NCBI GenBank assembly: GCA_009917445.1
Contig: QZEE01000021.1
Span: 1-64,000 of the forward strand
Length of the DNA: 64,000 nucleotides
From: a bacterium D16-76
GTDB taxonomy: Bacteria; Bacillota; Clostridia; Oscillospirales; Acutalibacteraceae
Reading direction: 5' to 3'
The notes under the pieces were generated by a model, which worked only from the letters and a program-made list of their open reading frames with translations, was not told the DNA's origin and did not search any database. Positions 1 through 64,000 of this stretch are shown piece by piece. The position numbers were made by a program, and so were the translations under genes. Each line of letters opens with the position of its first letter. Position 1 is the first letter of the stretch.

Positions 1-55
1 CATTGCTATCACCTTCTGTTTACATTCTACACCTTTAGTCAAATTCACTGTTATT
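1..55. other. AT-rich left edge, no gene recognised
   Basis: This short stretch is markedly more AT-rich than what follows and begins where the flippase fragment loses homology (about 56-70). It could be the end of an insertion sequence that truncated the flippase, but too little is visible to say. Confidence 0.3.
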
Positions 56-1049
56 TTATTGGGGTGCTATAGAGTAAAGCCCCGCTGCCGCAACGCCCAC
101 AAATTTGGAGATCAGCAGGTTGTCCGTATTGAAAACCACCACCGTCCCCACCCGGTGCAAGAGCATGGCACCCACATTGCGGCGCATCTCCTTTAGGGAC
201 TCCCCGGGCAGGGGGCGCACTTCCTTTTCCCGCAGATAGGGGTAAAGGCGATCCGCTTTCCAAGATATGGCGGCATTCTGCACCAATGCGGCTATCAGGG
301 CTAAAACCAGATAATACAGGTAATTCCTGGTCAGCAGCAGCACCCCGATCTGCGCCCCAGTAGCGGCCAGAGATACCCCAGCGCGGATAGCGGTCTCTAC
401 ATACTTTTCTAAATAGTCCTTCACGTCCAAGTATTCCATGCCGTCCAGCTTTTCAAAGGACAAATCTAAAATGCTGTCGTTCTCCGCGTAGTTCTTGACA
501 AAATCCTCCCAGTATACGTTTGCCAAGAGATCCAGCACGGTTTTTGGGTCTGTACCATACAACCCCACCTTGGGCGAGCAGCGGACGTGATACTCCGTAG
601 AGATTTTTAAATCCGACTCCTGGGTAACATCCAGCTTCTCTGCGTCCAAAGGGGTAGAGATGCTCAGGCACCCAGCCAGCTGTTCTGTGCTAAGGCCCAG
701 GCTGTCCCGCTGAATAACCTGCTCCAAGACCCTTTCCGAAAGGATGTTGGATTCGTTAAACCGGGTGACGTTAGGGTTCTGCCCCCGTGCCGCCTCTTCA
801 TAATTAAACGCCATCAGCATGGCAGGCGCCCAAAAGCCTGTGGCCAGCTGAGCCCCCAGGCAGGCCGCAAAAAAAGCCGCCCCCAAAAGGGCCATCCGTC
901 CACGCTTGCCCTCTGTGCGGCCCAGCGCCCCCCCGGACCCCTAAAACCGGCAGCTTTGCCTTTACAGTGAAAAAACGCCGCACCAGCACCGCATACAGGA
1001 CAACCAGGCACAAAACCAGCGCTGGGACGATTGCGTATACCAAAATCAT
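56..1049 (-). pseudogene. Chimeric Wzz-like chain-length protein fused to a Wzx flippase fragment, with a frameshift
   Basis: The N-terminal part reads as a Wzz-type polysaccharide co-polymerase: a membrane segment, then the NYEEAARGQNP region. From about position 390 leftwards the same frame becomes the C-terminal third of a Wzx/MATE-like oligosaccharide flippase (VLLLTRNYLYYL, STDNLLIS-like, AGLYS), which stops abruptly at 56. A natural Wzz would not run into a flippase, so I infer a deletion that joined two neighbouring exopolysaccharide genes. The 5' end starts at ATG 1049 (AGAAGGGGG upstream, MILVYAIVPALVL) but leaves frame at a run of seven C (928-934, G7 on the coding strand). Removing one G joins the frames cleanly. 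It is the last member of the minus-strand EPS operon. Identity of both halves is fairly sure; function is probably lost. Confidence 0.7.
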
Positions 1050-1080
1050 GCTGTCATTACCCCCTTCTATTTCCTTATTC

Positions 1081-1878
1081 TTAAGCGCGGCCTATTTCTT
1101 GCAGGCCATTGATGTCCAGTACCGCCAGCTCAGGCCGGTTGTTGATGCGGGGCAGGCCATTATGTCCCCCCATGCCCCGAGAAACAAAAACCGTGGCATT
1201 CGGCAGCTGGTATATACCGCCGTTATACTTTGGAAAAAATCCCGTGTCTACATGGTAAAGCCCGCCAATACCGGGAAGCCGGAACTGCCCGCCATGGTAA
1301 TGGCCGCAAATCCCCAAACCCACCGCCCCATTTGCCAGGTGCTCATAGTAAAGGCTGGGATAATGGGCAATAAGTAGCTTAAAGGCGCTGATTTTTTCGT
1401 ATTCCTCAAAAAATTCGGCCCCATACTCCTTGTAGCCGTCGGCAGAGGTCGTAAGCCCGCCAATCAAAAGAGGCGTCCTATGTAGGGTCAATCCCTCTGC
1501 CCGGTTTACCAATACGTGGACATCCTCTTCCAAAAGCAGTGCTTCCAAAGGGCTCCCCTTTTCGTACATAAGGTTGCTTTCATGGTTGCCAGGGCTATAA
1601 TAGACCGGGGCAATCCCCACCGGCTTGCGGCACAGCGTCAGCACTACATCCAGGCTGCCGTCATCCGCGTTGACCATATCCCCGGCTATGGCGATCAAAT
1701 CTGGCTTTAATAGGGCGACCTGCCCTACCAGTTCTTCATTCTCCGGGCCAAACTCCCGGTTGTGCAGGTCTGAGAGCACGACCACCCGGATATTCTCTCC
1801 CCCCGCGATTTTAGGGGAATATACGTGGTGAAAGGTGACTTCCAGCTCATCAGAAAGAAGATAGCGGCCGCCAAACAC
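1081..1878 (-). CDS. Metallophosphoesterase, YaeI/calcineurin-like family
   Basis: A calcineurin-like phosphoesterase with the full set of metal ligands: DLH (37-39), GD (66-67), GNHE (97-100), AHYP (171-174) and GHYHGGQ (192-198). It probably hydrolyses a phosphodiester or phosphomonoester at the membrane surface. The GTG at 1878 is the start of the open frame, but a better N-terminus is nearby: ATG 1905-1907 followed by a G run (1899-1905). With one extra G it would read MGGVLAVAVLVFGG, a membrane anchor typical of this family, directly in frame. The gene therefore looks frameshifted at its own start. It lies between the sugar transferase and the Wzz-like gene, so it is probably an accessory of the exopolysaccharide operon. 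Family call is firm; substrate is unknown. Confidence 0.8.
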   Translation of the reverse strand: MFGGRYLLSDELEVTFHHVYSPKIAGGENIRVVVLSDLHNREFGPENEELVGQVALLKPDLIAIAGDMVNADDGSLDVVLTLCRKPVGIAPVYYSPGNHESNLMYEKGSPLEALLLEEDVHVLVNRAEGLTLHRTPLLIGGLTTSADGYKEYGAEFFEEYEKISAFKLLIAHYPSLYYEHLANGAVGLGICGHYHGGQFRLPGIGGLYHVDTGFFPKYNGGIYQLPNATVFVSRGMGGHNGLPRINNRPELAVLDINGLQEIGRA

Positions 1879-2017
1879 CAGTACGGCAACTGCCAGAACC
1901 CCCCCATAGGAACCTTAAGAGAATCCTCCGCCCGCTCCTTTTCGAGCAGGCGGCCCGGTTTTCGTCGGTTTTACCTGCATGTTTTCCCATTCAAAACCCT
2001 CCTGTCCTACCCGTCCG

Positions 2018-2707
2018 CTACTGGCCCTCCCTGCGCAGGACCACCCCACCCGTCTGAAAAATCAGCTTCCAGTCCAGCCGCCAACTCTGTTCCCGTATGT
2101 AACGCAGGTCCAGCTCTACCCATTCGTCAAAGCTTAAGCTGTTGCGGTGGGGGCTTACCTGCCAAAAACAGGTGAGCCCCGGGGTGACTGCCAGCCGTTG
2201 CCGCTGATAGGCCGTATACTTTTCAAACTCCCGGGGCAGCGGGGGCCTGGGCCCTACAAGGGACATATCGCCCCTGAGTATATTGACCAGCTGGGGCAGC
2301 TCATCTAAACTGGTAGACCGCAGCAGGCGGCCCAGGCGGGTGATCCTGGGGTCGTTCTGCATTTTAAACACAGGCCCCACCATTTCATTGTAGGGCAGCA
2401 GCTTTTCCAGTCCCTGTTCTGCGCCCACGCACATGGTGCGGAATTTATATAAACGGAAGGTCTTGCCGCCCCGCCCGCAGCGGAATTGGGAAAAAACAGG
2501 CCCGCCTTTGGGGTCGTCTATCACAACCGCTGCCGCAATCAGCAGCAAGAGCGGGGAAAGCAGTACCAAAGCCAGCGCGGACAGCACAACATCCTGCAGC
2601 CGCTTAACGACATAATAAAACCGCTTTTTCCCCTCTGTCCCGCCATATGCCTCAAAGCCATTTTCTTCTGAGGATACCCCTTCCCATGTCTTTTCCAAGT
2701 CCTTCAT
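2018..2707 (-). CDS. Undecaprenyl-phosphate sugar-1-phosphate transferase (initiating PGT)
   Basis: A monotopic phosphoglycosyl transferase of the WcaJ/EpsL type, which moves a sugar-1-phosphate from a nucleotide sugar to undecaprenyl phosphate and so starts exopolysaccharide repeat synthesis at the inner face of the membrane. It has a hydrophobic helix at about 41-63, KFRTM (88-92), DELPQ (135-139), GPRP (152-155) and a late TPGLT-W segment. I chose ATG 2707 because GGGAGGGG lies just upstream; the frame is open further but without a ribosome site. At 229 residues it is the normal length of the catalytic family, without the extra N-terminal membrane domain. It is the second gene behind the invertible segment. 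Sugar specificity cannot be read. Confidence 0.9.
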   Translation of the reverse strand: MKDLEKTWEGVSSEENGFEAYGGTEGKKRFYYVVKRLQDVVLSALALVLLSPLLLLIAAAVVIDDPKGGPVFSQFRCGRGGKTFRLYKFRTMCVGAEQGLEKLLPYNEMVGPVFKMQNDPRITRLGRLLRSTSLDELPQLVNILRGDMSLVGPRPPLPREFEKYTAYQRQRLAVTPGLTCFWQVSPHRNSLSFDEWVELDLRYIREQSWRLDWKLIFQTGGVVLRREGQ

Positions 2708-2806
2708 CCCATCCCCTCCCTTTGACTTTCTAAACGATGTCTTTATACGGAAGGCCCTGCTCAAGATCAAAATGGGGGCACGCCGCCTTTACCTGGCGTA
2801 TTCCCG

Positions 2807-3670
2807 TTATTCCCCCGGCTGCCCCTTGGCCGCGCTAGCACTTGGGTAGTTTTCATAGTACCAGGCCAGGAAATCATCGTGGAGCTCTTCCCCCCGCTCC
2901 CGGGCCTTAACCGCCTCTTCCTTGTGGGAGTAAGAGCCAAGATAATACGTCTTCCCCTGGAAGGTGATCTGCGCCGCCCACTTCCCGCTGCGCTTGTTTA
3001 AATACACGCCGGTATGCCCGCTGGTGTTGCTGGCAATCAACCGGTGCTTCCCTGCCTCTAAAAGCGTCACTGAGGTGCCGCTAACCAATTTCAAATTATC
3101 CCGGTAAATCTCAGACTGCAGGCAGCCGCAGCTTTTTGTTTTGCCAGATTGCAGCAGTGTTTGCCCCACAATGGTTTTCTTCCCACAGTCGCAAAGGCAT
3201 TTCCAGCGGTGCATCCCGTCCCGCTTTCCGGCATAAGCCACCACAGTCAAGCGGCCAAAGCGTTTGCCGACAAAATCCTTTAGGCCAGGGCGGCTTAAAC
3301 AGCCGCAGCTTTTCCGATAGCCCGCGGTCAGCTGGCGCAGGGGCACATAGGCTTCCCCGCCGCAATCACACACACAGCGCCACACCACAGTGCCATAAAG
3401 GGTCTCCCCCGTAGGCTCCACAGCGGTCAGCCTGCCAAAGCGCTGGCCTGCAATATCCCTCTGGCCCGGCTTGACTTTGGTAACACAGCCGCAGTCTGTA
3501 ACTGTCTGCCTCTGCAAGCAGCGGGTGTCCAAAAGCACCTCGCCCCCGCAGTCGCATACGCAGCGCCAGACCGTATAGCCGTTTTTCCGCTGCCCAGTGG
3601 CCGCCGCCACCGTAAGCCTCCCCACGCGGTAGCCCACGCCGATTTTCGGCCTCTCCCCTGCCTGCTTCAC
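2807..3670 (-). CDS. Three zinc-ribbon-like repeats plus AP2 DNA-binding domain protein
   Basis: A 287-residue protein with three copies of a module of roughly 55 residues (pattern G-x-R-x-GRLTV ... W-x-C-x-CDCG ... C-x-C), each holding CxCDCG and a terminal CGC that look like zinc ligands. These are followed by an AP2/ERF-like domain (SGHTGVYLNKRSGKW ... YYLGSY) of the kind found in bacterial and phage DNA-binding proteins. The start is GTG 3670, set by a perfect AAGGAGGG at about 8 bases; this puts the 18-bp inverted repeat (3700-3717) in the 5' untranslated region. As the first gene behind the switch it may be a regulator of the EPS operon or a relic of a homing/transposon protein. Domain calls are good; role is inferred. 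Confidence 0.65.
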   Translation of the reverse strand: MKQAGERPKIGVGYRVGRLTVAAATGQRKNGYTVWRCVCDCGGEVLLDTRCLQRQTVTDCGCVTKVKPGQRDIAGQRFGRLTAVEPTGETLYGTVVWRCVCDCGGEAYVPLRQLTAGYRKSCGCLSRPGLKDFVGKRFGRLTVVAYAGKRDGMHRWKCLCDCGKKTIVGQTLLQSGKTKSCGCLQSEIYRDNLKLVSGTSVTLLEAGKHRLIASNTSGHTGVYLNKRSGKWAAQITFQGKTYYLGSYSHKEEAVKARERGEELHDDFLAWYYENYPSASAAKGQPGE

Positions 3671-3699
3671 GCCCAGCCCTCCTTCAGCTGCCATGCCGC

Positions 3700-3717
3700 A
3701 ACGGAATGTATCTTCTG
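3700..3717 (+). repeat. Left arm of 18-bp inverted repeat
   Basis: AACGGAATGTATCTTCTG; it matches the reverse complement of 3979-3996 exactly over 18 bases and diverges on both sides, as expected of a recombinase crossover site. Confidence 0.9.
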
Positions 3718-3978
3718 CTCGAAGATAGGCCAAGTGCCTACATATAATAAGGTAGATGCAGAAGCAAGCCTGCCCCCGCTTTTTTATAGAAAAGTATAAA
3801 AAAACCCACAAAGTCAAACAGGAAAAATAGTATAAGAATAAATAGCCGCACGAAGATTCTGTCAAATCCTTGTCCGGCTCGGTTTTTTGTGCTTATTTTT
3901 TCTAAAACCTATTGAAATTTATTCCTAGTCATAGTACAATAAGGATGACAGTTATGTACTGTTACGCAGTTTTTGCAA

Positions 3979-3996
3979 CAGAAGATACATTCCGTT
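3979..3996 (-). repeat. Right arm of 18-bp inverted repeat
   Basis: CAGAAGATACATTCCGTT; it ends one base before the stop codon of the recombinase gene that starts at 4842. Confidence 0.9.
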
Positions 3997-4842
3997 TCAG
4001 CAGACCAGCCCCAGCTTGTCCAGCTGCCGAATATGTTCTGCGCCGGTAGTCAAAAGGTAAATCCGTGTAGTGTTAATAGAGCTGTGGCCCAGCACGTCCG
4101 CCAGCCTTACAATGTCCCTGGTAGCCTGGTAAAACAGGGTGGCAAACAGGTGGCGCAGGTTGTGAGGGAATACCTTTGAAGCCTGCACCCTGGCTTTTTG
4201 GCATAGGGATTTCATTTCCCGCCAGATTTGATGGCGGGAGACTTTGTTTCCGTCTTTGGCGCGAAAGATTGCGCCGGAGGCGGTTTTTTGTTTGCGGGCG
4301 TATTTCAGCAGCTTCCGGCACAGCTTGCCCGGCAAAATAATCTCCCGTATCTTCCCCTTCAAGGATACCTGCACCCGCCCCGCTGCCGCGGCCTCTACCG
4401 TAATAAAGCAAACCTCAGACACCCGGATGCCCGACGCACAGATGGTCTCCATCACCAGGGCCTGCCATTCCCGGCCCAGGCCCCTGGCCGCTTGGATCAG
4501 CCTGCCGTATTCGCCCCGGGTCAATTCCCGGCGGCTGTCCCGGAACAGCTTGCGCTGTATTTTCAAAAACTTCACCCGGCACTCGTCCCAGCCCAGCAGA
4601 TGGAACAGGCCGTTAACCGCAGAAAGCTTTGCGTTCACAGTGGCAGGGCTTAGCCCCTGGGCAAGAAGCTGTTCTTTCCATTGGGCGGCATATTCCTTTG
4701 TCACTGGCCTGCCGCCCAGCCACGCAAAGAAAGAACGGGTGTCCCGCATATATTTTTCGATGGTGGCCAAAGCGCGTTCCTCAGCATAAAGGGATTTTTC
4801 ATATGCATAGATACAGGCAGCGGTCAATATTTTGTCTTCCAT
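3997..4842 (-). CDS. Tyrosine site-specific recombinase (DNA invertase candidate)
   Basis: A 281-residue XerC/D-like recombinase: an N-terminal SAM-like core-binding domain (about 5-85) and a catalytic domain with all active residues visible, R140 (ASGIRVSE), K164, H227 and R230 (PHNLRHLFA), H253 (LGHSSI) and nucleophile Y262 (TTRIYL). The start ATG 4842 has AGGAGGG upstream. Its 3' end touches the right arm of the inverted repeat, so it most likely catalyses inversion of the adjacent promoter segment, as recombinases beside invertible capsule promoters do. When the segment lies as assembled, the strong plus-strand promoter would transcribe antisense into this gene, a possible feedback on its own expression (inference). 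Confidence 0.88.
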   Translation of the reverse strand: MEDKILTAACIYAYEKSLYAEERALATIEKYMRDTRSFFAWLGGRPVTKEYAAQWKEQLLAQGLSPATVNAKLSAVNGLFHLLGWDECRVKFLKIQRKLFRDSRRELTRGEYGRLIQAARGLGREWQALVMETICASGIRVSEVCFITVEAAAAGRVQVSLKGKIREIILPGKLCRKLLKYARKQKTASGAIFRAKDGNKVSRHQIWREMKSLCQKARVQASKVFPHNLRHLFATLFYQATRDIVRLADVLGHSSINTTRIYLLTTGAEHIRQLDKLGLVC

Positions 4843-4995
4843 GGCAAAACCCTCCTAAAGTTGATTGCCTCTATTTTACTCTTTCAAAAGGGGCTATGGT
4901 ACGGCTATCTGGGAAACCCCTTGCAGGGATGGAGACGATTCCACAGTAAGCTGCACAAAAGAGGACCACAGCGCTTACCAAACGGAAAACCAAAA

Positions 4996-5029
4996 GCGCA
5001 GGCACCCACAAAATTGCGGATGCCTGCGC
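4996..5029 (-). terminator. Rho-independent terminator
   Basis: GCGCAGGCA (4996-5004) pairs with TGCCTGCGC (5021-5029); read on the minus strand the hairpin is followed by TTTTGGTTTT. It would end transcription of the chemoreceptor/FMN-lipoprotein pair. Confidence 0.75.
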
Positions 5030-5073
5030 CCCTGTTTACTTAATATAATTGCCCGGGAAATATCTGTTCCCCC

Positions 5074-5517
5074 TTAATGGGCCGTGTCTACAAACACAAT
5101 GCTAGAATCCCCCTTGCGCGCCTGTTCCAGTACCGCCTGGGCCAGTATTTGGAACGAGCCATGGGAAGATGTCGCCCCTGTAAGCGCGTCGATGCTGCCC
5201 TGTCCCTGCCCCTCCAAAAGCTGGTTTGCATAATAGCGGGTATACTCATTGGGATAAGTCCCCTGGACATGCAGCATAGCCTGCATGTAAGCATTGTCCC
5301 AGCTTTTAATAAACCCGCTGGCGTTCTCTGCGTTATACTCAACGGAAACAATATCCCCGCCTTTTACCAAAATCGTAATGTATTCTTTCCACCCATGGCT
5401 GAATTCAGCCGCCTGAGCGGTATAGTACCCATCCTGAAGCCCGGCCTGATCCCCGCAGGCCGCCAGCAGCACCACCACGGCCAGCAATCCCAAAAATAAA
5501 GCAAAAACCCGTTTCAT
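5074..5517 (-). CDS. FMN-binding domain lipoprotein
   Basis: A 147-residue secreted lipoprotein. The signal peptide (MKRVFALFLG ...) ends in the lipobox LLAAC with C21 as the lipidation site. An FMN-binding domain follows, with the flavinylation-type motif DALTGATSS (about 110-118), in which the threonine is the residue ApbE-type transferases couple to FMN. I prefer ATG 5517 because it gives a clean signal peptide; a GTG three codons earlier is too close to the AAAGGAG site. The start overlaps the end of the upstream chemoreceptor gene by four bases, so the two are translationally coupled. Such small proteins carry electrons or sense redox state outside the membrane; a joint redox-sensing role with the chemoreceptor is an inference. 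Confidence 0.82.
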   Translation of the reverse strand: MKRVFALFLGLLAVVVLLAACGDQAGLQDGYYTAQAAEFSHGWKEYITILVKGGDIVSVEYNAENASGFIKSWDNAYMQAMLHVQGTYPNEYTRYYANQLLEGQGQGSIDALTGATSSHGSFQILAQAVLEQARKGDSSIVFVDTAH

Positions 5518-7550
5518 CGGCTGCACTTCTCCTTTAAAATAAATTTTTTCACCTGCGATTGAAGCGCCTCCGCCTCCTTCGCCAGCGAGCTGCTGGACTG
5601 CTCGGTCTCCCCCGCGTTCTGCAGGTTGCGGTCCGCAATGCCGGAAATCGTATCGATCCGTTCCTCCATCACAGCCAAAGCCATCTCTTGCCCCTGCACA
5701 GCCGTTGCCAGCTGATCCGAAATCGTGCCAATCTGGGCCGAAACATCGGAAATCGCCCGAAGGGAACCAGCGGTATCCGCCGTCAGCTCCACGCCTGTGC
5801 GGATAATCGCTTTCGTATTGTTGACCATCTGGGTAGCGCTTTGCGCAGCCTCCGCGCTCTTTGTGGCCAATTGCTTCACCTCATTGGCCACCACCGCAAA
5901 GCCTTTCCCCGCAGCCCCGGCCCGCGCGGCCTCAACCGAGGCGTTTAAGGACAGGATATTGGTCTGGAACGCAATATCCTCAATGTCCTTGGCGGTTTTG
6001 GTGATCTGCTGGGCGTTGGCGCTGATATCATCCATAGCAGAAGACAACGCCGCCATCTGCTCGTTGGCGCTTTGGATGCGCCGGGTGATCTCCTCCGTTT
6101 GGGAACGGGTCTGGCCGCTGCTTTCCGCAACGCCGGCAAGCCGTTCCTTCACATTGGTCACCTCGTGGACCAGCTCCTCCGTAGACTGGTTCTGTTCCAG
6201 AGACGCCCGGTGCAGCTGGGCCGACTGCCCGCTCAGCTGCTCTGCCATGGCGGTAAGCCGGTCTGCGGCAGCGCGGAACCCCAAAAGGGTCTCGTTCATA
6301 GATTCCGTGATGGTAAACAAGCTGCTGCGGATCAGCGCAAAATCCCCTTTGTAGTCCACCTGGGGCCCTGTGCGCAAATCCCCACTGGCAACCTGGGTCA
6401 ACACCTGCTGGATATCGGATATGTACCGGTTCAGGCTTTCCAACGTAGCGTCCAGGGTCTGTGTCATAACCTCCAGCTCATCCCCTGTGCGGACCGAAAG
6501 CACCTCTGTGTGCAGGTCGCCGTCAGAAAGGGCTACCATCCGCCCTGTCACGCTCTTGACGGGTCTCGAGATAGAATGGGCGAACCGCAAAATAAACAGC
6601 ATAGAGACCAACAAACCCGCCAGGGTGGCCAGGATGGACAGAAGCATAGCCCCGTTAATAAAATGGCCGTAGTCAGCCTTAGGGATCTGAATGACAATAG
6701 ACCACTGGGTCCCCCGTATAGGGGAAAAAGCAACCAGCATCTTTTCCCCGTCTATGGGAAATTCCACCGCCCCGGTTTCCCCGGTAGTGACCCTCTCTAC
6801 GGCATCCTGGTTGCCGCCGCTAAGCTGGGCCAGGGAGCTTTGCCCCAAAGCAAGGGACTGGTCCGGGTGGCCGGTAACCACACCCTCCTGGTTGACCATA
6901 TAAGCCATGCCGCTCCTGCCCAAATTGATACTGCTGATCACATCGTTAAGCAAATCATATTTATATACGCCCATTACATAAAGCGCGGTCTCGCCGTCCA
7001 CTTTCACCGGCATCCCCATGGCAACGCCCAGCTTGCCCTGGAAGATGGTAGAGGACTCGATCGTCAAATTGTCGGTTTCCTTCAGCAGCGCAAAAAAACC
7101 GCTGTCCAGGCTTTCCGGCGCGCCCTCGATCCCTTGCAGCAGCCGCCCATCCAAGTCATACAGGGCAATGGTGTAAAGCTCATAGACCTCCGCCGCTTCC
7201 TCCAACACCGCCTTGCGGCTTTCAAAGGTCCCAGATGTATCTGCATCCAAGGCCTCGGCCTCATCCGGGCCAACCGCCGCCCCGCCCATCCGGGCGTCCC
7301 CGGCAATGGTCATCATGCGGTCGGCCAGCATATGTATATTGGCCTCCACAGTCTTTGCCGACTGCCGGGCCATTGGCTGAAGGCTGTCCAACAAGATATT
7401 GTTGGCAAGTGACTGCAAAGAAAGGGCCATAATCACACAGCATATAACCACCAAAACCAAGATATTCAGCATTGTATTGCGTAATATCCGCCTATTCAGA
7501 CTCCGTTTCATCTCCTGGCTCGTCTGGGAGCCCGCCTGCATTCCCACCAC
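5514..7550 (-). CDS. Methyl-accepting chemotaxis protein with Cache sensor
   Basis: A 678-residue chemoreceptor. It has TM1 near 28-50, an extracellular Cache-type sensor (about 50-300), TM2 near 302-325, a HAMP segment, and a long cytoplasmic signalling coil whose hairpin tip (QTNILSLNASVEAARAG, KGFAVVANEVKQLA) contacts CheA and CheW. The start is GTG 7550 with AAAGGAG ten bases upstream. It signals to the flagellar motor. The coupled FMN lipoprotein downstream suggests a redox or electron-acceptor cue, but the ligand cannot be read from sequence. Minus-strand promoter candidate TTTCCA (7693-7698), 17 bp, TATACT (7670-7675). Confidence 0.92.
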   Translation of the reverse strand: MVGMQAGSQTSQEMKRSLNRRILRNTMLNILVLVVICCVIMALSLQSLANNILLDSLQPMARQSAKTVEANIHMLADRMMTIAGDARMGGAAVGPDEAEALDADTSGTFESRKAVLEEAAEVYELYTIALYDLDGRLLQGIEGAPESLDSGFFALLKETDNLTIESSTIFQGKLGVAMGMPVKVDGETALYVMGVYKYDLLNDVISSINLGRSGMAYMVNQEGVVTGHPDQSLALGQSSLAQLSGGNQDAVERVTTGETGAVEFPIDGEKMLVAFSPIRGTQWSIVIQIPKADYGHFINGAMLLSILATLAGLLVSMLFILRFAHSISRPVKSVTGRMVALSDGDLHTEVLSVRTGDELEVMTQTLDATLESLNRYISDIQQVLTQVASGDLRTGPQVDYKGDFALIRSSLFTITESMNETLLGFRAAADRLTAMAEQLSGQSAQLHRASLEQNQSTEELVHEVTNVKERLAGVAESSGQTRSQTEEITRRIQSANEQMAALSSAMDDISANAQQITKTAKDIEDIAFQTNILSLNASVEAARAGAAGKGFAVVANEVKQLATKSAEAAQSATQMVNNTKAIIRTGVELTADTAGSLRAISDVSAQIGTISDQLATAVQGQEMALAVMEERIDTISGIADRNLQNAGETEQSSSSLAKEAEALQSQVKKFILKEKCSR

Positions 7551-7929
7551 GTTCCTGTCGCTCCTTTTCTAGAAATCATTTTGTTAATAAGGCAAAATAA
7601 AAGCCACTCCACCCGCAGCCTAAAATCGTCCGCCAGGCCTAACGGGTTGGAACTGGATTTTCAACAAATAGTATAGCACAGATTCCGCATTATGGAAAGT
7701 GTTTTTTTCACCAGCCCCATTATAACCACGATTTTCTGCCGCTAATCATTGACAGGATTGGGGCCATATGGTATTATGACCAAAGATTTTAGGAGTCTTA
7801 CTGCCAGGGCGCAGGGACAAAACAGCGCGGCGGCCCTGCACCGGAATAAGATAGTCTGTGAAGGCCGCCCGGTACGGGAAAGCGCTGTGGTAATTATGGC
7901 CGGGCAGCGGCCAATGTGGAGGACAACAT
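7551..7929. promoter_or_regulatory. Divergent promoter region between chemoreceptor and hybrid kinase
   Basis: This gene-free stretch holds a near-consensus plus-strand promoter, TTGACA (7749-7754), 17 bp, TATTAT (7772-7777), leaving a leader of about 145 nt for the hybrid kinase gene. A weaker minus-strand promoter for the chemoreceptor lies at 7670-7698. The leader is GC-rich and could fold (GCCGGGCAGCGGCC near 7900), but I recognise no known riboswitch in it. Confidence 0.7.
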
Positions 7930-10545
7930 ATGGATTATTCAGCAGGGCTTTTTAGGCAGGCCGGAGACAGCGCTCTGGCTGGCAGGGCCCATGAGCCGCA
8001 CAGCGGTATGCAAAGCGTTCAAAATCTGGAGGCCATCATCAACGAAGGCCTCCGCGTGGCTCTGTTAGAGGAAACCCCCGACCAGTCGCTGGACGTGCTG
8101 CTAAAGCACCTGGGAAAAGCGCTGAATGGGGAACGCATCTACATATTTGAACAGAACGAATCCGGCTGCGACGACAACACCTACGAGTGGGTAGCCGAGG
8201 GGGTAGCGCCGGAAAAGGAGAACCTGCAAAACGTCCCCCCAGAGGTGTGCGCCAGCTGGTACCAGAATTTCAGCATTGGCAAGCACATTGTTATAGGGAG
8301 CCTGGAAGAGATACGGGAAACCGATCCGCTTCAATATGAGAACCTGAAACGCCAGGGCATCCATTCCCTTGTGGTGGTGCCCCTGTATGACGGCAAAAAG
8401 ATCATCGGCTTTTACGGTGTGGACAATCCCCCCATGAAGTCGCTGGAATACGCGTCGAATATGCTGCAAACGGCGGCATATTTTATCGTTTCCTCCCTAA
8501 AGCGGCGCAACCTGTTCCGCGAGCTCCAAAAGCGGAGCTATAATGTGCTCCACGCCCTCAGTGTAGACTATCTGGGCATTTATCAGGTGAACCTGGACAC
8601 CGGGGAATGTGAGGTGTACCGAAGCAGCGAACATATGGGCATGGACTGGGTCGCCGGTTTCCAAGACGGCTACCAGGCCGCTATGGAGCGGTACATCTCC
8701 CAGTACGTAGCCCCGCAAGACCAGGAACGGCTGCGGGCTGTGACAGAAAAAGGCTATGTGCTTGCCCAGCTTAGGGCCAAGAAAAAGCTTTCTGTCCGGT
8801 ACCAGGTAAAGGACAGCCCCTCTGGGCTCAAGTACCTGGAAATCCATTTTTCTGCCACAGAAAAAACCGAGCCGGAAAACTGCGCCATCTTTGCCCAGCG
8901 GGACGTCAACGCCGTAGTAGAGCAGGAAGAAAAATATAAGCTGGAAGCCCGCCGGAGCCTGGAAGACATCCTGGAAGGGGCCAGGACCGGCATTTGGACA
9001 ATCGAGCTGGAAGAGGGCTGCCCGCCCAGGATGTACGCAGACCGGACCATGCGCATCCTGCTGGGCGTACCGGACAAAATCGGGCCGGAAGAATGTTACC
9101 AGCACTGGTTTGAACATATCCAGCCGGACTATGTAGAAATGGTGCAGGAATCCGTAAAAGAAATCCTGGATACAGGGCGCGCCGAGGTGATCTACCCCTG
9201 GAGGCACCCCACGTTGGGGAAAATCTATGTCCGCTGCGGCGGCGTGCCGGATAAAACCTTTAAAAAGCCCGGCGCATGCCTGAACGGGTACCACCAGGAT
9301 ATCACCGAGACTATGACCACCAGGAGGAAGCAGGAGCAGTCTATTATGGAGCTCCTGGAACGGGTGCGGCGGGCCAATTCAGCCAAAAGCGAGTTCCTTT
9401 CCCACATGTCCCACGACCTGCGCACACCCATCAACGGGATTTTAGGCATGCTGGCCATTCTGGAAAAAAGCCAGGGCGACCCAGGGCGGCAGGAAGAGTG
9501 CCACCGGAAAATCCGCGTGTCAGCCGAGCACCTGCTGTCCCTGGTAAACGACGTGCTTTTGGTAAGCAAACTGGAAAGCGGCATGCCGGCAGCTGTAGAA
9601 GAGCCCTTTGACCTGTGCGCTGCGCTGGAAGACTGCCTTACCATCCTGTCCCCCCAGGCAGAAGAGCAGGGGATCGGTTTGCAGCTGGAACGCTCCGGCC
9701 TGCGCCATAACCGGGTCATCGGCAACCCGCTGCACGTAAAGCAGATTTTAATGAACGTTATCGACAACGCCCTAAAATACAACCGGCCCCACGGCTCTGT
9801 TTTCGTGCGGGCTCAAGAGACTGCCTTGCAGGACGGGGCGGTCCGGTTCTGTTTCACCGTAGAAGACACAGGCATCGGCATTGGCGAGGACTTTAAGAAG
9901 CACATTTTCGAGCCCTTTACTCAAGAGCACCAGGATGCCCGGACCCATTACAGCGGCGTCGGGCTGGGCATGTCCATTGTCAAAAAGCTGGTAGACCAGA
10001 TGAAAGGGACCGTTGAGATCGGCAGCCAGGTAGGCAAGGGCAGCATAGTCCAAATCAACCTGCCCATCCGGGTCGATGAATCCTGGAACGGGCCGCCCGT
10101 CAAAAAGGATCAGTCTATACCCAGCGACGTCGCCGGCATGCGCGTCCTTCTGGTAGAGGACAACGAGATCAACTGTGAGATCGTAGAGTATATTCTGGGG
10201 GAGGCCGGCGCCCAGGTAGTGACCGCCCACGATGGGAAAGCCGCCGTAGATGCCTTCTGTTCCTCTTCTCCAGGGGCCTTTGACTGCATACTCATGGACC
10301 TGATGATGCCGGTCATGAGCGGCTATGAAGCCGCCCGGGTCATCCGCGGCCTGGACCGCCCAGACGCGAGGACTGTGCCGATTATCGCCCTATCAGCAAA
10401 CGCCTTTGAAGAGGACATTACACTGGCAAAAGACGCTGGGATGGACGAGCACCTGGCAAAGCCTGTGGATATGCGTAAAATGCTGCAAACCATGAGCCGG
10501 CTAAGGCGCCGCGCAAACCACGAAACCGAAGGCCCAACCACCTGA
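7930..10545 (+). CDS. GAF/PAS hybrid sensor histidine kinase-response regulator
   Basis: An 871-residue cytoplasmic hybrid kinase without membrane segments. Order: a GAF domain (about 40-195), a PAS-like region (about 330-460), HisKA with the H-box SHMSHDLRTPING (phospho-His495), HATPase_c with N, G1 and G2 boxes (NALKYN, DTGIGI, GVGLGMS), and a C-terminal receiver with phospho-acceptor D790 (DCILMDLMMP). ATG 7930 has GGAGG seven bases upstream. It probably senses an internal small molecule and passes phosphate to its own receiver; no output domain is present, so a phosphotransfer partner or regulator is needed elsewhere. It shares an operon with the next kinase (35-base gap). Confidence 0.93.
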   Translation: MDYSAGLFRQAGDSALAGRAHEPHSGMQSVQNLEAIINEGLRVALLEETPDQSLDVLLKHLGKALNGERIYIFEQNESGCDDNTYEWVAEGVAPEKENLQNVPPEVCASWYQNFSIGKHIVIGSLEEIRETDPLQYENLKRQGIHSLVVVPLYDGKKIIGFYGVDNPPMKSLEYASNMLQTAAYFIVSSLKRRNLFRELQKRSYNVLHALSVDYLGIYQVNLDTGECEVYRSSEHMGMDWVAGFQDGYQAAMERYISQYVAPQDQERLRAVTEKGYVLAQLRAKKKLSVRYQVKDSPSGLKYLEIHFSATEKTEPENCAIFAQRDVNAVVEQEEKYKLEARRSLEDILEGARTGIWTIELEEGCPPRMYADRTMRILLGVPDKIGPEECYQHWFEHIQPDYVEMVQESVKEILDTGRAEVIYPWRHPTLGKIYVRCGGVPDKTFKKPGACLNGYHQDITETMTTRRKQEQSIMELLERVRRANSAKSEFLSHMSHDLRTPINGILGMLAILEKSQGDPGRQEECHRKIRVSAEHLLSLVNDVLLVSKLESGMPAAVEEPFDLCAALEDCLTILSPQAEEQGIGLQLERSGLRHNRVIGNPLHVKQILMNVIDNALKYNRPHGSVFVRAQETALQDGAVRFCFTVEDTGIGIGEDFKKHIFEPFTQEHQDARTHYSGVGLGMSIVKKLVDQMKGTVEIGSQVGKGSIVQINLPIRVDESWNGPPVKKDQSIPSDVAGMRVLLVEDNEINCEIVEYILGEAGAQVVTAHDGKAAVDAFCSSSPGAFDCILMDLMMPVMSGYEAARVIRGLDRPDARTVPIIALSANAFEEDITLAKDAGMDEHLAKPVDMRKMLQTMSRLRRRANHETEGPTT

Positions 10546-10580
10546 CAACATAAATGTAAAACATCTGGAGATAGAAAAGT

Positions 10581-13166
10581 ATGAAAAATAAGGCTTTGCC
10601 GCAGTCCATAAAAATCAACATCGCCGTAACCCTCTGCCTTACGATTTTTGTGTTTTCCTTCCTGGGGCTGTCCATCCACAGCATGAGCGAAAACACCATT
10701 GAAGACATCGGCACCTCGTATATGGACGGCATGAACGAGCAGGTTTCCTTACACTTTGAAACCATTATCGAGCTCCGCCTGACTATGGCGGAATCCATTG
10801 CCCACATCGCCGCCGCAGAAGGGGAAAGCGGCTACGGCCCGCGGGAAGAGATCATATACGGTGCAAAGGCCCGGCATTTCCTGTGCGCCGGCCTTTATTC
10901 GCCGGACGGCAAAATAGAAATGCTCTTCGGCGACCCCGTAGACCTTAACCACCCTGACGCGTTTTTAAAGGACATGCAGGACGGGAAACGCAAAGCAGCC
11001 TCTGCCGTAGACGATAACGGGGACGGGGTCATCCTGTTTGGCGTACCTTGCGCCTACCCTATGTCCGATGGAAGCAACAGCCTGGCCATAGTAGTCGGGC
11101 TCTCCACAAAATATATGGGCCAGGTCCTTTTCCTGGATTCAGACAGTTCCCTAAGTTACTCTTTTGTCATCCGGCAGGATGGCAGCTACGTAGTGGGCAA
11201 CGAAGGCGACGCCCACGAAAACTATTTTGAACGCCTTTCCAGTATTTTTGAGGACGAAAGCGGGGAAGCCGATTCCTATATCCAAGAGCTGTCCGCCGCC
11301 ATGGACACCGGCGAGGATTACTCTGTTATCCTGAAAAAAGGCGGGTCCCGCCACCACCTGTATTGTACCGACCTCCCCTACTGCGATTGGTACCTCATAA
11401 CCGTTCTCCCCTTTGACGGGCTTGACCACGCCATTTCCGGCATGGGCCGCCAATGGCTTACCATGGTCTATATCGCTTCTTTTGCAGTCATTGCCATGCT
11501 CTTCTACATATTCAGCTACTATATCCGGCAATCCCGCAAACAGGTAACGGAGCTAAGACGCATGAACATAGAAATGGACACAGCACGGAAAGCTGCCGAG
11601 CAAGCCCGCAAAGAAGCGGAGCAAGCCAATACAGCCAAGCAGGAGTTTCTTTCCAGCATGAGCCACGACATCCGCACCCCCATGAACGCCATAATCGGCA
11701 TGACAGCCCTGGCCAAAGCCGCTGCACACAACCCCGCGCAGGTACAGGACTACCTGCATAAAATCGACCTGTCCAGCAAGCACCTGCTGGGGCTTATTAA
11801 CGATGTACTGGATATATCCAAAATCGAAAGCGGCAAAATGACGCTGAACGTAGAACCCATGTCTTTGCGGGATGCCATGGACAGCATCGTCAATATCATA
11901 CAGCCCCAGGTCAAGGTAAAAAGCCAGCACTTCGACGCAGCCGCTTACGATATCCTTTCCGAGAACGTGTACTGCGACGGTGTGCGGCTAAACCAGGTCT
12001 TAATCAACCTGCTGGGCAACGCCGTTAAGTTCACGCCGGAGAAAGGCTCTGTCCAAGTGTCTGTCTTCCAAGAACCCCTGCCGGGGAACGATTCCTGCGT
12101 CCGCACCCATTTCCTGGTGCGCGACACCGGCATCGGTATGTCCAAAGAGTACCAAAAGGTCATATTTGAATCCTTCAGCCGGGAGGACAACACCCGCGTA
12201 CAAAAAACAGAGGGCTCTGGGCTGGGGATGGCCATTACCAAATGCATCGTAGACGCCATGGACGGCACCATTTCCGTCCAAAGCGAGCCGGGCAAGGGCA
12301 GCGAATTCCAGGTTACCCTGGACCTGGAAAAAGCGCCAGGGCCGGAAACTGACACAGCCCTTCCCGACTGGAACATCCTGGTAGTTGACAGCGACCAGCG
12401 ACTGTGCTCCTACGCGGCCCACGCTTTTGAATCCATGGGTCTACACGCGGAATGGTGCTTGAGCGAGGAACAGGCCATAAGCCAGATTGCCCGGCGCCGC
12501 CAGCAGCACAAGGGTTACCACATCGTCCTTTTGGGCTGGAACCCGCCCGGCATGAACGGCGTCCAAGCGGCCCGGGCCATCCGGCAGCGCTATGGAGAGG
12601 AAAGCCCGGTCTTGCTGCTGTCGGCCTGTGAAGGAAGCGCAGCCGAAGAAGAAGCCAGGGAAGCGGGCATTTCCGGGTTTGTCCCCCGGCCCCTGTTCCA
12701 GTCCTCCCTGCTGGAAGCCTTGAAAGCCCTTGCCGGCGCTGCCTCAGACGAAAAGGACGGCGCCGAAAAGGCCGACGACCGTTCCCTTTGCGGGAAGCGG
12801 ATCTTACTGGCAGAGGATAACGAGCTGAACTGGGAAGTAGCCAGCGAACTGCTTTCTGTGCTGGAAATGGAATTGGATTGGGCAGAAAACGGCCAGGTTT
12901 GCGTGGCAAAATTTGAAAAATCCCCTGTAGGGTATTACGACGCCATCCTTATGGACGTGCGCATGCCCCTTATGGACGGCTACGAAGCCACCGCCGCCAT
13001 CCGCGGTCTCAACCGCAAGGACGCGGATATCCCCATCATCGCCATGACAGCCGATGCCTTTTCAGAGGATATCCAGAAATGCCTATCCTACGGCATGGAC
13101 GACCATCTGGCCAAGCCTATTGATATACAGGCTGTAGCCCGCAAGCTAAAAAAATATGTGAAATAA
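10581..13166 (+). CDS. Membrane hybrid histidine kinase with two receivers, the first degenerate
   Basis: An 861-residue kinase: TM1 (about 12-32), an extracellular Cache-like sensor (about 35-290), TM2 (292-315), a short coiled linker (about 325-355), HisKA with SSMSHDIRTPMNAI (His362), HATPase_c (DTGIGMS, GSGLGMA), then two receivers. The first receiver reads IVLLGWNPPGMNG, so the phospho-acceptor Asp is replaced by Gly; it cannot be phosphorylated in the usual way. The second is intact (AILMDVRMPLMDG). Such pairs of a pseudo-receiver and a receiver occur in two-component hybrids. Operon partner of the upstream GAF kinase; a terminator follows. Confidence 0.92.
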   Translation: MKNKALPQSIKINIAVTLCLTIFVFSFLGLSIHSMSENTIEDIGTSYMDGMNEQVSLHFETIIELRLTMAESIAHIAAAEGESGYGPREEIIYGAKARHFLCAGLYSPDGKIEMLFGDPVDLNHPDAFLKDMQDGKRKAASAVDDNGDGVILFGVPCAYPMSDGSNSLAIVVGLSTKYMGQVLFLDSDSSLSYSFVIRQDGSYVVGNEGDAHENYFERLSSIFEDESGEADSYIQELSAAMDTGEDYSVILKKGGSRHHLYCTDLPYCDWYLITVLPFDGLDHAISGMGRQWLTMVYIASFAVIAMLFYIFSYYIRQSRKQVTELRRMNIEMDTARKAAEQARKEAEQANTAKQEFLSSMSHDIRTPMNAIIGMTALAKAAAHNPAQVQDYLHKIDLSSKHLLGLINDVLDISKIESGKMTLNVEPMSLRDAMDSIVNIIQPQVKVKSQHFDAAAYDILSENVYCDGVRLNQVLINLLGNAVKFTPEKGSVQVSVFQEPLPGNDSCVRTHFLVRDTGIGMSKEYQKVIFESFSREDNTRVQKTEGSGLGMAITKCIVDAMDGTISVQSEPGKGSEFQVTLDLEKAPGPETDTALPDWNILVVDSDQRLCSYAAHAFESMGLHAEWCLSEEQAISQIARRRQQHKGYHIVLLGWNPPGMNGVQAARAIRQRYGEESPVLLLSACEGSAAEEEAREAGISGFVPRPLFQSSLLEALKALAGAASDEKDGAEKADDRSLCGKRILLAEDNELNWEVASELLSVLEMELDWAENGQVCVAKFEKSPVGYYDAILMDVRMPLMDGYEATAAIRGLNRKDADIPIIAMTADAFSEDIQKCLSYGMDDHLAKPIDIQAVARKLKKYVK

Positions 13167-13200
13167 GAGAGGGGACGCGCCTTGCGTCCCCTCTCTTTCT
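13167..13200 (+). terminator. Rho-independent terminator
   Basis: GAGAGGGGACGC (13167-13178) pairs with GCGTCCCCTCTC (13184-13195), followed by a T-rich tail; it ends the two-kinase operon. Confidence 0.9.
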
Positions 13201-13268
13201 TTGTCTCTTTCCGGGCAGTTGCCACCGACTTACTGCCGCCCAAAACACGCTATCACTAATGGCCATAT

Positions 13269-14129
13269 TCAGCCCCTTGCCGATTCCCCTTCTGCGCCAG
13301 ACGAAAGGACAAAACGGTTTATAGCCTCCGCCACGCCATCCTGATGATGGGGGGCTGTGGTGACATAGCCTGCCGCCGCTATAGCTTCCTGTGACCCATC
13401 CCCCATAGCAACGGACACCCCCGCCGCTTGCAGCATCGTCACATCATTCCCGTTGTCTCCCAGGGCCAGCACGTTTTCACGGGCAAGGCCCAACCTGGCC
13501 GCCACAGCCAGTACAGCGCTGCCCTTGTCCGCATCTCCGGCGTTTATTTCCAGATTGTCCGGAATAGAGGAAGTCACCCGCAAACCGCCTAAATCGTCCA
13601 ACCTCTGCCAAATCTCTGCCCGGGCCTCTGGGGACAAAAAGGGCAGGTTAATCTTTTCCGGCACAACGCCTTCCTCCATCAGCCTATCAAAGCTTTCCAC
13701 CAGCCGGTACCGCTTAGCATCTACAAAGTGCCACTTGCTGGGAGGAAAAGCAAAATGGGTACGTGCCATCTCCGGGTAGCCCATTTGGGTGATGGCGCTG
13801 CCGTTTTGGTAATACTCTATGTAAAAATCGTAATCTGCCAAAATACGCTGCACCTGCCGCGCTTTTTCATTGGGGATGCAGCGGCTGTACACGGCTTCCC
13901 CGGTTTGCAGGTCATACACCGCCGCGCCGTTAGCAGTAACCGCGTACCGTACGCCAGGCAGTTCTGTAACAGCCTGAGGCAAAAAATCCCGCATACGCCC
14001 AGAAGCCGGCAGCAAATGGACGCCTCTCCCAGCCGCCTCCCACAGCGCCCTGCGGTTGCCTTCTGATAAAAATTTGTGGTCCGTAATGGCCGTGCCGTCC
14101 AAATCAAAAGCAATCAGTTTAATATCCAT
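13269..14129 (-). CDS. Cof-type HAD-superfamily phosphatase
   Basis: A 286-residue Cof/YbiV-type haloacid dehalogenase-like hydrolase. Motif I is FDLDGTA (nucleophile D9, acid/base D11); the late motif ALGDNGNDVTML supplies the Mg-binding acids; a C2B cap lies between. These enzymes dephosphorylate small sugar phosphates or cofactors such as FMN or pyridoxal phosphate; the substrate cannot be told from sequence. ATG 14129 is chosen because GGGGAGGGG lies just upstream. It stands alone on the minus strand. Confidence 0.9.
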   Translation of the reverse strand: MDIKLIAFDLDGTAITDHKFLSEGNRRALWEAAGRGVHLLPASGRMRDFLPQAVTELPGVRYAVTANGAAVYDLQTGEAVYSRCIPNEKARQVQRILADYDFYIEYYQNGSAITQMGYPEMARTHFAFPPSKWHFVDAKRYRLVESFDRLMEEGVVPEKINLPFLSPEARAEIWQRLDDLGGLRVTSSIPDNLEINAGDADKGSAVLAVAARLGLARENVLALGDNGNDVTMLQAAGVSVAMGDGSQEAIAAAGYVTTAPHHQDGVAEAINRFVLSSGAEGESARG

Positions 14130-14233
14130 GGGCCCCTCCCCTTTTCTCTTTTGGTATGCTGCTATTGTACCACAGCTGTCGAAAAAAGGAAAGAGGAAGC
14201 ACCCACAGCCCTGATTAAAGAATCCCCGCCCCC

Positions 14234-14356
14234 TTACACCAGCAGCTTGCGCTTTTTCCAAACGCCGGAAAGGAAATAGACCATAGCCGGGATTGCCGTC
14301 ACATAAGTGGCCAGGGTGTAGCCCAGCAGCACGCCGAACAATTGGCTATTCCACAG
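14234..14356 (-). pseudogene. C-terminal tail of a MATE-family transporter
   Basis: The minus strand encodes LWNSQLFGVLLGYTLATYVT and on to the stop at 14234, with the look of the last ~40 residues of a MATE multidrug/polysaccharide transporter (final membrane helix and a basic tail VWKKRKLLV). There is no upstream coding part; at about 14353 it meets the C-terminal half of another MATE gene on the opposite strand. Confidence 0.55.
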
Positions 14357-14817
14357 GCGCCGCCCCCGTAATCGGGTTCCATTACGGCGCCGGCAACCAC
14401 AAAGAGCTGCGGGGCCTGTACCGCAAAAGCCTTGCCATTATCCTGTCTTCCTCAGCCGCCATGCTGGTTTTGGGCGAGCTTCTGGCAAAGCCCCTTTCCA
14501 ACATTTTTGTAGGCTATGACCCCGGCCTCTTCTCCATGACGGTGGGTGCCTTCTACATCTACTCCTTCTCCTTCCTTTTTTCCGGGCTGTCCATTTTTGG
14601 CTCGTCTTTCTTCACCGCCCTTAACGACGGCCTAACCTCAGCCTTAATCGCCTTCCTGCACACCTTGGTTTTCCAGGTGTCGGCGGTTCTGGTGTTCCCC
14701 TTGATTTGGGGCCTTAACGGCATCTGGTTTTCTATCGTCGCGGCCGAGGTTATGGCCGCTGTGGTAACAGGTATTTTCCTGGCTGCGAAGAAGAAAAAAT
14801 TCCATTACGGCAAATAG
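14353..14817 (+). pseudogene. C-terminal half of a MATE efflux transporter
   Basis: From TGAAPVIGFHYGAGN onward this is the second half of a MATE (multi antimicrobial extrusion) transporter: GLYRKSL, then about four hydrophobic helices and a lysine-rich tail, roughly 155 residues against a usual 440-460. The N-terminal half is absent, and the region just before belongs to a divergent MATE tail on the other strand, so this is a rearrangement scar. It has no convincing start or ribosome site. Confidence 0.75.
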
Positions 14818-14847
14818 CCCCCTAAGAACCCGCCCCAGCCAGCACCC

Positions 14848-14876
14848 TTGTATGGCTGGGGCTTTCGTGGTATAAT
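14848..14876 (+). promoter_or_regulatory. xylB promoter with overlapping dyad
   Basis: TTGTAT (14848-14853), 17 bp, TATAAT (14871-14876). The inverted repeat GCCCCAGCCA/TGGCTGGGGC (14832-14841 and 14853-14862) overlaps the -35 box; it may be an operator or the terminator of the older upstream gene. Confidence 0.65.
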
Positions 14877-14912
14877 GTATTCCAGCAAGCACAAATAGAA
14901 AGGACATGGAAC

Positions 14913-16388
14913 ATGCTGTACATTGGTATCGACCTAGGCACTTCTGCCTGCAAATTCCTTTTGACAGACGCAGCTGGTACGGTTCTCAACACCGTCAGCC
15001 GCGAGTACCCCCTCTCCTTCCCCCAGCCTGGTTGGAGCGAACAAGACCCCGCCGCCTGGTGGGACGCATGCCTTACAGGAATCCCCGAACTTCTACAGGG
15101 CTTCCCCCCAGAGCAAGTAGCCGGCATCGGCGCGGGGGGCCAGATGCACGGCCTGGTAGCCCTGGATGGGCAGGACAACATCCTGCGCCCAGCCATCTTG
15201 TGGAACGACGGCCGGACGTGGAAAGAAGTGGACTACCTCAACGAAAAAATAGGCCGCAAGGTGCTCAGCAGCCGCACCGGCAACATTGCCTTTGCCGGTT
15301 TTACCGCCCCCAAGCTGCTGTGGATGCGGCAAAACGAGCCCGAGCTTTTCCGCCGCATCCATAAAATCATGCTGCCCAAGGACTATATCAACTACCGCCT
15401 AACCGGGGTTCACAGCACCGACTATTCCGATGCCAGCGGCATGCTGCTGCTGGATGTGGAGCACAAACGCTGGAACCAGGAAATGCTCGAGCTCTGCGGT
15501 TTAAAGGAGAGCCAGATGCCCACCCTCTACGAGAGCAGCGCCCCCATTGGAACGCTGCTGCCTGAAACGGCCCAGGCCCTGGGCCTCCCAGAAAGGGTGA
15601 CCGTCTGCGCCGGGGCCGGGGACAACGCCGCCGCTGCGGTGGGCACCGGCACGGTGGGGGCTGGCAAGTGCAACATCTCCCTGGGCACCTCCGGGACGGT
15701 TTTCATCCCGGCGGAAAGGTTCGGTGTAGATGAATCCAACGGCCTGCACGCCTTTGCCCATGCAGACGGCAAATGGCACCTGATGGGCTGCATGCTCTCC
15801 GCCGCTTCCTGCAACAAGTGGTGGGAGGAAGACATCCTCGGTACAACCGACTACGCAGCGGAGCAGGCCGCCATTACGCCGGACATGCTGGGCCGCAACC
15901 CCGTATATTTCCTGCCCTACCTGATGGGGGAGCGCAGCCCCATCAACGACACCCGGGCCCGGGGCGCTTTCTTGGGTATGGGTATGGATACCTCCCGAGC
16001 CAGCATGACCTTGGCCGTACTGGAAGGGGTGGCCTTTGCCATCCGGGATTCCTTTGAGGTGGCAAAAGGCCTGGGCCTGCCCATCTCCCGGTCTACCATT
16101 TGCGGCGGGGGTTCAAAATCAGCCCTGTGGCGGGAGATTTTAGCTAACGTCCTGGGTATCCCCCTGGACATTGTGGCCACCGAGCAAGGCCCGGGCTACG
16201 GTGGGGCCTTGCTGAGCATGGTGGCCTGCGGGCAGTTTGCCAGCGTAGAGGACGCCTGCCAAAAGCTGGTGCAGGTACAGGACACCGTACAGCCCGGCCC
16301 CACCCTCACCGCCCTCTATGAAGAGCGGTACCAGCAGTTCCGCGCTATTTACCCGGCCTGTAAAGAGCTGTTCCCCAAACTGCAATAA
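14913..16388 (+). CDS. xylB: Xylulokinase
   Basis: A 491-residue FGGY-family carbohydrate kinase that phosphorylates D-xylulose to xylulose 5-phosphate with ATP, feeding the pentose phosphate pathway. It has the N-terminal actin-like fold start IGIDLGTSACKFLL, the substrate-pocket stretch GGQMHGLV and WNDGRT, the catalytic region AGAGDNAAAAVGTG, the phosphate loop SLGTSGT, and the C-terminal signature GGGSKSALWREI ... GPGYGGALLS. ATG 14913 has AAAGGA nine bases upstream. No xylose isomerase or transporter lies beside it, so it stands as a single-gene transcription unit here. Confidence 0.95.
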   Translation: MLYIGIDLGTSACKFLLTDAAGTVLNTVSREYPLSFPQPGWSEQDPAAWWDACLTGIPELLQGFPPEQVAGIGAGGQMHGLVALDGQDNILRPAILWNDGRTWKEVDYLNEKIGRKVLSSRTGNIAFAGFTAPKLLWMRQNEPELFRRIHKIMLPKDYINYRLTGVHSTDYSDASGMLLLDVEHKRWNQEMLELCGLKESQMPTLYESSAPIGTLLPETAQALGLPERVTVCAGAGDNAAAAVGTGTVGAGKCNISLGTSGTVFIPAERFGVDESNGLHAFAHADGKWHLMGCMLSAASCNKWWEEDILGTTDYAAEQAAITPDMLGRNPVYFLPYLMGERSPINDTRARGAFLGMGMDTSRASMTLAVLEGVAFAIRDSFEVAKGLGLPISRSTICGGGSKSALWREILANVLGIPLDIVATEQGPGYGGALLSMVACGQFASVEDACQKLVQVQDTVQPGPTLTALYEERYQQFRAIYPACKELFPKLQ

Positions 16389-16478
16389 ACCCCTCGTCCC
16401 AGCGGTTTTATAACGCCCCTCATCCGGCTTCTGCCTGCCGCCCTTTCCCCTTCATCGGTTTTCCAGGGAAAAGTACAC

Positions 16479-16535
16479 AAACGGTCAAATTTGTGAGAAA
16501 ACGGTCCTTGCCCCCGCGCCATTTCGTGGTATAAT
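16479..16535 (+). promoter_or_regulatory. Promoter of the LytTR operon with direct repeats
   Basis: TTGCCC (16508-16513), 16 bp, TATAAT (16530-16535). Just upstream lie two direct repeats AAACGGTC (16479-16486 and 16498-16505), spaced 19 bp start to start, about what a LytTR dimer reads. Self-regulation is an inference. Confidence 0.5.
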
Positions 16536-16569
16536 TATTATTGGAATTTTATTGTTTGGGAGGGGCGCC

Positions 16570-17286
16570 ATGAATATCGCCATTGTGGAGGACGCCGCCC
16601 AGGACAGCCAGTGGCTGCAAGGGCTTTTGTCAGAATATGGGGAAAGCCGGGGCCTGGCCCTGCAAACCGAGTTCTTTTCCAACGGTGAAGACTTCCTGCG
16701 GGCCGTAGAGCCGGAACGGTTTGACATATGCTTTATGGATATTTTCCTGCCCGGCATCAGCGGCATGGAAGCAGCCCAGCGGCTGCGCAGCATAGACCCT
16801 GAATGCCTGCTGGTGTTTTTGACCTGCTCGCCGGACTACATGGCCGAGGGGTACCGCCTGCGGGCCTGGCGGTACCTTCTCAAGCCGGTAAGCCGGGAAG
16901 GACTTTGCGAAACCATGTCTGAAACTGCAAAATACATAAGCTTTTTCAGCCGCCGGCTGGAAATAAGCGTGCGGGGGCAGGAAATCAGCCTGCCCTTTTC
17001 TAAAATCTATTATGTTTCCACCGCCAACCGCGCCGTCGAAATCCACGGGCGGGAAGCCTGCATCACCACCAACTCCCACGTGACCTTCACAGCCCTTACC
17101 GCTCCCCTGCTGCAAGACAGCCGGTTCGTTTCCGTGGGCAAGGGGGTTGTTGTAAACCTACAACATGTAGAAAAGGTCGATGATGACTGCGTGGCCATGG
17201 CCAACGGGGACAGGCTCCCCATCAGCCGCCGGAAGCGCGGGGCGGTGTCGGCGGCGCTGGTCCGGTTCCAATTTGAAATGGGTTGA
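16570..17286 (+). CDS. LytTR-family response regulator
   Basis: A 238-residue AgrA/LytR-type regulator: a receiver domain (phospho-acceptor Asp in CFMDIFLPGISG, about residue 56) and a C-terminal LytTR DNA-binding domain (about 135-235, containing KIYYVSTANRAVEIH and FVSVGKGVVVNLQHVEKV). It receives phosphate from the AgrC-like kinase encoded two genes downstream and binds direct repeats near target promoters. ATG 16570 has GGGAGGGG upstream; an in-frame start 18 bases earlier lacks one. Confidence 0.93.
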   Translation: MNIAIVEDAAQDSQWLQGLLSEYGESRGLALQTEFFSNGEDFLRAVEPERFDICFMDIFLPGISGMEAAQRLRSIDPECLLVFLTCSPDYMAEGYRLRAWRYLLKPVSREGLCETMSETAKYISFFSRRLEISVRGQEISLPFSKIYYVSTANRAVEIHGREACITTNSHVTFTALTAPLLQDSRFVSVGKGVVVNLQHVEKVDDDCVAMANGDRLPISRRKRGAVSAALVRFQFEMG

Positions 17287-17301
17287 AAGGGGGCGTTGCC
17301 A

Positions 17302-18795
17302 TTGAAAAAGCTGCGGGGGGCAGCAGCGCTTTTGGTGCTGCTTTGGGGGCTTATGCTGCCTGTCTGCGCCTTGGGGGCCGCAGACGGCCCGGCTTCCGAG
17401 CCGCCGGCCCCTAGGGAGATCACCCTACTTTTTAACCAGGTGTTCCTGACCGATAATATCCTGGTGACAGAAGGGGACGCCCTGTCCCTGGAAACTGAAT
17501 TGGAAGACAGGAGCCAGCTTCTCAATATAGCTGTAGGCGTAACCGCCGACCAGCAGTACGCAGCAGACTTAGAGCTGGAATCCCTGGAACACACCGTCGA
17601 TGTTTACACGCCGGGCGCCTACCTCGTCACAGCAAAGCTAAGGCTGTCGGAGGAGTATACCCAGGACTATTTTATATCCGAGGAAGTGCGCACCCTGCGC
17701 TTCCAGGTGACCGTGGCCGCTAAAGGCAGCTTAACCATGGCCTATGGGAGATGCTGCGAAGGATTTATCCAATACAACTACGCCAGCCCAGAGGAAAGCT
17801 GGCCCGCCCTGTGGTATGTGGAAATCCCCCGGGATGCCCAAGAAGTGGACACGGCAAGCCTTACCTGGATGCAAGGTGTGCCGGAGGATTTTTACCTGGG
17901 CATGCCTTCAGCTGTGCGGGTGCTGCGCGCGTCCCTGGATGAAAACTGGGACTACCTTTTCCAGCTTCGGGGAGAGAACCTGTCTTCAGATATCATGCGG
18001 CTAAACCCCGCTACCCTGCAAAGCAGCCCCCTACCCAGCACCGGCGGCAACCGGGACGGCGACGACGCCGAAGAGCCCGGCATAGACCCGCCCCTGGTGC
18101 AGACCCCGCCCCCAGCCCCAGGCCATGGAAGCGCCGGCAGCCAATCCCCGCCAGACGGCCCCCTGGTGCTGCCTGTAGGCGAGGCAGAGCCCACCCCATC
18201 CCCCCAGCCAGATCCGGCCTCCGGCCCTGCCCCGGGCTTAGAGCGGGTAGAAGGCGACGCCCTTACGATCAGCGGCGCCAGGCTCCTATGGCTACTTGAG
18301 CAAAACCCGGAAACCGTCCCCTTTGGTTGGAACGGTGTTTCCCTCCAATTGCCCGCCGCCTTTTTAAGAGGGTTAAGGCTCGAGGACAGCGACATGCTCA
18401 CCCTGTCCCTCACCCAAGAAGAAGACTTGGCCTTTACCATTGCCCTCACCGCAAAAGGGAAAGAAATAACAGAACTAGAAGAAGCCCTGGTACGCCTGCC
18501 CGCGCCAGAGCCTCTAGAGGGGTACGCCCTTACCCTGGACGGGGAAACGCTAAACACAACCGTAACCTATGAGCAGGGCTGCGCTGTGTTCCCCATCACC
18601 CAGACCGGGCATTACGCCCTTTTTGAAAACGAGGCCCCAGAAGATACCCTGCCCCCACCCGCCTCTGCCCCAGAAAACGGGCCCAAAGAGTCCTGGGTGC
18701 AGCCAGCCCTAAAAAGCTACTTACCAGCCGCCGCAGCCCTTTTGCTGGGCTTAGCCTGTGCCGGCTGGCTTTGGTGGAGGAAACGCCGCCCATGA
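17302..18795 (+). CDS. Secreted, membrane-anchored protein of a LytTR two-component operon
   Basis: Not recognised by family. The start is TTG 17302, eight bases after AAAGGGGG; it opens with a signal peptide (KKLRGAAALLVLLWGLMLP). An extracellular region follows (about 30-240) with beta-rich character, a Pro/Gly/Ser-rich linker (about 245-320), a second extracellular domain (about 325-450), and a C-terminal membrane helix with a basic tail (SYLPAAAALLLGLACAGWLWW). It lies between the regulator and the kinase, with its stop overlapping the kinase start (ATGA), so it is likely a surface sensor or a target of the system. 497 residues. Confidence 0.6.
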   Translation: MKKLRGAAALLVLLWGLMLPVCALGAADGPASEPPAPREITLLFNQVFLTDNILVTEGDALSLETELEDRSQLLNIAVGVTADQQYAADLELESLEHTVDVYTPGAYLVTAKLRLSEEYTQDYFISEEVRTLRFQVTVAAKGSLTMAYGRCCEGFIQYNYASPEESWPALWYVEIPRDAQEVDTASLTWMQGVPEDFYLGMPSAVRVLRASLDENWDYLFQLRGENLSSDIMRLNPATLQSSPLPSTGGNRDGDDAEEPGIDPPLVQTPPPAPGHGSAGSQSPPDGPLVLPVGEAEPTPSPQPDPASGPAPGLERVEGDALTISGARLLWLLEQNPETVPFGWNGVSLQLPAAFLRGLRLEDSDMLTLSLTQEEDLAFTIALTAKGKEITELEEALVRLPAPEPLEGYALTLDGETLNTTVTYEQGCAVFPITQTGHYALFENEAPEDTLPPPASAPENGPKESWVQPALKSYLPAAAALLLGLACAGWLWWRKRRP

Positions 18796-20689
18796 AATGG
18801 AAGCCTATTGCCCGGACCTCCCTCCCCCTTTTCGGGGCGGTAGTGGTATTCTCCCTGCTGTTGGGGTGGCTTTATGGGCGCGACAACAAATACACCCACC
18901 CCGGCTCCCAAGCCATCTCGGGCCTGCTGGTGCTGGACGCCCCCACCTTAGAGCAGGAGCAGGTTTTCTATCTTACCCAGGGGTCCTTCTCTCCCCTGGA
19001 GATTTTTATAACGGCAAAGCCCCCCAAGCCTATATGCAAACCATCACCATCGGCAAAGAGGGCCGCTTTGGATTAAAGGGCTCTGCCGGGAGCAGCGCCA
19101 GCTATCACATGGTGATCGCCCTGCCCGAAAAGGAGCAGTCCTACACCCTGGTGCTGCCGGAAATCTATTCAGCCTACCGCCTGTACATAAACGGCGGGCA
19201 AGCCCTTTCTGTAGGCGTGCCCGAAAACGCCGGCTTCACCGAGCAGGTTGCCCGGCGCTCTGTCACCTTCTGCGCCAGCGGGCAGGCAGAGCTTTTGCTG
19301 GCTGTGTCCAACCGCTCCCATTTTTACGACGGCATGACCTACCCGCCCCTTTTCGGCCTGCCCGAAGCCGTTGCCCGGCAGGAAAGCCTGCGCCTGCTGC
19401 TGGGCTCCTTGCCGCTGGCCTTTGCTTTGGCTTGCGCCCTGCTGTCCCTTTACTTAATCGCGGCCTTCCACGGCAGGCGGGAACGCCGGCTGATCGTGTT
19501 CCTTTTAGCGTCCCTTTGTATGGCCGTTACCTTTTTGTATCCCGTCCTCTTCCAGTACGCGGCAGTAGCCCCCAAACCCTGGTACTCCATCGAGCTTTTT
19601 GGCATTTACGGCAGCTACCTCTTTGCCGCCATGGTGCAAAACGACTTAGCCTCCCCCCATCCCCTATGCCGCAAACTCTCCGCCTGGTTCCTAGCCGCCT
19701 TCACAGGGACCGCCGTACTCTACGCCCTGCTGCCCGGCTACCCGGTGTGGCTGGTGCGGCTGTTCGGCATAGGCGCCACAGGGACTAAGCTTTTTACAGC
19801 GGCCTATCTGTTATACTGTTCGATGCGCACTTGTCTGCTGGGCCGCCCCAACAGCCGCCTATTGTTATTCTGCACAACAGCCTTTGGCATTTCCGTCCTG
19901 TGGGACCGCCTGTGCCCTAACTGGGAGCCCATCTTAGGAGGCTGGCCGCTGGCATACGGCTGCCTGCTCTTACTGCTGGGCATTGGCTTTGTGCTATGGC
20001 GCGACCTTTCCGAAGGCTACCGCTTCAAGCTGGCCTTTGATCAAGAGAAACGCTTCCTCACCCGGCAGGTAGCCATCCAAAAAGCCCACTACCTGGCCCT
20101 TACCAGTAAAATCGAAAACACCATCCGCATGCGCCACGACGGACGCCACCATATGCAGGCCCTGCACAGCCTATTTGCCGCCGGAGACTTTGACCGCCTG
20201 GGCGAGTACCTGGAAGGCTTGGCCCAAGCAGCTGGCCCCGGGGCCCCCACGGTACTCTGCCGCAACCTCATCATAGACAGCATGCTGCGCTATTACCAGG
20301 GGCTGTGCCAGCAGGACGGCATCGCCTTTTCCGCTTCCGCCGCCCTGCCCCCCGACCTGCCCATCCCCGACGTAGACTTGTCCATCCTCTTCGGCAACCT
20401 TTTAGAAAACGCCTACGAAGCAGCCCGGCACCCTGGCTGTGAAACCCCCTTCGTCTCCTGCCAAGCCATGCTGCGGCACAACGCTCTTTCCCTGCTGGTA
20501 GAAAACAGCTTCTCTGTCCCCATTCGACGCAGGGGTGAGCGTTTCCTCTCCACCAAGCGCCCAGGCTATGGCACAGGCACCCAATCGGCCCGGCTTGTAG
20601 CCGAACATTCCGGCGGGGCCTGCACCTTTGAAGAGCAGGGCGGCGTATTCCGCGCCACAGCGTTGCTCTACCTGCCCGAAAAAACCTAA
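18792..20689 (+). CDS. AgrC-like sensor kinase with 7TM-DISM-type input, frameshifted near the start
   Basis: The true start is ATG 18792, overlapping the previous stop (ATGA), with an N-terminal membrane anchor (LFGAVVVFSLLLGWLYG). The reading frame is lost at a short T run (about 19003-19007): one extra T restores LEIFYNGKAPQAYMQ and the rest of the protein. After that come an extracellular jelly-roll-like domain (about 80-190), seven membrane helices (about 215-420), an AgrC-type H-box (MRHDGRHHMQAL) and a GHKL ATPase (FGNLLENAYEAA). It would phosphorylate the LytTR regulator of the same operon. It may be a pseudogene, a sequencing error at a homopolymer, or programmed slippage. Family call is firm. 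Confidence 0.8.
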
Positions 20690-20729
20690 GGCCTTGCCCG
20701 CGTACAGACACCGGGCAAGGCCAATTTTT
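20690..20729 (+). terminator. Rho-independent terminator
   Basis: GGCCTTGCCCG (20690-20700) pairs with CGGGCAAGGCC (20712-20722), followed by AATTTTT; it directly follows the kinase stop codon. Confidence 0.9.
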
Positions 20730-20864
20730 ACCTCCAACGACAGCTAAAAGGCAATCCTTTGTAAACCCCAGCAAAAGGCAAGGGGAGGGTACAACTCATC
20801 CGGTTTCCCGCCAAGCTGCCGGGCAAATCCTGCTTTTTAGTGCCGCAGGGCCATATTCCCCTAC

Positions 20865-20892
20865 ATACTCCCCCCATCCCCCGCATACATAT
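20865..20892 (+). promoter_or_regulatory. Candidate sigma-E-type promoter of spoIIID
   Basis: ATACTC (20865-20870), 13 bp, CATACATAT (20884-20892); the -10 resembles the sigma-E consensus CATACAnnT and the spacing is about right. In Bacillus, spoIIID is transcribed by sigma-E in the mother cell. Match judged by eye. Confidence 0.5.
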
Positions 20893-20917
20893 AGAACACC
20901 GAAAAGAGGTGCCCTAT

Positions 20918-21067
20918 ATGAATGTAATTGACGAACGCGCGACCAAGTTAGGGGAATTTATCGTAGAAAACAAGGCCACCGTCCGCCGGGCGGCGAAGCA
21001 GTTTGGGGTTAGCAAGAGTACGGTACATATGGAAGTAACAAAACAGAGAGGTTTGTTTGGGCTGTGA
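20918..21067 (+). pseudogene. spoIIID: 5' part of spoIIID, interrupted by the mobile element
   Basis: ATG 20918 (AAGAGGTG upstream) opens a sequence that is clearly the N-terminus of the sporulation regulator SpoIIID: MNVIDERATKLGEFIVENKA, then the helix-turn-helix start RRAAKQFGVSKSTVH. Homology ends at codon 37 (CAT 21026-21028), in the recognition helix, and 13 foreign codons follow to a stop at 21067. The missing 46 residues (HKDVSQRLQYID ... MATKKKYQSLK) lie 34.4 kb away at 55462-55602 on the same strand and in the matching frame. The uninterrupted gene would encode 82 residues, close to the usual SpoIIID length. The 49-residue product as it stands should not bind DNA normally. Confidence 0.93.
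21024..21029 (+). repeat. attL core of the spoIIID-interrupting element
   Basis: TACATA at the left junction matches TACATA at 55460-55465; the presumed crossover dinucleotide is CA (21026-21027). spoIIID sequence lies to the left and element sequence to the right. Confidence 0.85.
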
Positions 21068-21080
21068 ACTAGTAAGGAAT

Positions 21081-21126
21081 ACAGCATACCGTGGGGCATT
21101 TAGGCAGCCCGGTATGCTGTGTTTTT
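21081..21126 (+). terminator. Terminator just inside the element's left end
   Basis: ACAGCATACC (21081-21090) pairs with GGTATGCTGT (21111-21120), followed by GTTTTT. It would end any transcript from the spoIIID promoter shortly after the truncated frame and so insulate the element while integrated. Confidence 0.8.
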
Positions 21127-21397
21127 ATTGTGTGTGGGATCATCGGCAGGCCTGTTCATCAAGGCTACATTGGCTGGGGGAACGCGCTTGGCAGCTGGTC
21201 CTCAGCCTGATGCTGCTCTGGTTCTTTTACAGTATGCTTATCAAAAACTGTAAATACCGGAGCGGGAGCCGCAGGTGCACGGAGGTGGAGCCGCGGTTCA
21301 CCGGGGAAAAAGCTGCGGGTTGCCGGATGAGAGCCGCAGTAGGTATAATGTAGAGTAGCACGCAGAGCGTGACTGCAAAACATAGGAGGTCTACAAA
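21127..21397. other. Gene-free stretch inside the left end
   Basis: About 270 bases between the terminator and the IS21-type transposase remnant. No coding frame with a ribosome site is convincing. The end nearest the transposase contains its ribosome site (AGGAGG, about 21385). Confidence 0.5.
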
Positions 21398-22184
21398 ATG
21401 AGTAAGGTAGACTATTGGGAGATGCTGGGGCTGGAGGCGATGGGGTATAGCCGAGCCAGGATAGCGGCCAGCGTCCGCAGTTCCCATCACACGGTAAAGG
21501 CAGTGCTGGATACTGCCGCAGAAAAAGGAGTTACATGGCCGTTGGGAAGTGAGGTCAGAAACGAGGAGTTAGGAGAGATGCTATTCCCAGACAAATGTCA
21601 GAGTGTTGGGAACTACGCAGAACCGGATTACGCTGCCATCCACAAGGAACTGGCAAAGCCAGGCGTAACAATGACGCTGCTGTGGGAAGAGTATCGCGCA
21701 AGATGTTACGAGAACGGCCAGACACCATACCAGTCCACGCAGTTCGGAGAGAAATACCGGCGCTGGGCACGGGTGACCAAGGCAACATTGAGAATACAGC
21801 ACAAACCCGGAGATGCCATGGAAGTTGACTGGGCAGGCGACACCATCCCGGTATTCGACCCTGTGACAGGGGAGGAAGATACGGCGTATCTGTTCATAGC
21901 CGTCCTGCCATGCAGCTGCATGGTCTATGCGGAGCCATGCTTGGACATGAAAACAGAGAACTGGCCGTTGTGTCACGTCCACGCCTACAACCACTTTGGC
22001 GGCGTGACGCGACTGCTGATCCCGGATAACTGCAAAACTGCAACCGTTACCAACACCAGGTATGATACGGTTTTAAACCGCAGCTACCAAGAACTGGCAG
22101 AACACTACGGCGGCACAGCAATCGTTCCGGCAAGAGTGCGCAAGCCACAGGACAAGAGTCACGCGGAAAGCTCTGTCAGGTTCA
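21398..22184 (+). pseudogene. istA: IS21-family transposase IstA, 3'-truncated
   Basis: ATG 21398 with AGGAGGT upstream starts an IS21-type transposase: an N-terminal helix-turn-helix (RARIAASVRSSHHTVKAVL) and an RNase H-like core with acidic residues in VDWAGDT, LLIPDNCKTA and KSHAESSV, the D, D, E triad. The homology stops right after the catalytic Glu (AESSVRF, about 22184); some 200 C-terminal residues and the istB helper gene are missing. The frame runs on into unrelated sequence to 22399. It is an inactive remnant at the border of the glycan cluster and may mark how that cluster was joined to the element. Confidence 0.82.
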
Positions 22185-22486
22185 GCTGCATTTTATCGTC
22201 CTCCCTGCTTCCACATCATTATAGCATATTGGGGTGGCAGAGGATAGTTTGTCAACACGACCTATTTACACCGCACTTTGGAGTTTACACAGTATCTGGG
22301 ACAGAGCCAAATTTTGCGTCACTAAACAGGGAAAAGATTTCGCCAAGTTCACTTCAAAAAACAGTGAACACTTCTCCGCACTTATACATCATTCCATAGT
22401 GCGTATTGTAGACGCTCTACCTATAGAATACTCCGAGACACATTTTAAAATTATCCCCAAAATGAGTTGATGCTTCATTCTCAAAC
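22185..22486. other. Junk between IS21 remnant and glycan cluster
   Basis: About 300 bases without a gene. On the minus strand there is a TTGACA (about 22246) and, further on, GCTATAATG (about 22218) followed by GGGAGG and a short frame, which may be the 5' end of a lost gene or IS. Otherwise AT-rich and unassigned. Confidence 0.4.
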
Positions 22487-23392
22487 TTACAAATATGGTA
22501 AAATATTCCTTATCCCGCAAGCAAAACTAACCTCTGGCTTCCACCCAGTATCATCATGCAAAGATGAAATATCTGCATAAACCCCCACTTCTTCTCCAGG
22601 CTTAAATGGGATTTCTCCAAACCCCAAATCCAATTGAGGGTTTATGGCATTCCTCATTTCAATAACATATTCTTTTAACTTTCTTTTCTGCCCACACCCT
22701 AAACAGTATGTTTTATTCCCTGTTGCCTTTTTCCCTACGAGAAAAAGGGCTCTTGCAGCATCATCGCAATGCAAGTAGTCCCATACCTGCGTCCCCTCTG
22801 TGAACAGACATTTTTCTCCCTTTTTCATTCGAGAGGCTGTGGAACGCAACATGGTTTCCGGTCTGTCATATCTTCCGTACACGCTAAAAAGCCGTATCCA
22901 AAAAAAATCTACTCCCAACTGCTCTGCCAGCGTGAAACCCAATTGACCAGCGGCATATTTACTGATACCATACGCTGTGTTTGGGCAAACCGTATCCTCT
23001 GGAGAAAGCAAAGCATGCTTATGTGGCCCATACTCAGCCTGTGAGCCAGTACCGATAAACTTTTTGCATCCTAAACTCTTGGCAAGGTACAGCGCATTTA
23101 ACATATATCCTATATTTGCCTGTTGCAAATTCGGGTTTACTCTACTTACCTTATCTGTACCGCACCATGCCAGATGAAAAAAAGCATCACAGCCATGATT
23201 TAAAGAAATTCTATTTTTCATATCCGCTAAATCAAAGTCCACCATCTGCAAGCGATTTGATTGCGGAAGTCTATTTGTATGTTCTGAATTTGTGCGCACA
23301 AAAGCATATACAAAGCACCCGTGTTCTAAACACTCGTTCACTAAGGCTACTCCTATACTGCTAGTGGCTCCACTTATGGCTACGGTTTTCAT
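22487..23392 (-). CDS. NAD-dependent epimerase/reductase, YerF-like candidate
   Basis: A 301-residue extended short-chain dehydrogenase: the Rossmann glycine motif GATSSIG near the N-terminus, HLAWCGTD, and the catalytic pair Y-x3-K in YGISKYAAG. ATG 23392 begins the domain cleanly; an in-frame ATG five codons earlier (23407) is also possible. It overlaps the end of the TPP enzyme gene upstream, which argues for a joint job. In the CDP-yersiniose pathway the TPP enzyme YerE adds a two-carbon unit and the reductase YerF reduces the new keto group; this gene holds the matching position. The assignment rests on context, since this superfamily has many reactions. Confidence 0.6.
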   Translation of the reverse strand: MKTVAISGATSSIGVALVNECLEHGCFVYAFVRTNSEHTNRLPQSNRLQMVDFDLADMKNRISLNHGCDAFFHLAWCGTDKVSRVNPNLQQANIGYMLNALYLAKSLGCKKFIGTGSQAEYGPHKHALLSPEDTVCPNTAYGISKYAAGQLGFTLAEQLGVDFFWIRLFSVYGRYDRPETMLRSTASRMKKGEKCLFTEGTQVWDYLHCDDAARALFLVGKKATGNKTYCLGCGQKRKLKEYVIEMRNAINPQLDLGFGEIPFKPGEEVGVYADISSLHDDTGWKPEVSFACGIRNILPYL

Positions 23393-25127
23393 TGAGAAAT
23401 GCATCATAGACTGCTTTTACCTTTCGGCTAATTTCTGGCCGTACAGTTGGTTCCTGCTCATGAATAGGTTTATTAAGACCCAGTTTGGGAAAAATGTATG
23501 TATTCTGTGGGAGAGGGATTTCTATAAAGGCAGGATCCATATCCAATAAGATGGGGGGGAGGATTTCCAATGCAGGGTTGTCTATCACTCGCATTCCATA
23601 TGCTCTTGCAATCGCCTTGAAATTGGGAACTGTAAACCCCCGATCGCCTTGAGTCTGCACAAAATTGCTTTGAAAGTATATTTCCTGAAAATGATGAATC
23701 ATCCCTAAGGTGTGATTATTGAGAAGGATGATTTTTATGGGAATGCGTTCTCGCATGACAGTCTGTAATTCTTGTATATTCATTTGGAAACCGCCATCTC
23801 CTGCTACGCAAATGACAGGACGCTTCACTGCTATAGCTGCACCAATGGCAGCGGGGAGTCCGTACCCCATGGCACCATGTCCTCCTGAAAAAAGGATACG
23901 TTGTTCTTTCTTTACATCCCAGCTTTGAGCTACCCATACTTGGTTCTGTCCTACGTCTGTTGTAACGATAACCCCCTCTGGCAAAAGGGAGCTTACCTGC
24001 CTTATGATTTGATTCCCTGGCTGCGGTTGATCGGCCAGTTCCAGTTCTTCGCGTATCGCCTTACAACAACGGTTCCAAAGATGGAAATCCCAATCAAAAC
24101 CAGAAGCCTTTTCTGCAAGTGCTGGCATAAGCTCTTCCAGAGAAATGCAATAATGCCTTTCTTTTTTGTTTATCCGATTTTCCATCTCATCAGCGTCTAT
24201 ATCTACACGAAGTATTTGGGCTCGTGGGGCAAATAAAGCTTTATCCACACCTGTTTGACGGCAATCTAATCTACTGCCCAAGGTTAAGATACAATCGCTA
24301 TGGTCAAGGATGTAATTTGCCCAACGGGAACCGTATGCGCCAATCATGCCATATGTATACAAATTTTCTGTCTGGAGCACATCAACACCCGTCATGCTCG
24401 TTACTGTTGGAATACCAGTCTGATCTACAAACTTTCTAAAAACGCCTATAGTCTTAGATAGCGCAATACCATGTCCAGCCAATATGACGGGTGAGTGAGC
24501 CGCTTGCAATTCGCATAAAATTTCGGAAACCGTAGGCTCCATATCTGTTCCTTCAGTGATTTTACTTGAAATCGTCTGTGATGTATCAGGCAGGAATCGT
24601 TCATCTATATTTCCGCGAAAAATATTCATGGGCACATCCAGCAAAACCGGCCCAGGTCGTCCCTCGAGAGACGTATAGTAGGCTTTATCCAAGGCTGCTG
24701 GCATATCCTCCACGGATTCTACCATATAGGCAGTCTTGGTGATAGGTTTAGCCATCGACACAATATCAGTTTCTTGAAACCCTTTTTGCCGGACTGGCAT
24801 ATCTTTTTTTTGCTCATATGTGTTTACTTGTCCAGTTATAAAAATGCAAGGAATAGAGTCAAAATAGGCGCAAGCAATTCCTGTAAGAAGATTGGTCGCC
24901 CCTGGTCCACTTGTTGCGTAGGCAACACCTGGCAGACCTGTTATTTCTGCCCACGCACAGGCTGCCATAGCACAAGCTTGTTCATGGTAATTGAGATGGA
25001 CAGAAATGTGTTCGCGATACTTATCCAGGGAATCCATTAAATGTGTAACCATGCCACCAGGATATCCGAAAACATCCCGTATATTATGTTTGATTAAAAA
25101 CTCGACAATATAGTCAGAAACTTTCAT
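23361..25127 (-). CDS. Thiamine-diphosphate carboligase, acetolactate-synthase type; YerE-like candidate
   Basis: A 588-residue ThDP enzyme of the acetohydroxyacid synthase family: N-terminal PYR domain with catalytic Glu49 (NYHEQACAMA) and TSGPGATN, a middle domain, and a C-terminal PP domain with the ThDP/Mg motif GDGGFQMN ... NNHTLG. No regulatory subunit (ilvN) or branched-chain amino acid gene is near. Instead it directly follows the three genes that make CDP-4-keto-3,6-dideoxyglucose. YerE is the AHAS-like flavoenzyme that couples the acetaldehyde unit of pyruvate to C4 of that sugar on the way to yersiniose A. I infer the same branched-chain step here. Family firm, substrate inferred. 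Confidence 0.72.
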   Translation of the reverse strand: MKVSDYIVEFLIKHNIRDVFGYPGGMVTHLMDSLDKYREHISVHLNYHEQACAMAACAWAEITGLPGVAYATSGPGATNLLTGIACAYFDSIPCIFITGQVNTYEQKKDMPVRQKGFQETDIVSMAKPITKTAYMVESVEDMPAALDKAYYTSLEGRPGPVLLDVPMNIFRGNIDERFLPDTSQTISSKITEGTDMEPTVSEILCELQAAHSPVILAGHGIALSKTIGVFRKFVDQTGIPTVTSMTGVDVLQTENLYTYGMIGAYGSRWANYILDHSDCILTLGSRLDCRQTGVDKALFAPRAQILRVDIDADEMENRINKKERHYCISLEELMPALAEKASGFDWDFHLWNRCCKAIREELELADQPQPGNQIIRQVSSLLPEGVIVTTDVGQNQVWVAQSWDVKKEQRILFSGGHGAMGYGLPAAIGAAIAVKRPVICVAGDGGFQMNIQELQTVMRERIPIKIILLNNHTLGMIHHFQEIYFQSNFVQTQGDRGFTVPNFKAIARAYGMRVIDNPALEILPPILLDMDPAFIEIPLPQNTYIFPKLGLNKPIHEQEPTVRPEISRKVKAVYDAFLNENRSHKWSH

Positions 25128-25147
25128 AGGTCAGAGAGAACCCTCCA

Positions 25148-26479
25148 TTATTGTTCAAGGCTTTCTAAAATCACCTGCACCATATACTCCAGCATGTCGT
25201 TTGTAATCCCTGGGTACAATCCCACCCAAAACGTATCACGCACAATCCTGTCCGTATTCGCTAAATCGCCCACCACGCGGTAACCCTTTCCCGCTTTCCC
25301 CAGTTCGTCAAAGCAGGGGTGCCGCAACAGGTTGCCGGAAAACAGCATACGTGTCTGCACGCCTTTTTGCTCTATGTACCGCACGACCTTTTCCCGGTCA
25401 ATTCCCTTCCGGACAGTCAGCAGAAAGCCGAACCAACTGGGCCGGGCATTTTCCTCGTGGTAAGGCAAAAGCAGCTTGTCCTCTGCCCGGGACAAGCCCT
25501 CCCGCAATGTCCGCCAATTTTCGTTTCGCCGCCGGATAAAACCGTCCAGCTTTTTCAATTGTGCGCAGCCGATTGCTGCCTGCATATCCGTCATTTTCAA
25601 ATTGTAGCCAAAGTGGGAGTACACATATTTGTGGTCGTACCCCTTGGGCAATTCGCCGTACTGCCCGTCAAAGCGGTGCCCGCAGGTATCGTCCACGCCG
25701 GAAGGACACACGCAGTCCCGGCCCCAGTCCCGCATGGAGAGCATAATGCGGCCCAGCATGTCATTTTTTGTGTAGACGGCTCCGCCCTCACCTGTGGTAA
25801 GATGGTGGGCCGGGTAGAAGCTAGAGGTGCCTAAATCGCCAATAGTGCCGGTTTTCCGGTATCCGCAGCCCATGTCATAAGCCGCGCCCAAGGCGTCGCA
25901 GTTGTCCTCAATTAGCCACAGATTATGCTTGTCGCAAAACTCCTTGACGGCCTGCAAGTTGAAGGGGTTGCCCAATGTGTGCGCCAGAAAGACACACTTG
26001 GTTTTCTCGGAAAGCGCTTCCTCTAGCATGGAAACGTCGATGTTATAGGTGCCCAGCTTCACGTCCACAAACACGGGCACCGCTCCGAATTGTAAAACAG
26101 GCGTGACGCTGGTGGGGAATGCCGCCGCCACACAGATTACCTCGTCCCCCCGCTGGATAGCGCGCTCTTTCAAGAGCGGCGAGGTCAGCGTCATAAAAGC
26201 CAGCAGGTTTGCGGATGACCCGGAGTTTACCGCCGCTACATGCTTCACGCCCAGAAATTCACCCAGCCCACGTTCAAATTCCTGGCAGTACCGTCCAGCG
26301 GTCAGCCAGAATTCCAGCGCAGAGTCTACCAAGTTTATTTGCTCCTCTGCATTGTAGACTCGGGAGCAGTATGGGATACGGTCACCTGGACTGAAGGGCT
26401 TTTTCGCTGCATCCTCCACCTGGCGGTACTCCCTCACCAGCGAGTATATTTCCTGCTTGATTTCATCTTTTGTACGCAT
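25148..26479 (-). CDS. rfbH: CDP-4-keto-6-deoxy-D-glucose-3-dehydrase (E1)
   Basis: A 443-residue PMP-dependent, iron-sulfur dehydrase that removes the C3 hydroxyl from CDP-4-keto-6-deoxyglucose, the key step to 3,6-dideoxyhexoses. Unlike aminotransferases it has His at the usual Schiff-base Lys site (FYPAHHLTTGEGG, His225/226). It shows the E1-type [2Fe-2S] cysteine set: C194 and the C256-x-C258-x7-C266 motif (DCVCPSGVDDTC). The glycine/serine PMP loop is NSGSSANLLAF. It follows rfbG by nine bases. The usual reductase partner E3 (RfbI/DdhD) is not in the window. Very confident by these diagnostic residues. Confidence 0.95.
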   Translation of the reverse strand: MRTKDEIKQEIYSLVREYRQVEDAAKKPFSPGDRIPYCSRVYNAEEQINLVDSALEFWLTAGRYCQEFERGLGEFLGVKHVAAVNSGSSANLLAFMTLTSPLLKERAIQRGDEVICVAAAFPTSVTPVLQFGAVPVFVDVKLGTYNIDVSMLEEALSEKTKCVFLAHTLGNPFNLQAVKEFCDKHNLWLIEDNCDALGAAYDMGCGYRKTGTIGDLGTSSFYPAHHLTTGEGGAVYTKNDMLGRIMLSMRDWGRDCVCPSGVDDTCGHRFDGQYGELPKGYDHKYVYSHFGYNLKMTDMQAAIGCAQLKKLDGFIRRRNENWRTLREGLSRAEDKLLLPYHEENARPSWFGFLLTVRKGIDREKVVRYIEQKGVQTRMLFSGNLLRHPCFDELGKAGKGYRVVGDLANTDRIVRDTFWVGLYPGITNDMLEYMVQVILESLEQ

Positions 26480-26488
26480 TTTTATTCC

Positions 26489-27556
26489 TCATATTTTATC
26501 CAAATATTTCATAATTTGCTTGCCCATTACACAGGAGACATCTTCTTGTTCCAGCCATGCTCTCGTCCACTCCACTGTTTTTTCAATGGCAGTCTGTACA
26601 TCCCACGATGGTTTCCAGCCAAAAGTAGTTTTCATCTTAGAGCAGTCTAATTTCAAGAAATTGTCCTCATGGGGTGCGTTCGGTTCGGCCCTGTTCTCCC
26701 AAGTTATGCTGTCTCCCCACGCCTTACAGAACATGTCCACCAACTCGCCTGTGGTAACACAGTCGCTGTCATCCGGCCCGATATTATACCAACCTGCCAG
26801 CTTTTTATCTTCACATTGACGCCGTGCCACTAGCAAATATGCGAACAAGGCTTCCAGCACATGCTGGTATGGGCGGATGGAGTAGGGATTGCGGACAGCA
26901 ATGGGTTTTCCTGCTTGAGCCGCCCGCACGCAGTCTGGAACAATGCGGTCGTGGGCGAAGTCGCCGCCGCCAATTACGTTGCCTGCCCGCACAGTGGAGA
27001 CTGCCACAGGCGAATCCGCAAAGAAACTCTGCACATAGCTATGGGTCACCAATTCCGCGCAAGACTTGGAATTGGAGTAGGGATCCCGGCCATCCAAGGG
27101 GTCATTTTCCCGGTATCCCCAGGCCCAGTTTTTGTTCTCATAGACTTTATCAGTGGTGATAATCACCACTGACTTTACAGGTACCTGTAAGGCGCGGATG
27201 CACTCCAAAAGATTCACTGTGCCCATCACATTCGTCTCATATGTACCGACAGGATCTTTATAACTATCACGAACAATAGGCTGCGCTGCCAGATGGAAAA
27301 CCATCTCCGGCTGAGCATCACGGAACGCCTGCATCAACTTATCCCTATCCCGGATATCGCCGATGATGGATGTCATATTTTGTTCCAATCCAGATATGGA
27401 AAACAAGTTTGGCTCAGTGGGAGGCGGCAGGGAGTAACCTGTCACTACAGCCCCAGCATTTATCAAAATCCTGCACAGCCAGCTGCCCTTAAAGCCTGTA
27501 TGCCCCGTGACAAGCACTCGCCTCCCACGGAGGAAATCCAAAGAAAACCTTGTCAT
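26489..27556 (-). CDS. rfbG: CDP-glucose 4,6-dehydratase
   Basis: A 355-residue extended SDR that converts CDP-glucose to CDP-4-keto-6-deoxyglucose using bound NAD. It has the glycine motif as GHTGFKGSWL, which is typical of this enzyme, the substrate region TTDKVYEN, and the catalytic Y-x3-K as YSNSKSCAE. ATG 27556 is two bases from the end of rfbF, and the order F-G-H is that of known dideoxysugar operons. It acts in the cytoplasm on the product of RfbF. Confidence 0.95.
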   Translation of the reverse strand: MTRFSLDFLRGRRVLVTGHTGFKGSWLCRILINAGAVVTGYSLPPPTEPNLFSISGLEQNMTSIIGDIRDRDKLMQAFRDAQPEMVFHLAAQPIVRDSYKDPVGTYETNVMGTVNLLECIRALQVPVKSVVIITTDKVYENKNWAWGYRENDPLDGRDPYSNSKSCAELVTHSYVQSFFADSPVAVSTVRAGNVIGGGDFAHDRIVPDCVRAAQAGKPIAVRNPYSIRPYQHVLEALFAYLLVARRQCEDKKLAGWYNIGPDDSDCVTTGELVDMFCKAWGDSITWENRAEPNAPHEDNFLKLDCSKMKTTFGWKPSWDVQTAIEKTVEWTRAWLEQEDVSCVMGKQIMKYLDKI

Positions 27557-27557
27557 T

Positions 27558-28334
27558 TTACCACACCTTCCAAGGGGCTCGGCCCTCTGTCCACAGCTTT
27601 TCCAGCAATTCCTTTTCCCGCACGGTGTCCATACACTGCCAGAATCCTGTATGTTTATACGCCATCAACTGACCCATTTTCGCAGCAGTTTCTAAAGGGG
27701 ATTTCTCCAAAACCGTGTCATCACCGTCAATCATGTCAAAAAACTCTGGCTGACAGACCATGAAGCCGATGTTGATTAGGCTGCCGTCACCTTGGGTCTT
27801 CTCGCGGAATTCATGGATTTGCCCCTCTTTGTCAACGTCCAGCACACCAAAGCGCTGGCCAGCGTTGTAGGCGGAAATCGTTACCATCTTGCCGTGAGAC
27901 CGGTGGAATTTGACCAGTTCCAGGATGTTCACATCGGAAACACCGTCGCCGTAGGTCAGCAGGAAAGATTCGTTGCCCACATAGTCCCGCACACGCTTCA
28001 CCCGCCCGCCTGTCATGGTATTTAGGCCTGTATCTACAATGGTGACTTTCCAGGGTTCAGAGGCGTTTTTGTGTACAATCATGTCCTCTTTGCCGCAAGT
28101 AAAATCAAAAGTAACATCGGAGGTGTGCAGAAAATAATCTCCGAAAAATTTCTTGATGACGTGCTGTTTGTAGCCTGCGCAGATGATGAATTCGTTGAAG
28201 CCGTAGTGACCAAACAGTTTCATAATGTGCCATAGGATGGGCATGCCGCCCAACTCCACCATGGGTTTGGGCTTGAATTGGCTTTCTTCGGAAATTCGGG
28301 TGCCGTAGCCGCCGGCGAGGATAAGAGTTTTCAT
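27558..28334 (-). CDS. rfbF: Glucose-1-phosphate cytidylyltransferase
   Basis: A 258-residue nucleotidyltransferase making CDP-glucose from CTP and glucose 1-phosphate. Signature: LILAGGYGTRISEESQFKPK near the N-terminus, then PMVELGGMPILWHIM, and the activity-specific DYFLHTSDVTFDF. It is the first gene of the rfbF-G-H set. ATG 28334 has GGAAGAAACT upstream. A 220-base gap separates it from the glycosyltransferase-like gene upstream; I saw no clear promoter in it. Confidence 0.95.
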   Translation of the reverse strand: MKTLILAGGYGTRISEESQFKPKPMVELGGMPILWHIMKLFGHYGFNEFIICAGYKQHVIKKFFGDYFLHTSDVTFDFTCGKEDMIVHKNASEPWKVTIVDTGLNTMTGGRVKRVRDYVGNESFLLTYGDGVSDVNILELVKFHRSHGKMVTISAYNAGQRFGVLDVDKEGQIHEFREKTQGDGSLINIGFMVCQPEFFDMIDGDDTVLEKSPLETAAKMGQLMAYKHTGFWQCMDTVREKELLEKLWTEGRAPWKVW

Positions 28335-28553
28335 TTAGTTTCTTCCTTAAATTAATAAGAATGGAACGAATAAACATACTACTGTCAGACAAGAACAGGC
28401 CAGGTATGGAATCATGCAAACAAATACTTGGATGACATGTGCTTTACAGAGTTCCTATCTTGCTAAAAAGTTCTGACCCTGATATCCAACCAGATTGTCG
28501 TTATGTTCTCTTCCAGTTGCTGCCATGTAGATGCTGCCATGAAGAAAAATGTT

Positions 28554-29864
28554 CTAAATATTTAGCGCTTTATAGCCAGAAGCAAACGCAATATCACGGC
28601 GCATAGAAGGTGCATTGAAAATGTTCTTTGCATAACCCAATCTGCTCAATGTTTTTAAGCCCATTTTTGTGTCATCCGGCCCCAATGCTAATACGATGCC
28701 TGCATTTCGCAGGAGGTGATGGCTTTTTTCAAATTCAAAGGTGGGATGCCCTAATACCTTGTCATTTGCAGATTTTCCGGGTAAGATGAAAAATCCTTGA
28801 AACGGTATAGAGTTTTTTATAAAATATTCTCCGTATATTTCTCCAATCCGGCCCGCACCTAAAATGTATATCTCTCTATGCGTACGACAGAATTTTTTCA
28901 GTTTTTTTGTAGTAGTAGACAATCTCATTTTGCCGACCGCGCGAACAAAAAACTTAGGCGCTATTGATGTTAAGAAGAGCTTAAACAAGGGAATTTTCGT
29001 CACTTTTCCCCAATATTTTATATAACAGATAAATTCTTTAAAGGAGTATACTCCATCGACTTTTAATCTCTTAAAGCTATCGATATCCCCAAAAAGGCTT
29101 CCTCCTTGGGCCATTACTACGGCTGTTTTGTTTTCATAGTAGTCGGGCAAGGATTCAATAACTTCTGTCCATTTAAACACCCATGTCGAAAAACAATTCT
29201 GATACCATGATGAGGTTTTCTTTTCTGGAGAAAAACCATACCGATACTTGCCCAGCTTCAAATTTAAGCCGCAAAATTGTTCCAGCTCTATAATTCGGTG
29301 AAAAAGGAAAGAAATATGTGTAAATCCTCCTATGGAAGTCTTTAAACATACACCTCTATAGGAGTCCCAGTCAACACTATGTAGTAGGGTGTGCGTGTTC
29401 AGGATAGCCGCCCCATATAATGTTAACTGCACTGCACATGCTTGAAAATAATTATTTGCATCACAAATAATTTCCGGCTGAATCACGCCGTTGCGGTCTC
29501 TTGAGTTCAATGTAACCAAATCGTACTTTGTTTCCAACTGGCTTAAAATGAATGACACGCCTTCCCTGGGATATTGCACTCCGTCCCCGCTTAACCAGAT
29601 AAAATCGTATTCGCCAATTAGACCATAACGTTGAAAAATCATAAAAGTTTTTTCATCTGGCCCAACATTTGGCGGAATTGGAATATAGTAGATACTCCTA
29701 CTTGCCATAAACTTTTGAATGAGCCTTTTTGTTTTATCACTGCGGCTTGAATCATAGAAATAGATATCGATCCCGCATTCCATGTAATACGGGGCGCAGT
29801 TTATCAAAAAGTCCTCCACAACCTTTGGGTTTTCATACGTTGGGATACACAAAGCTACATACAT
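28554..29864 (-). CDS. GT-A-type glycosyltransferase with C-terminal Rossmann-like module
   Basis: A 436-residue protein. The N-terminal half has glycosyltransferase-2-like features (MYVALCIPTYENPKV, then FIWLSGDGVQYP where a DxD-like element is expected). From about 330 on there is a separate small Rossmann-like module (EIYILGAGRIGEIYGEYFI), resembling the nucleotide-binding N-terminus of sugar-modifying PglD-type proteins. Two neighbours (31671-33062 and 33096-33602) carry a similar module. It is AT-richer than the rfb genes. It probably adds a sugar to the flagellin glycan; acceptor and donor unknown. Confidence 0.6.
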   Translation of the reverse strand: MYVALCIPTYENPKVVEDFLINCAPYYMECGIDIYFYDSSRSDKTKRLIQKFMASRSIYYIPIPPNVGPDEKTFMIFQRYGLIGEYDFIWLSGDGVQYPREGVSFILSQLETKYDLVTLNSRDRNGVIQPEIICDANNYFQACAVQLTLYGAAILNTHTLLHSVDWDSYRGVCLKTSIGGFTHISFLFHRIIELEQFCGLNLKLGKYRYGFSPEKKTSSWYQNCFSTWVFKWTEVIESLPDYYENKTAVVMAQGGSLFGDIDSFKRLKVDGVYSFKEFICYIKYWGKVTKIPLFKLFLTSIAPKFFVRAVGKMRLSTTTKKLKKFCRTHREIYILGAGRIGEIYGEYFIKNSIPFQGFFILPGKSANDKVLGHPTFEFEKSHHLLRNAGIVLALGPDDTKMGLKTLSRLGYAKNIFNAPSMRRDIAFASGYKALNI

Positions 29865-29910
29865 TTTGTAACTCCTTGCTTATCATGTTTTGCGCCAAAA
29901 AGAACTTCCT

Positions 29911-31599
29911 TTACTTTTCCGCCCGAGAAACCCCTTCAAATATTCTCGGATATGGGCTTTGAGGATCTCGGACCTCCAGATAGACCTTATAAAGCGCATC
30001 TACAGCTTCTTTAAAATCCTGTTCATCCCTCGCCTCGGCAACCATTCTGCACAGATACTCTAATTTGTCATAATTGGGGAGACGATCCTTTTCACACCAA
30101 AAGGCCGCACTATGATTACATTCCTGGCACAAGAGCCTAAAATAGGCCTGTCGTAGCATAGACTCTCGTACATTGCTGTAGATATTTTTAGCGCCACAAT
30201 GCGGACATTTTGTCTCCAAAACCCATTCGTCATTTTCATTTACATAGATGTGTTCAATTATCCCAAGCGTAGACTGGGGATGGTAATAGAAGGACAAAAG
30301 CTGTACTAAGACAACATATTTCCAGTATGTTTCATCCGACATTTGTGTCAAGTTAATGCGCCAGTCATCCCGTTTCAAGAACGCAAGTTTATCTGTAATC
30401 TTCCCATTCTTGACAAGCTCCTTATAATACTCACTGCCTGGATAAGTTTCAATCACCGAAAGGTTTATTCCATATTCTGGGTGGTCGAACCAGAAACGCA
30501 AGGTTTCATAAATTGTAGATTCATCTTCAACCTCATCGCCTAAAATAAAATTCCCTACTATATTGATAGATGCGTCATACGTCATTTTCAACGTGCGCTC
30601 CATTTGCCCAACCGTTATATGCTTCCGCATATTCTTAAGTACTTTAGGGCTGTAGCTCTCCAGGCCATATGATATACAACAGCATCCGGCCTCCCGCATA
30701 CACTTTAATAATTCCAGGGACAGCCCAGGCATATCTACCCTCATTTGTACGACCCAAGTAAGCCCATACGGCTTAATCCTTTTACAAAATTCATAAACCT
30801 GGTCTGGGTCGGCGCTGAAAAGCTCATCCATGATACTAATACATTTGGGATGATACTTTTGCATGACGTCATCTAGTTCCTCAAAGAAGTTGTCTAAACT
30901 TCTCTGTCGATACTTGGTTCCGGAAGGATGGAAACAAAATTTACACTGATATGGGCATGACCGGCCCAAAACCATCGACATGGTCCTCGGCCTATCATAA
31001 GAACAAGAAAAACCTAATTGATCGGATGCTTTTTGTTCGTCCAGATGTTTGTCCATATCCAGCCCATCATAATTCGGAAAGCTGACTGCATCCAGGTCGC
31101 AGATTTCTTCCCGGGGTGGGGTTTGCCTATATTCCCCGTCCGGGGTTCTATACACAACGCCCTTCACATTGGCAGCATCGCCATGGTCTATAAGGGTTTG
31201 CACTAACTCCACATCTGTAATTTCCCCCTGCCCCACCACTGCATAGTCTACTTGAAGCAGTTCTGCCGATGGGAGGGGTTCCGAAGTAATCATCCCACCG
31301 CCGCAAATTGTAATGATGTCTGAGCGGACAGATTTTGCGGTATCAAATATTTTCTTAATAACCCTCCATTCCGGGCACAGGCCGCCAGAAAGAACGCAGT
31401 CAATTTTTTCTGAGCGGATATAGTCAGCCAAATATGCGTACCGGTCTTCCACATCGATATGGTTCATATTGAGGCCCTTAATGTCAAAACCCGCTTCCCG
31501 CAAAGCTGCATTGACATATGCGATGCCTATCGGAAAAGAATAGCTTTTATCTCTTCGCTTCAAAACATTATACGGCGGTATTACCAGTAACAGCTTCAT
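29911..31599 (-). CDS. B12-binding radical SAM protein
   Basis: A 562-residue class-B-type radical SAM enzyme: a cobalamin-binding Rossmann domain (about 1-140; ICGGGMITSEP), then a radical SAM barrel with the cluster motif RSCPYQCKFC (C-x3-C-x2-C, about 224-231). A C-terminal segment with a zinc-ribbon-like CPHC ... CQEC (about 485-515) follows. Such enzymes methylate or rearrange unreactive carbons; in a glycan cluster it may C-methylate or modify a sugar. It lies between a glycosyltransferase and a second radical SAM gene. Reaction unknown. Confidence 0.85.
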   Translation of the reverse strand: MKLLLVIPPYNVLKRRDKSYSFPIGIAYVNAALREAGFDIKGLNMNHIDVEDRYAYLADYIRSEKIDCVLSGGLCPEWRVIKKIFDTAKSVRSDIITICGGGMITSEPLPSAELLQVDYAVVGQGEITDVELVQTLIDHGDAANVKGVVYRTPDGEYRQTPPREEICDLDAVSFPNYDGLDMDKHLDEQKASDQLGFSCSYDRPRTMSMVLGRSCPYQCKFCFHPSGTKYRQRSLDNFFEELDDVMQKYHPKCISIMDELFSADPDQVYEFCKRIKPYGLTWVVQMRVDMPGLSLELLKCMREAGCCCISYGLESYSPKVLKNMRKHITVGQMERTLKMTYDASINIVGNFILGDEVEDESTIYETLRFWFDHPEYGINLSVIETYPGSEYYKELVKNGKITDKLAFLKRDDWRINLTQMSDETYWKYVVLVQLLSFYYHPQSTLGIIEHIYVNENDEWVLETKCPHCGAKNIYSNVRESMLRQAYFRLLCQECNHSAAFWCEKDRLPNYDKLEYLCRMVAEARDEQDFKEAVDALYKVYLEVRDPQSPYPRIFEGVSRAEK

Positions 31600-31670
31600 A
31601 TATATTCCTCACTCTTATAAAAATATGTACTTTTCAACTGCCGCAGCTGGCCTGTTTCTCTTTTCTGCCA

Positions 31671-33062
31671 TCATACATTTCTTTCCATAAAATCTTCTAT
31701 TGTCAAAATATCGCCTTCAAATCCCAAAGCCCGCAAATCTTTGAACCAATATCCGCCCTTGAAGAAGTCAATGATAATCATGACATCCGCCATATCCGGC
31801 CTAAACTCCTGCTTTGCCACCTTATGAAACTCCCCTTCGCAGTCCTCCGACACCCAAGTAAGCTGGAAAACATCTACCCCGGTTTCCTTCAACAGCCTCG
31901 CAAACTCCAAAGAAAACTCATTCTTTCCGAAGAAGCCAATACGCTTTGCGCCCAGTTTGTCCACATGTTTCTTGAGATACTCAACAGGCGAGACGCCTTC
32001 TTCATTGTTATAGAGATTAGACGAGATCTTCCTGTAGATCTCTTCCTGCTTCAACGGATGCGGCAGTGCCTCCCGGAGATTGTGGCAACCCCAGTCGTAC
32101 ACCTTGGGGTCTTTCCAGCAGTCATTAGCCAGAATCTTGAGGTACTCTTTGTGGTAGGGATGCAAGGGGTTCAGAATGTTTTTAAACCAGTAGGTCTCAT
32201 CCTTCATGCCAAACCATCGATACACCGGCCTTAAAGTGATCTTGTCGATCTCAAATCGATCTGACTTTGTAAATGTACGCACATATTCGGGAATCTCCCA
32301 GAAATTGCACTCCTGCACCACCATAACAACATTTAGGGCATTGACTTTGTTCTCCCGTCTTAACCGACTAAGAAATTCCAGGTTATTTATTACTTGATCC
32401 AACTTATCGAAGCCGCCGGTCAAATATCGGAAAACTTCCCGCCGCAAACTGTTTAATGTAAGATTTATTTCTATCTCAAACTCAGATAAATGTGCAAATC
32501 TATTCCAACGCTCTTCATCGAAAAGAATCCCGTTTGTTTCAAAGATAAGTCGAAATTCCTTGCGCTCCGGGTGCAGCTCTTCCAAAAACTTTAAGAAACT
32601 TGGATTTGCCAAAAATTCTCCTTGCCCATTCAGGTTTATCCTTTTTGCCTTTTTTGCAAATGGCACCAAGCGCGCTAAGGCATCATCTATCTTTTCGCGC
32701 TCTCCTTTTTCTGGACAAAAGATGGAATCGCGGCAAGTGGTACAGGCGATATTGCAGATGCGGTCATTAGCGATATTCATAAACTCCGGGGTCTCGCTGA
32801 CAACAGCCCTTTTTTCAAATTCTTCTCTTGAAAGATCCGGCAGATCATCCCGCTCTAAAAACGGACATGCAGTTTTTCTGCAAAACGCAAACGAGCCATT
32901 CAAAATGCTATCCCTCGCTTGCTGTGCTTCTTCACTGGTCCAGATTTCATCCAGATTCTGTTTATATAGATTTCCAATCGTGCAATGCATCCAACTACAG
33001 GGCCACACTTCTCCATTAGGTGCCATATAGGTGCTATTAAAAGGTCTTTCACAAAATTTCAT
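31671..33062 (-). CDS. Radical SAM protein with N-terminal SPASM-like domain
   Basis: A 463-residue protein with an unusual order. An SPASM-like cysteine domain comes first (CERPFNSTYMAPNGEVWPC ... IGNLYKQNLDEIW, about 4-70). The radical SAM cluster motif comes after it (CNIACTTCRD, C-x3-C-x2-C, about 108-115), followed by the barrel. From about 365 there is a Rossmann-like module (AKRIGFFGKNEFSLEFARLL) like those of two neighbours. It may modify a sugar or the flagellin peptide; the substrate is unknown. In most SPASM proteins the auxiliary-cluster domain is C-terminal. Confidence 0.78.
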   Translation of the reverse strand: MKFCERPFNSTYMAPNGEVWPCSWMHCTIGNLYKQNLDEIWTSEEAQQARDSILNGSFAFCRKTACPFLERDDLPDLSREEFEKRAVVSETPEFMNIANDRICNIACTTCRDSIFCPEKGEREKIDDALARLVPFAKKAKRINLNGQGEFLANPSFLKFLEELHPERKEFRLIFETNGILFDEERWNRFAHLSEFEIEINLTLNSLRREVFRYLTGGFDKLDQVINNLEFLSRLRRENKVNALNVVMVVQECNFWEIPEYVRTFTKSDRFEIDKITLRPVYRWFGMKDETYWFKNILNPLHPYHKEYLKILANDCWKDPKVYDWGCHNLREALPHPLKQEEIYRKISSNLYNNEEGVSPVEYLKKHVDKLGAKRIGFFGKNEFSLEFARLLKETGVDVFQLTWVSEDCEGEFHKVAKQEFRPDMADVMIIIDFFKGGYWFKDLRALGFEGDILTIEDFMERNV

Positions 33063-33095
33063 GTTATGCCCTCCAAATCGGTATGTTTGTCCAAA

Positions 33096-33602
33096 TTAAA
33101 CGGCGTGCTTCTTAAGCCATTCTAACAACTGTGTTATGGTAACGATTCTCGCTGAAATTTCCTCTTGCAGCACGGCTGGACTTTTACTGTTCCAATAAAG
33201 ATCGCATACAAGGAGAGAGTCGACTGCCGGAAGGTCGTCTTGACCAAGTCGATAGACTGGCAAAGTCTTATGTACTGCGCCTAGGACATCAAATTCAACC
33301 CCATATGCTACAGTAACGCTTCCCTCCTCAGTCAAAACATCTAAAAGATACCTACCCATAAAGCCCATCCCCAGAATGGCTACGGAATGCAAATCATAGG
33401 CCTGGAAATACTCGCTAAACGGCATATTGTTTTTCTTTAATTTCAACAGCTGATATAGTAGTTCCCGCTCGTGATTAACCACTTTCAATTCATCTTTTTG
33501 CTTGCAATACTTATCAAGCCACAGTTTTTTAACCAGGGTCCCGCCCGCTACAGCGCCTACAGCTACACCGAAAAATAGAGCGAATATATTTGATCTTTTC
33601 AT
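33096..33602 (-). CDS. Small membrane-anchored Rossmann-like protein
   Basis: A 168-residue protein of unknown function. It starts with a glycine-rich membrane helix (FALFFGVAVGAVAGGTLV), then a short coil, then a nucleotide-binding-like segment SVAILGMGFMGRYLLDVL, similar to the C-terminal modules of the adjacent glycosyltransferase and radical SAM proteins. It sits 33 bases downstream of the radical SAM start and just after a GT2 gene, so it is probably an accessory for glycan assembly at the membrane. Confidence 0.5.
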   Translation of the reverse strand: MKRSNIFALFFGVAVGAVAGGTLVKKLWLDKYCKQKDELKVVNHERELLYQLLKLKKNNMPFSEYFQAYDLHSVAILGMGFMGRYLLDVLTEEGSVTVAYGVEFDVLGAVHKTLPVYRLGQDDLPAVDSLLVCDLYWNSKSPAVLQEEISARIVTITQLLEWLKKHAV

Positions 33603-33606
33603 GCTA

Positions 33607-34569
33607 TCACTCCATTTCTATCAGGGCTTTCAGCACATACCAGCTATATCTCATAGGCTGGTGGCTATGGACGATCATCTCCAGCAAATACCGAAACCGT
33701 TTAAGCTCCGGTCTCTTCACGCACTCCTCCACAAAACGAGCAAAACGATAGGGATTACGCTTGCCCAAATGTGCAGTTCGTGGCAGGTCTATGTTCTTTC
33801 GCGCCCACGTCTCTAACTTGCAGGGATACATAAACATATCATAATTGCGGTAAGGGTTGGTGTGGTGAATAGAGAACCAGTTGTGTTCTCCGCTTTTGTC
33901 TACAAAGCGGTAAGCGGAAAGAGGCTCATAGCTGCAATAGAAGCTTCCTTTGGAAAGCAACAGCAAAGCCATCGTCTTGTCGTCCAAATGACGGTGTGCC
34001 TGATAGAGGATGGAATACCTTTGCGCGCCATCACCCGAGAAAATGTTTCTGAACATCCATGTTCCTTGCTGTGCTGGTAACTGCCAAGTATCTAAAAAAT
34101 CTTCCAACGTGAACACCCTCTTTGGCAACGTAAAATGTGGACTCTGTGTATAGTCTGGCACATTATCCTCATTTACCACCAAGCTTTTTCCACCGCATCC
34201 TATATATTCCGGATGCGCCTCTAAAAGCTCCCATTGTTTTTGCAGCTTATTAGCATCTATCCAATAGTCATCTCCCTGCAAGATTGAAATATATTTTCCC
34301 TTGGCCTTCCGGTATAGATCCCAAACATTTTTTGTGATTCCCACGTTTTTTTCTCGTAAGATGAGGGTGATGCGGCTGGGATGCTCCTGCGCATACTGCA
34401 CAAGAATCTCCGGCGTTTTGTCTGTGGACGCATCATCACCGATCAAAACTTCATATTGAAGGTCTGTTTGTTGCTCTAATATACTATCTAATGCTTGCGC
34501 TACAAACCTTTCTTGGCAATACGTGGGCACAACCACGCTGACGTCTATATTCTTTTGCCCTGTGTCCAT
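33607..34569 (-). CDS. Glycosyltransferase family 2
   Basis: A 320-residue GT2 enzyme: SVVVPTYCQERFVAQALDS at the N-terminus, the nucleotide-binding IGDDASTDKTPEI, and the metal-binding DD in QGDDYWI. It has no membrane helices, so it is a cytoplasmic enzyme that transfers one sugar from a nucleotide donor. The gene is packed between rfbB and the small Rossmann-like gene. Donor sugar unknown; dTDP- or CDP-sugars made by neighbours are likely. Confidence 0.9.
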   Translation of the reverse strand: MDTGQKNIDVSVVVPTYCQERFVAQALDSILEQQTDLQYEVLIGDDASTDKTPEILVQYAQEHPSRITLILREKNVGITKNVWDLYRKAKGKYISILQGDDYWIDANKLQKQWELLEAHPEYIGCGGKSLVVNEDNVPDYTQSPHFTLPKRVFTLEDFLDTWQLPAQQGTWMFRNIFSGDGAQRYSILYQAHRHLDDKTMALLLLSKGSFYCSYEPLSAYRFVDKSGEHNWFSIHHTNPYRNYDMFMYPCKLETWARKNIDLPRTAHLGKRNPYRFARFVEECVKRPELKRFRYLLEMIVHSHQPMRYSWYVLKALIEME

Positions 34570-34587
34570 TCTGTTCGCTCCCGTATC

Positions 34588-35619
34588 CTAGGCTCCCACA
34601 AGATTGTTATACATCGTTTTGTAGTATTGTTGGTATTCCCCTGATATAATGTCTTTCCACCACTCCCGGTTCTCCACATACCACTGGACTGTCTGCTTCA
34701 TACCAGTCTCGAACTTCGTCTCCGGCAGCCAGCCTAGCTCACTATGGATTTTCTCCGGATCAATGGCATACCTCCTGTCATGGCCTTTGCGGTCAGTCAC
34801 ATACGTGATCAAGTCTTCCGGCTTGCCCAATTCTTTGCAAATCAGCTTCACCACGTCGGCGTTCCGCCGCTCGTTATGACCGCCTACATTGTATACCTCG
34901 CCCGGCCTGCCCCTTTGCAGGATCAAGTCGATAGCCCGGCAATGATCCTCTACGTAGAGCCAATCCCGTACATTTACTCCTTCTCCATACACTGGCAGCG
35001 GTTTATCCTGTAGCGCATTCAGCACCATCAATGGAATCAGCTTTTCTGGGAACTGGTACGGACCGTAATTGTTGGAGCACCGTGAAATAGTAACTGGCAC
35101 ACCAAAGGTTTTGTGGTACGCCTGTACTATCAAATCAGCCCCAGCTTTGCTGGCACTATAGGGTGAGCTGGTGTGCAAAGGGGTGCTTTCCGTGAAGAGT
35201 AGATCGGGCCTATCCAAAGGCAGATCGCCATAGACCTCATCTGTCGATACCTGATGATATCGCTCTACTCCGAACTCTCTACAGGCGTCCAAAAGAGTGG
35301 CTGTTCCAATAAGATTAGTCTGCAAAAACACATTGGGTCCATCAATAGAACGGTCCACATGGGTTTCTGCCGCGAAATTTACCACGACCTCAGGACGTTC
35401 AGCTTGGAACAAATCAAAGACACGGCCTCTATCACAAATATCGCCTTTTACAAATTTGAAATTTGGCTTATCCATCACCAATCTTAAGGTGGACAAATTC
35501 CCCGCATAGGTCAATTTATCCAGACAAATGATCTTATCATCTGGGTGATGTTCAAGCCAATAAAATGTGAAATTCGAGCCAATAAATCCGGCTCCGCCCG
35601 TTACAAGCATGTTTCCCAT
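34588..35619 (-). CDS. rfbB: dTDP-glucose 4,6-dehydratase
   Basis: A 343-residue extended SDR that makes dTDP-4-keto-6-deoxyglucose. Signature: [10 protein letters not shown], then [20 protein letters not shown] with the catalytic Asp-Glu pair, and Y-x3-K in YSASKAGAD. It overlaps the end of rfbA by 19 bases. No rfbC or rfbD (epimerase and reductase for dTDP-rhamnose) is present, so the 4-keto sugar is probably taken by another route, perhaps the epimerases upstream. Confidence 0.95.
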
Positions 35620-36488
35620 GCGATTCCCTCCGCAATACGCTGTAAATATCGTCCATAGTCTGTTTGGGCCATAGGCTTTGCCAGTTTCAGCAGCCCTTCT
35701 CGGGTGATATATCCTTTTCGATACGCAATCTCTTCGATACAGGATATATACAGCCCTTGTCTTTTCTGAACAATAGATACAAAATTTGCAGTCTCTAAAA
35801 GGCCCTCATATGTGCCAGTATCCATCCAGGCTAATCCCCTGCCCAAAACAGAGACTTGCAGTTCGCCCTTTTTCAGGTAAACATTATTGATAGATGTGAT
35901 CTCTAACTCTCCCCGTGCCGAAGGCTTTACATTTTTTGCAATGGAGACCACCTGCTCATCATAAAAATACAGACCAGGGATGGCATAATTTGATTTAGGG
36001 TGCTGGGGCTTTTCTTCGATAGAAACGGCTTTCCCCGACTTGTCAAATTCCACCACTCCAGATTTCTCCGGGTCAGGCACATGATACCCAAAAATCCAGG
36101 CTCCATGCTCTAGCGTAGAAGCCCTTTGCAGTGTTTCACTCAAGTGTCTGCCGTAAAAGACATTGTCCCCCAGGATTAGACAGACCTTTTCAGAGCCAAT
36201 GAACTTTTCACCTAACAAAAACGCCTCCGCCAACCCATTTGGTTGATCTTGTACTTCATAGGAAATCTCCAGTCCATAATCATGCCCGTCCTTCAGTAAT
36301 GCCTGAAAAGCAGGCAAATCCCTGCGAGTGGAGATGATTAGGATTTCTCGAATCCCTGCCAGCATCAAGGTAGACAGGGGATAGTAAATCATGGGCTTAT
36401 CATAGATCGGCAATAATTGTTTCGAGACGGATCTGGTGATGGGGAACAGCCTTGTGCCCGTCCCTCCTGCCAAAATGATTCCTTTCAT
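35601..36488 (-). CDS. rfbA: Glucose-1-phosphate thymidylyltransferase
   Basis: A 295-residue nucleotidyltransferase joining dTTP and glucose 1-phosphate. Signature: [31 protein letters not shown] and later GDNVFYG. ATG 36488 is preceded by GGAGGGG and starts right at the domain; an upstream in-frame start would add an unrelated 15-residue stretch. First step of the dTDP-sugar branch with rfbB. Confidence 0.95.
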
Positions 36489-36513
36489 TTCATGCCCCTC
36501 CCGACCTTTAGTC

Positions 36514-37428
36514 CTATGGATCCAACATCTCACGCTGGATCCATTCTGCTGTTTTTATGACGCTCGCACGAAACTCACATACTGGTCCATACCCTGTATG
36601 TCGATGCAAAGCATCTGTGTCAATCTCACAATAGTCAATAAATGAGTATTCTGGGTATTTCCCAAATTCGAGCACAGCCTTTGGTGCCACAATATCCCGC
36701 ACCTCCTGTATTAGATCGGCAAAGGGGCGAATCCGTCCACCGCCAAGATAGTAGGTCACACCAGGCTTTCCTCTTTCTGAAGCAGACATGATTCCTGAAA
36801 CGCAGTCGGAAATGTAAATCCAGTTGCATAGGTTTTTCCCTTCTGTCAAAGGAACTCTGCCTTCTGTCAGCATGGTTTTTATCAATTTGTTTGACGCACG
36901 CGGAGAAGCTACACCTGGGCCAAAAACATGATCCAACCATATACCGATAAATTCTATGCCGCCATTGTGAGCCGTTATTTGACAGGCATTTCTTGCCGCT
37001 TGTTTCGCGGTGCCATATACACTACAGAGGCCAGCTATCCCATTGGCATCTCGACTTTTTTGGAATTCATGGATCGAACTAATAAAAACGAATCTTTTAC
37101 ATTTACAGGAGATAGCTGCCTGCACGGCATCGCAGGCAAATGGTACATTTGAAAATTGAACTGCGGGATCATTTTTAGCCGCCCCATATCCTTGCCAAGC
37201 TAAGTGTATGAACACATCAAAGCCGTTATCTGTGATGATCTGTGGAAGCATTTTGTAATCGGAAAATTCGGCTTTTATAATGTGGGAATCTGCGACTGCG
37301 TCAGGCTCACCCAGCTTATCGGGATGAGCACAGAGTCCATATACCTCCACTCCACTCTTGATGAGTGCAGAGAGTAGGGCTTGCCCGATAAAGCCCGACG
37401 CACCTGATAGGATTACTTTTTTCAGCAT
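36514..37428 (-). CDS. NAD-dependent sugar epimerase/dehydratase
   Basis: A 304-residue extended SDR: Rossmann glycines in [10 protein letters not shown], substrate region HLAWQGYG, and catalytic Y-x3-K in [12 protein letters not shown] 37428 begins the domain; an in-frame GTG 24 bases earlier is also possible. It ends close to the start of rfbA and could reduce or epimerise the dTDP-4-keto sugar. Its overall form is close to the YerF-like protein at the cluster's end. Exact reaction unknown. Confidence 0.78.
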
Positions 37429-37475
37429 ATACAACAAAGCCCTTCCAATCACCTTACATAATGTCGGTGTTGCAA

Positions 37476-38531
37476 TTAAGAAACAATCATCTTATCTCTT
37501 AAAATTTGGATAGTTATCTCTATTCCATTTCTTGTAGAATAGAGTGTCCCACATCCCAATTTTTTCGGCTTATCCGCATTCAAAATCTGCCTGGAAATTT
37601 TAGAATAGCCTTTACGCTCTATCTCACTAGGCTGTTCAAAAATCACCTTACAGCCTCCGGCTTTCGCCGCTTGCTCCGCAAACTCCCGAATCGCCATCTG
37701 ATACCGTTTATCTGCAATATTATACGCCTGTCCGGACTTCCCTTTTTCCAGCGCAACCAGTAACCCTTGCACAGCATCCACCACATAACAATGAGAGCGC
37801 TCCTTAAGTCCATCGCTCTTCAGCACAATGTCCCTGCCTTCTGCCGCTCTCCAAAGAAACTCCGCCACCGCCCGGCTATCCTGCCGCGACATAGTAGGCC
37901 CAAACAAATGGCAAGGCCGCACAATCACCACATCCACCCCAAACTGGCTCCAGTAACTTTGGCAAAGCACCTCGGCAGCACGCTTGCCCTCCGGATAGCA
38001 GGAACGCGGGTTGGACAAATCCAAAGGCCCGCAATAGGATTCTATAAAATCATCCTGATTCTCATTAGGCTGCCCATAAACTTCCCCGGAGGAAACAAAC
38101 AGAAACCGTTTCATCCCATGAGCAATCCCATATTCCATCAAATTCTTTGTCCCCAGCACATTTGCCAGTAGTGTATCCACCGGATATTTCGCCATATTCA
38201 CCGGATCTGCATTGCTGGCTGCATGGATAATAAAATCAACAGTTTCCGAAAAGTTTTCAAAAGGCTTGCATACATCTTGCTGCATAAATATAAAATTGTA
38301 GTTATCCCAATAGCTTGCAAATCTTTTGCGTGCTTTTTCAAAATTCCTCCCAACTGCAACCACCTTGCAAGGTTCCTTCTGCTGCTGGTTCCACACCATG
38401 ATCGCGTCCACCAAACAGCTTCCAAACATACCGGTAGCACCTGAAATAAGGACGGTTTTCCCGTTAAGGAAGCCTAATCCTTGTATTTCTTTTAGGGAAT
38501 TTATGTATTCCTGGTTTTCCAACAAATCCAT
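37476..38531 (-). CDS. NAD-dependent epimerase/dehydratase of the glycan cluster
   Basis: A 351-residue extended SDR with glycines GATGMFGSCL, HAASNADPV, SSGEVYGQP and a Tyr-x3-Lys as YPEGKRAAE, a form seen in UDP-sugar decarboxylase/epimerase relatives. It lies two bases from the IspD-like gene and probably acts on the same nucleotide-activated compound. N-terminal ~25 residues precede the Rossmann fold. Substrate unknown. Confidence 0.8.
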   Translation of the reverse strand: MDLLENQEYINSLKEIQGLGFLNGKTVLISGATGMFGSCLVDAIMVWNQQQKEPCKVVAVGRNFEKARKRFASYWDNYNFIFMQQDVCKPFENFSETVDFIIHAASNADPVNMAKYPVDTLLANVLGTKNLMEYGIAHGMKRFLFVSSGEVYGQPNENQDDFIESYCGPLDLSNPRSCYPEGKRAAEVLCQSYWSQFGVDVVIVRPCHLFGPTMSRQDSRAVAEFLWRAAEGRDIVLKSDGLKERSHCYVVDAVQGLLVALEKGKSGQAYNIADKRYQMAIREFAEQAAKAGGCKVIFEQPSEIERKGYSKISRQILNADKPKKLGCGTLYSTRNGIEITIQILRDKMIVS

Positions 38532-38533
38532 GG

Positions 38534-39229
38534 CTACTCCCTCAACGCCAGCAGCGCCTTGAAAATCTTCAAATCATCCGGTGTAGTCAGCTTAATATTT
38601 GTCTCTGCCCCAATGGAAAAGTGGACAGATTCCCCCAACTCCACCATCAGCGTGCAGCTGGCAATAGAGTTCATAATGCCCATTTCAAGAGCTTTTCTAT
38701 GGGCATCCGCCAACTTCTTAAGCGGAAACGCCTGGGGCGTTTGGGTCAATGCCAGCTTGTCGCGTGGCACCACTTCGGACGAGACCTGCTCGGTTGTCCG
38801 CCGCAAAGCCACCGTGTTGCAAGGCACAATAGAAACCGCCGAACCATGCTTCTTGCACTGCACAATGCAGTCCGAAATGATCTCATGGGAGACCATAGGA
38901 CGGATAGCGTCGTGCACTAAAATCACGTCCTGTTCCCCATATAATTTCTCCGCACGAAATACGCCGTTTCGTATAGAAGCCTGCCCACAATCGCCGCCTG
39001 AAATCACCCAATCCAGCTTGTCAATTTTGTATTGCCGGGCATAAGCACGCAAAATGTCGTGCCAACCATCCACACAAACCACGCCGATTTTGTCAATATC
39101 CGGGTGGGATTGAAAAGCCTCTAACGTATAAATAATCACCGGCTTATCATTCACATTCAAAAACTGCTTGGGTATTTCCTGGTGCATCCGCTGGCCTTTT
39201 CCGCCCGCAATGATCAACGCAATGTTCAT
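38534..39229 (-). CDS. IspD/TarI-type cytidylyltransferase
   Basis: A 231-residue CTP-dependent nucleotidyltransferase. It has LIIAGGKGQRMHQEIPKQFL, the catalytic-loop Lys, VHDAIRP and late TTPDDLKIF. The family includes IspD (isoprenoid pathway) and TarI/Bcs1 (CDP-ribitol). In a surface-glycan cluster the second kind, activating a polyol or sugar phosphate with CMP, is more likely than isoprenoid synthesis. It overlaps the APS kinase gene by four bases. Substrate inferred from context. Confidence 0.82.
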   Translation of the reverse strand: MNIALIIAGGKGQRMHQEIPKQFLNVNDKPVIIYTLEAFQSHPDIDKIGVVCVDGWHDILRAYARQYKIDKLDWVISGGDCGQASIRNGVFRAEKLYGEQDVILVHDAIRPMVSHEIISDCIVQCKKHGSAVSIVPCNTVALRRTTEQVSSEVVPRDKLALTQTPQAFPLKKLADAHRKALEMGIMNSIASCTLMVELGESVHFSIGAETNIKLTTPDDLKIFKALLALRE

Positions 39230-39735
39230 AACCCGAACTCCTTAAAAAGCCTGTCCACAATAATCTCCGGATCCTCTTCCCGGTCATTCTCAATCACCAC
39301 ATCCGAGGAATCCGGCTCGTCCCAAGGCAAATCCACGCCAACGACTTGCTTCACGCCCGGTGAGTAAAGCCCCTTTTGGTTGCGCCTGCGGAGCGTCTCC
39401 ATGGACACTTTTATGTAGATTTCCCGATAGTTTTCAATGTTTTCCCGGCACCAGGCCCGCACGTCCGCATACATGCCGATGCCGCAATAAACTGCGTCCA
39501 TTCCCTGATCCGCATACTCCATGCACCTTCTTAGCACATTCTTAGCGCCAGCCCGCCGGGCTTCCGTAGAATAGTCCCGTGGCGCTCTGGCATTGGATTT
39601 ATCCCGGTTTTTGTCCCCGTCAATGAGGACAGCATCAGGTTTAATTGCCTGTAACCGCTGATAAAACAATCCGCCGATAGTGGTCTTCCCGGCCCCTGCC
39701 AAACCTGTAAAGAAGTAAACCGTCCCTTTTTTCAT
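39226..39735 (-). CDS. Adenylylsulfate kinase (APS kinase) family
   Basis: A 169-residue P-loop kinase of the CysC family: Walker A GLAGAGKTT, DGDKNRDK, and the family hallmark KGLYSPG ... GVDLPWDEP. CysC converts APS to PAPS, the donor for sulfation. Some cluster-borne relatives phosphorylate other hydroxyl compounds, so this remains open. It lies just downstream (15 bases) of a protein with a sulfotransferase-like end, which favours PAPS supply. ATP sulfurylase (CysDN or Sat) is not in the window. Confidence 0.8.
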   Translation of the reverse strand: MKKGTVYFFTGLAGAGKTTIGGLFYQRLQAIKPDAVLIDGDKNRDKSNARAPRDYSTEARRAGAKNVLRRCMEYADQGMDAVYCGIGMYADVRAWCRENIENYREIYIKVSMETLRRRNQKGLYSPGVKQVVGVDLPWDEPDSSDVVIENDREEDPEIIVDRLFKEFGL

Positions 39736-39749
39736 TTCCGTTTACCTCC

Positions 39750-41765
39750 TCAGTGGTACAAAGTCTGCTCCAGCAGCGCCGGGTCTAATTCCAGCTTGGG
39801 CATCATACGCAAAAGTTGGCCTTCCTCATTTATAAATTCCAACCCACCTAACAATTTTTTTCCATTTTCCAGCCTGTTTAAGTAAAAGCGGTTAAGGACA
39901 TCTTCAACCATAATTTTTTGCGCAGCCTTCTCAACAATTTCTTCAACATCCCCAGCTGCATCAGTCAGCTTTACCGCGCCAAAAACTGCCTCCCAGGTTT
40001 CTCGAATATATTTGTCTACCGTAGTGAAATTGCCAACCCACTTCTGCATGGTATCCTCTGACACCAGTTCTCCATTGTATGCCTGAAAGTCATAGCCATA
40101 ATATTCATAGGCATCCCGCAAAAGAAACTCAATGTATTTCTTTTCATCATTATTTACATACTCATCATAAGTTTTAAAAACGGATGACGTGTCGAACCCA
40201 ATAGCGTAGTTATATGTCGGATTTATTTTCCCAAATTCAGAACAATAGGAAAAGCTGTCTGCAAAAGGTAAATCCACAAATTCTGCCAATGCAGTAAAAG
40301 TGGCTTTTGGATTCAGCTTCCCGTCCTCGAAACGCACCAGAATACTGTCGTGATAGAGCCTGTCCGCCGGGTCTATCATAAAACTGCGGTTTAGTACACG
40401 TTCAGATATAGCATCACTGACAATCGATTTTGCGGTTTCATCATGCTCGTTGCTCCACACAGCGCGATTATACATAAATCGGACTGTGGCGCCATGACTT
40501 GTAGTAAACCGGCGCATGGGAGTAAAAGTCTTTATGTACTTGAACTTCTGAAAAATAGGAGAATTGTGTATTTTTTCGGAATGCTTTGCATTCAAGACCG
40601 CCCGATTGGCGGAGTCCACTCCTAACTCATAGACTATGTTAGAAAAGTGAGGCTGAAAGAACAGTGTCGGTGCAATCCTGGAGGAAGCATCCAGTCCTGC
40701 GCAGGCCCTGGTATCACTTAAAAACATCGCTACCAAAATGTCCTTATCCGTTCTCCCTTTCATATGATATAACTCTTCTATTATCTGATGGGACCATCCC
40801 TTATTTGCTCCAAAAACCTCAAATGCTTTTTGCAAAGTTGGGATTTTTGTCAACGTGTCACGGACGATCCCAATCTGGTTTTCTATGTTATCCATCATAA
40901 TCGAGGGCATTGTCAACAGATTCGGGTGGAAATCAAAAACTTCATTGAAAAAGTCGCCGCCATTGTGGCTGGAAAGCTGGGTGTGCCAAATCATCTTGTT
41001 GACTTCTTGCACACGGACGGGCTGCAATGTAAACTTGCTGTAGTCAATATTAAAACGCTCTTTAAAGTCGATAGGATACTGGTTTATCTCATCTTCAAAG
41101 AGGAAAACAATCTTCTTCTCTTCCAGCAGGGGCTTCATGTTTAGGCAGGGCAGATAAGCGCAGAACTCTGCCCAACTGGTGTAATGCAAATAGATATGGT
41201 TCTCCTTCGCCACGTCCTCGCTGCGGCGCACGTTGTCCCGCAGGTATTCCAGCTCGTACTGGGAGTAAATATCTGTTGCTAAGATGGGGTTCTCCAAGTC
41301 CTTAAAAAAATAGTGCTTGATAACTGTATCTTTAAAGTCAATATACGCCCCAAAACGCTCCTGGACAGGATAATAAGGCGTATAGCTTGTATCGTCATAG
41401 GGATAAAATTTAATGGGCAAATCTTCAAATTTCAAAAAATCTTTCCGGAATATGTAGGGGTATTTTTCCAAAAGGGCACAGTTCTTCTTATAATGCGCCT
41501 TCATCATCTTTACATTAGGCGCGTAAAACGCCTCGTCCATGATTTCCAAAATGTTTTCCTTAAATATCCCCTGGTTATATAAATCATGGAACATGGTATA
41601 GGAAATCTTATAGTCATCATCCCTGCCAAATTGCAGGATATATGCGGCGGCTTCCATCTTTGTTGTGGAGTCTGTCTCTCCCTGTAAGGCCAGCTTGTAC
41701 GCCTGCAAGGCGCTTTCTGTTTCATTTAACTGCGCCAAGCGCTGCGCTATCTCAATCGCTTTCAT
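39750..41765 (-). CDS. Large protein with sulfotransferase-like C-terminal region, next to flagellin
   Basis: A 671-residue protein. The N-terminus (about 1-70) has helical TPR-like character (AIEIAQRLAQLNETESALQAY). The centre is unassigned. A late region (ILVRFEDGKLNPKATFTALA ... FVDLPFADSF ... DAYEYYGYDFQAY) closely resembles the C-terminal part of sulfotransferases, but I could not find their 5' PAPS loop with certainty. ATG 41765 with GAAAGGG upstream is chosen over one 45 bases earlier inside the flagellin terminator. Placed first behind flagellin and followed by APS kinase, it may sulfate the flagellin glycan. Confidence in the gene is high, in the function moderate. Confidence 0.55.
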   Translation of the reverse strand: MKAIEIAQRLAQLNETESALQAYKLALQGETDSTTKMEAAAYILQFGRDDDYKISYTMFHDLYNQGIFKENILEIMDEAFYAPNVKMMKAHYKKNCALLEKYPYIFRKDFLKFEDLPIKFYPYDDTSYTPYYPVQERFGAYIDFKDTVIKHYFFKDLENPILATDIYSQYELEYLRDNVRRSEDVAKENHIYLHYTSWAEFCAYLPCLNMKPLLEEKKIVFLFEDEINQYPIDFKERFNIDYSKFTLQPVRVQEVNKMIWHTQLSSHNGGDFFNEVFDFHPNLLTMPSIMMDNIENQIGIVRDTLTKIPTLQKAFEVFGANKGWSHQIIEELYHMKGRTDKDILVAMFLSDTRACAGLDASSRIAPTLFFQPHFSNIVYELGVDSANRAVLNAKHSEKIHNSPIFQKFKYIKTFTPMRRFTTSHGATVRFMYNRAVWSNEHDETAKSIVSDAISERVLNRSFMIDPADRLYHDSILVRFEDGKLNPKATFTALAEFVDLPFADSFSYCSEFGKINPTYNYAIGFDTSSVFKTYDEYVNNDEKKYIEFLLRDAYEYYGYDFQAYNGELVSEDTMQKWVGNFTTVDKYIRETWEAVFGAVKLTDAAGDVEEIVEKAAQKIMVEDVLNRFYLNRLENGKKLLGGLEFINEEGQLLRMMPKLELDPALLEQTLYH

Positions 41766-41793
41766 CCTTGAAACCCTTTCAGCATCCCCACAC

Positions 41794-41822
41794 AAAAAGG
41801 GGACGGGCACATACCCGCCCCC
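41794..41822 (-). terminator. Flagellin terminator
   Basis: GGGGACGGG (41799-41807) and CCCGCCCCC (41814-41822) form a hairpin; on the minus strand it is followed by TTTTT (41794-41798). Placed between the flagellin stop and the next gene, it likely reduces read-through into the glycan genes. Confidence 0.8.
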
Positions 41823-41883
41823 TCGTTTCGTGCATGGGATTTACTTTTCGAACAACAAACCTTCAGCTTATGGGCTAACGGAA

Positions 41884-43629
41884 TTAGCCGAGGAGCTGCA
41901 GCACACCCTGAGGCACAGCGTTGGCCTGGGCCAGCATAGCCTGTGCGGACTGGATCAGGATGTTGTTCTTGGTGTAAGCCATCATCTCTTCGGCCACATC
42001 GGTGTCGCGGATGGTGGACTCAGCGTCCTGAATGTTCTCAGCCATGACGCTCAAGTTGTTAGCGGTGTGCTCCAGACGGTTCTGGGTTGCGCCCAAGTCG
42101 CCGCGGACAGAGGACACGCTGTTGATGGCATCGCGGATGGTCTGGATGGCGGCACTAGCGCTGGTGGGATTGCTGATATCCAACTTGTCGATGCCCAGGG
42201 CCTTGCAATGCATATCGCCGATAGAAACCTTCAGCTGGTTGTAGCTGTCAAAAGTATCGCCGATCTGCAGGGTCAGGGGGCCGGCCGAGCTGTCCGCACC
42301 ACCTTCCAGGTATACGATATTATGGATTTTCTCCTCGGTATCCAGCAGCTTGGAAGCATCACCGCCATAGTAGTCAGCCTTCTCCTGCAAAGAAATCGTA
42401 GTGGCGTCGTCGCCAGCGCCAACGGTAAACGCATTGCTACCGCCGGCTGCAACCGAGATACGCGCGACCAACTGCTTCATAACATTTTCGTCGCTGGTAT
42501 CCAGCTTGCCCTTAGAATTCAGCAAATCTTTCACGCCAACGCTGTTGGCGGCCGTGTCTTTGCTGTCTTTGTTAAAGGAAATGGCTGCGTCGCCAATATG
42601 CAACTTGCCGCCGTTAAGCAGGCTGTTCACCATGGAGTCTGTCAGCTTGAAGTCCGCGTGGGCCAACTGATCATTTTTCTTGGCTACGCCCAGCGTCACC
42701 TTCTGCGTATAGCAGTTTTCAACCGCTGTTTTGTCTGTCTCTACATCAGAACCATCAAAGTCATAGGTGACTTGCAGATTCGCGTCAAAGTCTACCTGGG
42801 CCTGGCTGGAGGCTTTTGTAAAGGTCAGTACCTTTCCACCGCCCGTACCAATTTTGAAATCATAGGAATTGCCTGCCGCGTCTGTCATTGATACACTGGT
42901 TTGAGAGCACGTAACGGTCAATTTGCTAAGATCAATGGCTCCGCCGGTTGCGACTGCAGAAGCAACGGTCACATTTAGGGCAATTGTGGCACCGCCAACA
43001 TTAATCTTGAATGTAAAGGTAGCGCTAGCGCTCATAGAAGCAGTTGCTTTCAAATTGCTTAAAATCTGGTTAGAGTCAATTGTAAAGCCTGCGTCCTTCC
43101 CATCCACGCCTACCTTGTGGAGCTGTACGCTAGTGTTGTTCCCGGTAGCGTCAGAGGTAAGGAAGGAAATATCGGTTTTAGAGGCAGCGGCTGCGCCGCC
43201 AGCCTCGCGGCTGCCGTCCAGCAGCTTGATGCCGTTGAAGTTGGCGCTGTCAGCAATACGGTTAATTTCCGCCTTGAGCTGGTCCACTTCCTTCTGCAGG
43301 TTGGCGCGGTCAACTTCGTTATCATAAGTGCCGTTGGCAGACTGGGTGGCCAAGTAATCCATGCGGTTGAGCATGTCCTGGATCTCCTGCATGGCGCCTT
43401 CAGCGGTCTTTACCAAGCTGATGCCGTCCTTTACGTTCTTCTGGGCAGCGTTCAGGCCGGTGATCTGGGCGCGCATCTTCTCAGAAATAGCCAGACCGGC
43501 AGCGTCGTCGCCAGCGCGGTTGATCTTGTAGCCGGAACTCAGCTTTTCCAGGTTCTTCGCCAGAGCGGAAGTGTTGGTGTTGTAGTTGCGATAAGCGTTC
43601 ATCGCGAGAATGTTGTGTTGAATACGCAT
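41884..43629 (-). CDS. Flagellin
   Basis: A 581-residue flagellin. The conserved N-terminal D0/D1 (MRIQHNILAMNAYRNY ... INRAGDDAAGLAISEKMR) and C-terminal D1/D0 (LGATQNRLEHTANNL ... QAMLAQANAVPQGVLQLLG) frame a surface-exposed insert of roughly 300 residues rich in Ser, Thr, Ala and Asp, a good target for O-glycosylation. Ribosome site GAAGGAGA lies before ATG 43629. The leader contains a probable CsrA hairpin. It is the only flagellin in the window and rides on the mobile element, beside the glycan genes that probably decorate it. Confidence 0.96.
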   Translation of the reverse strand: MRIQHNILAMNAYRNYNTNTSALAKNLEKLSSGYKINRAGDDAAGLAISEKMRAQITGLNAAQKNVKDGISLVKTAEGAMQEIQDMLNRMDYLATQSANGTYDNEVDRANLQKEVDQLKAEINRIADSANFNGIKLLDGSREAGGAAAASKTDISFLTSDATGNNTSVQLHKVGVDGKDAGFTIDSNQILSNLKATASMSASATFTFKINVGGATIALNVTVASAVATGGAIDLSKLTVTCSQTSVSMTDAAGNSYDFKIGTGGGKVLTFTKASSQAQVDFDANLQVTYDFDGSDVETDKTAVENCYTQKVTLGVAKKNDQLAHADFKLTDSMVNSLLNGGKLHIGDAAISFNKDSKDTAANSVGVKDLLNSKGKLDTSDENVMKQLVARISVAAGGSNAFTVGAGDDATTISLQEKADYYGGDASKLLDTEEKIHNIVYLEGGADSSAGPLTLQIGDTFDSYNQLKVSIGDMHCKALGIDKLDISNPTSASAAIQTIRDAINSVSSVRGDLGATQNRLEHTANNLSVMAENIQDAESTIRDTDVAEEMMAYTKNNILIQSAQAMLAQANAVPQGVLQLLG

Positions 43630-43636
43630 AATTTTT

Positions 43637-43686
43637 CTCCTTCAAAATTATTTTTGCGTTTGTACCCCCGGCTATCCCTCGCCGGG
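43637..43686 (-). promoter_or_regulatory. Probable CsrA binding sites in flagellin leader
   Basis: On the minus strand CCCGGC and GCCGGG (43681-43686, 43667-43672) form a 6-bp stem whose loop, GAGGGATA, carries a GGA. A second GGA lies in the ribosome site (about 43637-43643). A hairpin site plus a ribosome-site GGA is the layout by which CsrA blocks hag translation in Bacillus. Confidence 0.6.
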
Positions 43687-43705
43687 TTTTCGCCTTAAAC
43701 CGGAG

Positions 43706-43731
43706 TGATCGGTTCCGGCTCAAAGGTGTTA
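43706..43731 (-). promoter_or_regulatory. Candidate sigma-28/sigma-D promoter of flagellin
   Basis: Minus-strand TAAC (43728-43731), 14 bp, ACCGATCA (43706-43713), a reasonable match to TAAA-N15-GCCGATAA of flagellar late genes. Judged by eye; one or two mismatches in each box. Confidence 0.45.
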
Positions 43732-43769
43732 TATATTTCAACCAGCCCGCGGACTGGCGGAAACCGAAA

Positions 43770-43946
43770 TTATTTTTTCAAAAGCGAAACCTCCGGCACT
43801 TCCTCCGCCCGTTTCCGCCGCACCGCGACTTCCCTGGGCGCGTTCACCGCCAGTTCCACCGAGTCGCCCCGCCAGCGGTACACGTGGATGGAAATATCCT
43901 CGCCGATGGTGATGCACTCGCCTGCCTTGATCCTCAAAGTCAGCAT
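43770..43946 (-). CDS. csrA: CsrA, translational regulator
   Basis: A 58-residue protein with the complete CsrA fold: MLTLRIKAGECITIGEDI, then HVYRWRGDSVELAVNAPREV and the conserved basic R-x-R tail (AVRRKRAEEV). It binds GGA-bearing hairpins in mRNA. ATG 43946 follows GGGAGGGAA. It lies 140 bases upstream of flagellin, as csrA does before hag in Bacillus, and the flagellin leader holds matching sites. The protein antagonist FliW, normally next to csrA, is not seen on this element. Confidence 0.9.
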   Translation of the reverse strand: MLTLRIKAGECITIGEDISIHVYRWRGDSVELAVNAPREVAVRRKRAEEVPEVSLLKK

Positions 43947-43973
43947 ATCGGGTTCCCTCCCGTAATTTTCTTT

Positions 43974-44567
43974 TTACTCGCGGGCCTCCGCGCTTTCCAC
44001 CCGCTTAACCGCGTCATAGAAAGTCGTGGTCGCCATGCCGCAGCGTGCCGCGGCTTCCTTCATCTTTAGCTTGTGACTGCGCCACAGCAGCCGGGATTCT
44101 TCAAAATTTTCCGGCAGCGGCTTCCGGTGACCAACAGTGGAACCGTTCAAACGCCGCACAGTATCGTAAAAAGTGCTGTCCGGCATCCCGCAGTATTTCG
44201 CCGCCTCTTTCAGCGGCAGCTCCCGGTTCATCCACAGCTGCCGGGCCTCTTCAAATTTCTCCGGCAGGGGGTTTGACTTCCGGCCAAAACTCACGCCCTT
44301 AGCCTTTGCCTTGGCGATGCCCTCCGTCTGCTTTTTGTAGCGCTCCTCCCGGATGGACTGCTTTGCAGCCGACATAAAAAGCTCGGAAACAAAGCCGCTC
44401 AAGAGTTCCTGCCTGTTATCCGGGGCGCAATCAATCAATTCTGTAATGATTTCGTCCACCAGACCGTGGAGGCGCTGCCGCATTTTCTTCTCGTTTTCTT
44501 CCACAGACGGGGCATTCCCCTCGCTGTCAATCGAGTTCAAATAGAAGTCTGACACAGGCCATTCCAC
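43974..44567 (-). CDS. DNA-binding protein with two resolvase-type HTH modules, no catalytic domain
   Basis: A 197-residue protein. The first ~90 residues are helical and unassigned. The rest repeats the helix-turn-helix end of a resolvase/invertase twice: PLPEKFEEARQLW ... AAKYCGMPDSTFYDTVRRL and PLPENFEESRLLW ... AAARCGMATTTFYDAVKRV. The serine catalytic domain is missing, so it cannot recombine DNA; I infer a DNA-binding regulator or accessory factor derived from the neighbouring invertase (44727-45341), whose own HTH ([15 protein letters not shown]) is the same kind. Start GTG 44567 is uncertain, as its ribosome site is weak. It lies directly upstream of csrA. Confidence 0.7.
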   Translation of the reverse strand: MEWPVSDFYLNSIDSEGNAPSVEENEKKMRQRLHGLVDEIITELIDCAPDNRQELLSGFVSELFMSAAKQSIREERYKKQTEGIAKAKAKGVSFGRKSNPLPEKFEEARQLWMNRELPLKEAAKYCGMPDSTFYDTVRRLNGSTVGHRKPLPENFEESRLLWRSHKLKMKEAAARCGMATTTFYDAVKRVESAEARE

Positions 44568-44676
44568 CCCCTGACAACGTAAACTTACGAATAACCGACG
44601 TACTTTTCCTATGCCCTATTTTGTGTCTTACACCCTGAGTATCGGCATATTTGCGAAAAAGATAAGGCTAAATTTC

Positions 44677-44724
44677 AAAAAAGCCTCACTTCGTAAATCC
44701 GTACATTTCCGAAGTGCCTTTTTT
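44677..44724. terminator. Bidirectional terminator
   Basis: A-rich stretch, AAGCCTCACTTCG (44681-44693), and CGAAGTGCCTT (44710-44720) followed by TTTT form a hairpin with T tracts on either strand. It would end the invertase transcript on the minus strand. Confidence 0.8.
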
Positions 44725-44726
44725 AT

Positions 44727-45422
<696 letters not shown>

Positions 45423-45537
45423 TTAAAGTTATATATATTTTCACATTTCTCTCCCGCGGTTCCTGCCGTTCTCCCGCTGTTTGTTTCACGACCCGCATCA
45501 ACGCGGTTTCCTCTTCACCGGACACCCCTCTTTTGAC

Positions 45538-46410
45538 TTAGCGCCCCGCTATGCCTGCCCCACATCGGTATCTTGCCACCCCTATCCGCTCCCTCTCCCG
45601 CACGATCAGTGTCTCCGGGATGGCAGGCAGCCACTTCTTACTGAACATCGTACTGCCAAAGTAAGCGTCGAAATTCGTGACGGGCAGCACGACCCAATCG
45701 GAATCGCCAGGCTTGTTATCAAGATAGTAGGCAATCAGCGTGCAGACGGCCTTCCCTGGCACTTTGTCAGGCTTAAGCTTGTCAATCTGTTCCAGTACAG
45801 CTTCCGGCAAAGCAGTTTCATGGCTGCGCAGCGGCCCCAACTCCAGGGCATCCGCCAGCACATCATCAAACCGCAGAATCCACGCACCATTTGTACCAGG
45901 CGAGAAGAGCGGCACTTGAAACTGCACCACTTTCTTTCTCCAAGCGCCATCAAATTTTCTCTCGATGGTATCAGCTTTATCATAGGCCGACTTGGTTACT
46001 TTCTCAGGATTCTCTTTCAAAAAACGCGCTATACTGTGCGCATGGCGGCAAAACCAGCCAGTCCCATGCTCGTCTACTAATTCGGGAAACTCGCTGCTTA
46101 AGTCCCTGAAATCCGCTTCATATTGCCAGCCCTCTTTAGGGCTGGCTTTTTCTTTGTCCGGGACGCTGCACCATGCGCATAATGCACGCCGTGCGTATTC
46201 GATTCTGTTGCGTGATGATTCCACCAAAGAACCATCACACCCGTGAAAAAGGTAGCCTCGCGCTATGATCGTCAGAACACGGGCCAGGCCCTCAAAGTCC
46301 AAAAGCATACCCATGGTAAACCTGCCCATATAAAGGGTGTCGCGTTTTGTGACCGCCTTATAAATTGGCTGTTCCGTATAAGCTAGAAATTCTTCCCACT
46401 CATTCAGCAT
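45538..46410 (-). CDS. Unknown partner of the DxDGD polymerase
   Basis: A 290-residue protein I do not recognise. It has no signal peptide or clear membrane helix and a mixed alpha/beta composition; features include SRNRIEYARRALCAWC and a Lys-rich middle. ATG 46410 stands behind an excellent AAGGAGGTG and overlaps the end of the polymerase gene by 11 bases, so the two are translationally coupled and probably work together. A terminator follows it. No function is proposed. Confidence 0.55.
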   Translation of the reverse strand: MLNEWEEFLAYTEQPIYKAVTKRDTLYMGRFTMGMLLDFEGLARVLTIIARGYLFHGCDGSLVESSRNRIEYARRALCAWCSVPDKEKASPKEGWQYEADFRDLSSEFPELVDEHGTGWFCRHAHSIARFLKENPEKVTKSAYDKADTIERKFDGAWRKKVVQFQVPLFSPGTNGAWILRFDDVLADALELGPLRSHETALPEAVLEQIDKLKPDKVPGKAVCTLIAYYLDNKPGDSDWVVLPVTNFDAYFGSTMFSKKWLPAIPETLIVRERERIGVARYRCGAGIAGR

Positions 46411-49400
46411 GGGGCACCTCCTTGCGAACATTCTCCTCGATGTGGTCGAGCAGCAAGTCCCATAAGAGATTCCGTTTGCCCAGGGCCACCACGTACCGCA
46501 CAGCAAGGCGGGGGTTCACTATGTTGTCCAACAACTCCCTGCACTTTTGTGAAACAACCTCCCGGTAATCATGGCGCAAAGGTTGCTCCAAATAAGTTTT
46601 CATCATCTGTCGGAAAGCCGTTGAATCCGTATCCCGCAGGTATTTCTTCCTGTCTGTTGCCTGGTTTTCATCGTCAATATCGCAAACAATGTCGCCCAAA
46701 ATCCGGTAACCGCCATGGCGAAAACCCGCAAACAAATCGTGATACTCTGCAAGTTCTGGCAAATTCTCCGTCAGGAATTTGTCTCTGGAAGCGGGATCCA
46801 GAAAATGCCATTTTTTGTCGACAATAGCAGTCCTTGCATCAGCAATCCGTTCCGGCAAAACGTCCTGAAAGGCAGCATACAACTCGTCGGCATCATAGTC
46901 ATCCTCTTGCCCCTGGCGGAACAGAATTCGCTCGATATCATTTTTTCGCGGCTTTTCTTTGATGGGCGCGCGGCAGGCCCGGATGCGGGACAGGCAGGCT
47001 TCGTAATCGTGCAGCAAATCAGAGGCGGCAGAAAGGATTTCAGGGGCAAGAGAGTCCTGCCAATTCCCTTGCGCAAAGAAAAACAGTTCACTGTCTTTGG
47101 CAGGCTTTGGCTTGATTTTGGGCGTATTCTTTTGCAGCTGATATGCCAGATAGGGCAATCGCTCCAGGTTGGAATCCACTTGCTCCCAATCGGTTTTTTC
47201 AAAGAAAGCTTTGCGCTTCTGCCGGAAGGTAGGCTCGTACCATTTGCCGCGAACCTCTGCCGATTCCAGCAGCTTTTTGTACTGCAAAAACAAGCTTCGG
47301 TTCACAGTCTTTTTATTCAGATATTCGGATAAATCCGGTTTCACACCGCTCTTGGCTGAGTCGATTTCCAGGCCGGTAAGGATTGCTAAAACCTCTGTTT
47401 CTTCCCGGCATTGCTGACGCAATTCCGAATCGGAATTCTCATTATAAGCGATGATGCTTCTATCCAAAGCAGCATTTGAAATCTGCCCCACGCGAGATGA
47501 AAAGGTGTTGCGCACCGTCTCAAATCTGGCTCTCCAATCGCCTGCATTGCGGATTTGCGGCTCGGCTGCCGGGATTTTCAAGAGAGGCAAATTGCTGAAA
47601 TTATCCAGTGAGTCCACTTCATAATTTCGCTTCACGCAAGCATTCAAAATTGGGTCTGCAATGGTTTTAATCATGTCGCCGTCGAAATCGGCCCCACCTA
47701 AACGCTCCGCTGCCAGCATATGCGAATCGACCATCACAACATCGGAAAGATGGCCTAAATAGTGCCTGCGCATCTGTTCGACTTCGGCGTAATACATCAG
47801 CTGAATCTCTTCATTCCGCGCGATATGTGGGTTGCGCAAAATGGTGGATTCCGTGCCATGCCCATAAGCGGCTTGCGGCGCATAATAAGAATTTTCCGCA
47901 AAACGATTGCTCATGGCAGCGGCATAAAAACGCTTTTGCGCGGCATTTTTAAGCTTGCTTCCATCCAATAAAAGCGTGAGAAGCTCCATCAAATCGCCGG
48001 ACAAAAACCGATTATCGCCCGCGACAATAAGCTGTCCGACAGCGTACTGGTTCAAAATCTGTTCCGCCTTTGCGTTCAGCTCTTTGGTATACACCGGTTC
48101 GTTGATAAACAGCGAATTCTTTTTCAGAATTTCCGCCATACGGTACGCCTTGCTTTTTTTGAAAAACTGCCTGCGATCCAATGCCGAAAGAAAATATTGC
48201 TTGCGGAAATCCTCATCTGCACAGTAATTGTAATAGGCGGATTCCGTTTCTTTTGTGAGCCAATTCCGCTCGTCGTTCGCGGGAGATTCCTTCCGTCCCA
48301 AGGGCAGGTCGCCAGGCCGAAACTCGTCAGCCGTCATGGAAACCGTGTTCAAGAACTGATAGTTTAGCGTAGTAACCTTTTCGGGTTTCTCCTTACTGAC
48401 GTTCGTAATATAAAGGGCATGACGGTAGCGACGGAATGCGTTCCAATAATCCTCCCAACTCATGCCATTTTCTGTCAGCCAACCATACCCTTTAAACATG
48501 GATTTCGTCAAAATAATATCCACGTCGCGTACCTCGTGTTTCACGTCCCACAGGTCAGTGATGGTCTCCGTTCCGCCGCTGATGAGGAAATCTTTGAAGT
48601 CAACCTGATGGAGCATCCCCTTTATATAGGGCAGCCGAATCTGGAAAGAAGTGTGAATGTGCCCGCCACAGAATGCCTTGTCCACCACCTTGGCGTACGC
48701 TTTGGAAATCAAGCCTTCGCCATCGAACAGGGTAACCTGAATGTCCTCATGGCGTTCTACCCGGCGATATTTTCGGACGCTTCCAGCGCTGCCGTCATCC
48801 TCCACAGTGATAACAGGCACATACGGTACGGTAACTGTTGGGTTATCGATTACAATCACGCGGTGCAGCCTGTCAATATTTATATTGTCAATCCGCATAC
48901 CACCAGATAGCATCAAACCGTTATAGGCATATAACTTGCTCAACTGGCAATCGCCTATTTTCATGTCCATCATAATATGCTTGCGCAAGGGATCGTAAAA
49001 ATCCTCCCGGATGAAAGAGAGCTGGGCCTTGCGGCTCATGCTGCTGGAGCGCTCGAATGCTAGGTATCGGTGGGGGCCAGTGCCGAAATCAAGGGTGATG
49101 CCCTCTGGACGGAACATGCTCTCGGCCTTTTTCTGCCGAACAGCATGGCGGGTTTGCGCGGCGTTGCGGTCGAAGATATTGCTGAAATCCACGTAGCAAA
49201 TGACCTCCGCCAAGTCGTTCAGCAGGGCATCTTCACCGGGATGCCGATAGTTATTGCCGTGCAGGACGCACATGGCCTGGAAGAAAAGGGCGCAGTCCTG
49301 CTGCTCGTGGAGAGCGGCGCGCACCTTGCATTTCTCCGTTGCCCCGGCGTTTAGGAAAAACGCATAACCGCCATCGCCCGCCTCCTTGGCGTAGCCCAGC

Positions 49401-49447
49401 AAGGCGCTTGCAGACAGCGTATAGATCCGGTAACGAATTTGTGGCAC
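46400..49447 (-). CDS. DxDGD RNA polymerase, cellular RdRP (QDE-1)/YonO-like
   Basis: A 1015-residue protein with the hallmarks of double-psi beta-barrel polymerases of the cellular RNA-dependent RNA polymerase family. First, the stretch TLFDGEGLISKAYAK followed some 20 residues later by SFQIRLPYIKGML (about 267), matching the DG-x-G-x-IS ... FQIR-x-KG block of QDE-1-type enzymes. Second, ERLGGADFDGDMIKTI, where D587, D589 and D591 form the metal-binding DxDGD. The known bacterial/phage relatives are few, including YonO of SPbeta, which is a DNA-dependent RNA polymerase. Whether this enzyme reads DNA or RNA cannot be told. Start GTG 49447 has AGGAGG eight bases before it. Confidence 0.82.
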   Translation of the reverse strand: MPQIRYRIYTLSASALLGYAKEAGDGGYAFFLNAGATEKCKVRAALHEQQDCALFFQAMCVLHGNNYRHPGEDALLNDLAEVICYVDFSNIFDRNAAQTRHAVRQKKAESMFRPEGITLDFGTGPHRYLAFERSSSMSRKAQLSFIREDFYDPLRKHIMMDMKIGDCQLSKLYAYNGLMLSGGMRIDNINIDRLHRVIVIDNPTVTVPYVPVITVEDDGSAGSVRKYRRVERHEDIQVTLFDGEGLISKAYAKVVDKAFCGGHIHTSFQIRLPYIKGMLHQVDFKDFLISGGTETITDLWDVKHEVRDVDIILTKSMFKGYGWLTENGMSWEDYWNAFRRYRHALYITNVSKEKPEKVTTLNYQFLNTVSMTADEFRPGDLPLGRKESPANDERNWLTKETESAYYNYCADEDFRKQYFLSALDRRQFFKKSKAYRMAEILKKNSLFINEPVYTKELNAKAEQILNQYAVGQLIVAGDNRFLSGDLMELLTLLLDGSKLKNAAQKRFYAAAMSNRFAENSYYAPQAAYGHGTESTILRNPHIARNEEIQLMYYAEVEQMRRHYLGHLSDVVMVDSHMLAAERLGGADFDGDMIKTIADPILNACVKRNYEVDSLDNFSNLPLLKIPAAEPQIRNAGDWRARFETVRNTFSSRVGQISNAALDRSIIAYNENSDSELRQQCREETEVLAILTGLEIDSAKSGVKPDLSEYLNKKTVNRSLFLQYKKLLESAEVRGKWYEPTFRQKRKAFFEKTDWEQVDSNLERLPYLAYQLQKNTPKIKPKPAKDSELFFFAQGNWQDSLAPEILSAASDLLHDYEACLSRIRACRAPIKEKPRKNDIERILFRQGQEDDYDADELYAAFQDVLPERIADARTAIVDKKWHFLDPASRDKFLTENLPELAEYHDLFAGFRHGGYRILGDIVCDIDDENQATDRKKYLRDTDSTAFRQMMKTYLEQPLRHDYREVVSQKCRELLDNIVNPRLAVRYVVALGKRNLLWDLLLDHIEENVRKEVPHAE

Positions 49448-49467
49448 AGATATCACCTCCTGCAGAG

Positions 49468-49496
49468 ATTATACCAGTTCTTACCTTACTTTGCAA
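49468..49496 (-). promoter_or_regulatory. Promoter of the polymerase operon
   Basis: Minus-strand TTGCAA (49491-49496), 17 bp, TATAAT (49468-49473), immediately before the ribosome site of the polymerase gene; a housekeeping sigma-A form, so the gene may be expressed in ordinary growth. Confidence 0.75.
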
Positions 49497-49550
49497 ATAT
49501 GAACACTGCTCCCACTTTTTCAAATCGGGAGCGCTGAAAGGACTGGTTAT

Positions 49551-50654
49551 ATGAGTAAAACTACCGAAAAACTCGCCGTTGTGGACGGCGAAACCCTCTT
49601 GGAAATGAGGCTCCCACCCAGCAAATTTTGTATCGACACCCTCCTGCCACAGGGGATCTCTATGCTGGGCGGCGCGCCAAAAACCGGGAAGTCCTGGCTG
49701 GTGCTGGACTGGTGCGTCCGCATTGCAAAGGGCGAACCCGTGTGGGGATTCAGAACAAAGCAAGGCACCACGCTCTACCTCTGCCTGGAAGACCCGCTGC
49801 GCCGGGTACAGGAACGGCTGTGTCAGTTGACGGACGAAGCCCCGCCCAACGCTTTCTTCGCTACTGCTGCCGAAAAGCTTGGCGGCGGTCTGTGCGAACA
49901 GATTCAAGATTTCGTCCGGGAGCACCCTGACACAGTGCTGGTAGCCATCGACACCTTCCAAATTGTGCGCGCAGGCAGCCAAGACGTTTCCTACGCCAAC
50001 GATTATGAGGAAGTGCGTAAACTGAAAGCCTTGGCGGATGAGACAGACATTGCTTTGCTGCTGGTGCATCATTTGCGTAAGCAAGGAGCCAGCGACCCGG
50101 TCAATAAGCTGTCGGGCACCACGGGCATCAGCGGGGCCATGGACGCGCTCTTTATCCTGGACAGAAGCCAGCGCAGTGGCAATACGTCAACCATGCTCTG
50201 TACGGGCCGGGATATTGAGACCCGGCAGATAGAGTTGCGCTTCTCAAAATCAGACTGCGCTTGGGAACGGGTGCAGGATAGCTTGGAGACCCGTGCGCTG
50301 GAAACGCCGGAAGAGCTGGCTGCGTTAATTAAGTTTATACGAACTAGCAAGACATTTGACGGCGGCAATACGCAGCTTGCCTTTGAGGTCAGTAAGGCGG
50401 CGGGTAAGGAAATTCAGCCCAGGGCCCTCAAGCAGATGATGAACCGCTGGCGCTATGCTTTAGAGGAGCGGGGGGTGTTCTTTTGCAGCCGTCGGAGCAA
50501 TGGACAGCGGCTCGTGACGGTTTCTTATTCTCCTGCCCTGCCAGGCAGTGCCGCAAGTGACGTATCAGCTTGTGGCACAAAATCCTGCGTTCCTTGCGAC
50601 CCTGCCGACGCCGAAAGCCTTGTAATCTCTAGGGAAAACGCCCACCCGGCATAA
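49551..50654 (+). CDS. RepA-like AAA_25 ATPase
   Basis: A 367-residue RecA-fold ATPase of the type found in plasmids and integrative elements (hexameric helicase relative of RSF1010 RepA). Walker A GGAPKTGKSW (about 40-49), Walker B VLVAIDTFQ, and the HHLRKQG signature with a sensor-like SGTTGISGAMDALFIL. It may unwind the element's circular form for replication or transfer. ATG 49551; gene divergent from the polymerase operon. The C-terminal ~100 residues are likely a small DNA-binding tail. Confidence 0.85.
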   Translation: MSKTTEKLAVVDGETLLEMRLPPSKFCIDTLLPQGISMLGGAPKTGKSWLVLDWCVRIAKGEPVWGFRTKQGTTLYLCLEDPLRRVQERLCQLTDEAPPNAFFATAAEKLGGGLCEQIQDFVREHPDTVLVAIDTFQIVRAGSQDVSYANDYEEVRKLKALADETDIALLLVHHLRKQGASDPVNKLSGTTGISGAMDALFILDRSQRSGNTSTMLCTGRDIETRQIELRFSKSDCAWERVQDSLETRALETPEELAALIKFIRTSKTFDGGNTQLAFEVSKAAGKEIQPRALKQMMNRWRYALEERGVFFCSRRSNGQRLVTVSYSPALPGSAASDVSACGTKSCVPCDPADAESLVISRENAHPA

Positions 50655-50908
50655 TCAGCAGCCTGCGGCCCTTGCGCCCCTGTGAGGCCACAGCAGGCCC
50701 GTGTTGGCAGTTTTCAGCTGAGGCCGTGGAAGTCCACCCCCCAGGCCGCACAAGGCCGTTTCGGGGCAAATGTGGCCCCGCTTTGCGGTAGTGCTGTTGG
50801 AGCAGGTTCCCAGCCCACCGGGCTGGGGCAAGCAGAGCGCGTGGCTGTCCGCCCCGCACATAAGAGAACCGGGCAGAAGCCCGGACCCACTTCAGGAAGG
50901 AGAAAAGT
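50655..50908 (+). other. Candidate oriT region upstream of mobC
   Basis: A 254-bp GC-rich stretch without a gene, between repA and mobC, carrying several inverted repeats (CCCAGCCC/GGGCTGGG near 50808-50825, CCGGG/CCCGG near 50868-50883). Position directly before mobC-mobA is where oriT usually lies. The nick site itself was not identified. Confidence 0.4.
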
Positions 50909-51226
50909 ATGCAAAATACCAGAAAACGGAATAGAACATTAACAATTCGCCTGACAGAGAAGGAGAAAACTTTGATTCAAAATAAGGCCCGGAAAGCCAA
51001 ATTAAGCGTCACTGATTTTCTGGTTTCTGCGTCCTTGCGGACAGAAATCCACGTCGCCGAGGACATTAAACCCATGTTGATTGAGTTGAAAAGGATCGGC
51101 AACAACATCAATCAAATTACCATGAAAATCAACGCGGGAGCATTTTCATCCGCTGATTTTGGCGAAGTTATTCATGGTCAGCGTTTACTTTACGAGCAGC
51201 TTCTGCGCATAGCGGGGAAAAGCTGA
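50909..51226 (+). CDS. mobC: MobC-family mobilisation protein
   Basis: A 105-residue ribbon-helix-helix relaxosome protein with the family pattern RLTEKEKTLIQNKARKAKLS ... ELKRIGNNINQIT. It helps the relaxase open oriT. ATG 50909 has GGAAGGAG upstream; its stop overlaps the relaxase start by one base. Confidence 0.92.
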   Translation: MQNTRKRNRTLTIRLTEKEKTLIQNKARKAKLSVTDFLVSASLRTEIHVAEDIKPMLIELKRIGNNINQITMKINAGAFSSADFGEVIHGQRLLYEQLLRIAGKS

Positions 51227-52593
51227 TGGCAACCGTTACATATATTAAGGAGGCCCGGCAGGCGGTAAGCGCCATGAAGGGCGTTATCGTGTATTGCCTA
51301 CAAGAAAAGAAGCTTTTGGATGATGCCACTGGCCAGCGTATGGTCAGTGGCATTCATTGTGACGGGGAGAATGCATTCGTGGAATTTATGGCAACTAAGG
51401 CCGTTTATCAGAAGACAAACGGCACAACCTTTTACCACTATGTGCAGTCTTTTTCCCCGGAGGAAAACACCACTCCGCAGGAGGTTCACGCCGTTGCCAA
51501 AGAGTTTGCGGAACGGGCTTGGCCTGGGCATGAGATTCTGGTGGCAACGCATTGCGATGCAGGGCACCTGCATTCTCATTTTGTTGTCAACTCCGTCAGC
51601 TTTGAGGACGGCAGGAAGCTGCGGCAAGGCCCAAGCACATTGCAGTCGTTGCGGCGGTTGAGTGATGAAATTTGCGAAGCGCATGGCCTGTCCGTGCTGC
51701 CTGTGTATGAAAATTCCGGCAGGGACCTTTCCGCCCGGGAGTACCGCGCCGCCGTAAAAGGGGAAAGCTGGAAGTTCAAATTGATGGCGGACATCTGCGC
51801 TGCCATGAACCGCAGCGGCAGCCGTGAGGAATTCAAACGCGAGATGAAGCGGCGCGGCTATCAAGTCAGGTGGGCGGATGAGCGCAAATATATCACGTTT
51901 ACTTGCCCTAATGGCATGAAGTGCCGGGACAGCAAATTACATGAGGACAAATTCAGGAAGGAGAATTTAGAGTATGAGTTGCAGTACAGAGAAGCGTACT
52001 ATGGACGAATTGGTGGCAAGAAATGCAGGCGGCATCAACAGTATGCGCGGTTCGAGCATGCCGGTGATGGTACCGATACAGGAGAAGGATTGGGATACCA
52101 TGGTGGGCTTGCTGGAGAGCGCGGTGGACTTCCAGCCGAGAGTGTATTCGCTGGTGAGGCAGCGGGCGACTCCCGAGCAGATGGCCGATCTACTCAATCA
52201 GTATCTGGAACAGGAGCAGACGATTTCCCAGTCGCTGGTGAGCCAGGTGCAGGAATCGACATCGCGGATGGAGAACCTCGCGCAACAGGCTGGGAGAAAT
52301 CTCGAAAAGAGTTTGAGCGATTCCTTGGAAAGGGGCTCGCAGTTGGAGGCAGCCATCGCCCAGGCCGCAAAACGCCGGAGTTGGAAAACGCGGATCCTCA
52401 TCATCGTGGTATCCGTGCTGGCATCGGCATGGGGGGCGGCGCTGTCCGTTCTGCTGTGTATGCGCTGGCTGCTCTGAGCGAGGACGAGGAGGACCCGGAA
52501 GAACGCCGTAAGCGCATAGAAGCGCAGGAGAATGGAGAAGCCATCGGGACGGCCCTTGGGATGGCTGCAGGGTTGCTGAGCGAATTGAAATAG
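51226..52593 (+). CDS. mobA: Relaxase, MOB-P type (MobA/VirD2 family)
   Basis: A 455-residue relaxase that nicks oriT and leads the transferred strand. The N-terminal ~250 residues are the catalytic domain: an early Tyr (VTYIKEA, IVYCLQE) and the histidine metal site HCDAGHLHSHFVVNSV (about 109-124). The last ~150 residues, in the stretch that overlaps mobB in another frame, are low-complexity Gly/Glu/Arg-rich and look constrained by the other gene. The gene order mobC-mobA-mobB matches mobilizable plasmids and elements. Confidence 0.9.
   Translation: MATVTYIKEARQAVSAMKGVIVYCLQEKKLLDDATGQRMVSGIHCDGENAFVEFMATKAVYQKTNGTTFYHYVQSFSPEENTTPQEVHAVAKEFAERAWPGHEILVATHCDAGHLHSHFVVNSVSFEDGRKLRQGPSTLQSLRRLSDEICEAHGLSVLPVYENSGRDLSAREYRAAVKGESWKFKLMADICAAMNRSGSREEFKREMKRRGYQVRWADERKYITFTCPNGMKCRDSKLHEDKFRKENLEYELQYREAYYGRIGGKKCRRHQQYARFEHAGDGTDTGEGLGYHGGLAGERGGLPAESVFAGEAAGDSRADGRSTQSVSGTGADDFPVAGEPGAGIDIADGEPRATGWEKSRKEFERFLGKGLAVGGSHRPGRKTPELENADPHHRGIRAGIGMGGGAVRSAVYALAALSEDEEDPEERRKRIEAQENGEAIGTALGMAAGLLSELK
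51974..52477 (+). CDS. MobB-like protein encoded within the relaxase gene
   Basis: A 167-residue frame nested in the 3' third of the relaxase gene in another frame. ATG 51974 has AAGGAG ten bases before it. It makes a coherent protein: a helical region with coiled-coil character (about 60-125, LLNQYLEQEQTISQSLVSQV and later repeats) and a single C-terminal membrane helix (ILIIVVSVLASAWGAALSV). RSF1010 mobB is likewise nested in mobA in another frame. Probably holds the relaxosome at the membrane. The relaxase frame here is the less protein-like of the two, which supports this gene being real. Confidence 0.75.
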   Translation: MSCSTEKRTMDELVARNAGGINSMRGSSMPVMVPIQEKDWDTMVGLLESAVDFQPRVYSLVRQRATPEQMADLLNQYLEQEQTISQSLVSQVQESTSRMENLAQQAGRNLEKSLSDSLERGSQLEAAIAQAAKRRSWKTRILIIVVSVLASAWGAALSVLLCMRWLL

Positions 52594-52611
52594 TGAAGGG
52601 AGAATCAAAAT

Positions 52612-52800
52612 ATGATTTTTATTTTCACGTTGGCTTTTGTGTTGGCAAGAGTATTGACTGCATATATATGGTATAGGGACAAGCAAAGGGGGCTCTGTTT
52701 TGAAGAAACAAAAGCTGAATTACCGCTTCCACGACCCCAACCCGGAGGGCGTGGCGGCGAATTACATATTAAAGACTTTCATGGAAGTGGACATGGATAA
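52612..52800 (+). CDS. Small membrane peptide (possible)
   Basis: ATG 52612 has AAGGGAG nine bases upstream and begins with a membrane helix (MIFIFTLAFVLARVLTAYIW) and basic residues. The frame runs to 52800 (62 residues), but the last third overlaps another small gene in a different frame and looks unstructured. Unknown function. Confidence 0.4.
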   Translation: MIFIFTLAFVLARVLTAYIWYRDKQRGLCFEETKAELPLPRPQPGGRGGELHIKDFHGSGHG

Positions 52801-52876
52801 GGTGGAGCAGGCCGTCCAACAGGCAGCGCTGGAGCCGGCGCAGGAGGACGAAGGCATGGGCGGGATGGCTATGTGA
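52700..52876 (+). CDS. Small soluble protein downstream of mobA/mobB
   Basis: A 58-residue frame from TTG 52700 (AAAGGGGG upstream) encoding a basic start and acidic end: KKQKLNYRFHDPNPEGVAAN, then a helix with EVDMDKVEQAVQQAALEPAQ and a Met/Gly tail. The even composition and the well placed ribosome site support a real gene. Family not recognised; it sits in the transfer operon. Confidence 0.5.
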   Translation: MKKQKLNYRFHDPNPEGVAANYILKTFMEVDMDKVEQAVQQAALEPAQEDEGMGGMAM

Positions 52877-52991
52877 AAGAGGGGGCGTGTGGATTGCACG
52901 CCTCTTTTTTTGGTACAGCCAAAGAGAACGCGGTTGCTAATTTGGGCGGCCTGTGATATGATAAAAGAGATGAAACTGCAAGGAGTACAAG

Positions 52992-53183
52992 ATGGATACG
53001 ATAGAGTACAAGGGCTATGTGGGAAGCGTGGATTTTTCTGAACCGGACGGGCTTTTCTATGGGAAGGTCGAAAATGTGCGCGCCCTGGTTTCCTATGAGG
53101 GGGCAACCATTCCCGACTTGATAGCTGATTTTCATGACGCCGTGGATGCATTTCTAAAAATGAAAGGGGCAGAGATACAATGA
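52992..53183 (+). CDS. HicB-like antitoxin N-terminal domain
   Basis: A 63-residue protein with the HicB fold core: YKGYVGSVDFSEPDGLFYGK and LIADFHDAVDAFLKMK. It lacks the DNA-binding end of full HicB proteins and there is no HicA toxin beside it. ATG 52992 has AAGGAG upstream. It overlaps the next gene by four bases, so it is part of the same operon as the HepT-MntA pair; it may be a stray antitoxin. Confidence 0.65.
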   Translation: MDTIEYKGYVGSVDFSEPDGLFYGKVENVRALVSYEGATIPDLIADFHDAVDAFLKMKGAEIQ

Positions 53184-53479
53184 GTAAAGTTTATTCGGTC
53201 AACGAAATTGAAGATGTGCTTCACCCCGTCTTTGCCAGCCACGGCGTGCGGCGAGCCGTCCTGTTCGGCTCTTATGCCAAGGGGATGGCTACGCCTCGCA
53301 GCGATGTGGATATTTTAGTCGACAGCGGCCTGCGTGGTTTAGCTTTCTTCGGCTTATTGGAAAGCGTCACCTCTACGCTGCATGTTCCCGTCGACTTGAT
53401 AGATGTGACCCAAGTTGAGAATGGTTCGCAAATTGAAAGAGAAATACAGAAAACCGGGGTGGAAATATATGGGCAGTAA
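53180..53479 (+). CDS. MntA-type nucleotidyltransferase antitoxin
   Basis: A 99-residue minimal nucleotidyltransferase with the exact family motif G30-S31-x10-D42-x-D44 (LFGSYAKGMATPRSDVDILV). In type VII toxin-antitoxin systems such an enzyme AMPylates and so silences the HEPN toxin encoded next to it. ATG 53180 overlaps the HicB-like stop; its own stop overlaps the HEPN gene start. Confidence 0.88.
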   Translation: MSKVYSVNEIEDVLHPVFASHGVRRAVLFGSYAKGMATPRSDVDILVDSGLRGLAFFGLLESVTSTLHVPVDLIDVTQVENGSQIEREIQKTGVEIYGQ

Positions 53480-53816
53480 AGACAAGGCCGTGCTGAAAAA
53501 AATCCTCCGGCACATTGAAAGCATCATGACGTATTGCAAAGACTGCCATTCCCTGGGGGATTTTTCGGCTGACTCCATGCGTTTGGAAGCCACTGTGTTT
53601 AACCTCATGCAGATCGGCGAACTGGCCAAAGAATCTTTGAGTGATGAAATAAAAGTGCAAATCACAAGCATTCCCTGGCAGCAGATATACGGCATGCGCA
53701 ACCGCATTGTCCACGGCTATTCCGGGGTCAACATGCAGATCGTGTGGGATACTGTATCGGTGGACATTCCCATGCTCCACAAAGAATTAAAGTCTATTAT
53801 TGAAACAAACGCTTAA
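53469..53816 (+). CDS. HepT-type HEPN RNase toxin
   Basis: A 115-residue HEPN (formerly DUF86) protein with the catalytic R-x4-H motif as RNRIVHGY. HEPN toxins are RNA-cleaving. Start ATG 53469 overlaps the end of the mntA-like gene, as in other HepT-MntA pairs. The pair probably stabilises the element by post-segregational killing. Confidence 0.88.
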   Translation: MGSKDKAVLKKILRHIESIMTYCKDCHSLGDFSADSMRLEATVFNLMQIGELAKESLSDEIKVQITSIPWQQIYGMRNRIVHGYSGVNMQIVWDTVSVDIPMLHKELKSIIETNA

Positions 53817-53820
53817 ATAT

Positions 53821-53857
53821 GGCGGGGCCGCTTTAGAAACGGCTCCGCCAATTTTTT
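53821..53857 (+). terminator. Rho-independent terminator
   Basis: GGCGGGGCCG (53821-53830) pairs with CGGCTCCGCC (53840-53849, one G-T), followed by ATTTTTT; it ends the toxin-antitoxin operon before the recombinase promoter. Confidence 0.85.
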
Positions 53858-53858
53858 A

Positions 53859-53887
53859 TTGCTTTTTCCAGCCAGACGTGGTATACT
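53859..53887 (+). promoter_or_regulatory. Sigma-A-like promoter of the recombinase
   Basis: TTGCTT (53859-53864), 17 bp, TATACT (53882-53887), overlapping the tail of the preceding terminator. It resembles a vegetative promoter rather than a sigma-E one, which bears on how excision would be timed. Confidence 0.55.
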
Positions 53888-53930
53888 CCGTGGTAACAAA
53901 TCGTTTAAATTTTATTAGTGAGGTGCGTCC

Positions 53931-55466
53931 ATGAACATCGCCGCCTATTGCCGAGTCTCCACCGACAAGGAGGACCAGCTCAACAGTCTGGAAGCCCAGA
54001 AAGAATTTTTCTCCGAATATACCCAGCGCACCGGGGACGTGCTGGTGCGCCTGTACGCCGATGAGGGCATCTCCGGCACAAAGATAAAGAACCGGAAGGA
54101 GTTCCTGCGGATGATGGCCGATGCCGAGCACCACCTGTTCGACATGGTAGTGGTCAAGGATATCAGCCGTTTCTCCCGAAACACCGTTGACCTGCTCCAA
54201 AGTGTCCGCAGGCTTCGCTCGCTGGGCATCGAGACCCAGTTCCTCACCGCCAGCATGACCAACATGGGCAACAGCGAGCTGTTGCTGACCATGTTCGGGG
54301 CCATTGCCCAGGAGGAGAGCGCCAACACCTCCAAGCGGGTGAAGTTCGGCAAGAAGATGAACGCCGAGAAAGGCCGGGTGCCCAACATCGTCTACGGCTA
54401 TGACAAGACGGTGGGCGACTACTTTAACCTGGCTATCAACCAGCCGGAGGCGGAAATTGTCCGCCAAATCTTCCATATGTACACCGAGGAAGGCGCGGGC
54501 GCGGCAAAAATCGCCAACACCCTCAACCAGCGGGGCCTGCGCACCAAACGTAACTGCTCCTGGAGCCAGAACGCCATCTGCCGTATTTTGACCAACGAAC
54601 TGTACACCGGCAAAATCATCAACGGCAAGCAGGAGGTGGCAGACTTTCTCACGGGCCAGCGGGCGGACAAGCCGGAGGACGACTGGATCGTGGTGGACAG
54701 GCCCGAACTGCAAATCATCTCCCCCGAGACCTTCCAGCGAGCCCAGGAGATACTGGATTCCCGCCACAAGACCTTCCACACTGACCACCAGCGCCAGAGC
54801 AACAAGCACCTGTTTTCCACCCTCATCAAGTGCAAGGAGTGCGGCTGGTCATTTTATCGGACGGTACGCACCTATAAAAACACTTACGTGCGGTGGGTCT
54901 GCTCCGGGCACACGGGCCGGGGCGCGGACAGCTGCCCCAACGGCACTACCGTTGACGAGGATGAATTGATAAACACCCTGCAAAAATACTTCGCCGACAT
55001 ATTACGGCAGAAGAAAAATATCATTCCCTATGTGGTCAGGGAGTTCCAACGGGTCTACCGGGCTAAAGATGACAACCAGGGATATGAGAAAGAACTCACC
55101 GCCCAGCTTCAAAAGCTGCAAAAGACCCGCCAGAAATACATGGACATGTACACCGACGACCTTATCAGCCGGGAGGAGCTCAACGAGAAGATAGGCGGCT
55201 CCAAGAAGGAAATCGAGCGTATCGAAAACGAACTGAAAATCGTGGGATACAACATCACCAAGGGTGACCAACTGGAGAGCATCCTGCAAAACACCTTCAA
55301 GACCATAGAGGACATCACTGATGTGCGCGCCATGACCAACGCCCAGCTCAAGCGGGTCATCCAAAAAATTGAGGTGGACAAGGACGGCAACGTAGATATC
55401 TACCTACGGCTGCTGGGGGAGTTAGGGCTGCCCGAAACCGTTTTGATTCATGACAACCATACATAA
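53931..55466 (+). CDS. Large serine recombinase of the spoIIID-interrupting element
   Basis: A 511-residue TnpX/TndX/phage-integrase-like serine recombinase. Catalytic domain: nucleophile S10 (AAYCRVSTDKEDQ), then VKDISRFSRNTVDLL and SANTSKRVKFGKK. A Recombinase domain (about 165-265) and a zinc-ribbon domain (LIKCKECGW ... WVCSGHTGRGADSC, about 303-343) with a coiled-coil extension (about 385-445) follow. ATG 53931 has GAGGTG upstream. It ends at the stop TAA 55464-55466, which itself lies on the attR core, so the enzyme sits flush with its attachment site, as integrases of intervening elements do. It most likely integrates and excises this element. Confidence 0.93.
   Translation: MNIAAYCRVSTDKEDQLNSLEAQKEFFSEYTQRTGDVLVRLYADEGISGTKIKNRKEFLRMMADAEHHLFDMVVVKDISRFSRNTVDLLQSVRRLRSLGIETQFLTASMTNMGNSELLLTMFGAIAQEESANTSKRVKFGKKMNAEKGRVPNIVYGYDKTVGDYFNLAINQPEAEIVRQIFHMYTEEGAGAAKIANTLNQRGLRTKRNCSWSQNAICRILTNELYTGKIINGKQEVADFLTGQRADKPEDDWIVVDRPELQIISPETFQRAQEILDSRHKTFHTDHQRQSNKHLFSTLIKCKECGWSFYRTVRTYKNTYVRWVCSGHTGRGADSCPNGTTVDEDELINTLQKYFADILRQKKNIIPYVVREFQRVYRAKDDNQGYEKELTAQLQKLQKTRQKYMDMYTDDLISREELNEKIGGSKKEIERIENELKIVGYNITKGDQLESILQNTFKTIEDITDVRAMTNAQLKRVIQKIEVDKDGNVDIYLRLLGELGLPETVLIHDNHT
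55460..55465 (+). repeat. attR core of the spoIIID-interrupting element
   Basis: TACATA at the right junction repeats the attL core at 21024-21029. Element sequence lies to the left and spoIIID codons to the right. The presumed crossover dinucleotide is CA (55462-55463). Confidence 0.85.
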
Positions 55467-55602
55467 AGATGTATCCCAACGCCTGCAATATATTGACAGG
55501 GGCCTGTACCGGGACGTAAAAAATGTACTGGCGGTCAACAAAGCCCAGCGGCACATACGGGGCGGTATGGCTACCAAGAAAAAATACCAGTCGTTGAAAT
55601 AA
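55462..55602 (+). pseudogene. spoIIID: 3' part of spoIIID
   Basis: From CAT 55462 the frame encodes HKDVSQRLQYIDRGLYRDVK ... AVNKAQRHIRGGMATKKKYQ and stops at 55602: the second half of the recognition helix and the basic C-terminal tail of SpoIIID. It has no start of its own and lies downstream of the recombinase. It joins in frame with codons 1-36 at 20918-21025. The stretch is followed by a terminator-like hairpin, which fits the natural gene end. Confidence 0.93.
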
Positions 55603-55623
55603 AAGCCCAGCCCCAGCAAAAGA

Positions 55624-55668
55624 GCCCAGCCGCTGGCAGCCGCCAGCAGCTGGGCCTTTCTTGCTTTT
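55624..55668 (+). terminator. spoIIID terminator (candidate)
   Basis: GCCCAGC (55624-55630) and GCTGGGC (55649-55655) with inner CTGGC/GCCAG form a hairpin, followed by a T-rich run (CTTTCTTGCTTTT). Confidence 0.6.
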
Positions 55669-55670
55669 CT

Positions 55671-56201
55671 CTAATAATCCAGCACAACAGCTCCATCTTC
55701 CCACTGGGCGTCCCGCAGACTGGGGATGTCAATGTAGCCTAAAGCATCGGCGTACAAACGGAAGGGCCCAGGGCCCATCAGCGTCTGCAGAGGCACCGTA
55801 TAGCCAAGGGGAAGCGTTGCACCCGAGTCAAGATGCGCCCCATACGCCGGGGTTACTCTGGGACAATACGCAACATACCATTCCCCCCGCCGGTAACGGC
55901 CGACGAAATAAGAGGCATTGAAATACTGTGGCCCGGTAATCTCCACAACAATTTTCACTAGCGGCGACTCAGGGGTATCCACGAAAGAGCGGCCATCTTC
56001 TTTCTTGAATAGGGATATCTCCTTCAGCCGCATGGGGGAATCGTCCGTATCGAACCAAGCGTTGGCCTCACAAAATTCATCCACCGTCCAATCTGCAAAG
56101 GGGTCAATGGCGCTGCTGGCAAGCGCCCCCCAAGAGAGCAGCCCCGCCGCCAGCACGCCTACCCCAAACCGCAACAGGGCCTTGAGAATATACCTCCTCA
56201 T
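55671..56201 (-). CDS. Secreted hypothetical protein
   Basis: A 176-residue protein of unknown family. ATG 56201 has GGAGAGGTGAC upstream and is followed by a basic start (MRRYILKALL) and a hydrophobic signal segment (GVGVLAAGLLSWGALAS). The remainder is beta-rich (VKIVVEITGPQYFNASYFVG). It starts within the end region of the HIT gene and so forms a pair with it. No function is proposed. Confidence 0.65.
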   Translation of the reverse strand: MRRYILKALLRFGVGVLAAGLLSWGALASSAIDPFADWTVDEFCEANAWFDTDDSPMRLKEISLFKKEDGRSFVDTPESPLVKIVVEITGPQYFNASYFVGRYRRGEWYVAYCPRVTPAYGAHLDSGATLPLGYTVPLQTLMGPGPFRLYADALGYIDIPSLRDAQWEDGAVVLDY

Positions 56202-56205
56202 CCTG

Positions 56206-56559
56206 TCACCTCTCCGGTGGAAAGGGCGGCCAGCCCATCTTCCGCTTGCCCAGCAGATGGAAATGCAAATGCTGCACGCTCTGCATGCCATCCTCGCCGC
56301 AGTTGTTGACAACCCGGAAGCCCTTTTCCAACCCCAACTCCCGGGACAGCTCCGCAATAACCTCAAAAATATGCGCCACCACCCCGCTGTTTTCCGGGCC
56401 GATCTCCTGAGCCGAGGCAATATGCTCCTTCGGGATCACCAGCACATGCACCGGCGCCTGAGGATCCAGGTCATAAAAAGCCACCACCTGTCTATCCTCG
56501 TAAACCTTGTTAGAGGGGATCTCCCCCGCCGCAATCTTACAAAAAATGCAATCTGCCAT
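56206..56559 (-). CDS. HIT-family nucleotide-binding protein (HinT-like)
   Basis: A 117-residue histidine-triad protein: ADCIFCKIAAGEIPSNKVYE at the start and the triad HLHFHLLG (about 98-105). HIT hydrolases split AMP from phosphoramidates such as AMP-lysine. The catalytic His motif is complete. ATG 56559 follows GGAAGGGATGG; an in-frame ATG 24 bases upstream is less well placed. Confidence 0.93.
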   Translation of the reverse strand: MADCIFCKIAAGEIPSNKVYEDRQVVAFYDLDPQAPVHVLVIPKEHIASAQEIGPENSGVVAHIFEVIAELSRELGLEKGFRVVNNCGEDGMQSVQHLHFHLLGKRKMGWPPFPPER

Positions 56560-56739
56560 AATCAACCATCCCTTCCCAATCAAATAAATCGGTTTTCAGC
56601 TCAAGCCCTTTCCCAAAAGGGCTTGCAGGGGTGTGGGGTGAGCGTCTGCCATGTAGCAAAACGTATCGCTTCGCGAAACGTTTACAAGCTGCAAACCCAC
56701 CGGGCCGGCAGGCACGACCGGCGTCCCCACGGCCTTCCC

Positions 56740-59370
56740 TTAGCCCAGCTGCTTCTTCACCAGCCCCGGCACCGCCGCCAAAGCTTCGTCCAGCTTGGTC
56801 TGATCCTTAGCGCCTGCCATGGCAAAGTCTGGCCGCCCGCCGCCGTTGCCGCCGGTGAGCATGGCCACCTCTTTTACAAGCTGCCCAGCTTTCAGGCCCT
56901 TATCCTGGGCCGCTTTATTGCAGGCCGCCGCCAAAGACGCCTTGCCCCCCGCAATGCCCGCGAACACCGCCGCCAAGGGCTCCTCATATTCCTTAGCCTT
57001 GTCGCACAAAGCCCGCAGGGCGTCCGGCGCGGTGCCAGAAAGCAGGGCAAACACCACCTTGACGCCCTCCACCTCCTGGGCGTTCTGGAACACGCCCTGC
57101 AGGTTCGCCTTGGCCACCTGCTGGTTCAGGGCCTCAATCTGCTTGTCCTTCTCCTTGATCTCCCCCATCAGCTGCTTGGCCCGGATGGGCAGCTCTGCCG
57201 GGTTCGGGGTCTTCAAGGCCTGCGCGGTTTCCAGCAGGGTAGCGTTCTGGGCCGTAATAAGCCCCAGCACCCCCGCGCCGGTAACCGCCTCAATGCGCCG
57301 CACGCCCGAAGCCACCGAGGACTCCGAAACGATTTTAAAGAGCCCCAGCTTAGCCGTGTTGTCCATGTGGGTGCCGCCGCAGAACTCCCGGGAGAACCCG
57401 TCGGTTACCGAGGCCACCCGCACCACGTCGCCGTACTTCTCGCCAAAGAGGGCCATGGCCCCGCTCTTGCGGGCTTCCTCAATGGGCATTTCTTTTACTT
57501 CCACCGGCACAGCCTTCAAAATCTCTTCATTGACAAGAGTCTCTACCGCCACCAATTCATCCGGTGTCATAGCGGAGAAATGGGTAAAGTCAAAACGCAC
57601 CTGGCGTTCGTTTACCAGCTGCCCCGCCTGCTCCACATGGCCGCCCAGCACCTTGCGCAAGGCCGCCTGCAGCAGATGGGCGCCGGTATGGTTGCGCATG
57701 ATCTGCTCACGGCGCTTTCCGTCTACCTGGGCTGTAACCGCCGCGCCAACGGTCAAGGAGCCCTCGGCCACTACAGCCCGGTGCAGGAACACCCCTTGGC
57801 TGCGGGTAGTGTCCACCACATCTACCAAAAGCCCCTGGGCCTTGATCTCACCGCTGTCGCCGACCTGTCCGCCGCTTTCGCCATAGAAGGGGGTCTTATT
57901 CAGCACTACGCTGATTTCCGCCCCTTTCCCAGCCGATTCCACAAGCTTACCGCCCTGAATAATAGCTATGACTTCGGCCCCAGCCACCAGCTGGCCATAG
58001 CCGGTAAATTCCGTGTCCGCCAGACCCGCCGCCGCCGTGCCCTCGCCCTTCCAGGCATCGGCCCCGGCATCCTTACGGGCGCTGCGGGCGCGCTCCTTCT
58101 GCTCCTTCATCAGCTCCTTAAAGCGCTCTTCGTCCACATCCATGCCGCGCTCGGACAAAATCTCCCGGGTCAAATCCAAGGGGAAGCCATAGGTATCGTT
58201 CAAGGTAAAGGCGTGCTCACCAGAAAACACTTTAGAATCCGCCTTATCAATAAAGCTGTTAAGCAACGCCAAGCCCTGGTCAATGGTGCGCAGGAAGCTT
58301 TCCTCCTCAAAGCTGATAACCTTGCGGATGGTCTCCCGCTTTTCCCGAAGCTCCGGGTAGGCCTTTTCATTCTCCTGAATAACCGTGTCCGCCAAATCAG
58401 CCAGGAAAACACCGTTCACCCCCAAAAGCTTGCCATGGCGGGCAGCCCGGCGCAAAAGCCTGCGCAGCACATAACCCCGTCCCTCATTCGAGGGCAGCAC
58501 ACCGTCGCCAATCATAAACACCGTAGAGCGGATATGGTCGGTGATAACACGCAGGGAAATGTCGCTTTTCGGGCTTGCCCCATAAGCCACGCCGGAAATC
58601 GAGCTCATATGCTTCATAATGTTCTGCACCGTGTCCACCAGGAACAGGTTGTCTACCCCCTGCATCACACAGGCCAGGCGCTCCAAGCCCATACCGGTGT
58701 CAATGTTCTTCTGGATCAGCTCAGCATAATTGCCCTCCCCATCGCTGTCAAACTGGGAGAACACCAGGTTCCAAATCTCAACATAGCGGTCACACTCACA
58801 GCCCACGCCGCAGGCCGGCTTGCCGCAGCCATGCTCTTCCCCCCGGTCAAAGTAAATTTCCGAGCAAGGCCCGCAGGGGCCGCTGCCGTGTTCCCAGAAA
58901 TTGTCCTCTTTGCCCATGCGCTTCATATGGCTTTCCGGCACACCGATTTCCTTTGTCCAGATGTCCCAGGCCTCGTCATCGGTCTCAAAAACTGTAACAT
59001 AAAGCTTTTCCTCAGGGATTTCCACTATCTGGGTAAAAAACTCCCAAGCCCACGAAATCGCCTCCCGCTTGAAATAATCCCCAAAGGAGAAGTTGCCCAG
59101 CATCTCAAAGAAGGTGCCGTGGCGGTCGGTAATGCCCACACTGTCAATGTCCGGGGTGCGGATGCACTTCTGGCAAGTGGTCACCCGGCGGCGGGGAGGC
59201 TCCACCTCGCCGGTGAAATACTTTTTCATAGGGGCCATGCCTGCGCCAATAAGTAAAAGGCTGTTGTCCCCCTGCGGTATAAGGGAGAAACTGGGTAGGC
59301 GGAGATGCTCTTTTGATTCGAAGAAATCCAAAAACTTCTCACGTAATTCATTTAATCCTGTCCACTGCAT
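56740..59370 (-). CDS. alaS: Alanyl-tRNA synthetase
   Basis: An 876-residue enzyme that charges tRNA-Ala. Domains in order: catalytic (MQWTGLNELREKFLDFFE ... PMKKYFTGEVEPP ... GNFSFGDYFKREA, about 1-235), tRNA-recognition helices, editing domain with HTGAHLLQAAL and CGGTHMDNTA, and the coiled C-terminal/C-Ala part. ATG 59370 starts at the domain border with AAAGGTT upstream. A T-box leader lies upstream with one small membrane gene between, so tRNA-Ala charging probably controls its transcription. Confidence 0.97.
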   Translation of the reverse strand: MQWTGLNELREKFLDFFESKEHLRLPSFSLIPQGDNSLLLIGAGMAPMKKYFTGEVEPPRRRVTTCQKCIRTPDIDSVGITDRHGTFFEMLGNFSFGDYFKREAISWAWEFFTQIVEIPEEKLYVTVFETDDEAWDIWTKEIGVPESHMKRMGKEDNFWEHGSGPCGPCSEIYFDRGEEHGCGKPACGVGCECDRYVEIWNLVFSQFDSDGEGNYAELIQKNIDTGMGLERLACVMQGVDNLFLVDTVQNIMKHMSSISGVAYGASPKSDISLRVITDHIRSTVFMIGDGVLPSNEGRGYVLRRLLRRAARHGKLLGVNGVFLADLADTVIQENEKAYPELREKRETIRKVISFEEESFLRTIDQGLALLNSFIDKADSKVFSGEHAFTLNDTYGFPLDLTREILSERGMDVDEERFKELMKEQKERARSARKDAGADAWKGEGTAAAGLADTEFTGYGQLVAGAEVIAIIQGGKLVESAGKGAEISVVLNKTPFYGESGGQVGDSGEIKAQGLLVDVVDTTRSQGVFLHRAVVAEGSLTVGAAVTAQVDGKRREQIMRNHTGAHLLQAALRKVLGGHVEQAGQLVNERQVRFDFTHFSAMTPDELVAVETLVNEEILKAVPVEVKEMPIEEARKSGAMALFGEKYGDVVRVASVTDGFSREFCGGTHMDNTAKLGLFKIVSESSVASGVRRIEAVTGAGVLGLITAQNATLLETAQALKTPNPAELPIRAKQLMGEIKEKDKQIEALNQQVAKANLQGVFQNAQEVEGVKVVFALLSGTAPDALRALCDKAKEYEEPLAAVFAGIAGGKASLAAACNKAAQDKGLKAGQLVKEVAMLTGGNGGGRPDFAMAGAKDQTKLDEALAAVPGLVKKQLG

Positions 59371-59567
59371 TGTTATCGCAACCTTTCTAAAAAATAATAG
59401 CAAGTTAAAATAGACTGGCAAACAAAAGGGTGCCCAGCGGGGTTGCTGCGTACCAGTGGCACACAGCAACCGACCGAGCCGGCAGGCGAGACCCCACGGC
59501 CCTTTAGCGGGTTCTTAGGGCAGCGCCCTAGGTGGGGTGTGGGGCAAAGCCCCTAAGGTCTTAAACC

Positions 59568-59804
59568 CTATTCCCCCTTCCGAAAATACTCCACCCCCAA
59601 CACAACAAGCCCTGCAACCAGTAGCAGCCCACCCAAGACCACTGGCCACACCATGCCGCTTTCCAGCATAGCGGTGCCAAAGCGCCCTGGCGGGGTAAAC
59701 CAAGACGAGACGTTGTACACGTTTGCGGCAGAGCCCACCAGCCCGCCCATGCACCAAATCGTGCCGATAAGCGTAAGAAACCCGCCGATAACTGCTCTTT
59801 TCAT
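59568..59804 (-). CDS. Small membrane protein between a T-box leader and alaS
   Basis: A 78-residue protein with two membrane helices (about 5-27 and 52-73), not recognised. ATG 59804 has GGAGGG upstream and lies 22 bases after the terminator T-run of the T-box leader, so it is the first gene of that unit, ahead of alaS (about 200 bases further on). Confidence 0.6.
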   Translation of the reverse strand: MKRAVIGGFLTLIGTIWCMGGLVGSAANVYNVSSWFTPPGRFGTAMLESGMVWPVVLGGLLLVAGLVVLGVEYFRKGE

Positions 59805-59826
59805 CGTTTATCTATCCCTCCTACAC

Positions 59827-60090
59827 AAAAATAGGGCCTGCCAGTCCACAAGGGACGGGCAAGCCCGCGGTACCACCCAAATTGCAAAACGCCAGCCAAA
59901 AAGCCAACCGTTTTGCCGCTTTTACCCCGTTAACGCCAGAGGCGACGCCGCCGCTCCTCGCGGCAGTGTGCATACGCATTTGCGCGTATGAAACAGAGCG
60001 GCCTGCCTGCACCATCCTACGGCTTTGCACCAGCCAGCCGTCTCTCTGTACGCCGGTGAGAGGCATCTTCCCCACACATCCTTTATTTTC
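59827..60090 (-). promoter_or_regulatory. T-box riboswitch, probably for tRNA-Ala
   Basis: The minus strand carries the T-box antiterminator GGGTGGTACCGCG (59866-59878), overlapping one arm of a strong terminator (59834-59866) with a TATTTTT tail (59827-59833), and a stem I region including GGTGCAAAGCC (about 60025-60035). Uncharged tRNA would disrupt the terminator. The specifier codon could not be fixed (a GCC or GCT in the stem I bulge is possible), but alaS downstream argues for alanine. Confidence 0.85.
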
Positions 60091-60096
60091 TACCCT

Positions 60097-60125
60097 ATTA
60101 TAGCCGCTTCCCTGGCTTGTGTCAA
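60097..60125 (-). promoter_or_regulatory. Promoter of the T-box/alaS unit
   Basis: A perfect sigma-A promoter on the minus strand: TTGACA (60120-60125), 17 bp, TATAAT (60097-60102), just upstream of the T-box stem I. Confidence 0.92.
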
Positions 60126-60201
60126 TCTTTTTCTTTCACAATGATAAGACCTTGACGGCTTCACCCCCCAAAATCTTTCCCTTCATTTTTTCTTTTGTTA
60201 C

Positions 60202-60302
60202 TAGAGTCTGTTTTATAACTCCGAAACGCCGTCTTTACGTCTAAAACGGACGGCTTCTGCGTCAAAAATCCTGGCATTTCTCCGGTTTTGAAACAGACTC
60301 TA
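60202..60302. repeat. MITE-like palindromic element, 101 bp
   Basis: Ends are a perfect 12-bp inverted repeat, TAGAGTCTGTTT (60202-60213) and AAACAGACTCTA (60291-60302); the interior has further short dyads (GCCGTC ... GACGGC) and no coding frame. Such elements are often spread over a genome in intergenic regions. Confidence 0.6.
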
Positions 60303-60401
60303 AAAGACCTTAGGGACTATGCCCCGAACACCCCGCCAACACTTTTTAGCGCCCCCAGGACACAACAGCCCCTTAAAGCCCCGCACTTTACTTCCCCTTT
60401 T
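60303..60401. other. Intergenic, nothing recognised
   Basis: The remaining stretch between the inverted-repeat element and the penicillin-binding protein's stop shows no gene or clear signal. Confidence 0.4.
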
Positions 60402-62018
60402 TCATTCTGCCTGCTGGGCAAAATAAAGCTCCGCAATATCCTCTGTCACCTCTTTAAAGACCTTTGCCGCCGCTCCTCCATCATCGGGCGCAGCCTCCCG
60501 CAGCACTGTAATACAATACCGCGGCCCATTTTCATCACACAAAAATCCGCTGTACCAAAAATGCAGCAGTTCTTCCCCCTCTTCTATAATCCCAGTCTGG
60601 GCCGTCCCCGTCTTAATCCCCACGGTAAGCCCCCGCCCCGCGCCAGGACGCCCCGTCCCATTCTTTGCGGCGCTTTTCAAATGCCCTTGCAGCTGTCGGG
60701 CCACCGCCGGGTCCAACACCTCTACGGAGTAATCCGTAGCAGGCACCAGGGGGGTTAAAACGCCCCCGCCATCCACCTGCCCCAAAATGAGCTTAGGCGT
60801 ACTGTACACCCCATCGCTTGCCACGCAGTTCATCATGGCGCAAAGCTGCAAAGGCGTCGTAGTCAATTCCCCTTGCCCAAAAGCAAAGTTCCCCAACGCC
60901 CGCACGTTTTCCAGGCTCTCCCCCTTTGGCAGCACCCCGGGCTGGGTCCGCAGGCCCCGGCCAAATTCCTGTGCCGTGCCAAACCCCATGTTGTGCGCCA
61001 TACTAAGCACCTGCTGCCCGCCCATAGCCCTGGCCGCGTTGATAAAATAGCAGTTGCACGACTTTTCCAACGCCCCCCGCAGCCCCAGCTGCCCGTGGGC
61101 CGTGCCGTCAATGCAATGGAACAAAAGCCCCCCCGTATTCAAGGCCCCTGTGCAGGTAAAGCTTTGGGGCAATCCACCCCCTTCCAGCCCCGCCGAAGCC
61201 GTCACCACCTTAAACACCGACCCCGGCGCATAAGCGCAAAAGGCCCGGTTCAAAAGGGGCGAACCTTCGGCCCCCGCCGCCTGGGCCATATTTTCCGGGG
61301 AATAATCCGGCACACTTGCCAGGGCCCGAATCTCGCAGTTTGGCGACTCCGTCACCACCACAGCCCCCTGCCCCAGCTGCTGGGCCGCCTCCTGCACGCG
61401 TTCCTGCAAAGCACTGTCCAGGGTAAGGGCCACACCGCCCTTGGCCTCTTCCATCGTATCCACAACCAGCCGCTCATCCCCGGCAATCACCCGCCCCAAC
61501 GCGTCCACGTGGTAATACACCGATATCTCCCCGCTATAAGCCGACAGCATGTCATCCATAGCCAGCTCTATCCCTGCGGCCCCCCTGCCCATGCTGTCCA
61601 AATACCCGACTACATGAGGGGCCAGCTGGTTTTTGCTGTAGCGCACCGGCACGGTAAATAGATCCACGCACTCATGCTGCACCGTCTGGGGCAGCACCAT
61701 AGAAAAAGGTTTGCCGTCCTCTAAGGCCAGGGCAAGGCGGTCTCGGTAACGGCCTTGGGTAGCCTTTTCCAAGGCGCCAATTGCCTCAATGCCCGGGGCA
61801 ATCGCCGCCACCTGCCGATGGTACGAGCTGGTAAGGGGCTGTAAACGGCAGTCATAAATAACGCCCCTGGCCTTGGCCACTTCCAGCTTATACACACCCT
61901 GGCGGCCCGCAGCGTCCACATATTCCGCCCCGCCGGAGACCTGGGTGATAGAATACCCCGCCGCGGCCAGCATAGCCATCAACAAAAAGAACACTATATA
62001 CGCCCTGCGTCTCGCCAT
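60402..62018 (-). CDS. Penicillin-binding protein, transpeptidase (SpoVD/FtsI-like class B)
   Basis: A 538-residue cell-wall transpeptidase: an N-terminal membrane anchor (about 6-26), a dimerisation/pedestal region, and the catalytic domain with S267-x2-K270 (APGSVFKVV), S320-x-N322 (KSCNCYF) and the late KTG (GIKTGTAQ). It cross-links peptidoglycan. Length and lack of a PASTA tail fit a smaller class B enzyme, possibly for division or spores. ATG 62018 at the first Met of the anchor. Confidence 0.92.
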   Translation of the reverse strand: MARRRAYIVFFLLMAMLAAAGYSITQVSGGAEYVDAAGRQGVYKLEVAKARGVIYDCRLQPLTSSYHRQVAAIAPGIEAIGALEKATQGRYRDRLALALEDGKPFSMVLPQTVQHECVDLFTVPVRYSKNQLAPHVVGYLDSMGRGAAGIELAMDDMLSAYSGEISVYYHVDALGRVIAGDERLVVDTMEEAKGGVALTLDSALQERVQEAAQQLGQGAVVVTESPNCEIRALASVPDYSPENMAQAAGAEGSPLLNRAFCAYAPGSVFKVVTASAGLEGGGLPQSFTCTGALNTGGLLFHCIDGTAHGQLGLRGALEKSCNCYFINAARAMGGQQVLSMAHNMGFGTAQEFGRGLRTQPGVLPKGESLENVRALGNFAFGQGELTTTPLQLCAMMNCVASDGVYSTPKLILGQVDGGGVLTPLVPATDYSVEVLDPAVARQLQGHLKSAAKNGTGRPGAGRGLTVGIKTGTAQTGIIEEGEELLHFWYSGFLCDENGPRYCITVLREAAPDDGGAAAKVFKEVTEDIAELYFAQQAE

Positions 62019-62148
62019 CTAAATTGCCCTCCCGCGCGTTTTTTCTTACCCTAGTCTTCGCCGCAAAGAGCCAAGAAATACAAGGTATATCCAAGATATC
62101 CCCGGGAAAGCTTTTTTTAAGACTTTTATGCGAAAGGCAGGCACCACC

Positions 62149-62508
62149 ATGAAGCAATCGGGTAAATACGCCGTGACCGGGGCCCTGGCCGGTTTTGCCA
62201 ACGGCTTTTTTGGCACAGGGGGCGGGTTGTTTTTAGTGCCGCTGCTTACCCGCTGGGCCCACATGGAGCAGCGCAGCGCCTTTGCCACCTCGGTGGCGGT
62301 GGTGCTGCCCCTGTCCCTGGCCTCCGCGGCCATCTACTTTTTTAAGGGTGCCCTAGACTTTTCCACCTGCTGGCCCTATCTGGCCGGTGGATTTTTAGGC
62401 GGGCTGATCTCCGGCTCCATCTTTAAAAAAGTGCCCCTGGGCTTTTTGCGCCGGGCCTTTGGGGCTTTCATCCTGTACGGCGGGATAAGGGCGGTGCTGG
62501 CGCTGTGA
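62149..62508 (+). CDS. TauE/SafE half transporter A
   Basis: A 119-residue membrane protein with about four helices, matching one half of the TauE/SafE (sulfite exporter/anion permease) family: GALAGFANGFFGTGGGLFLV near the start. The next gene encodes the other half and overlaps this one's stop (GTGA), so the two halves probably combine into one transporter. Anion exported not known. Confidence 0.82.
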   Translation: MKQSGKYAVTGALAGFANGFFGTGGGLFLVPLLTRWAHMEQRSAFATSVAVVLPLSLASAAIYFFKGALDFSTCWPYLAGGFLGGLISGSIFKKVPLGFLRRAFGAFILYGGIRAVLAL

Positions 62509-62876
62509 ACTGGCTTTTCCCTTTGCTCATCGGCACGGCCACAGGGGTGCTTTCCGGCTTTGGCATTGGGGGCGGCACCCTGCTGGTGCTTTGGCTCACC
62601 CTGGCCGCCGGCCTTGACCAACTGCGGGCTGGCGGCATAAACCTGGCCTACTTTGTGTGCTGCGCCCTGCCCGCCCTTATAGGCCACGCCAAAAACCATC
62701 TTATTGAAAAAAAGGCCGCCTTGTGGGCTGCCCTTTTTGGTGTGCCCGCCTGCGTCGGTGCCGCGTTTCTGGCCGCTGGCATGCAGACCGAGCTTTTGCG
62801 CCGCTTCTTCGGCGTACTCCTCCTGTTTGTAGGCTGGCGGGAGCTTTTCCCAGCAAAAACAGAAAAAGGAAAGTGA
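62505..62876 (+). CDS. TauE/SafE half transporter B
   Basis: A 123-residue second half of the TauE/SafE pair, with the matching glycine motif LSGFGIGGGTLLVLWL near its start and about four helices. GTG 62505 overlaps the previous stop by four bases. Full-length TauE proteins of about 250 residues contain both halves in one chain. Confidence 0.82.
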   Translation: MNWLFPLLIGTATGVLSGFGIGGGTLLVLWLTLAAGLDQLRAGGINLAYFVCCALPALIGHAKNHLIEKKAALWAALFGVPACVGAAFLAAGMQTELLRRFFGVLLLFVGWRELFPAKTEKGK

Positions 62877-62948
62877 TTTCCCTCCCGAACCGGGCACACT
62901 AACATCGGGCGTAAACACGCCCGCAAAACCGCAAGAGGGGGTACGAAC

Positions 62949-63173
62949 ATGAGTATGCTGGACCGAATCGCTTTGACCCTTACCGTAGTGGGCGGCATAA
63001 ACTGGGGCCTGGTGGGTATTTTCCGTTTTGACCTGGTGGCCTGGCTGTGCGGCGGGCAGACCGCCGTGCTGGCCCGGGTAATCTTCACGTTGATAGCCAT
63101 CTGTGCCCTGTGGTGCCTGGCGCTGGTTTTCCGCAGCCAAGACGACGGCTACCGGGAAAGCGTACGCAGCTAA
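62949..63173 (+). CDS. DUF378 family small membrane protein
   Basis: A 74-residue protein with two membrane helices and the DUF378 pattern LTVVGGINWGLVGIFRFDLV. Found in many Firmicutes; function unknown. ATG 62949 has AGAGGGGG upstream. Confidence 0.88.
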   Translation: MSMLDRIALTLTVVGGINWGLVGIFRFDLVAWLCGGQTAVLARVIFTLIAICALWCLALVFRSQDDGYRESVRS

Positions 63174-63206
63174 AGGCCCCTTGTACCCAAAAGGGGCAAG
63201 CACAGA

Positions 63207-63242
63207 AAAGGGCCGACATCCACAGGACGCCGGCCCTTTTTT
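63207..63242. terminator. Bidirectional terminator
   Basis: AAAAGGGCCG and CGGCCCTTTTTT form a hairpin with T/A runs on both sides; shared by the DUF378 gene and the minus-strand isomerase gene. Confidence 0.85.
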
Positions 63243-63262
63243 CTATACTTATGGCTCTATAC

Positions 63263-64000
63263 TTATGGCGTGGGCTCCGCAAAAGCGGGCTGAGCACGCA
63301 GCCACTCCACAGAAGCCTGCAAAGCCGTCCACATATTTTCCACGCCATAGTGCTCAATGGTGCACACGCCCTCGTAGCCGTCCCGCCCCAGCCGGGCCAG
63401 CAGCTCTCCCATCCTCAGTTCCCCTTTGCCCACTGGCACCGGGTAAAGGGTCTGGCCGTCCGCCGCAGCGGTAGTGTGGGCGCCCCAGGCCGGGGTGTAG
63501 CCCCTGTCCTTTAAGTGCACATGGCCTATCCGATCCTTAAACCCCTCATAAGCCGCCAACTCATCCTCGGCCACCACCCGGAAATTTCCCGTATCAAAGC
63601 AGCAGCCCAGCCCCGGGCAGCGGTCCAAAAAGTACCGTACCCCTTCTGTATTAGAAAAAGGCGCCAAGGGGCTGTCATATTCCTCCATTACCAGGCTAAC
63701 CCCATATCCCCCGGCCAATTCCGCCAGACGGTTCACGCCGCCGGCCATGCGTTCCCTCTGCCGTTCCCGCTCTTGGGGGGAGTCCCCCTCCCCCCAAAAC
63801 CCCGGGATCACCAGCAGCTTTTTCACCCCCAAAAAGCGTGCCGCCTCCAAAGTAGGGCCGCTTTGCTTCTCTATATCCCCGTCCCGGCCGAAATCAAAAT
63901 AGGCCGGCATAGAGGAAATACCCAGCCCCACGTAGCTGAGCTCGTGGCCCAACACGTCCTCCTGCCCCAAAGCGTTGTTCTGGGAAACCTCCACATAGGT
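63263..64000 (-). CDS. Sugar phosphate isomerase/epimerase, TIM barrel (AP endonuclease 2-like), partial
   Basis: The visible 244 residues match the xylose-isomerase-like TIM-barrel family: LVMEEYDSP, CFDTGNF, GHVHLKDRG and CTIEHYG carry the metal-binding Glu, Asp, His and Glu. The N-terminus runs off the window at 64000 and the gene is incomplete here. Substrate unknown; relatives isomerise sugar acids or keto sugars. Confidence 0.85.
   Translation of the reverse strand, partial: TYVEVSQNNALGQEDVLGHELSYVGLGISSMPAYFDFGRDGDIEKQSGPTLEAARFLGVKKLLVIPGFWGEGDSPQERERQRERMAGGVNRLAELAGGYGVSLVMEEYDSPLAPFSNTEGVRYFLDRCPGLGCCFDTGNFRVVAEDELAAYEGFKDRIGHVHLKDRGYTPAWGAHTTAAADGQTLYPVPVGKGELRMGELLARLGRDGYEGVCTIEHYGVENMWTALQASVEWLRAQPAFAEPTP

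Follow-up and report, generated by a model that had tools for sequence, protein, structure and literature searches.

The spoIIID gene in the window (the whole analyzed stretch of 64,000 nucleotides), which comes from a gut bacterium, is split by a site-specific mobile element, and such spoIIID elements, which recur in many relatives, add a new branch to the skin-like intervening elements. Excision of these elements during development is likely. We found no literature report of an intervening-element switch in spoIIID, although such switches are known for other spore genes.

Split of spoIIID and the Attachment Sites

The cut lies between codons 36 and 37, inside STV/HKD, and the joined halves read as a single intact 82-residue SpoIIID (Table 1). 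This bears out the first-pass annotation, which had placed codons 1–36 and the other 46 codons on the same strand in compatible frame, joined them at a common TACATA core, and had the recombinase end in the right junction; the stop codon of its gene indeed lies within the right core. A second complete spoIIID in the genome, which that annotation had set against its own reading, was not found: in the whole assembly (148 contigs, 99.98% complete) Pfam SpoIIID (PF12116) matches both halves, at 69.5 and 55.7 bits, with no third match and no other copy of the gene. The locus combines several features of skin-like elements: a split restorable in frame at a short repeat, a sole gene copy, and a serine recombinase at the junction. 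As the element lies inside spoIIID, the cell probably must excise it to make SpoIIID.

The predicted attP contains an inverted repeat centered on CA, the dinucleotide that opens the His-37 codon, and uncut attP is present in phage contigs with a recombinase of the spoIIID-element family. Since the identical codon split and similar flanking att sequences recur in other genomes, chance is excluded.

Table 1. Features of the split spoIIID locus and of the intervening element (window coordinates).
Feature	Position	Strand	Evidence or remark
Putative sigma-E-like spoIIID promoter	20863..20891	+	Consensus scan; -35 ACATACT, 14 bp, -10 CATACATA
spoIIID 5' half, codons 1–36	20918..21025	+	Open frame continues to 21067, 49 aa
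attL, approximate extent	21005..21060	+	Att sites of related elements; crossover dinucleotide CA at 21026–21027
Intervening element	21026..55461		About 34.4 kb; G+C lower over much of element
Transposase-like protein (rve domain)	21398..22399	+	Pfam, below cut-off; PHROG transposase
Cargo: nucleotide-sugar, aminotransferase, radical SAM, glycosyltransferase, some unassigned genes	22487..41810	-	Pfam/NCBIfam
Flagellin (cargo)	41884..43629	-	Pfam Flagellin_N + Flagellin_C
Small serine resolvase	44727..45404	-	Pfam Resolvase
RdRP-domain protein	46400..49456	-	Pfam PF05183, 2.3e-13; PHROG RNA-dependent RNA polymerase, 1e-9
AAA_25 ATPase	49551..50654	+	
NikA/MobC-like mobilization protein	50909..51226	+	
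MobA/VirD2-type relaxase	51226..52593	+	
58-aa KLNYRFHDPN protein, candidate recombination directionality factor	52700..52876	+	TTG start; conserved near recombinase
Nucleotidyltransferase, MNT-type, partner of HepT	53180..53479	+	
HepT-like protein	53415..53816	+	
Large serine recombinase	53931..55466	+	Pfam Resolvase, Recombinase, Zn ribbon; alignment; stop codon in right core
attR, approximate extent	55426..55500	+	Att sites of related elements; crossover dinucleotide CA at 55462–55463
spoIIID 3' half, codons 37–82 + stop	55462..55602	+	

By its genes the element is an integrative mobilizable element, with a relaxase, an accessory mobilization protein, and an integrase, and without a conjugation apparatus, no family of which occurs in the Pfam tables of element ORFs. 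Pfam likewise yielded no head, tail, or packaging families in the 30 element ORFs (PHROGs were run on six window proteins). The relaxase-bearing window element has the look of a mobilizable element, not of a prophage.

Distribution Among Relatives

Of 80 fetched genome loci, 73 have a related large serine recombinase adjoining a spoIIID 3' half. Sporofaciens musculi WCA-9-b2 and Schaedlerella arabinosiphila DSM 106076 are among the strains with a split gene. Whole-genome search of 50 such genomes found both halves above the cut-off in 44, and intact spoIIID was absent from 48. For 46 elements, that of the window included, a single contig carries both halves, which are ordered on one strand and lie 3.0–74.9 kb apart. 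Two other arrangements were seen: G107 has two 3' halves, and in G146 the halves are far apart. The split occurs over several families, including with recombinases just 32–52% identical to the main family. In a class-wide set that includes 285 SpoIIID-positive genomes, both halves were found in 12 of the 17 followed-up candidates, which comprised 17 of the 18 rows, besides that of the window's genome (G000), with best E above 1e-23; the remaining one, G254, was excluded because single matches in its family score low too. The split is thus widespread. Automatic annotation may label split species spoIIID-negative.

SpoIVA is present in all 35 split genomes considered. G000 has a full-length SpoIVA and two full-length SigE/SigK-type matches (278.9 and 244.6 bits, both below the NCBIfam SigK cut-off of 298.65); the host of the window element thus has a sporulation pathway.

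The elements move between species: between G004 and G009, dS is 0.06 for the recombinase, as against 1.3–2.1 for the spoIIID halves. Both halves show low dN/dS, which we do not take as proof of use while split, because with elements exchanged between species it may predate insertion.

No chromosomal junction of the excised type came to light. In G126, an intact spoIIID present beside both halves was considered as an excised form and rejected, as it lies on a foreign contig and is 71–84% identical. In G026 the recombinase at spoIIID is broken, yet intact spoIIID is present via a repeated 5' half; comparison of the flank of this repeat with intact relatives gave no indication which copy is older.

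The Small Partner Gene and Its Promoters

A gene for a partner protein of about 58 aa was found in 84 of 103 recombinase loci; some of the 19 loci where it was not found are contig ends. The protein has no match in Pfam, NCBIfam, or PHROG, a search of the family against PDB chains gave nothing significant (best E 0.13), and its structure model is one helix. Conserved near the recombinase, it is a candidate excision factor (recombination directionality factor). The analysis thereby yields a new small family of candidate excision factors together with many recombinases that have readable att sites.

Promoter types differ between the two genes. A sigma-E-like matrix trained on spoIIID promoters has matches in 38 of 69 small-gene upstream regions, compared to 3.8% of dinucleotide shuffles, and in one of 61 recombinase upstream regions; 31 of the 69 small-gene regions stay under 6 bits. 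Conversely, sigma-A-type matches (at least 10 of 12) occur in 19 of 61 recombinase upstream regions (5.5% of shuffles) and in two of 69 small-gene ones. Upstream regions of spoIVA, lacking a clean common promoter, were excluded from matrix training. The small gene of the window is a weak case, with CATATATA present, a poor -35, and 1.4 bits only. The SpoIIID box is not enriched (two of 82 small-gene upstream regions vs. 1.8 in shuffled ones), as would be expected if SpoIIID is absent before excision, the element being inside spoIIID.

Comparison With Known Intervening Elements

The skin elements in sigK of B. subtilis and C. difficile are likewise serine-recombinase elements that interrupt the gene of a mother-cell regulator. 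C. difficile expresses the recombinase CD1231 under sigma-A control and the 72-aa factor CD1234 under sigma-E control (PMC5025042, partial text), i.e., the same division as in the spoIIID elements, for which it is seen in promoter matches. The differences are that CD1234 has a SpoIIID box, whereas the small gene studied here has none enriched, and that the target of skin is sigK, while here it is spoIIID, one step earlier. SpoIIID stands between sigma-E and sigma-K in the cascade. A switch in spoIIID, being earlier than skin and having to start without SpoIIID, would therefore test how early an irreversible mother-cell commitment can be.

By profile, the best full-length solved relative of the recombinase is YokA (9dxh, 1.5e-17), which we take to be SprA. 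SPbeta, which uses SprA/SprB, shares with the spoIIID element a large serine recombinase; it is, however, a prophage in the spore polysaccharide gene spsM, unlike the mobilizable island of the window. The promoter of sprB is similar to a sigma-E/sigma-K promoter (PMC4191935, partial text). The gin element in gerE of B. cereus ATCC10987 is also of non-phage type; its 28.6 kb include three serine recombinase genes (PMC5595907, partial text), and its target, too, is a mother-cell regulator gene of very small size, though the gene and host class differ. Accessible parts of the literature further describe yin (yabG, C. botulinum), vfbin (spoVFB), and vrin (spoVR), which, set beside the spoIIID element by description, also interrupt sporulation genes, but have other targets; excised forms of yin occur at all time points (PMC10747680, partial text).

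Proposed Mechanism and Alternatives

The split, its frame, the sole copy, the recombinase, the att sites, the conserved small gene, and the family promoter pattern can be read directly from the sequences. The whole mechanism that we propose on this basis, from integration in spoIIID through sigma-E-triggered excision via the small protein to restoration of SpoIIID, appears to us quite probable. The large serine recombinase would integrate the mobilizable element site-specifically at a fixed conserved spoIIID codon, and growing cells would make the recombinase, which alone would only integrate. At the onset of sporulation, mother-cell sigma-E would turn on the small KLNYRFHNPN protein of the element, and this protein would switch the recombinase to excision; the element would exit in circular form, codon 36 would again be joined to codon 37, and SpoIIID made. 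Spores would receive the uncut copy, and thus the element would be retained at little sporulation cost. Small partner genes with sigma-E-type matches, SpoIVA in 35/35 split genomes, and the lack of an intact copy in 48/50 favor excision in the mother cell. The first-pass annotation had described a skin-like sporulation switch: its architecture is strongly supported, its developmental role in part, the promoter match in the window being weak.

Alternatively, spoIIID may be merely a conserved attB at which insertion puts an end to sporulation, with insertions so recent that the halves are undecayed so far. The horizontal exchange of elements, their young age in some hosts, and the poor promoter match of the window's small gene are consistent with such ordinary insertion. 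So is the lack of any above-cut-off SpoIVA match in seven of 14 relatives without spoIIID, meaning that sporulation is sometimes lost in the group. Still, we regard it as unlikely, as all 35 split genomes considered retain SpoIVA, the small gene and the recombinase differ in promoter type as in skin, the split recurs over several families and with distant recombinases, and G026 regained spoIIID where the recombinase broke.

It is also quite unlikely that the element exits and re-enters at low frequency in growth, so that only an excised subpopulation sporulates. Mobilization genes within the element, phage contigs bearing a family recombinase and uncut attP, and the yin precedent (PMC10747680, partial text) would fit this, but it leaves the sigma-E-type matches before the small gene unexplained and agrees poorly with assembled genomes lacking an intact copy (48/50). 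Finally, though the window comes from a 148-contig draft, an assembly artefact has a negligible chance, as the same-codon split is found in four single-contig genomes (G022, G035, G068, and G265) and the same split in named isolates.

Species With spoIIID and sigK Both Split

In the single-contig G022, in G009, G017, G265, and G198, and probably in G113, elements with unlike recombinases interrupt not only spoIIID but also sigK. The sigK-element recombinases of G022, G009, and G265 match the spoIIID-element family at only 22–26%, over partial length; a search of these three sigK elements for a SpoIIID box or a small excision gene gave nothing clear. For double-split species we tentatively suggest, at somewhat less than even chances, two successive DNA deletions: sigma-E would trigger excision from spoIIID, SpoIIID would be made, and sigK would then be rebuilt. 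If so, two independent mobile elements would hard-wire a two-step commitment of the mother cell.

Split of spoIIID and Structure of the Element

The two parts of spoIIID reported in the first-pass annotation do occupy the coordinates given there, on one strand, and their fusion yields, as claimed, an in-frame SpoIIID of 82 aa, with the split point falling between STV and HKD, in a stretch that we take to be the recognition helix. When the organism's own assembly (148 contigs, 99.98% complete) was searched for a second complete spoIIID, only these halves matched SpoIIID, and a third match was absent. The recombinase is a protein of 511 aa with Resolvase, Recombinase, and zinc-ribbon domains; its gene terminates in the right core, again as had been proposed. 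The G+C content is about 0.54–0.61 outside the element versus 0.41–0.54 in windows within it.

Features of the spoIIID element, listed leftward from the right junction
Feature	Coordinates	Strand	Location
spoIIID, codons 37–82	55462–55602		right of the element
Large serine recombinase	53931–55466	+	right end
MNT/HepT pair			first leftward from the recombinase
58-aa small protein	52700–52876	+	beyond the MNT/HepT pair
Relaxase			beyond the 58-aa protein
NikA/MobC-like protein			beyond the relaxase
AAA_25 ATPase			beyond the NikA/MobC-like protein
RdRP-domain protein	46400–49456	− (opposite)	beyond the AAA_25 ATPase
Small resolvase			beyond the RdRP-domain protein
Flagellin			beyond the small resolvase
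Long gene run, many for sugar modification			leftmost, beyond the flagellin
spoIIID, codons 1–36	20918–21025		left of the element

Judging from its gene content, the element in the window is best called mobilizable, because a Pfam scan of 30 element ORFs yielded no phage structural families. SPbeta also bears a polymerase, YonO, of the same broad kind as the RdRP-domain protein. The cargo at 22487–43629 (minus strand) comprises a flagellin gene together with a large cluster for sugar modification, and may provide an alternative glycosylated flagellin.

Distribution of the Split

The split of spoIIID is real and recurrent. Both halves without a complete copy are present in nine out of 99 relatives (G004, G009, G014, G017, G022, G035, G040, G068, and G074, the 5′ half of G014 being truncated by a contig end); in the same set, G077 and G078 have one half each, G024 has only an edge fragment, and G026 has a complete spoIIID and an additional 5′ half. 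When genome contigs were scanned by recombinase alignment and the 80 top-scoring out of at least 564 relatives were retained, a selection biased to close kin of the query, the 3′ half was found at most 160 nt after the recombinase in 73 out of 80 genome loci versus none of seven viral loci. Whole-genome spoIIID searches in 50 of these 80 genomes revealed both halves above the cut-off in 44, the 3′ half only in four, the 3′ half with a weak 5′ fragment in G142, and an intact spoIIID in G099, whose recombinase (locus L051) has no spoIIID behind it. One of the 44, G126, additionally has an intact spoIIID, 71–84% identical; this copy was considered as a possible excised form and rejected as foreign.

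In the class-wide set, SpoIIID matches occur in 285 out of 393 genomes, and follow-up of 17 low-scoring ones demonstrated both halves in 12, one half in three, and the 3′ half with a 5′ match bearing three stops in two (G356, G416). The 46 elements with halves on one contig span 3.0–74.9 kb (median 12.8 kb), measured from profile match to profile match. Searches of open PMC text on SpoIIID and on sigK rearrangement gave no report of a split spoIIID among the papers listed.

Attachment Sites and Recombinase Lineages

A single alignment point is common to attL, attR, and the empty sites of relatives, and the predicted circle junction forms an imperfect inverted repeat about CA (20 out of 36 positions). 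An uncut site of the same kind, CTCCTGTA-CA-TACAGGAG, is present in IMG/VR contigs L130–L132 (mutually at least 99.99% identical across 21.5 kb) directly after a recombinase with about 70% identity, the small gene being adjacent as well. Given phage-type genes in L131 (matches to DNA polymerase, head protease, and NrdD), phages appear to use the spoIIID recombinase family too. In L051, a CATACATAT-like junction after the close recombinase leads to non-spoIIID DNA.

Recombinases within about 3 kb of these other spoIIID splits share between 92% and 32% identity with the main family (relatives of the window's recombinase), and for several such splits no recombinase was found within this distance. 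The wide range, together with missing or reversed recombinases, suggests that the same codon has been reached by more than one recombinase lineage. In G265 (L188), a 52% identical recombinase lies reversed at the 5′ half, the halves being 65 kb apart; in L188 and L193 (G198), spoIIID is split, yet a main-family recombinase is absent at the 3′ half. In a quick recombinase tree, Lachnospiraceae and Oscillospiraceae are intermixed in places.

Candidate Excision Factor and Promoters

Clustering of element proteins identified the KLNYRFHNPN small protein in 19 out of 20 elements, and its profile, built on 13 sequences, matches 84 out of 103 loci, which include some contig edges or 5′-side-only loci. 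It has no match in Pfam, NCBIfam, or PHROG, and its best PDB relative has an E-value of only 0.13; the model is a single helix (mean pLDDT 82, pTM 0.41). Due to its place, size, and promoter, we infer a putative directionality factor.

To train the promoter matrix, 29 intact relatives were scanned, and the 16 spoIIID upstreams exceeding a threshold for the B. subtilis sigma-E consensus were used. Matches of at least 6 bits occur in 38 out of 69 non-redundant small-gene upstreams, one out of 61 recombinase upstreams, and 3.8% of dinucleotide shuffles, while sigma-A-type matches (at least 10/12) occur in 19 out of 61 recombinase upstreams (shuffles, 5.5%) versus two out of 69 small-gene upstreams (shuffles, 3.2%). 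Two observations count against the sigma-E interpretation: the score is 1.4 bits for the small gene in the window itself, and it is below 6 bits for 31 out of 69 small-gene upstreams in the family. The published form of the SpoIIID box shows no enrichment in small-gene upstreams (two out of 82 versus 1.8 expected).

In the C. difficile skin element, sigma-A drives the recombinase, and sigma-E with SpoIIID drives the 72-aa factor, as described in PMC5025042. The spoIIID elements are similar in having sigma-A-type matches at the recombinase and sigma-E-type ones at the small gene, at the level of promoter matches. The spoIIID element is best read as a skin-type developmental switch, with excision predicted; such a switch would have a new target, a new small partner, and a trigger independent of SpoIIID.

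Selection on the Halves

Among genomes of the genus, variation in both halves is nearly confined to silent sites (pN 0.025–0.029, pS 0.52–0.56; five genomes for the 5′ half and six for the 3′ half). This pattern may date from before insertion, because the recombinases of G004 and G009 are nearly the same (dS 0.06) versus dS of 1.3–2.1 for their spoIIID halves. Better evidence on selection comes from G026 (L037), where the spoIIID recombinase has shrunk to an N-terminal remnant in a relic element, and spoIIID is whole via a second promoter and 5′-half copy joined to the 3′ half; the 5′ copies share 149 of their last 150 bases. As this is one draft genome, an assembly fault is possible. Another serine recombinase within the G026 element appears whole.

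Sporulation Genes and the Second Split in sigK

SpoIVA is present in 35 out of 35 split genomes; among 14 relatives lacking spoIIID, it exceeds the cut-off in seven. In the SigK search, no more than six out of 34 genomes score above the strict NCBIfam cut-off, and therefore SigE/SigK assignments depend on rank and length. On this basis, 17 out of 25 split genomes have two full-length SigE/SigK-type matches, six (G022, G009, G017, G265, G198, G113) have one and a two-piece sigK, broken in G113 at a different place from the others, and two (G074, G131) have a single full-length match; nine controls without spoIIID have two matches in five cases (a match in G088 contains a stop) and none in four.

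The sigK gene is likewise split in loci L186 (G022), L190 (G009), and L187 (G265), with recombinases unlike those of the spoIIID elements. A possible excision factor of the G265 sigK element is a 62-aa open frame close before the recombinase, preceded by a promoter-like match (L187, position 6156, plus strand).
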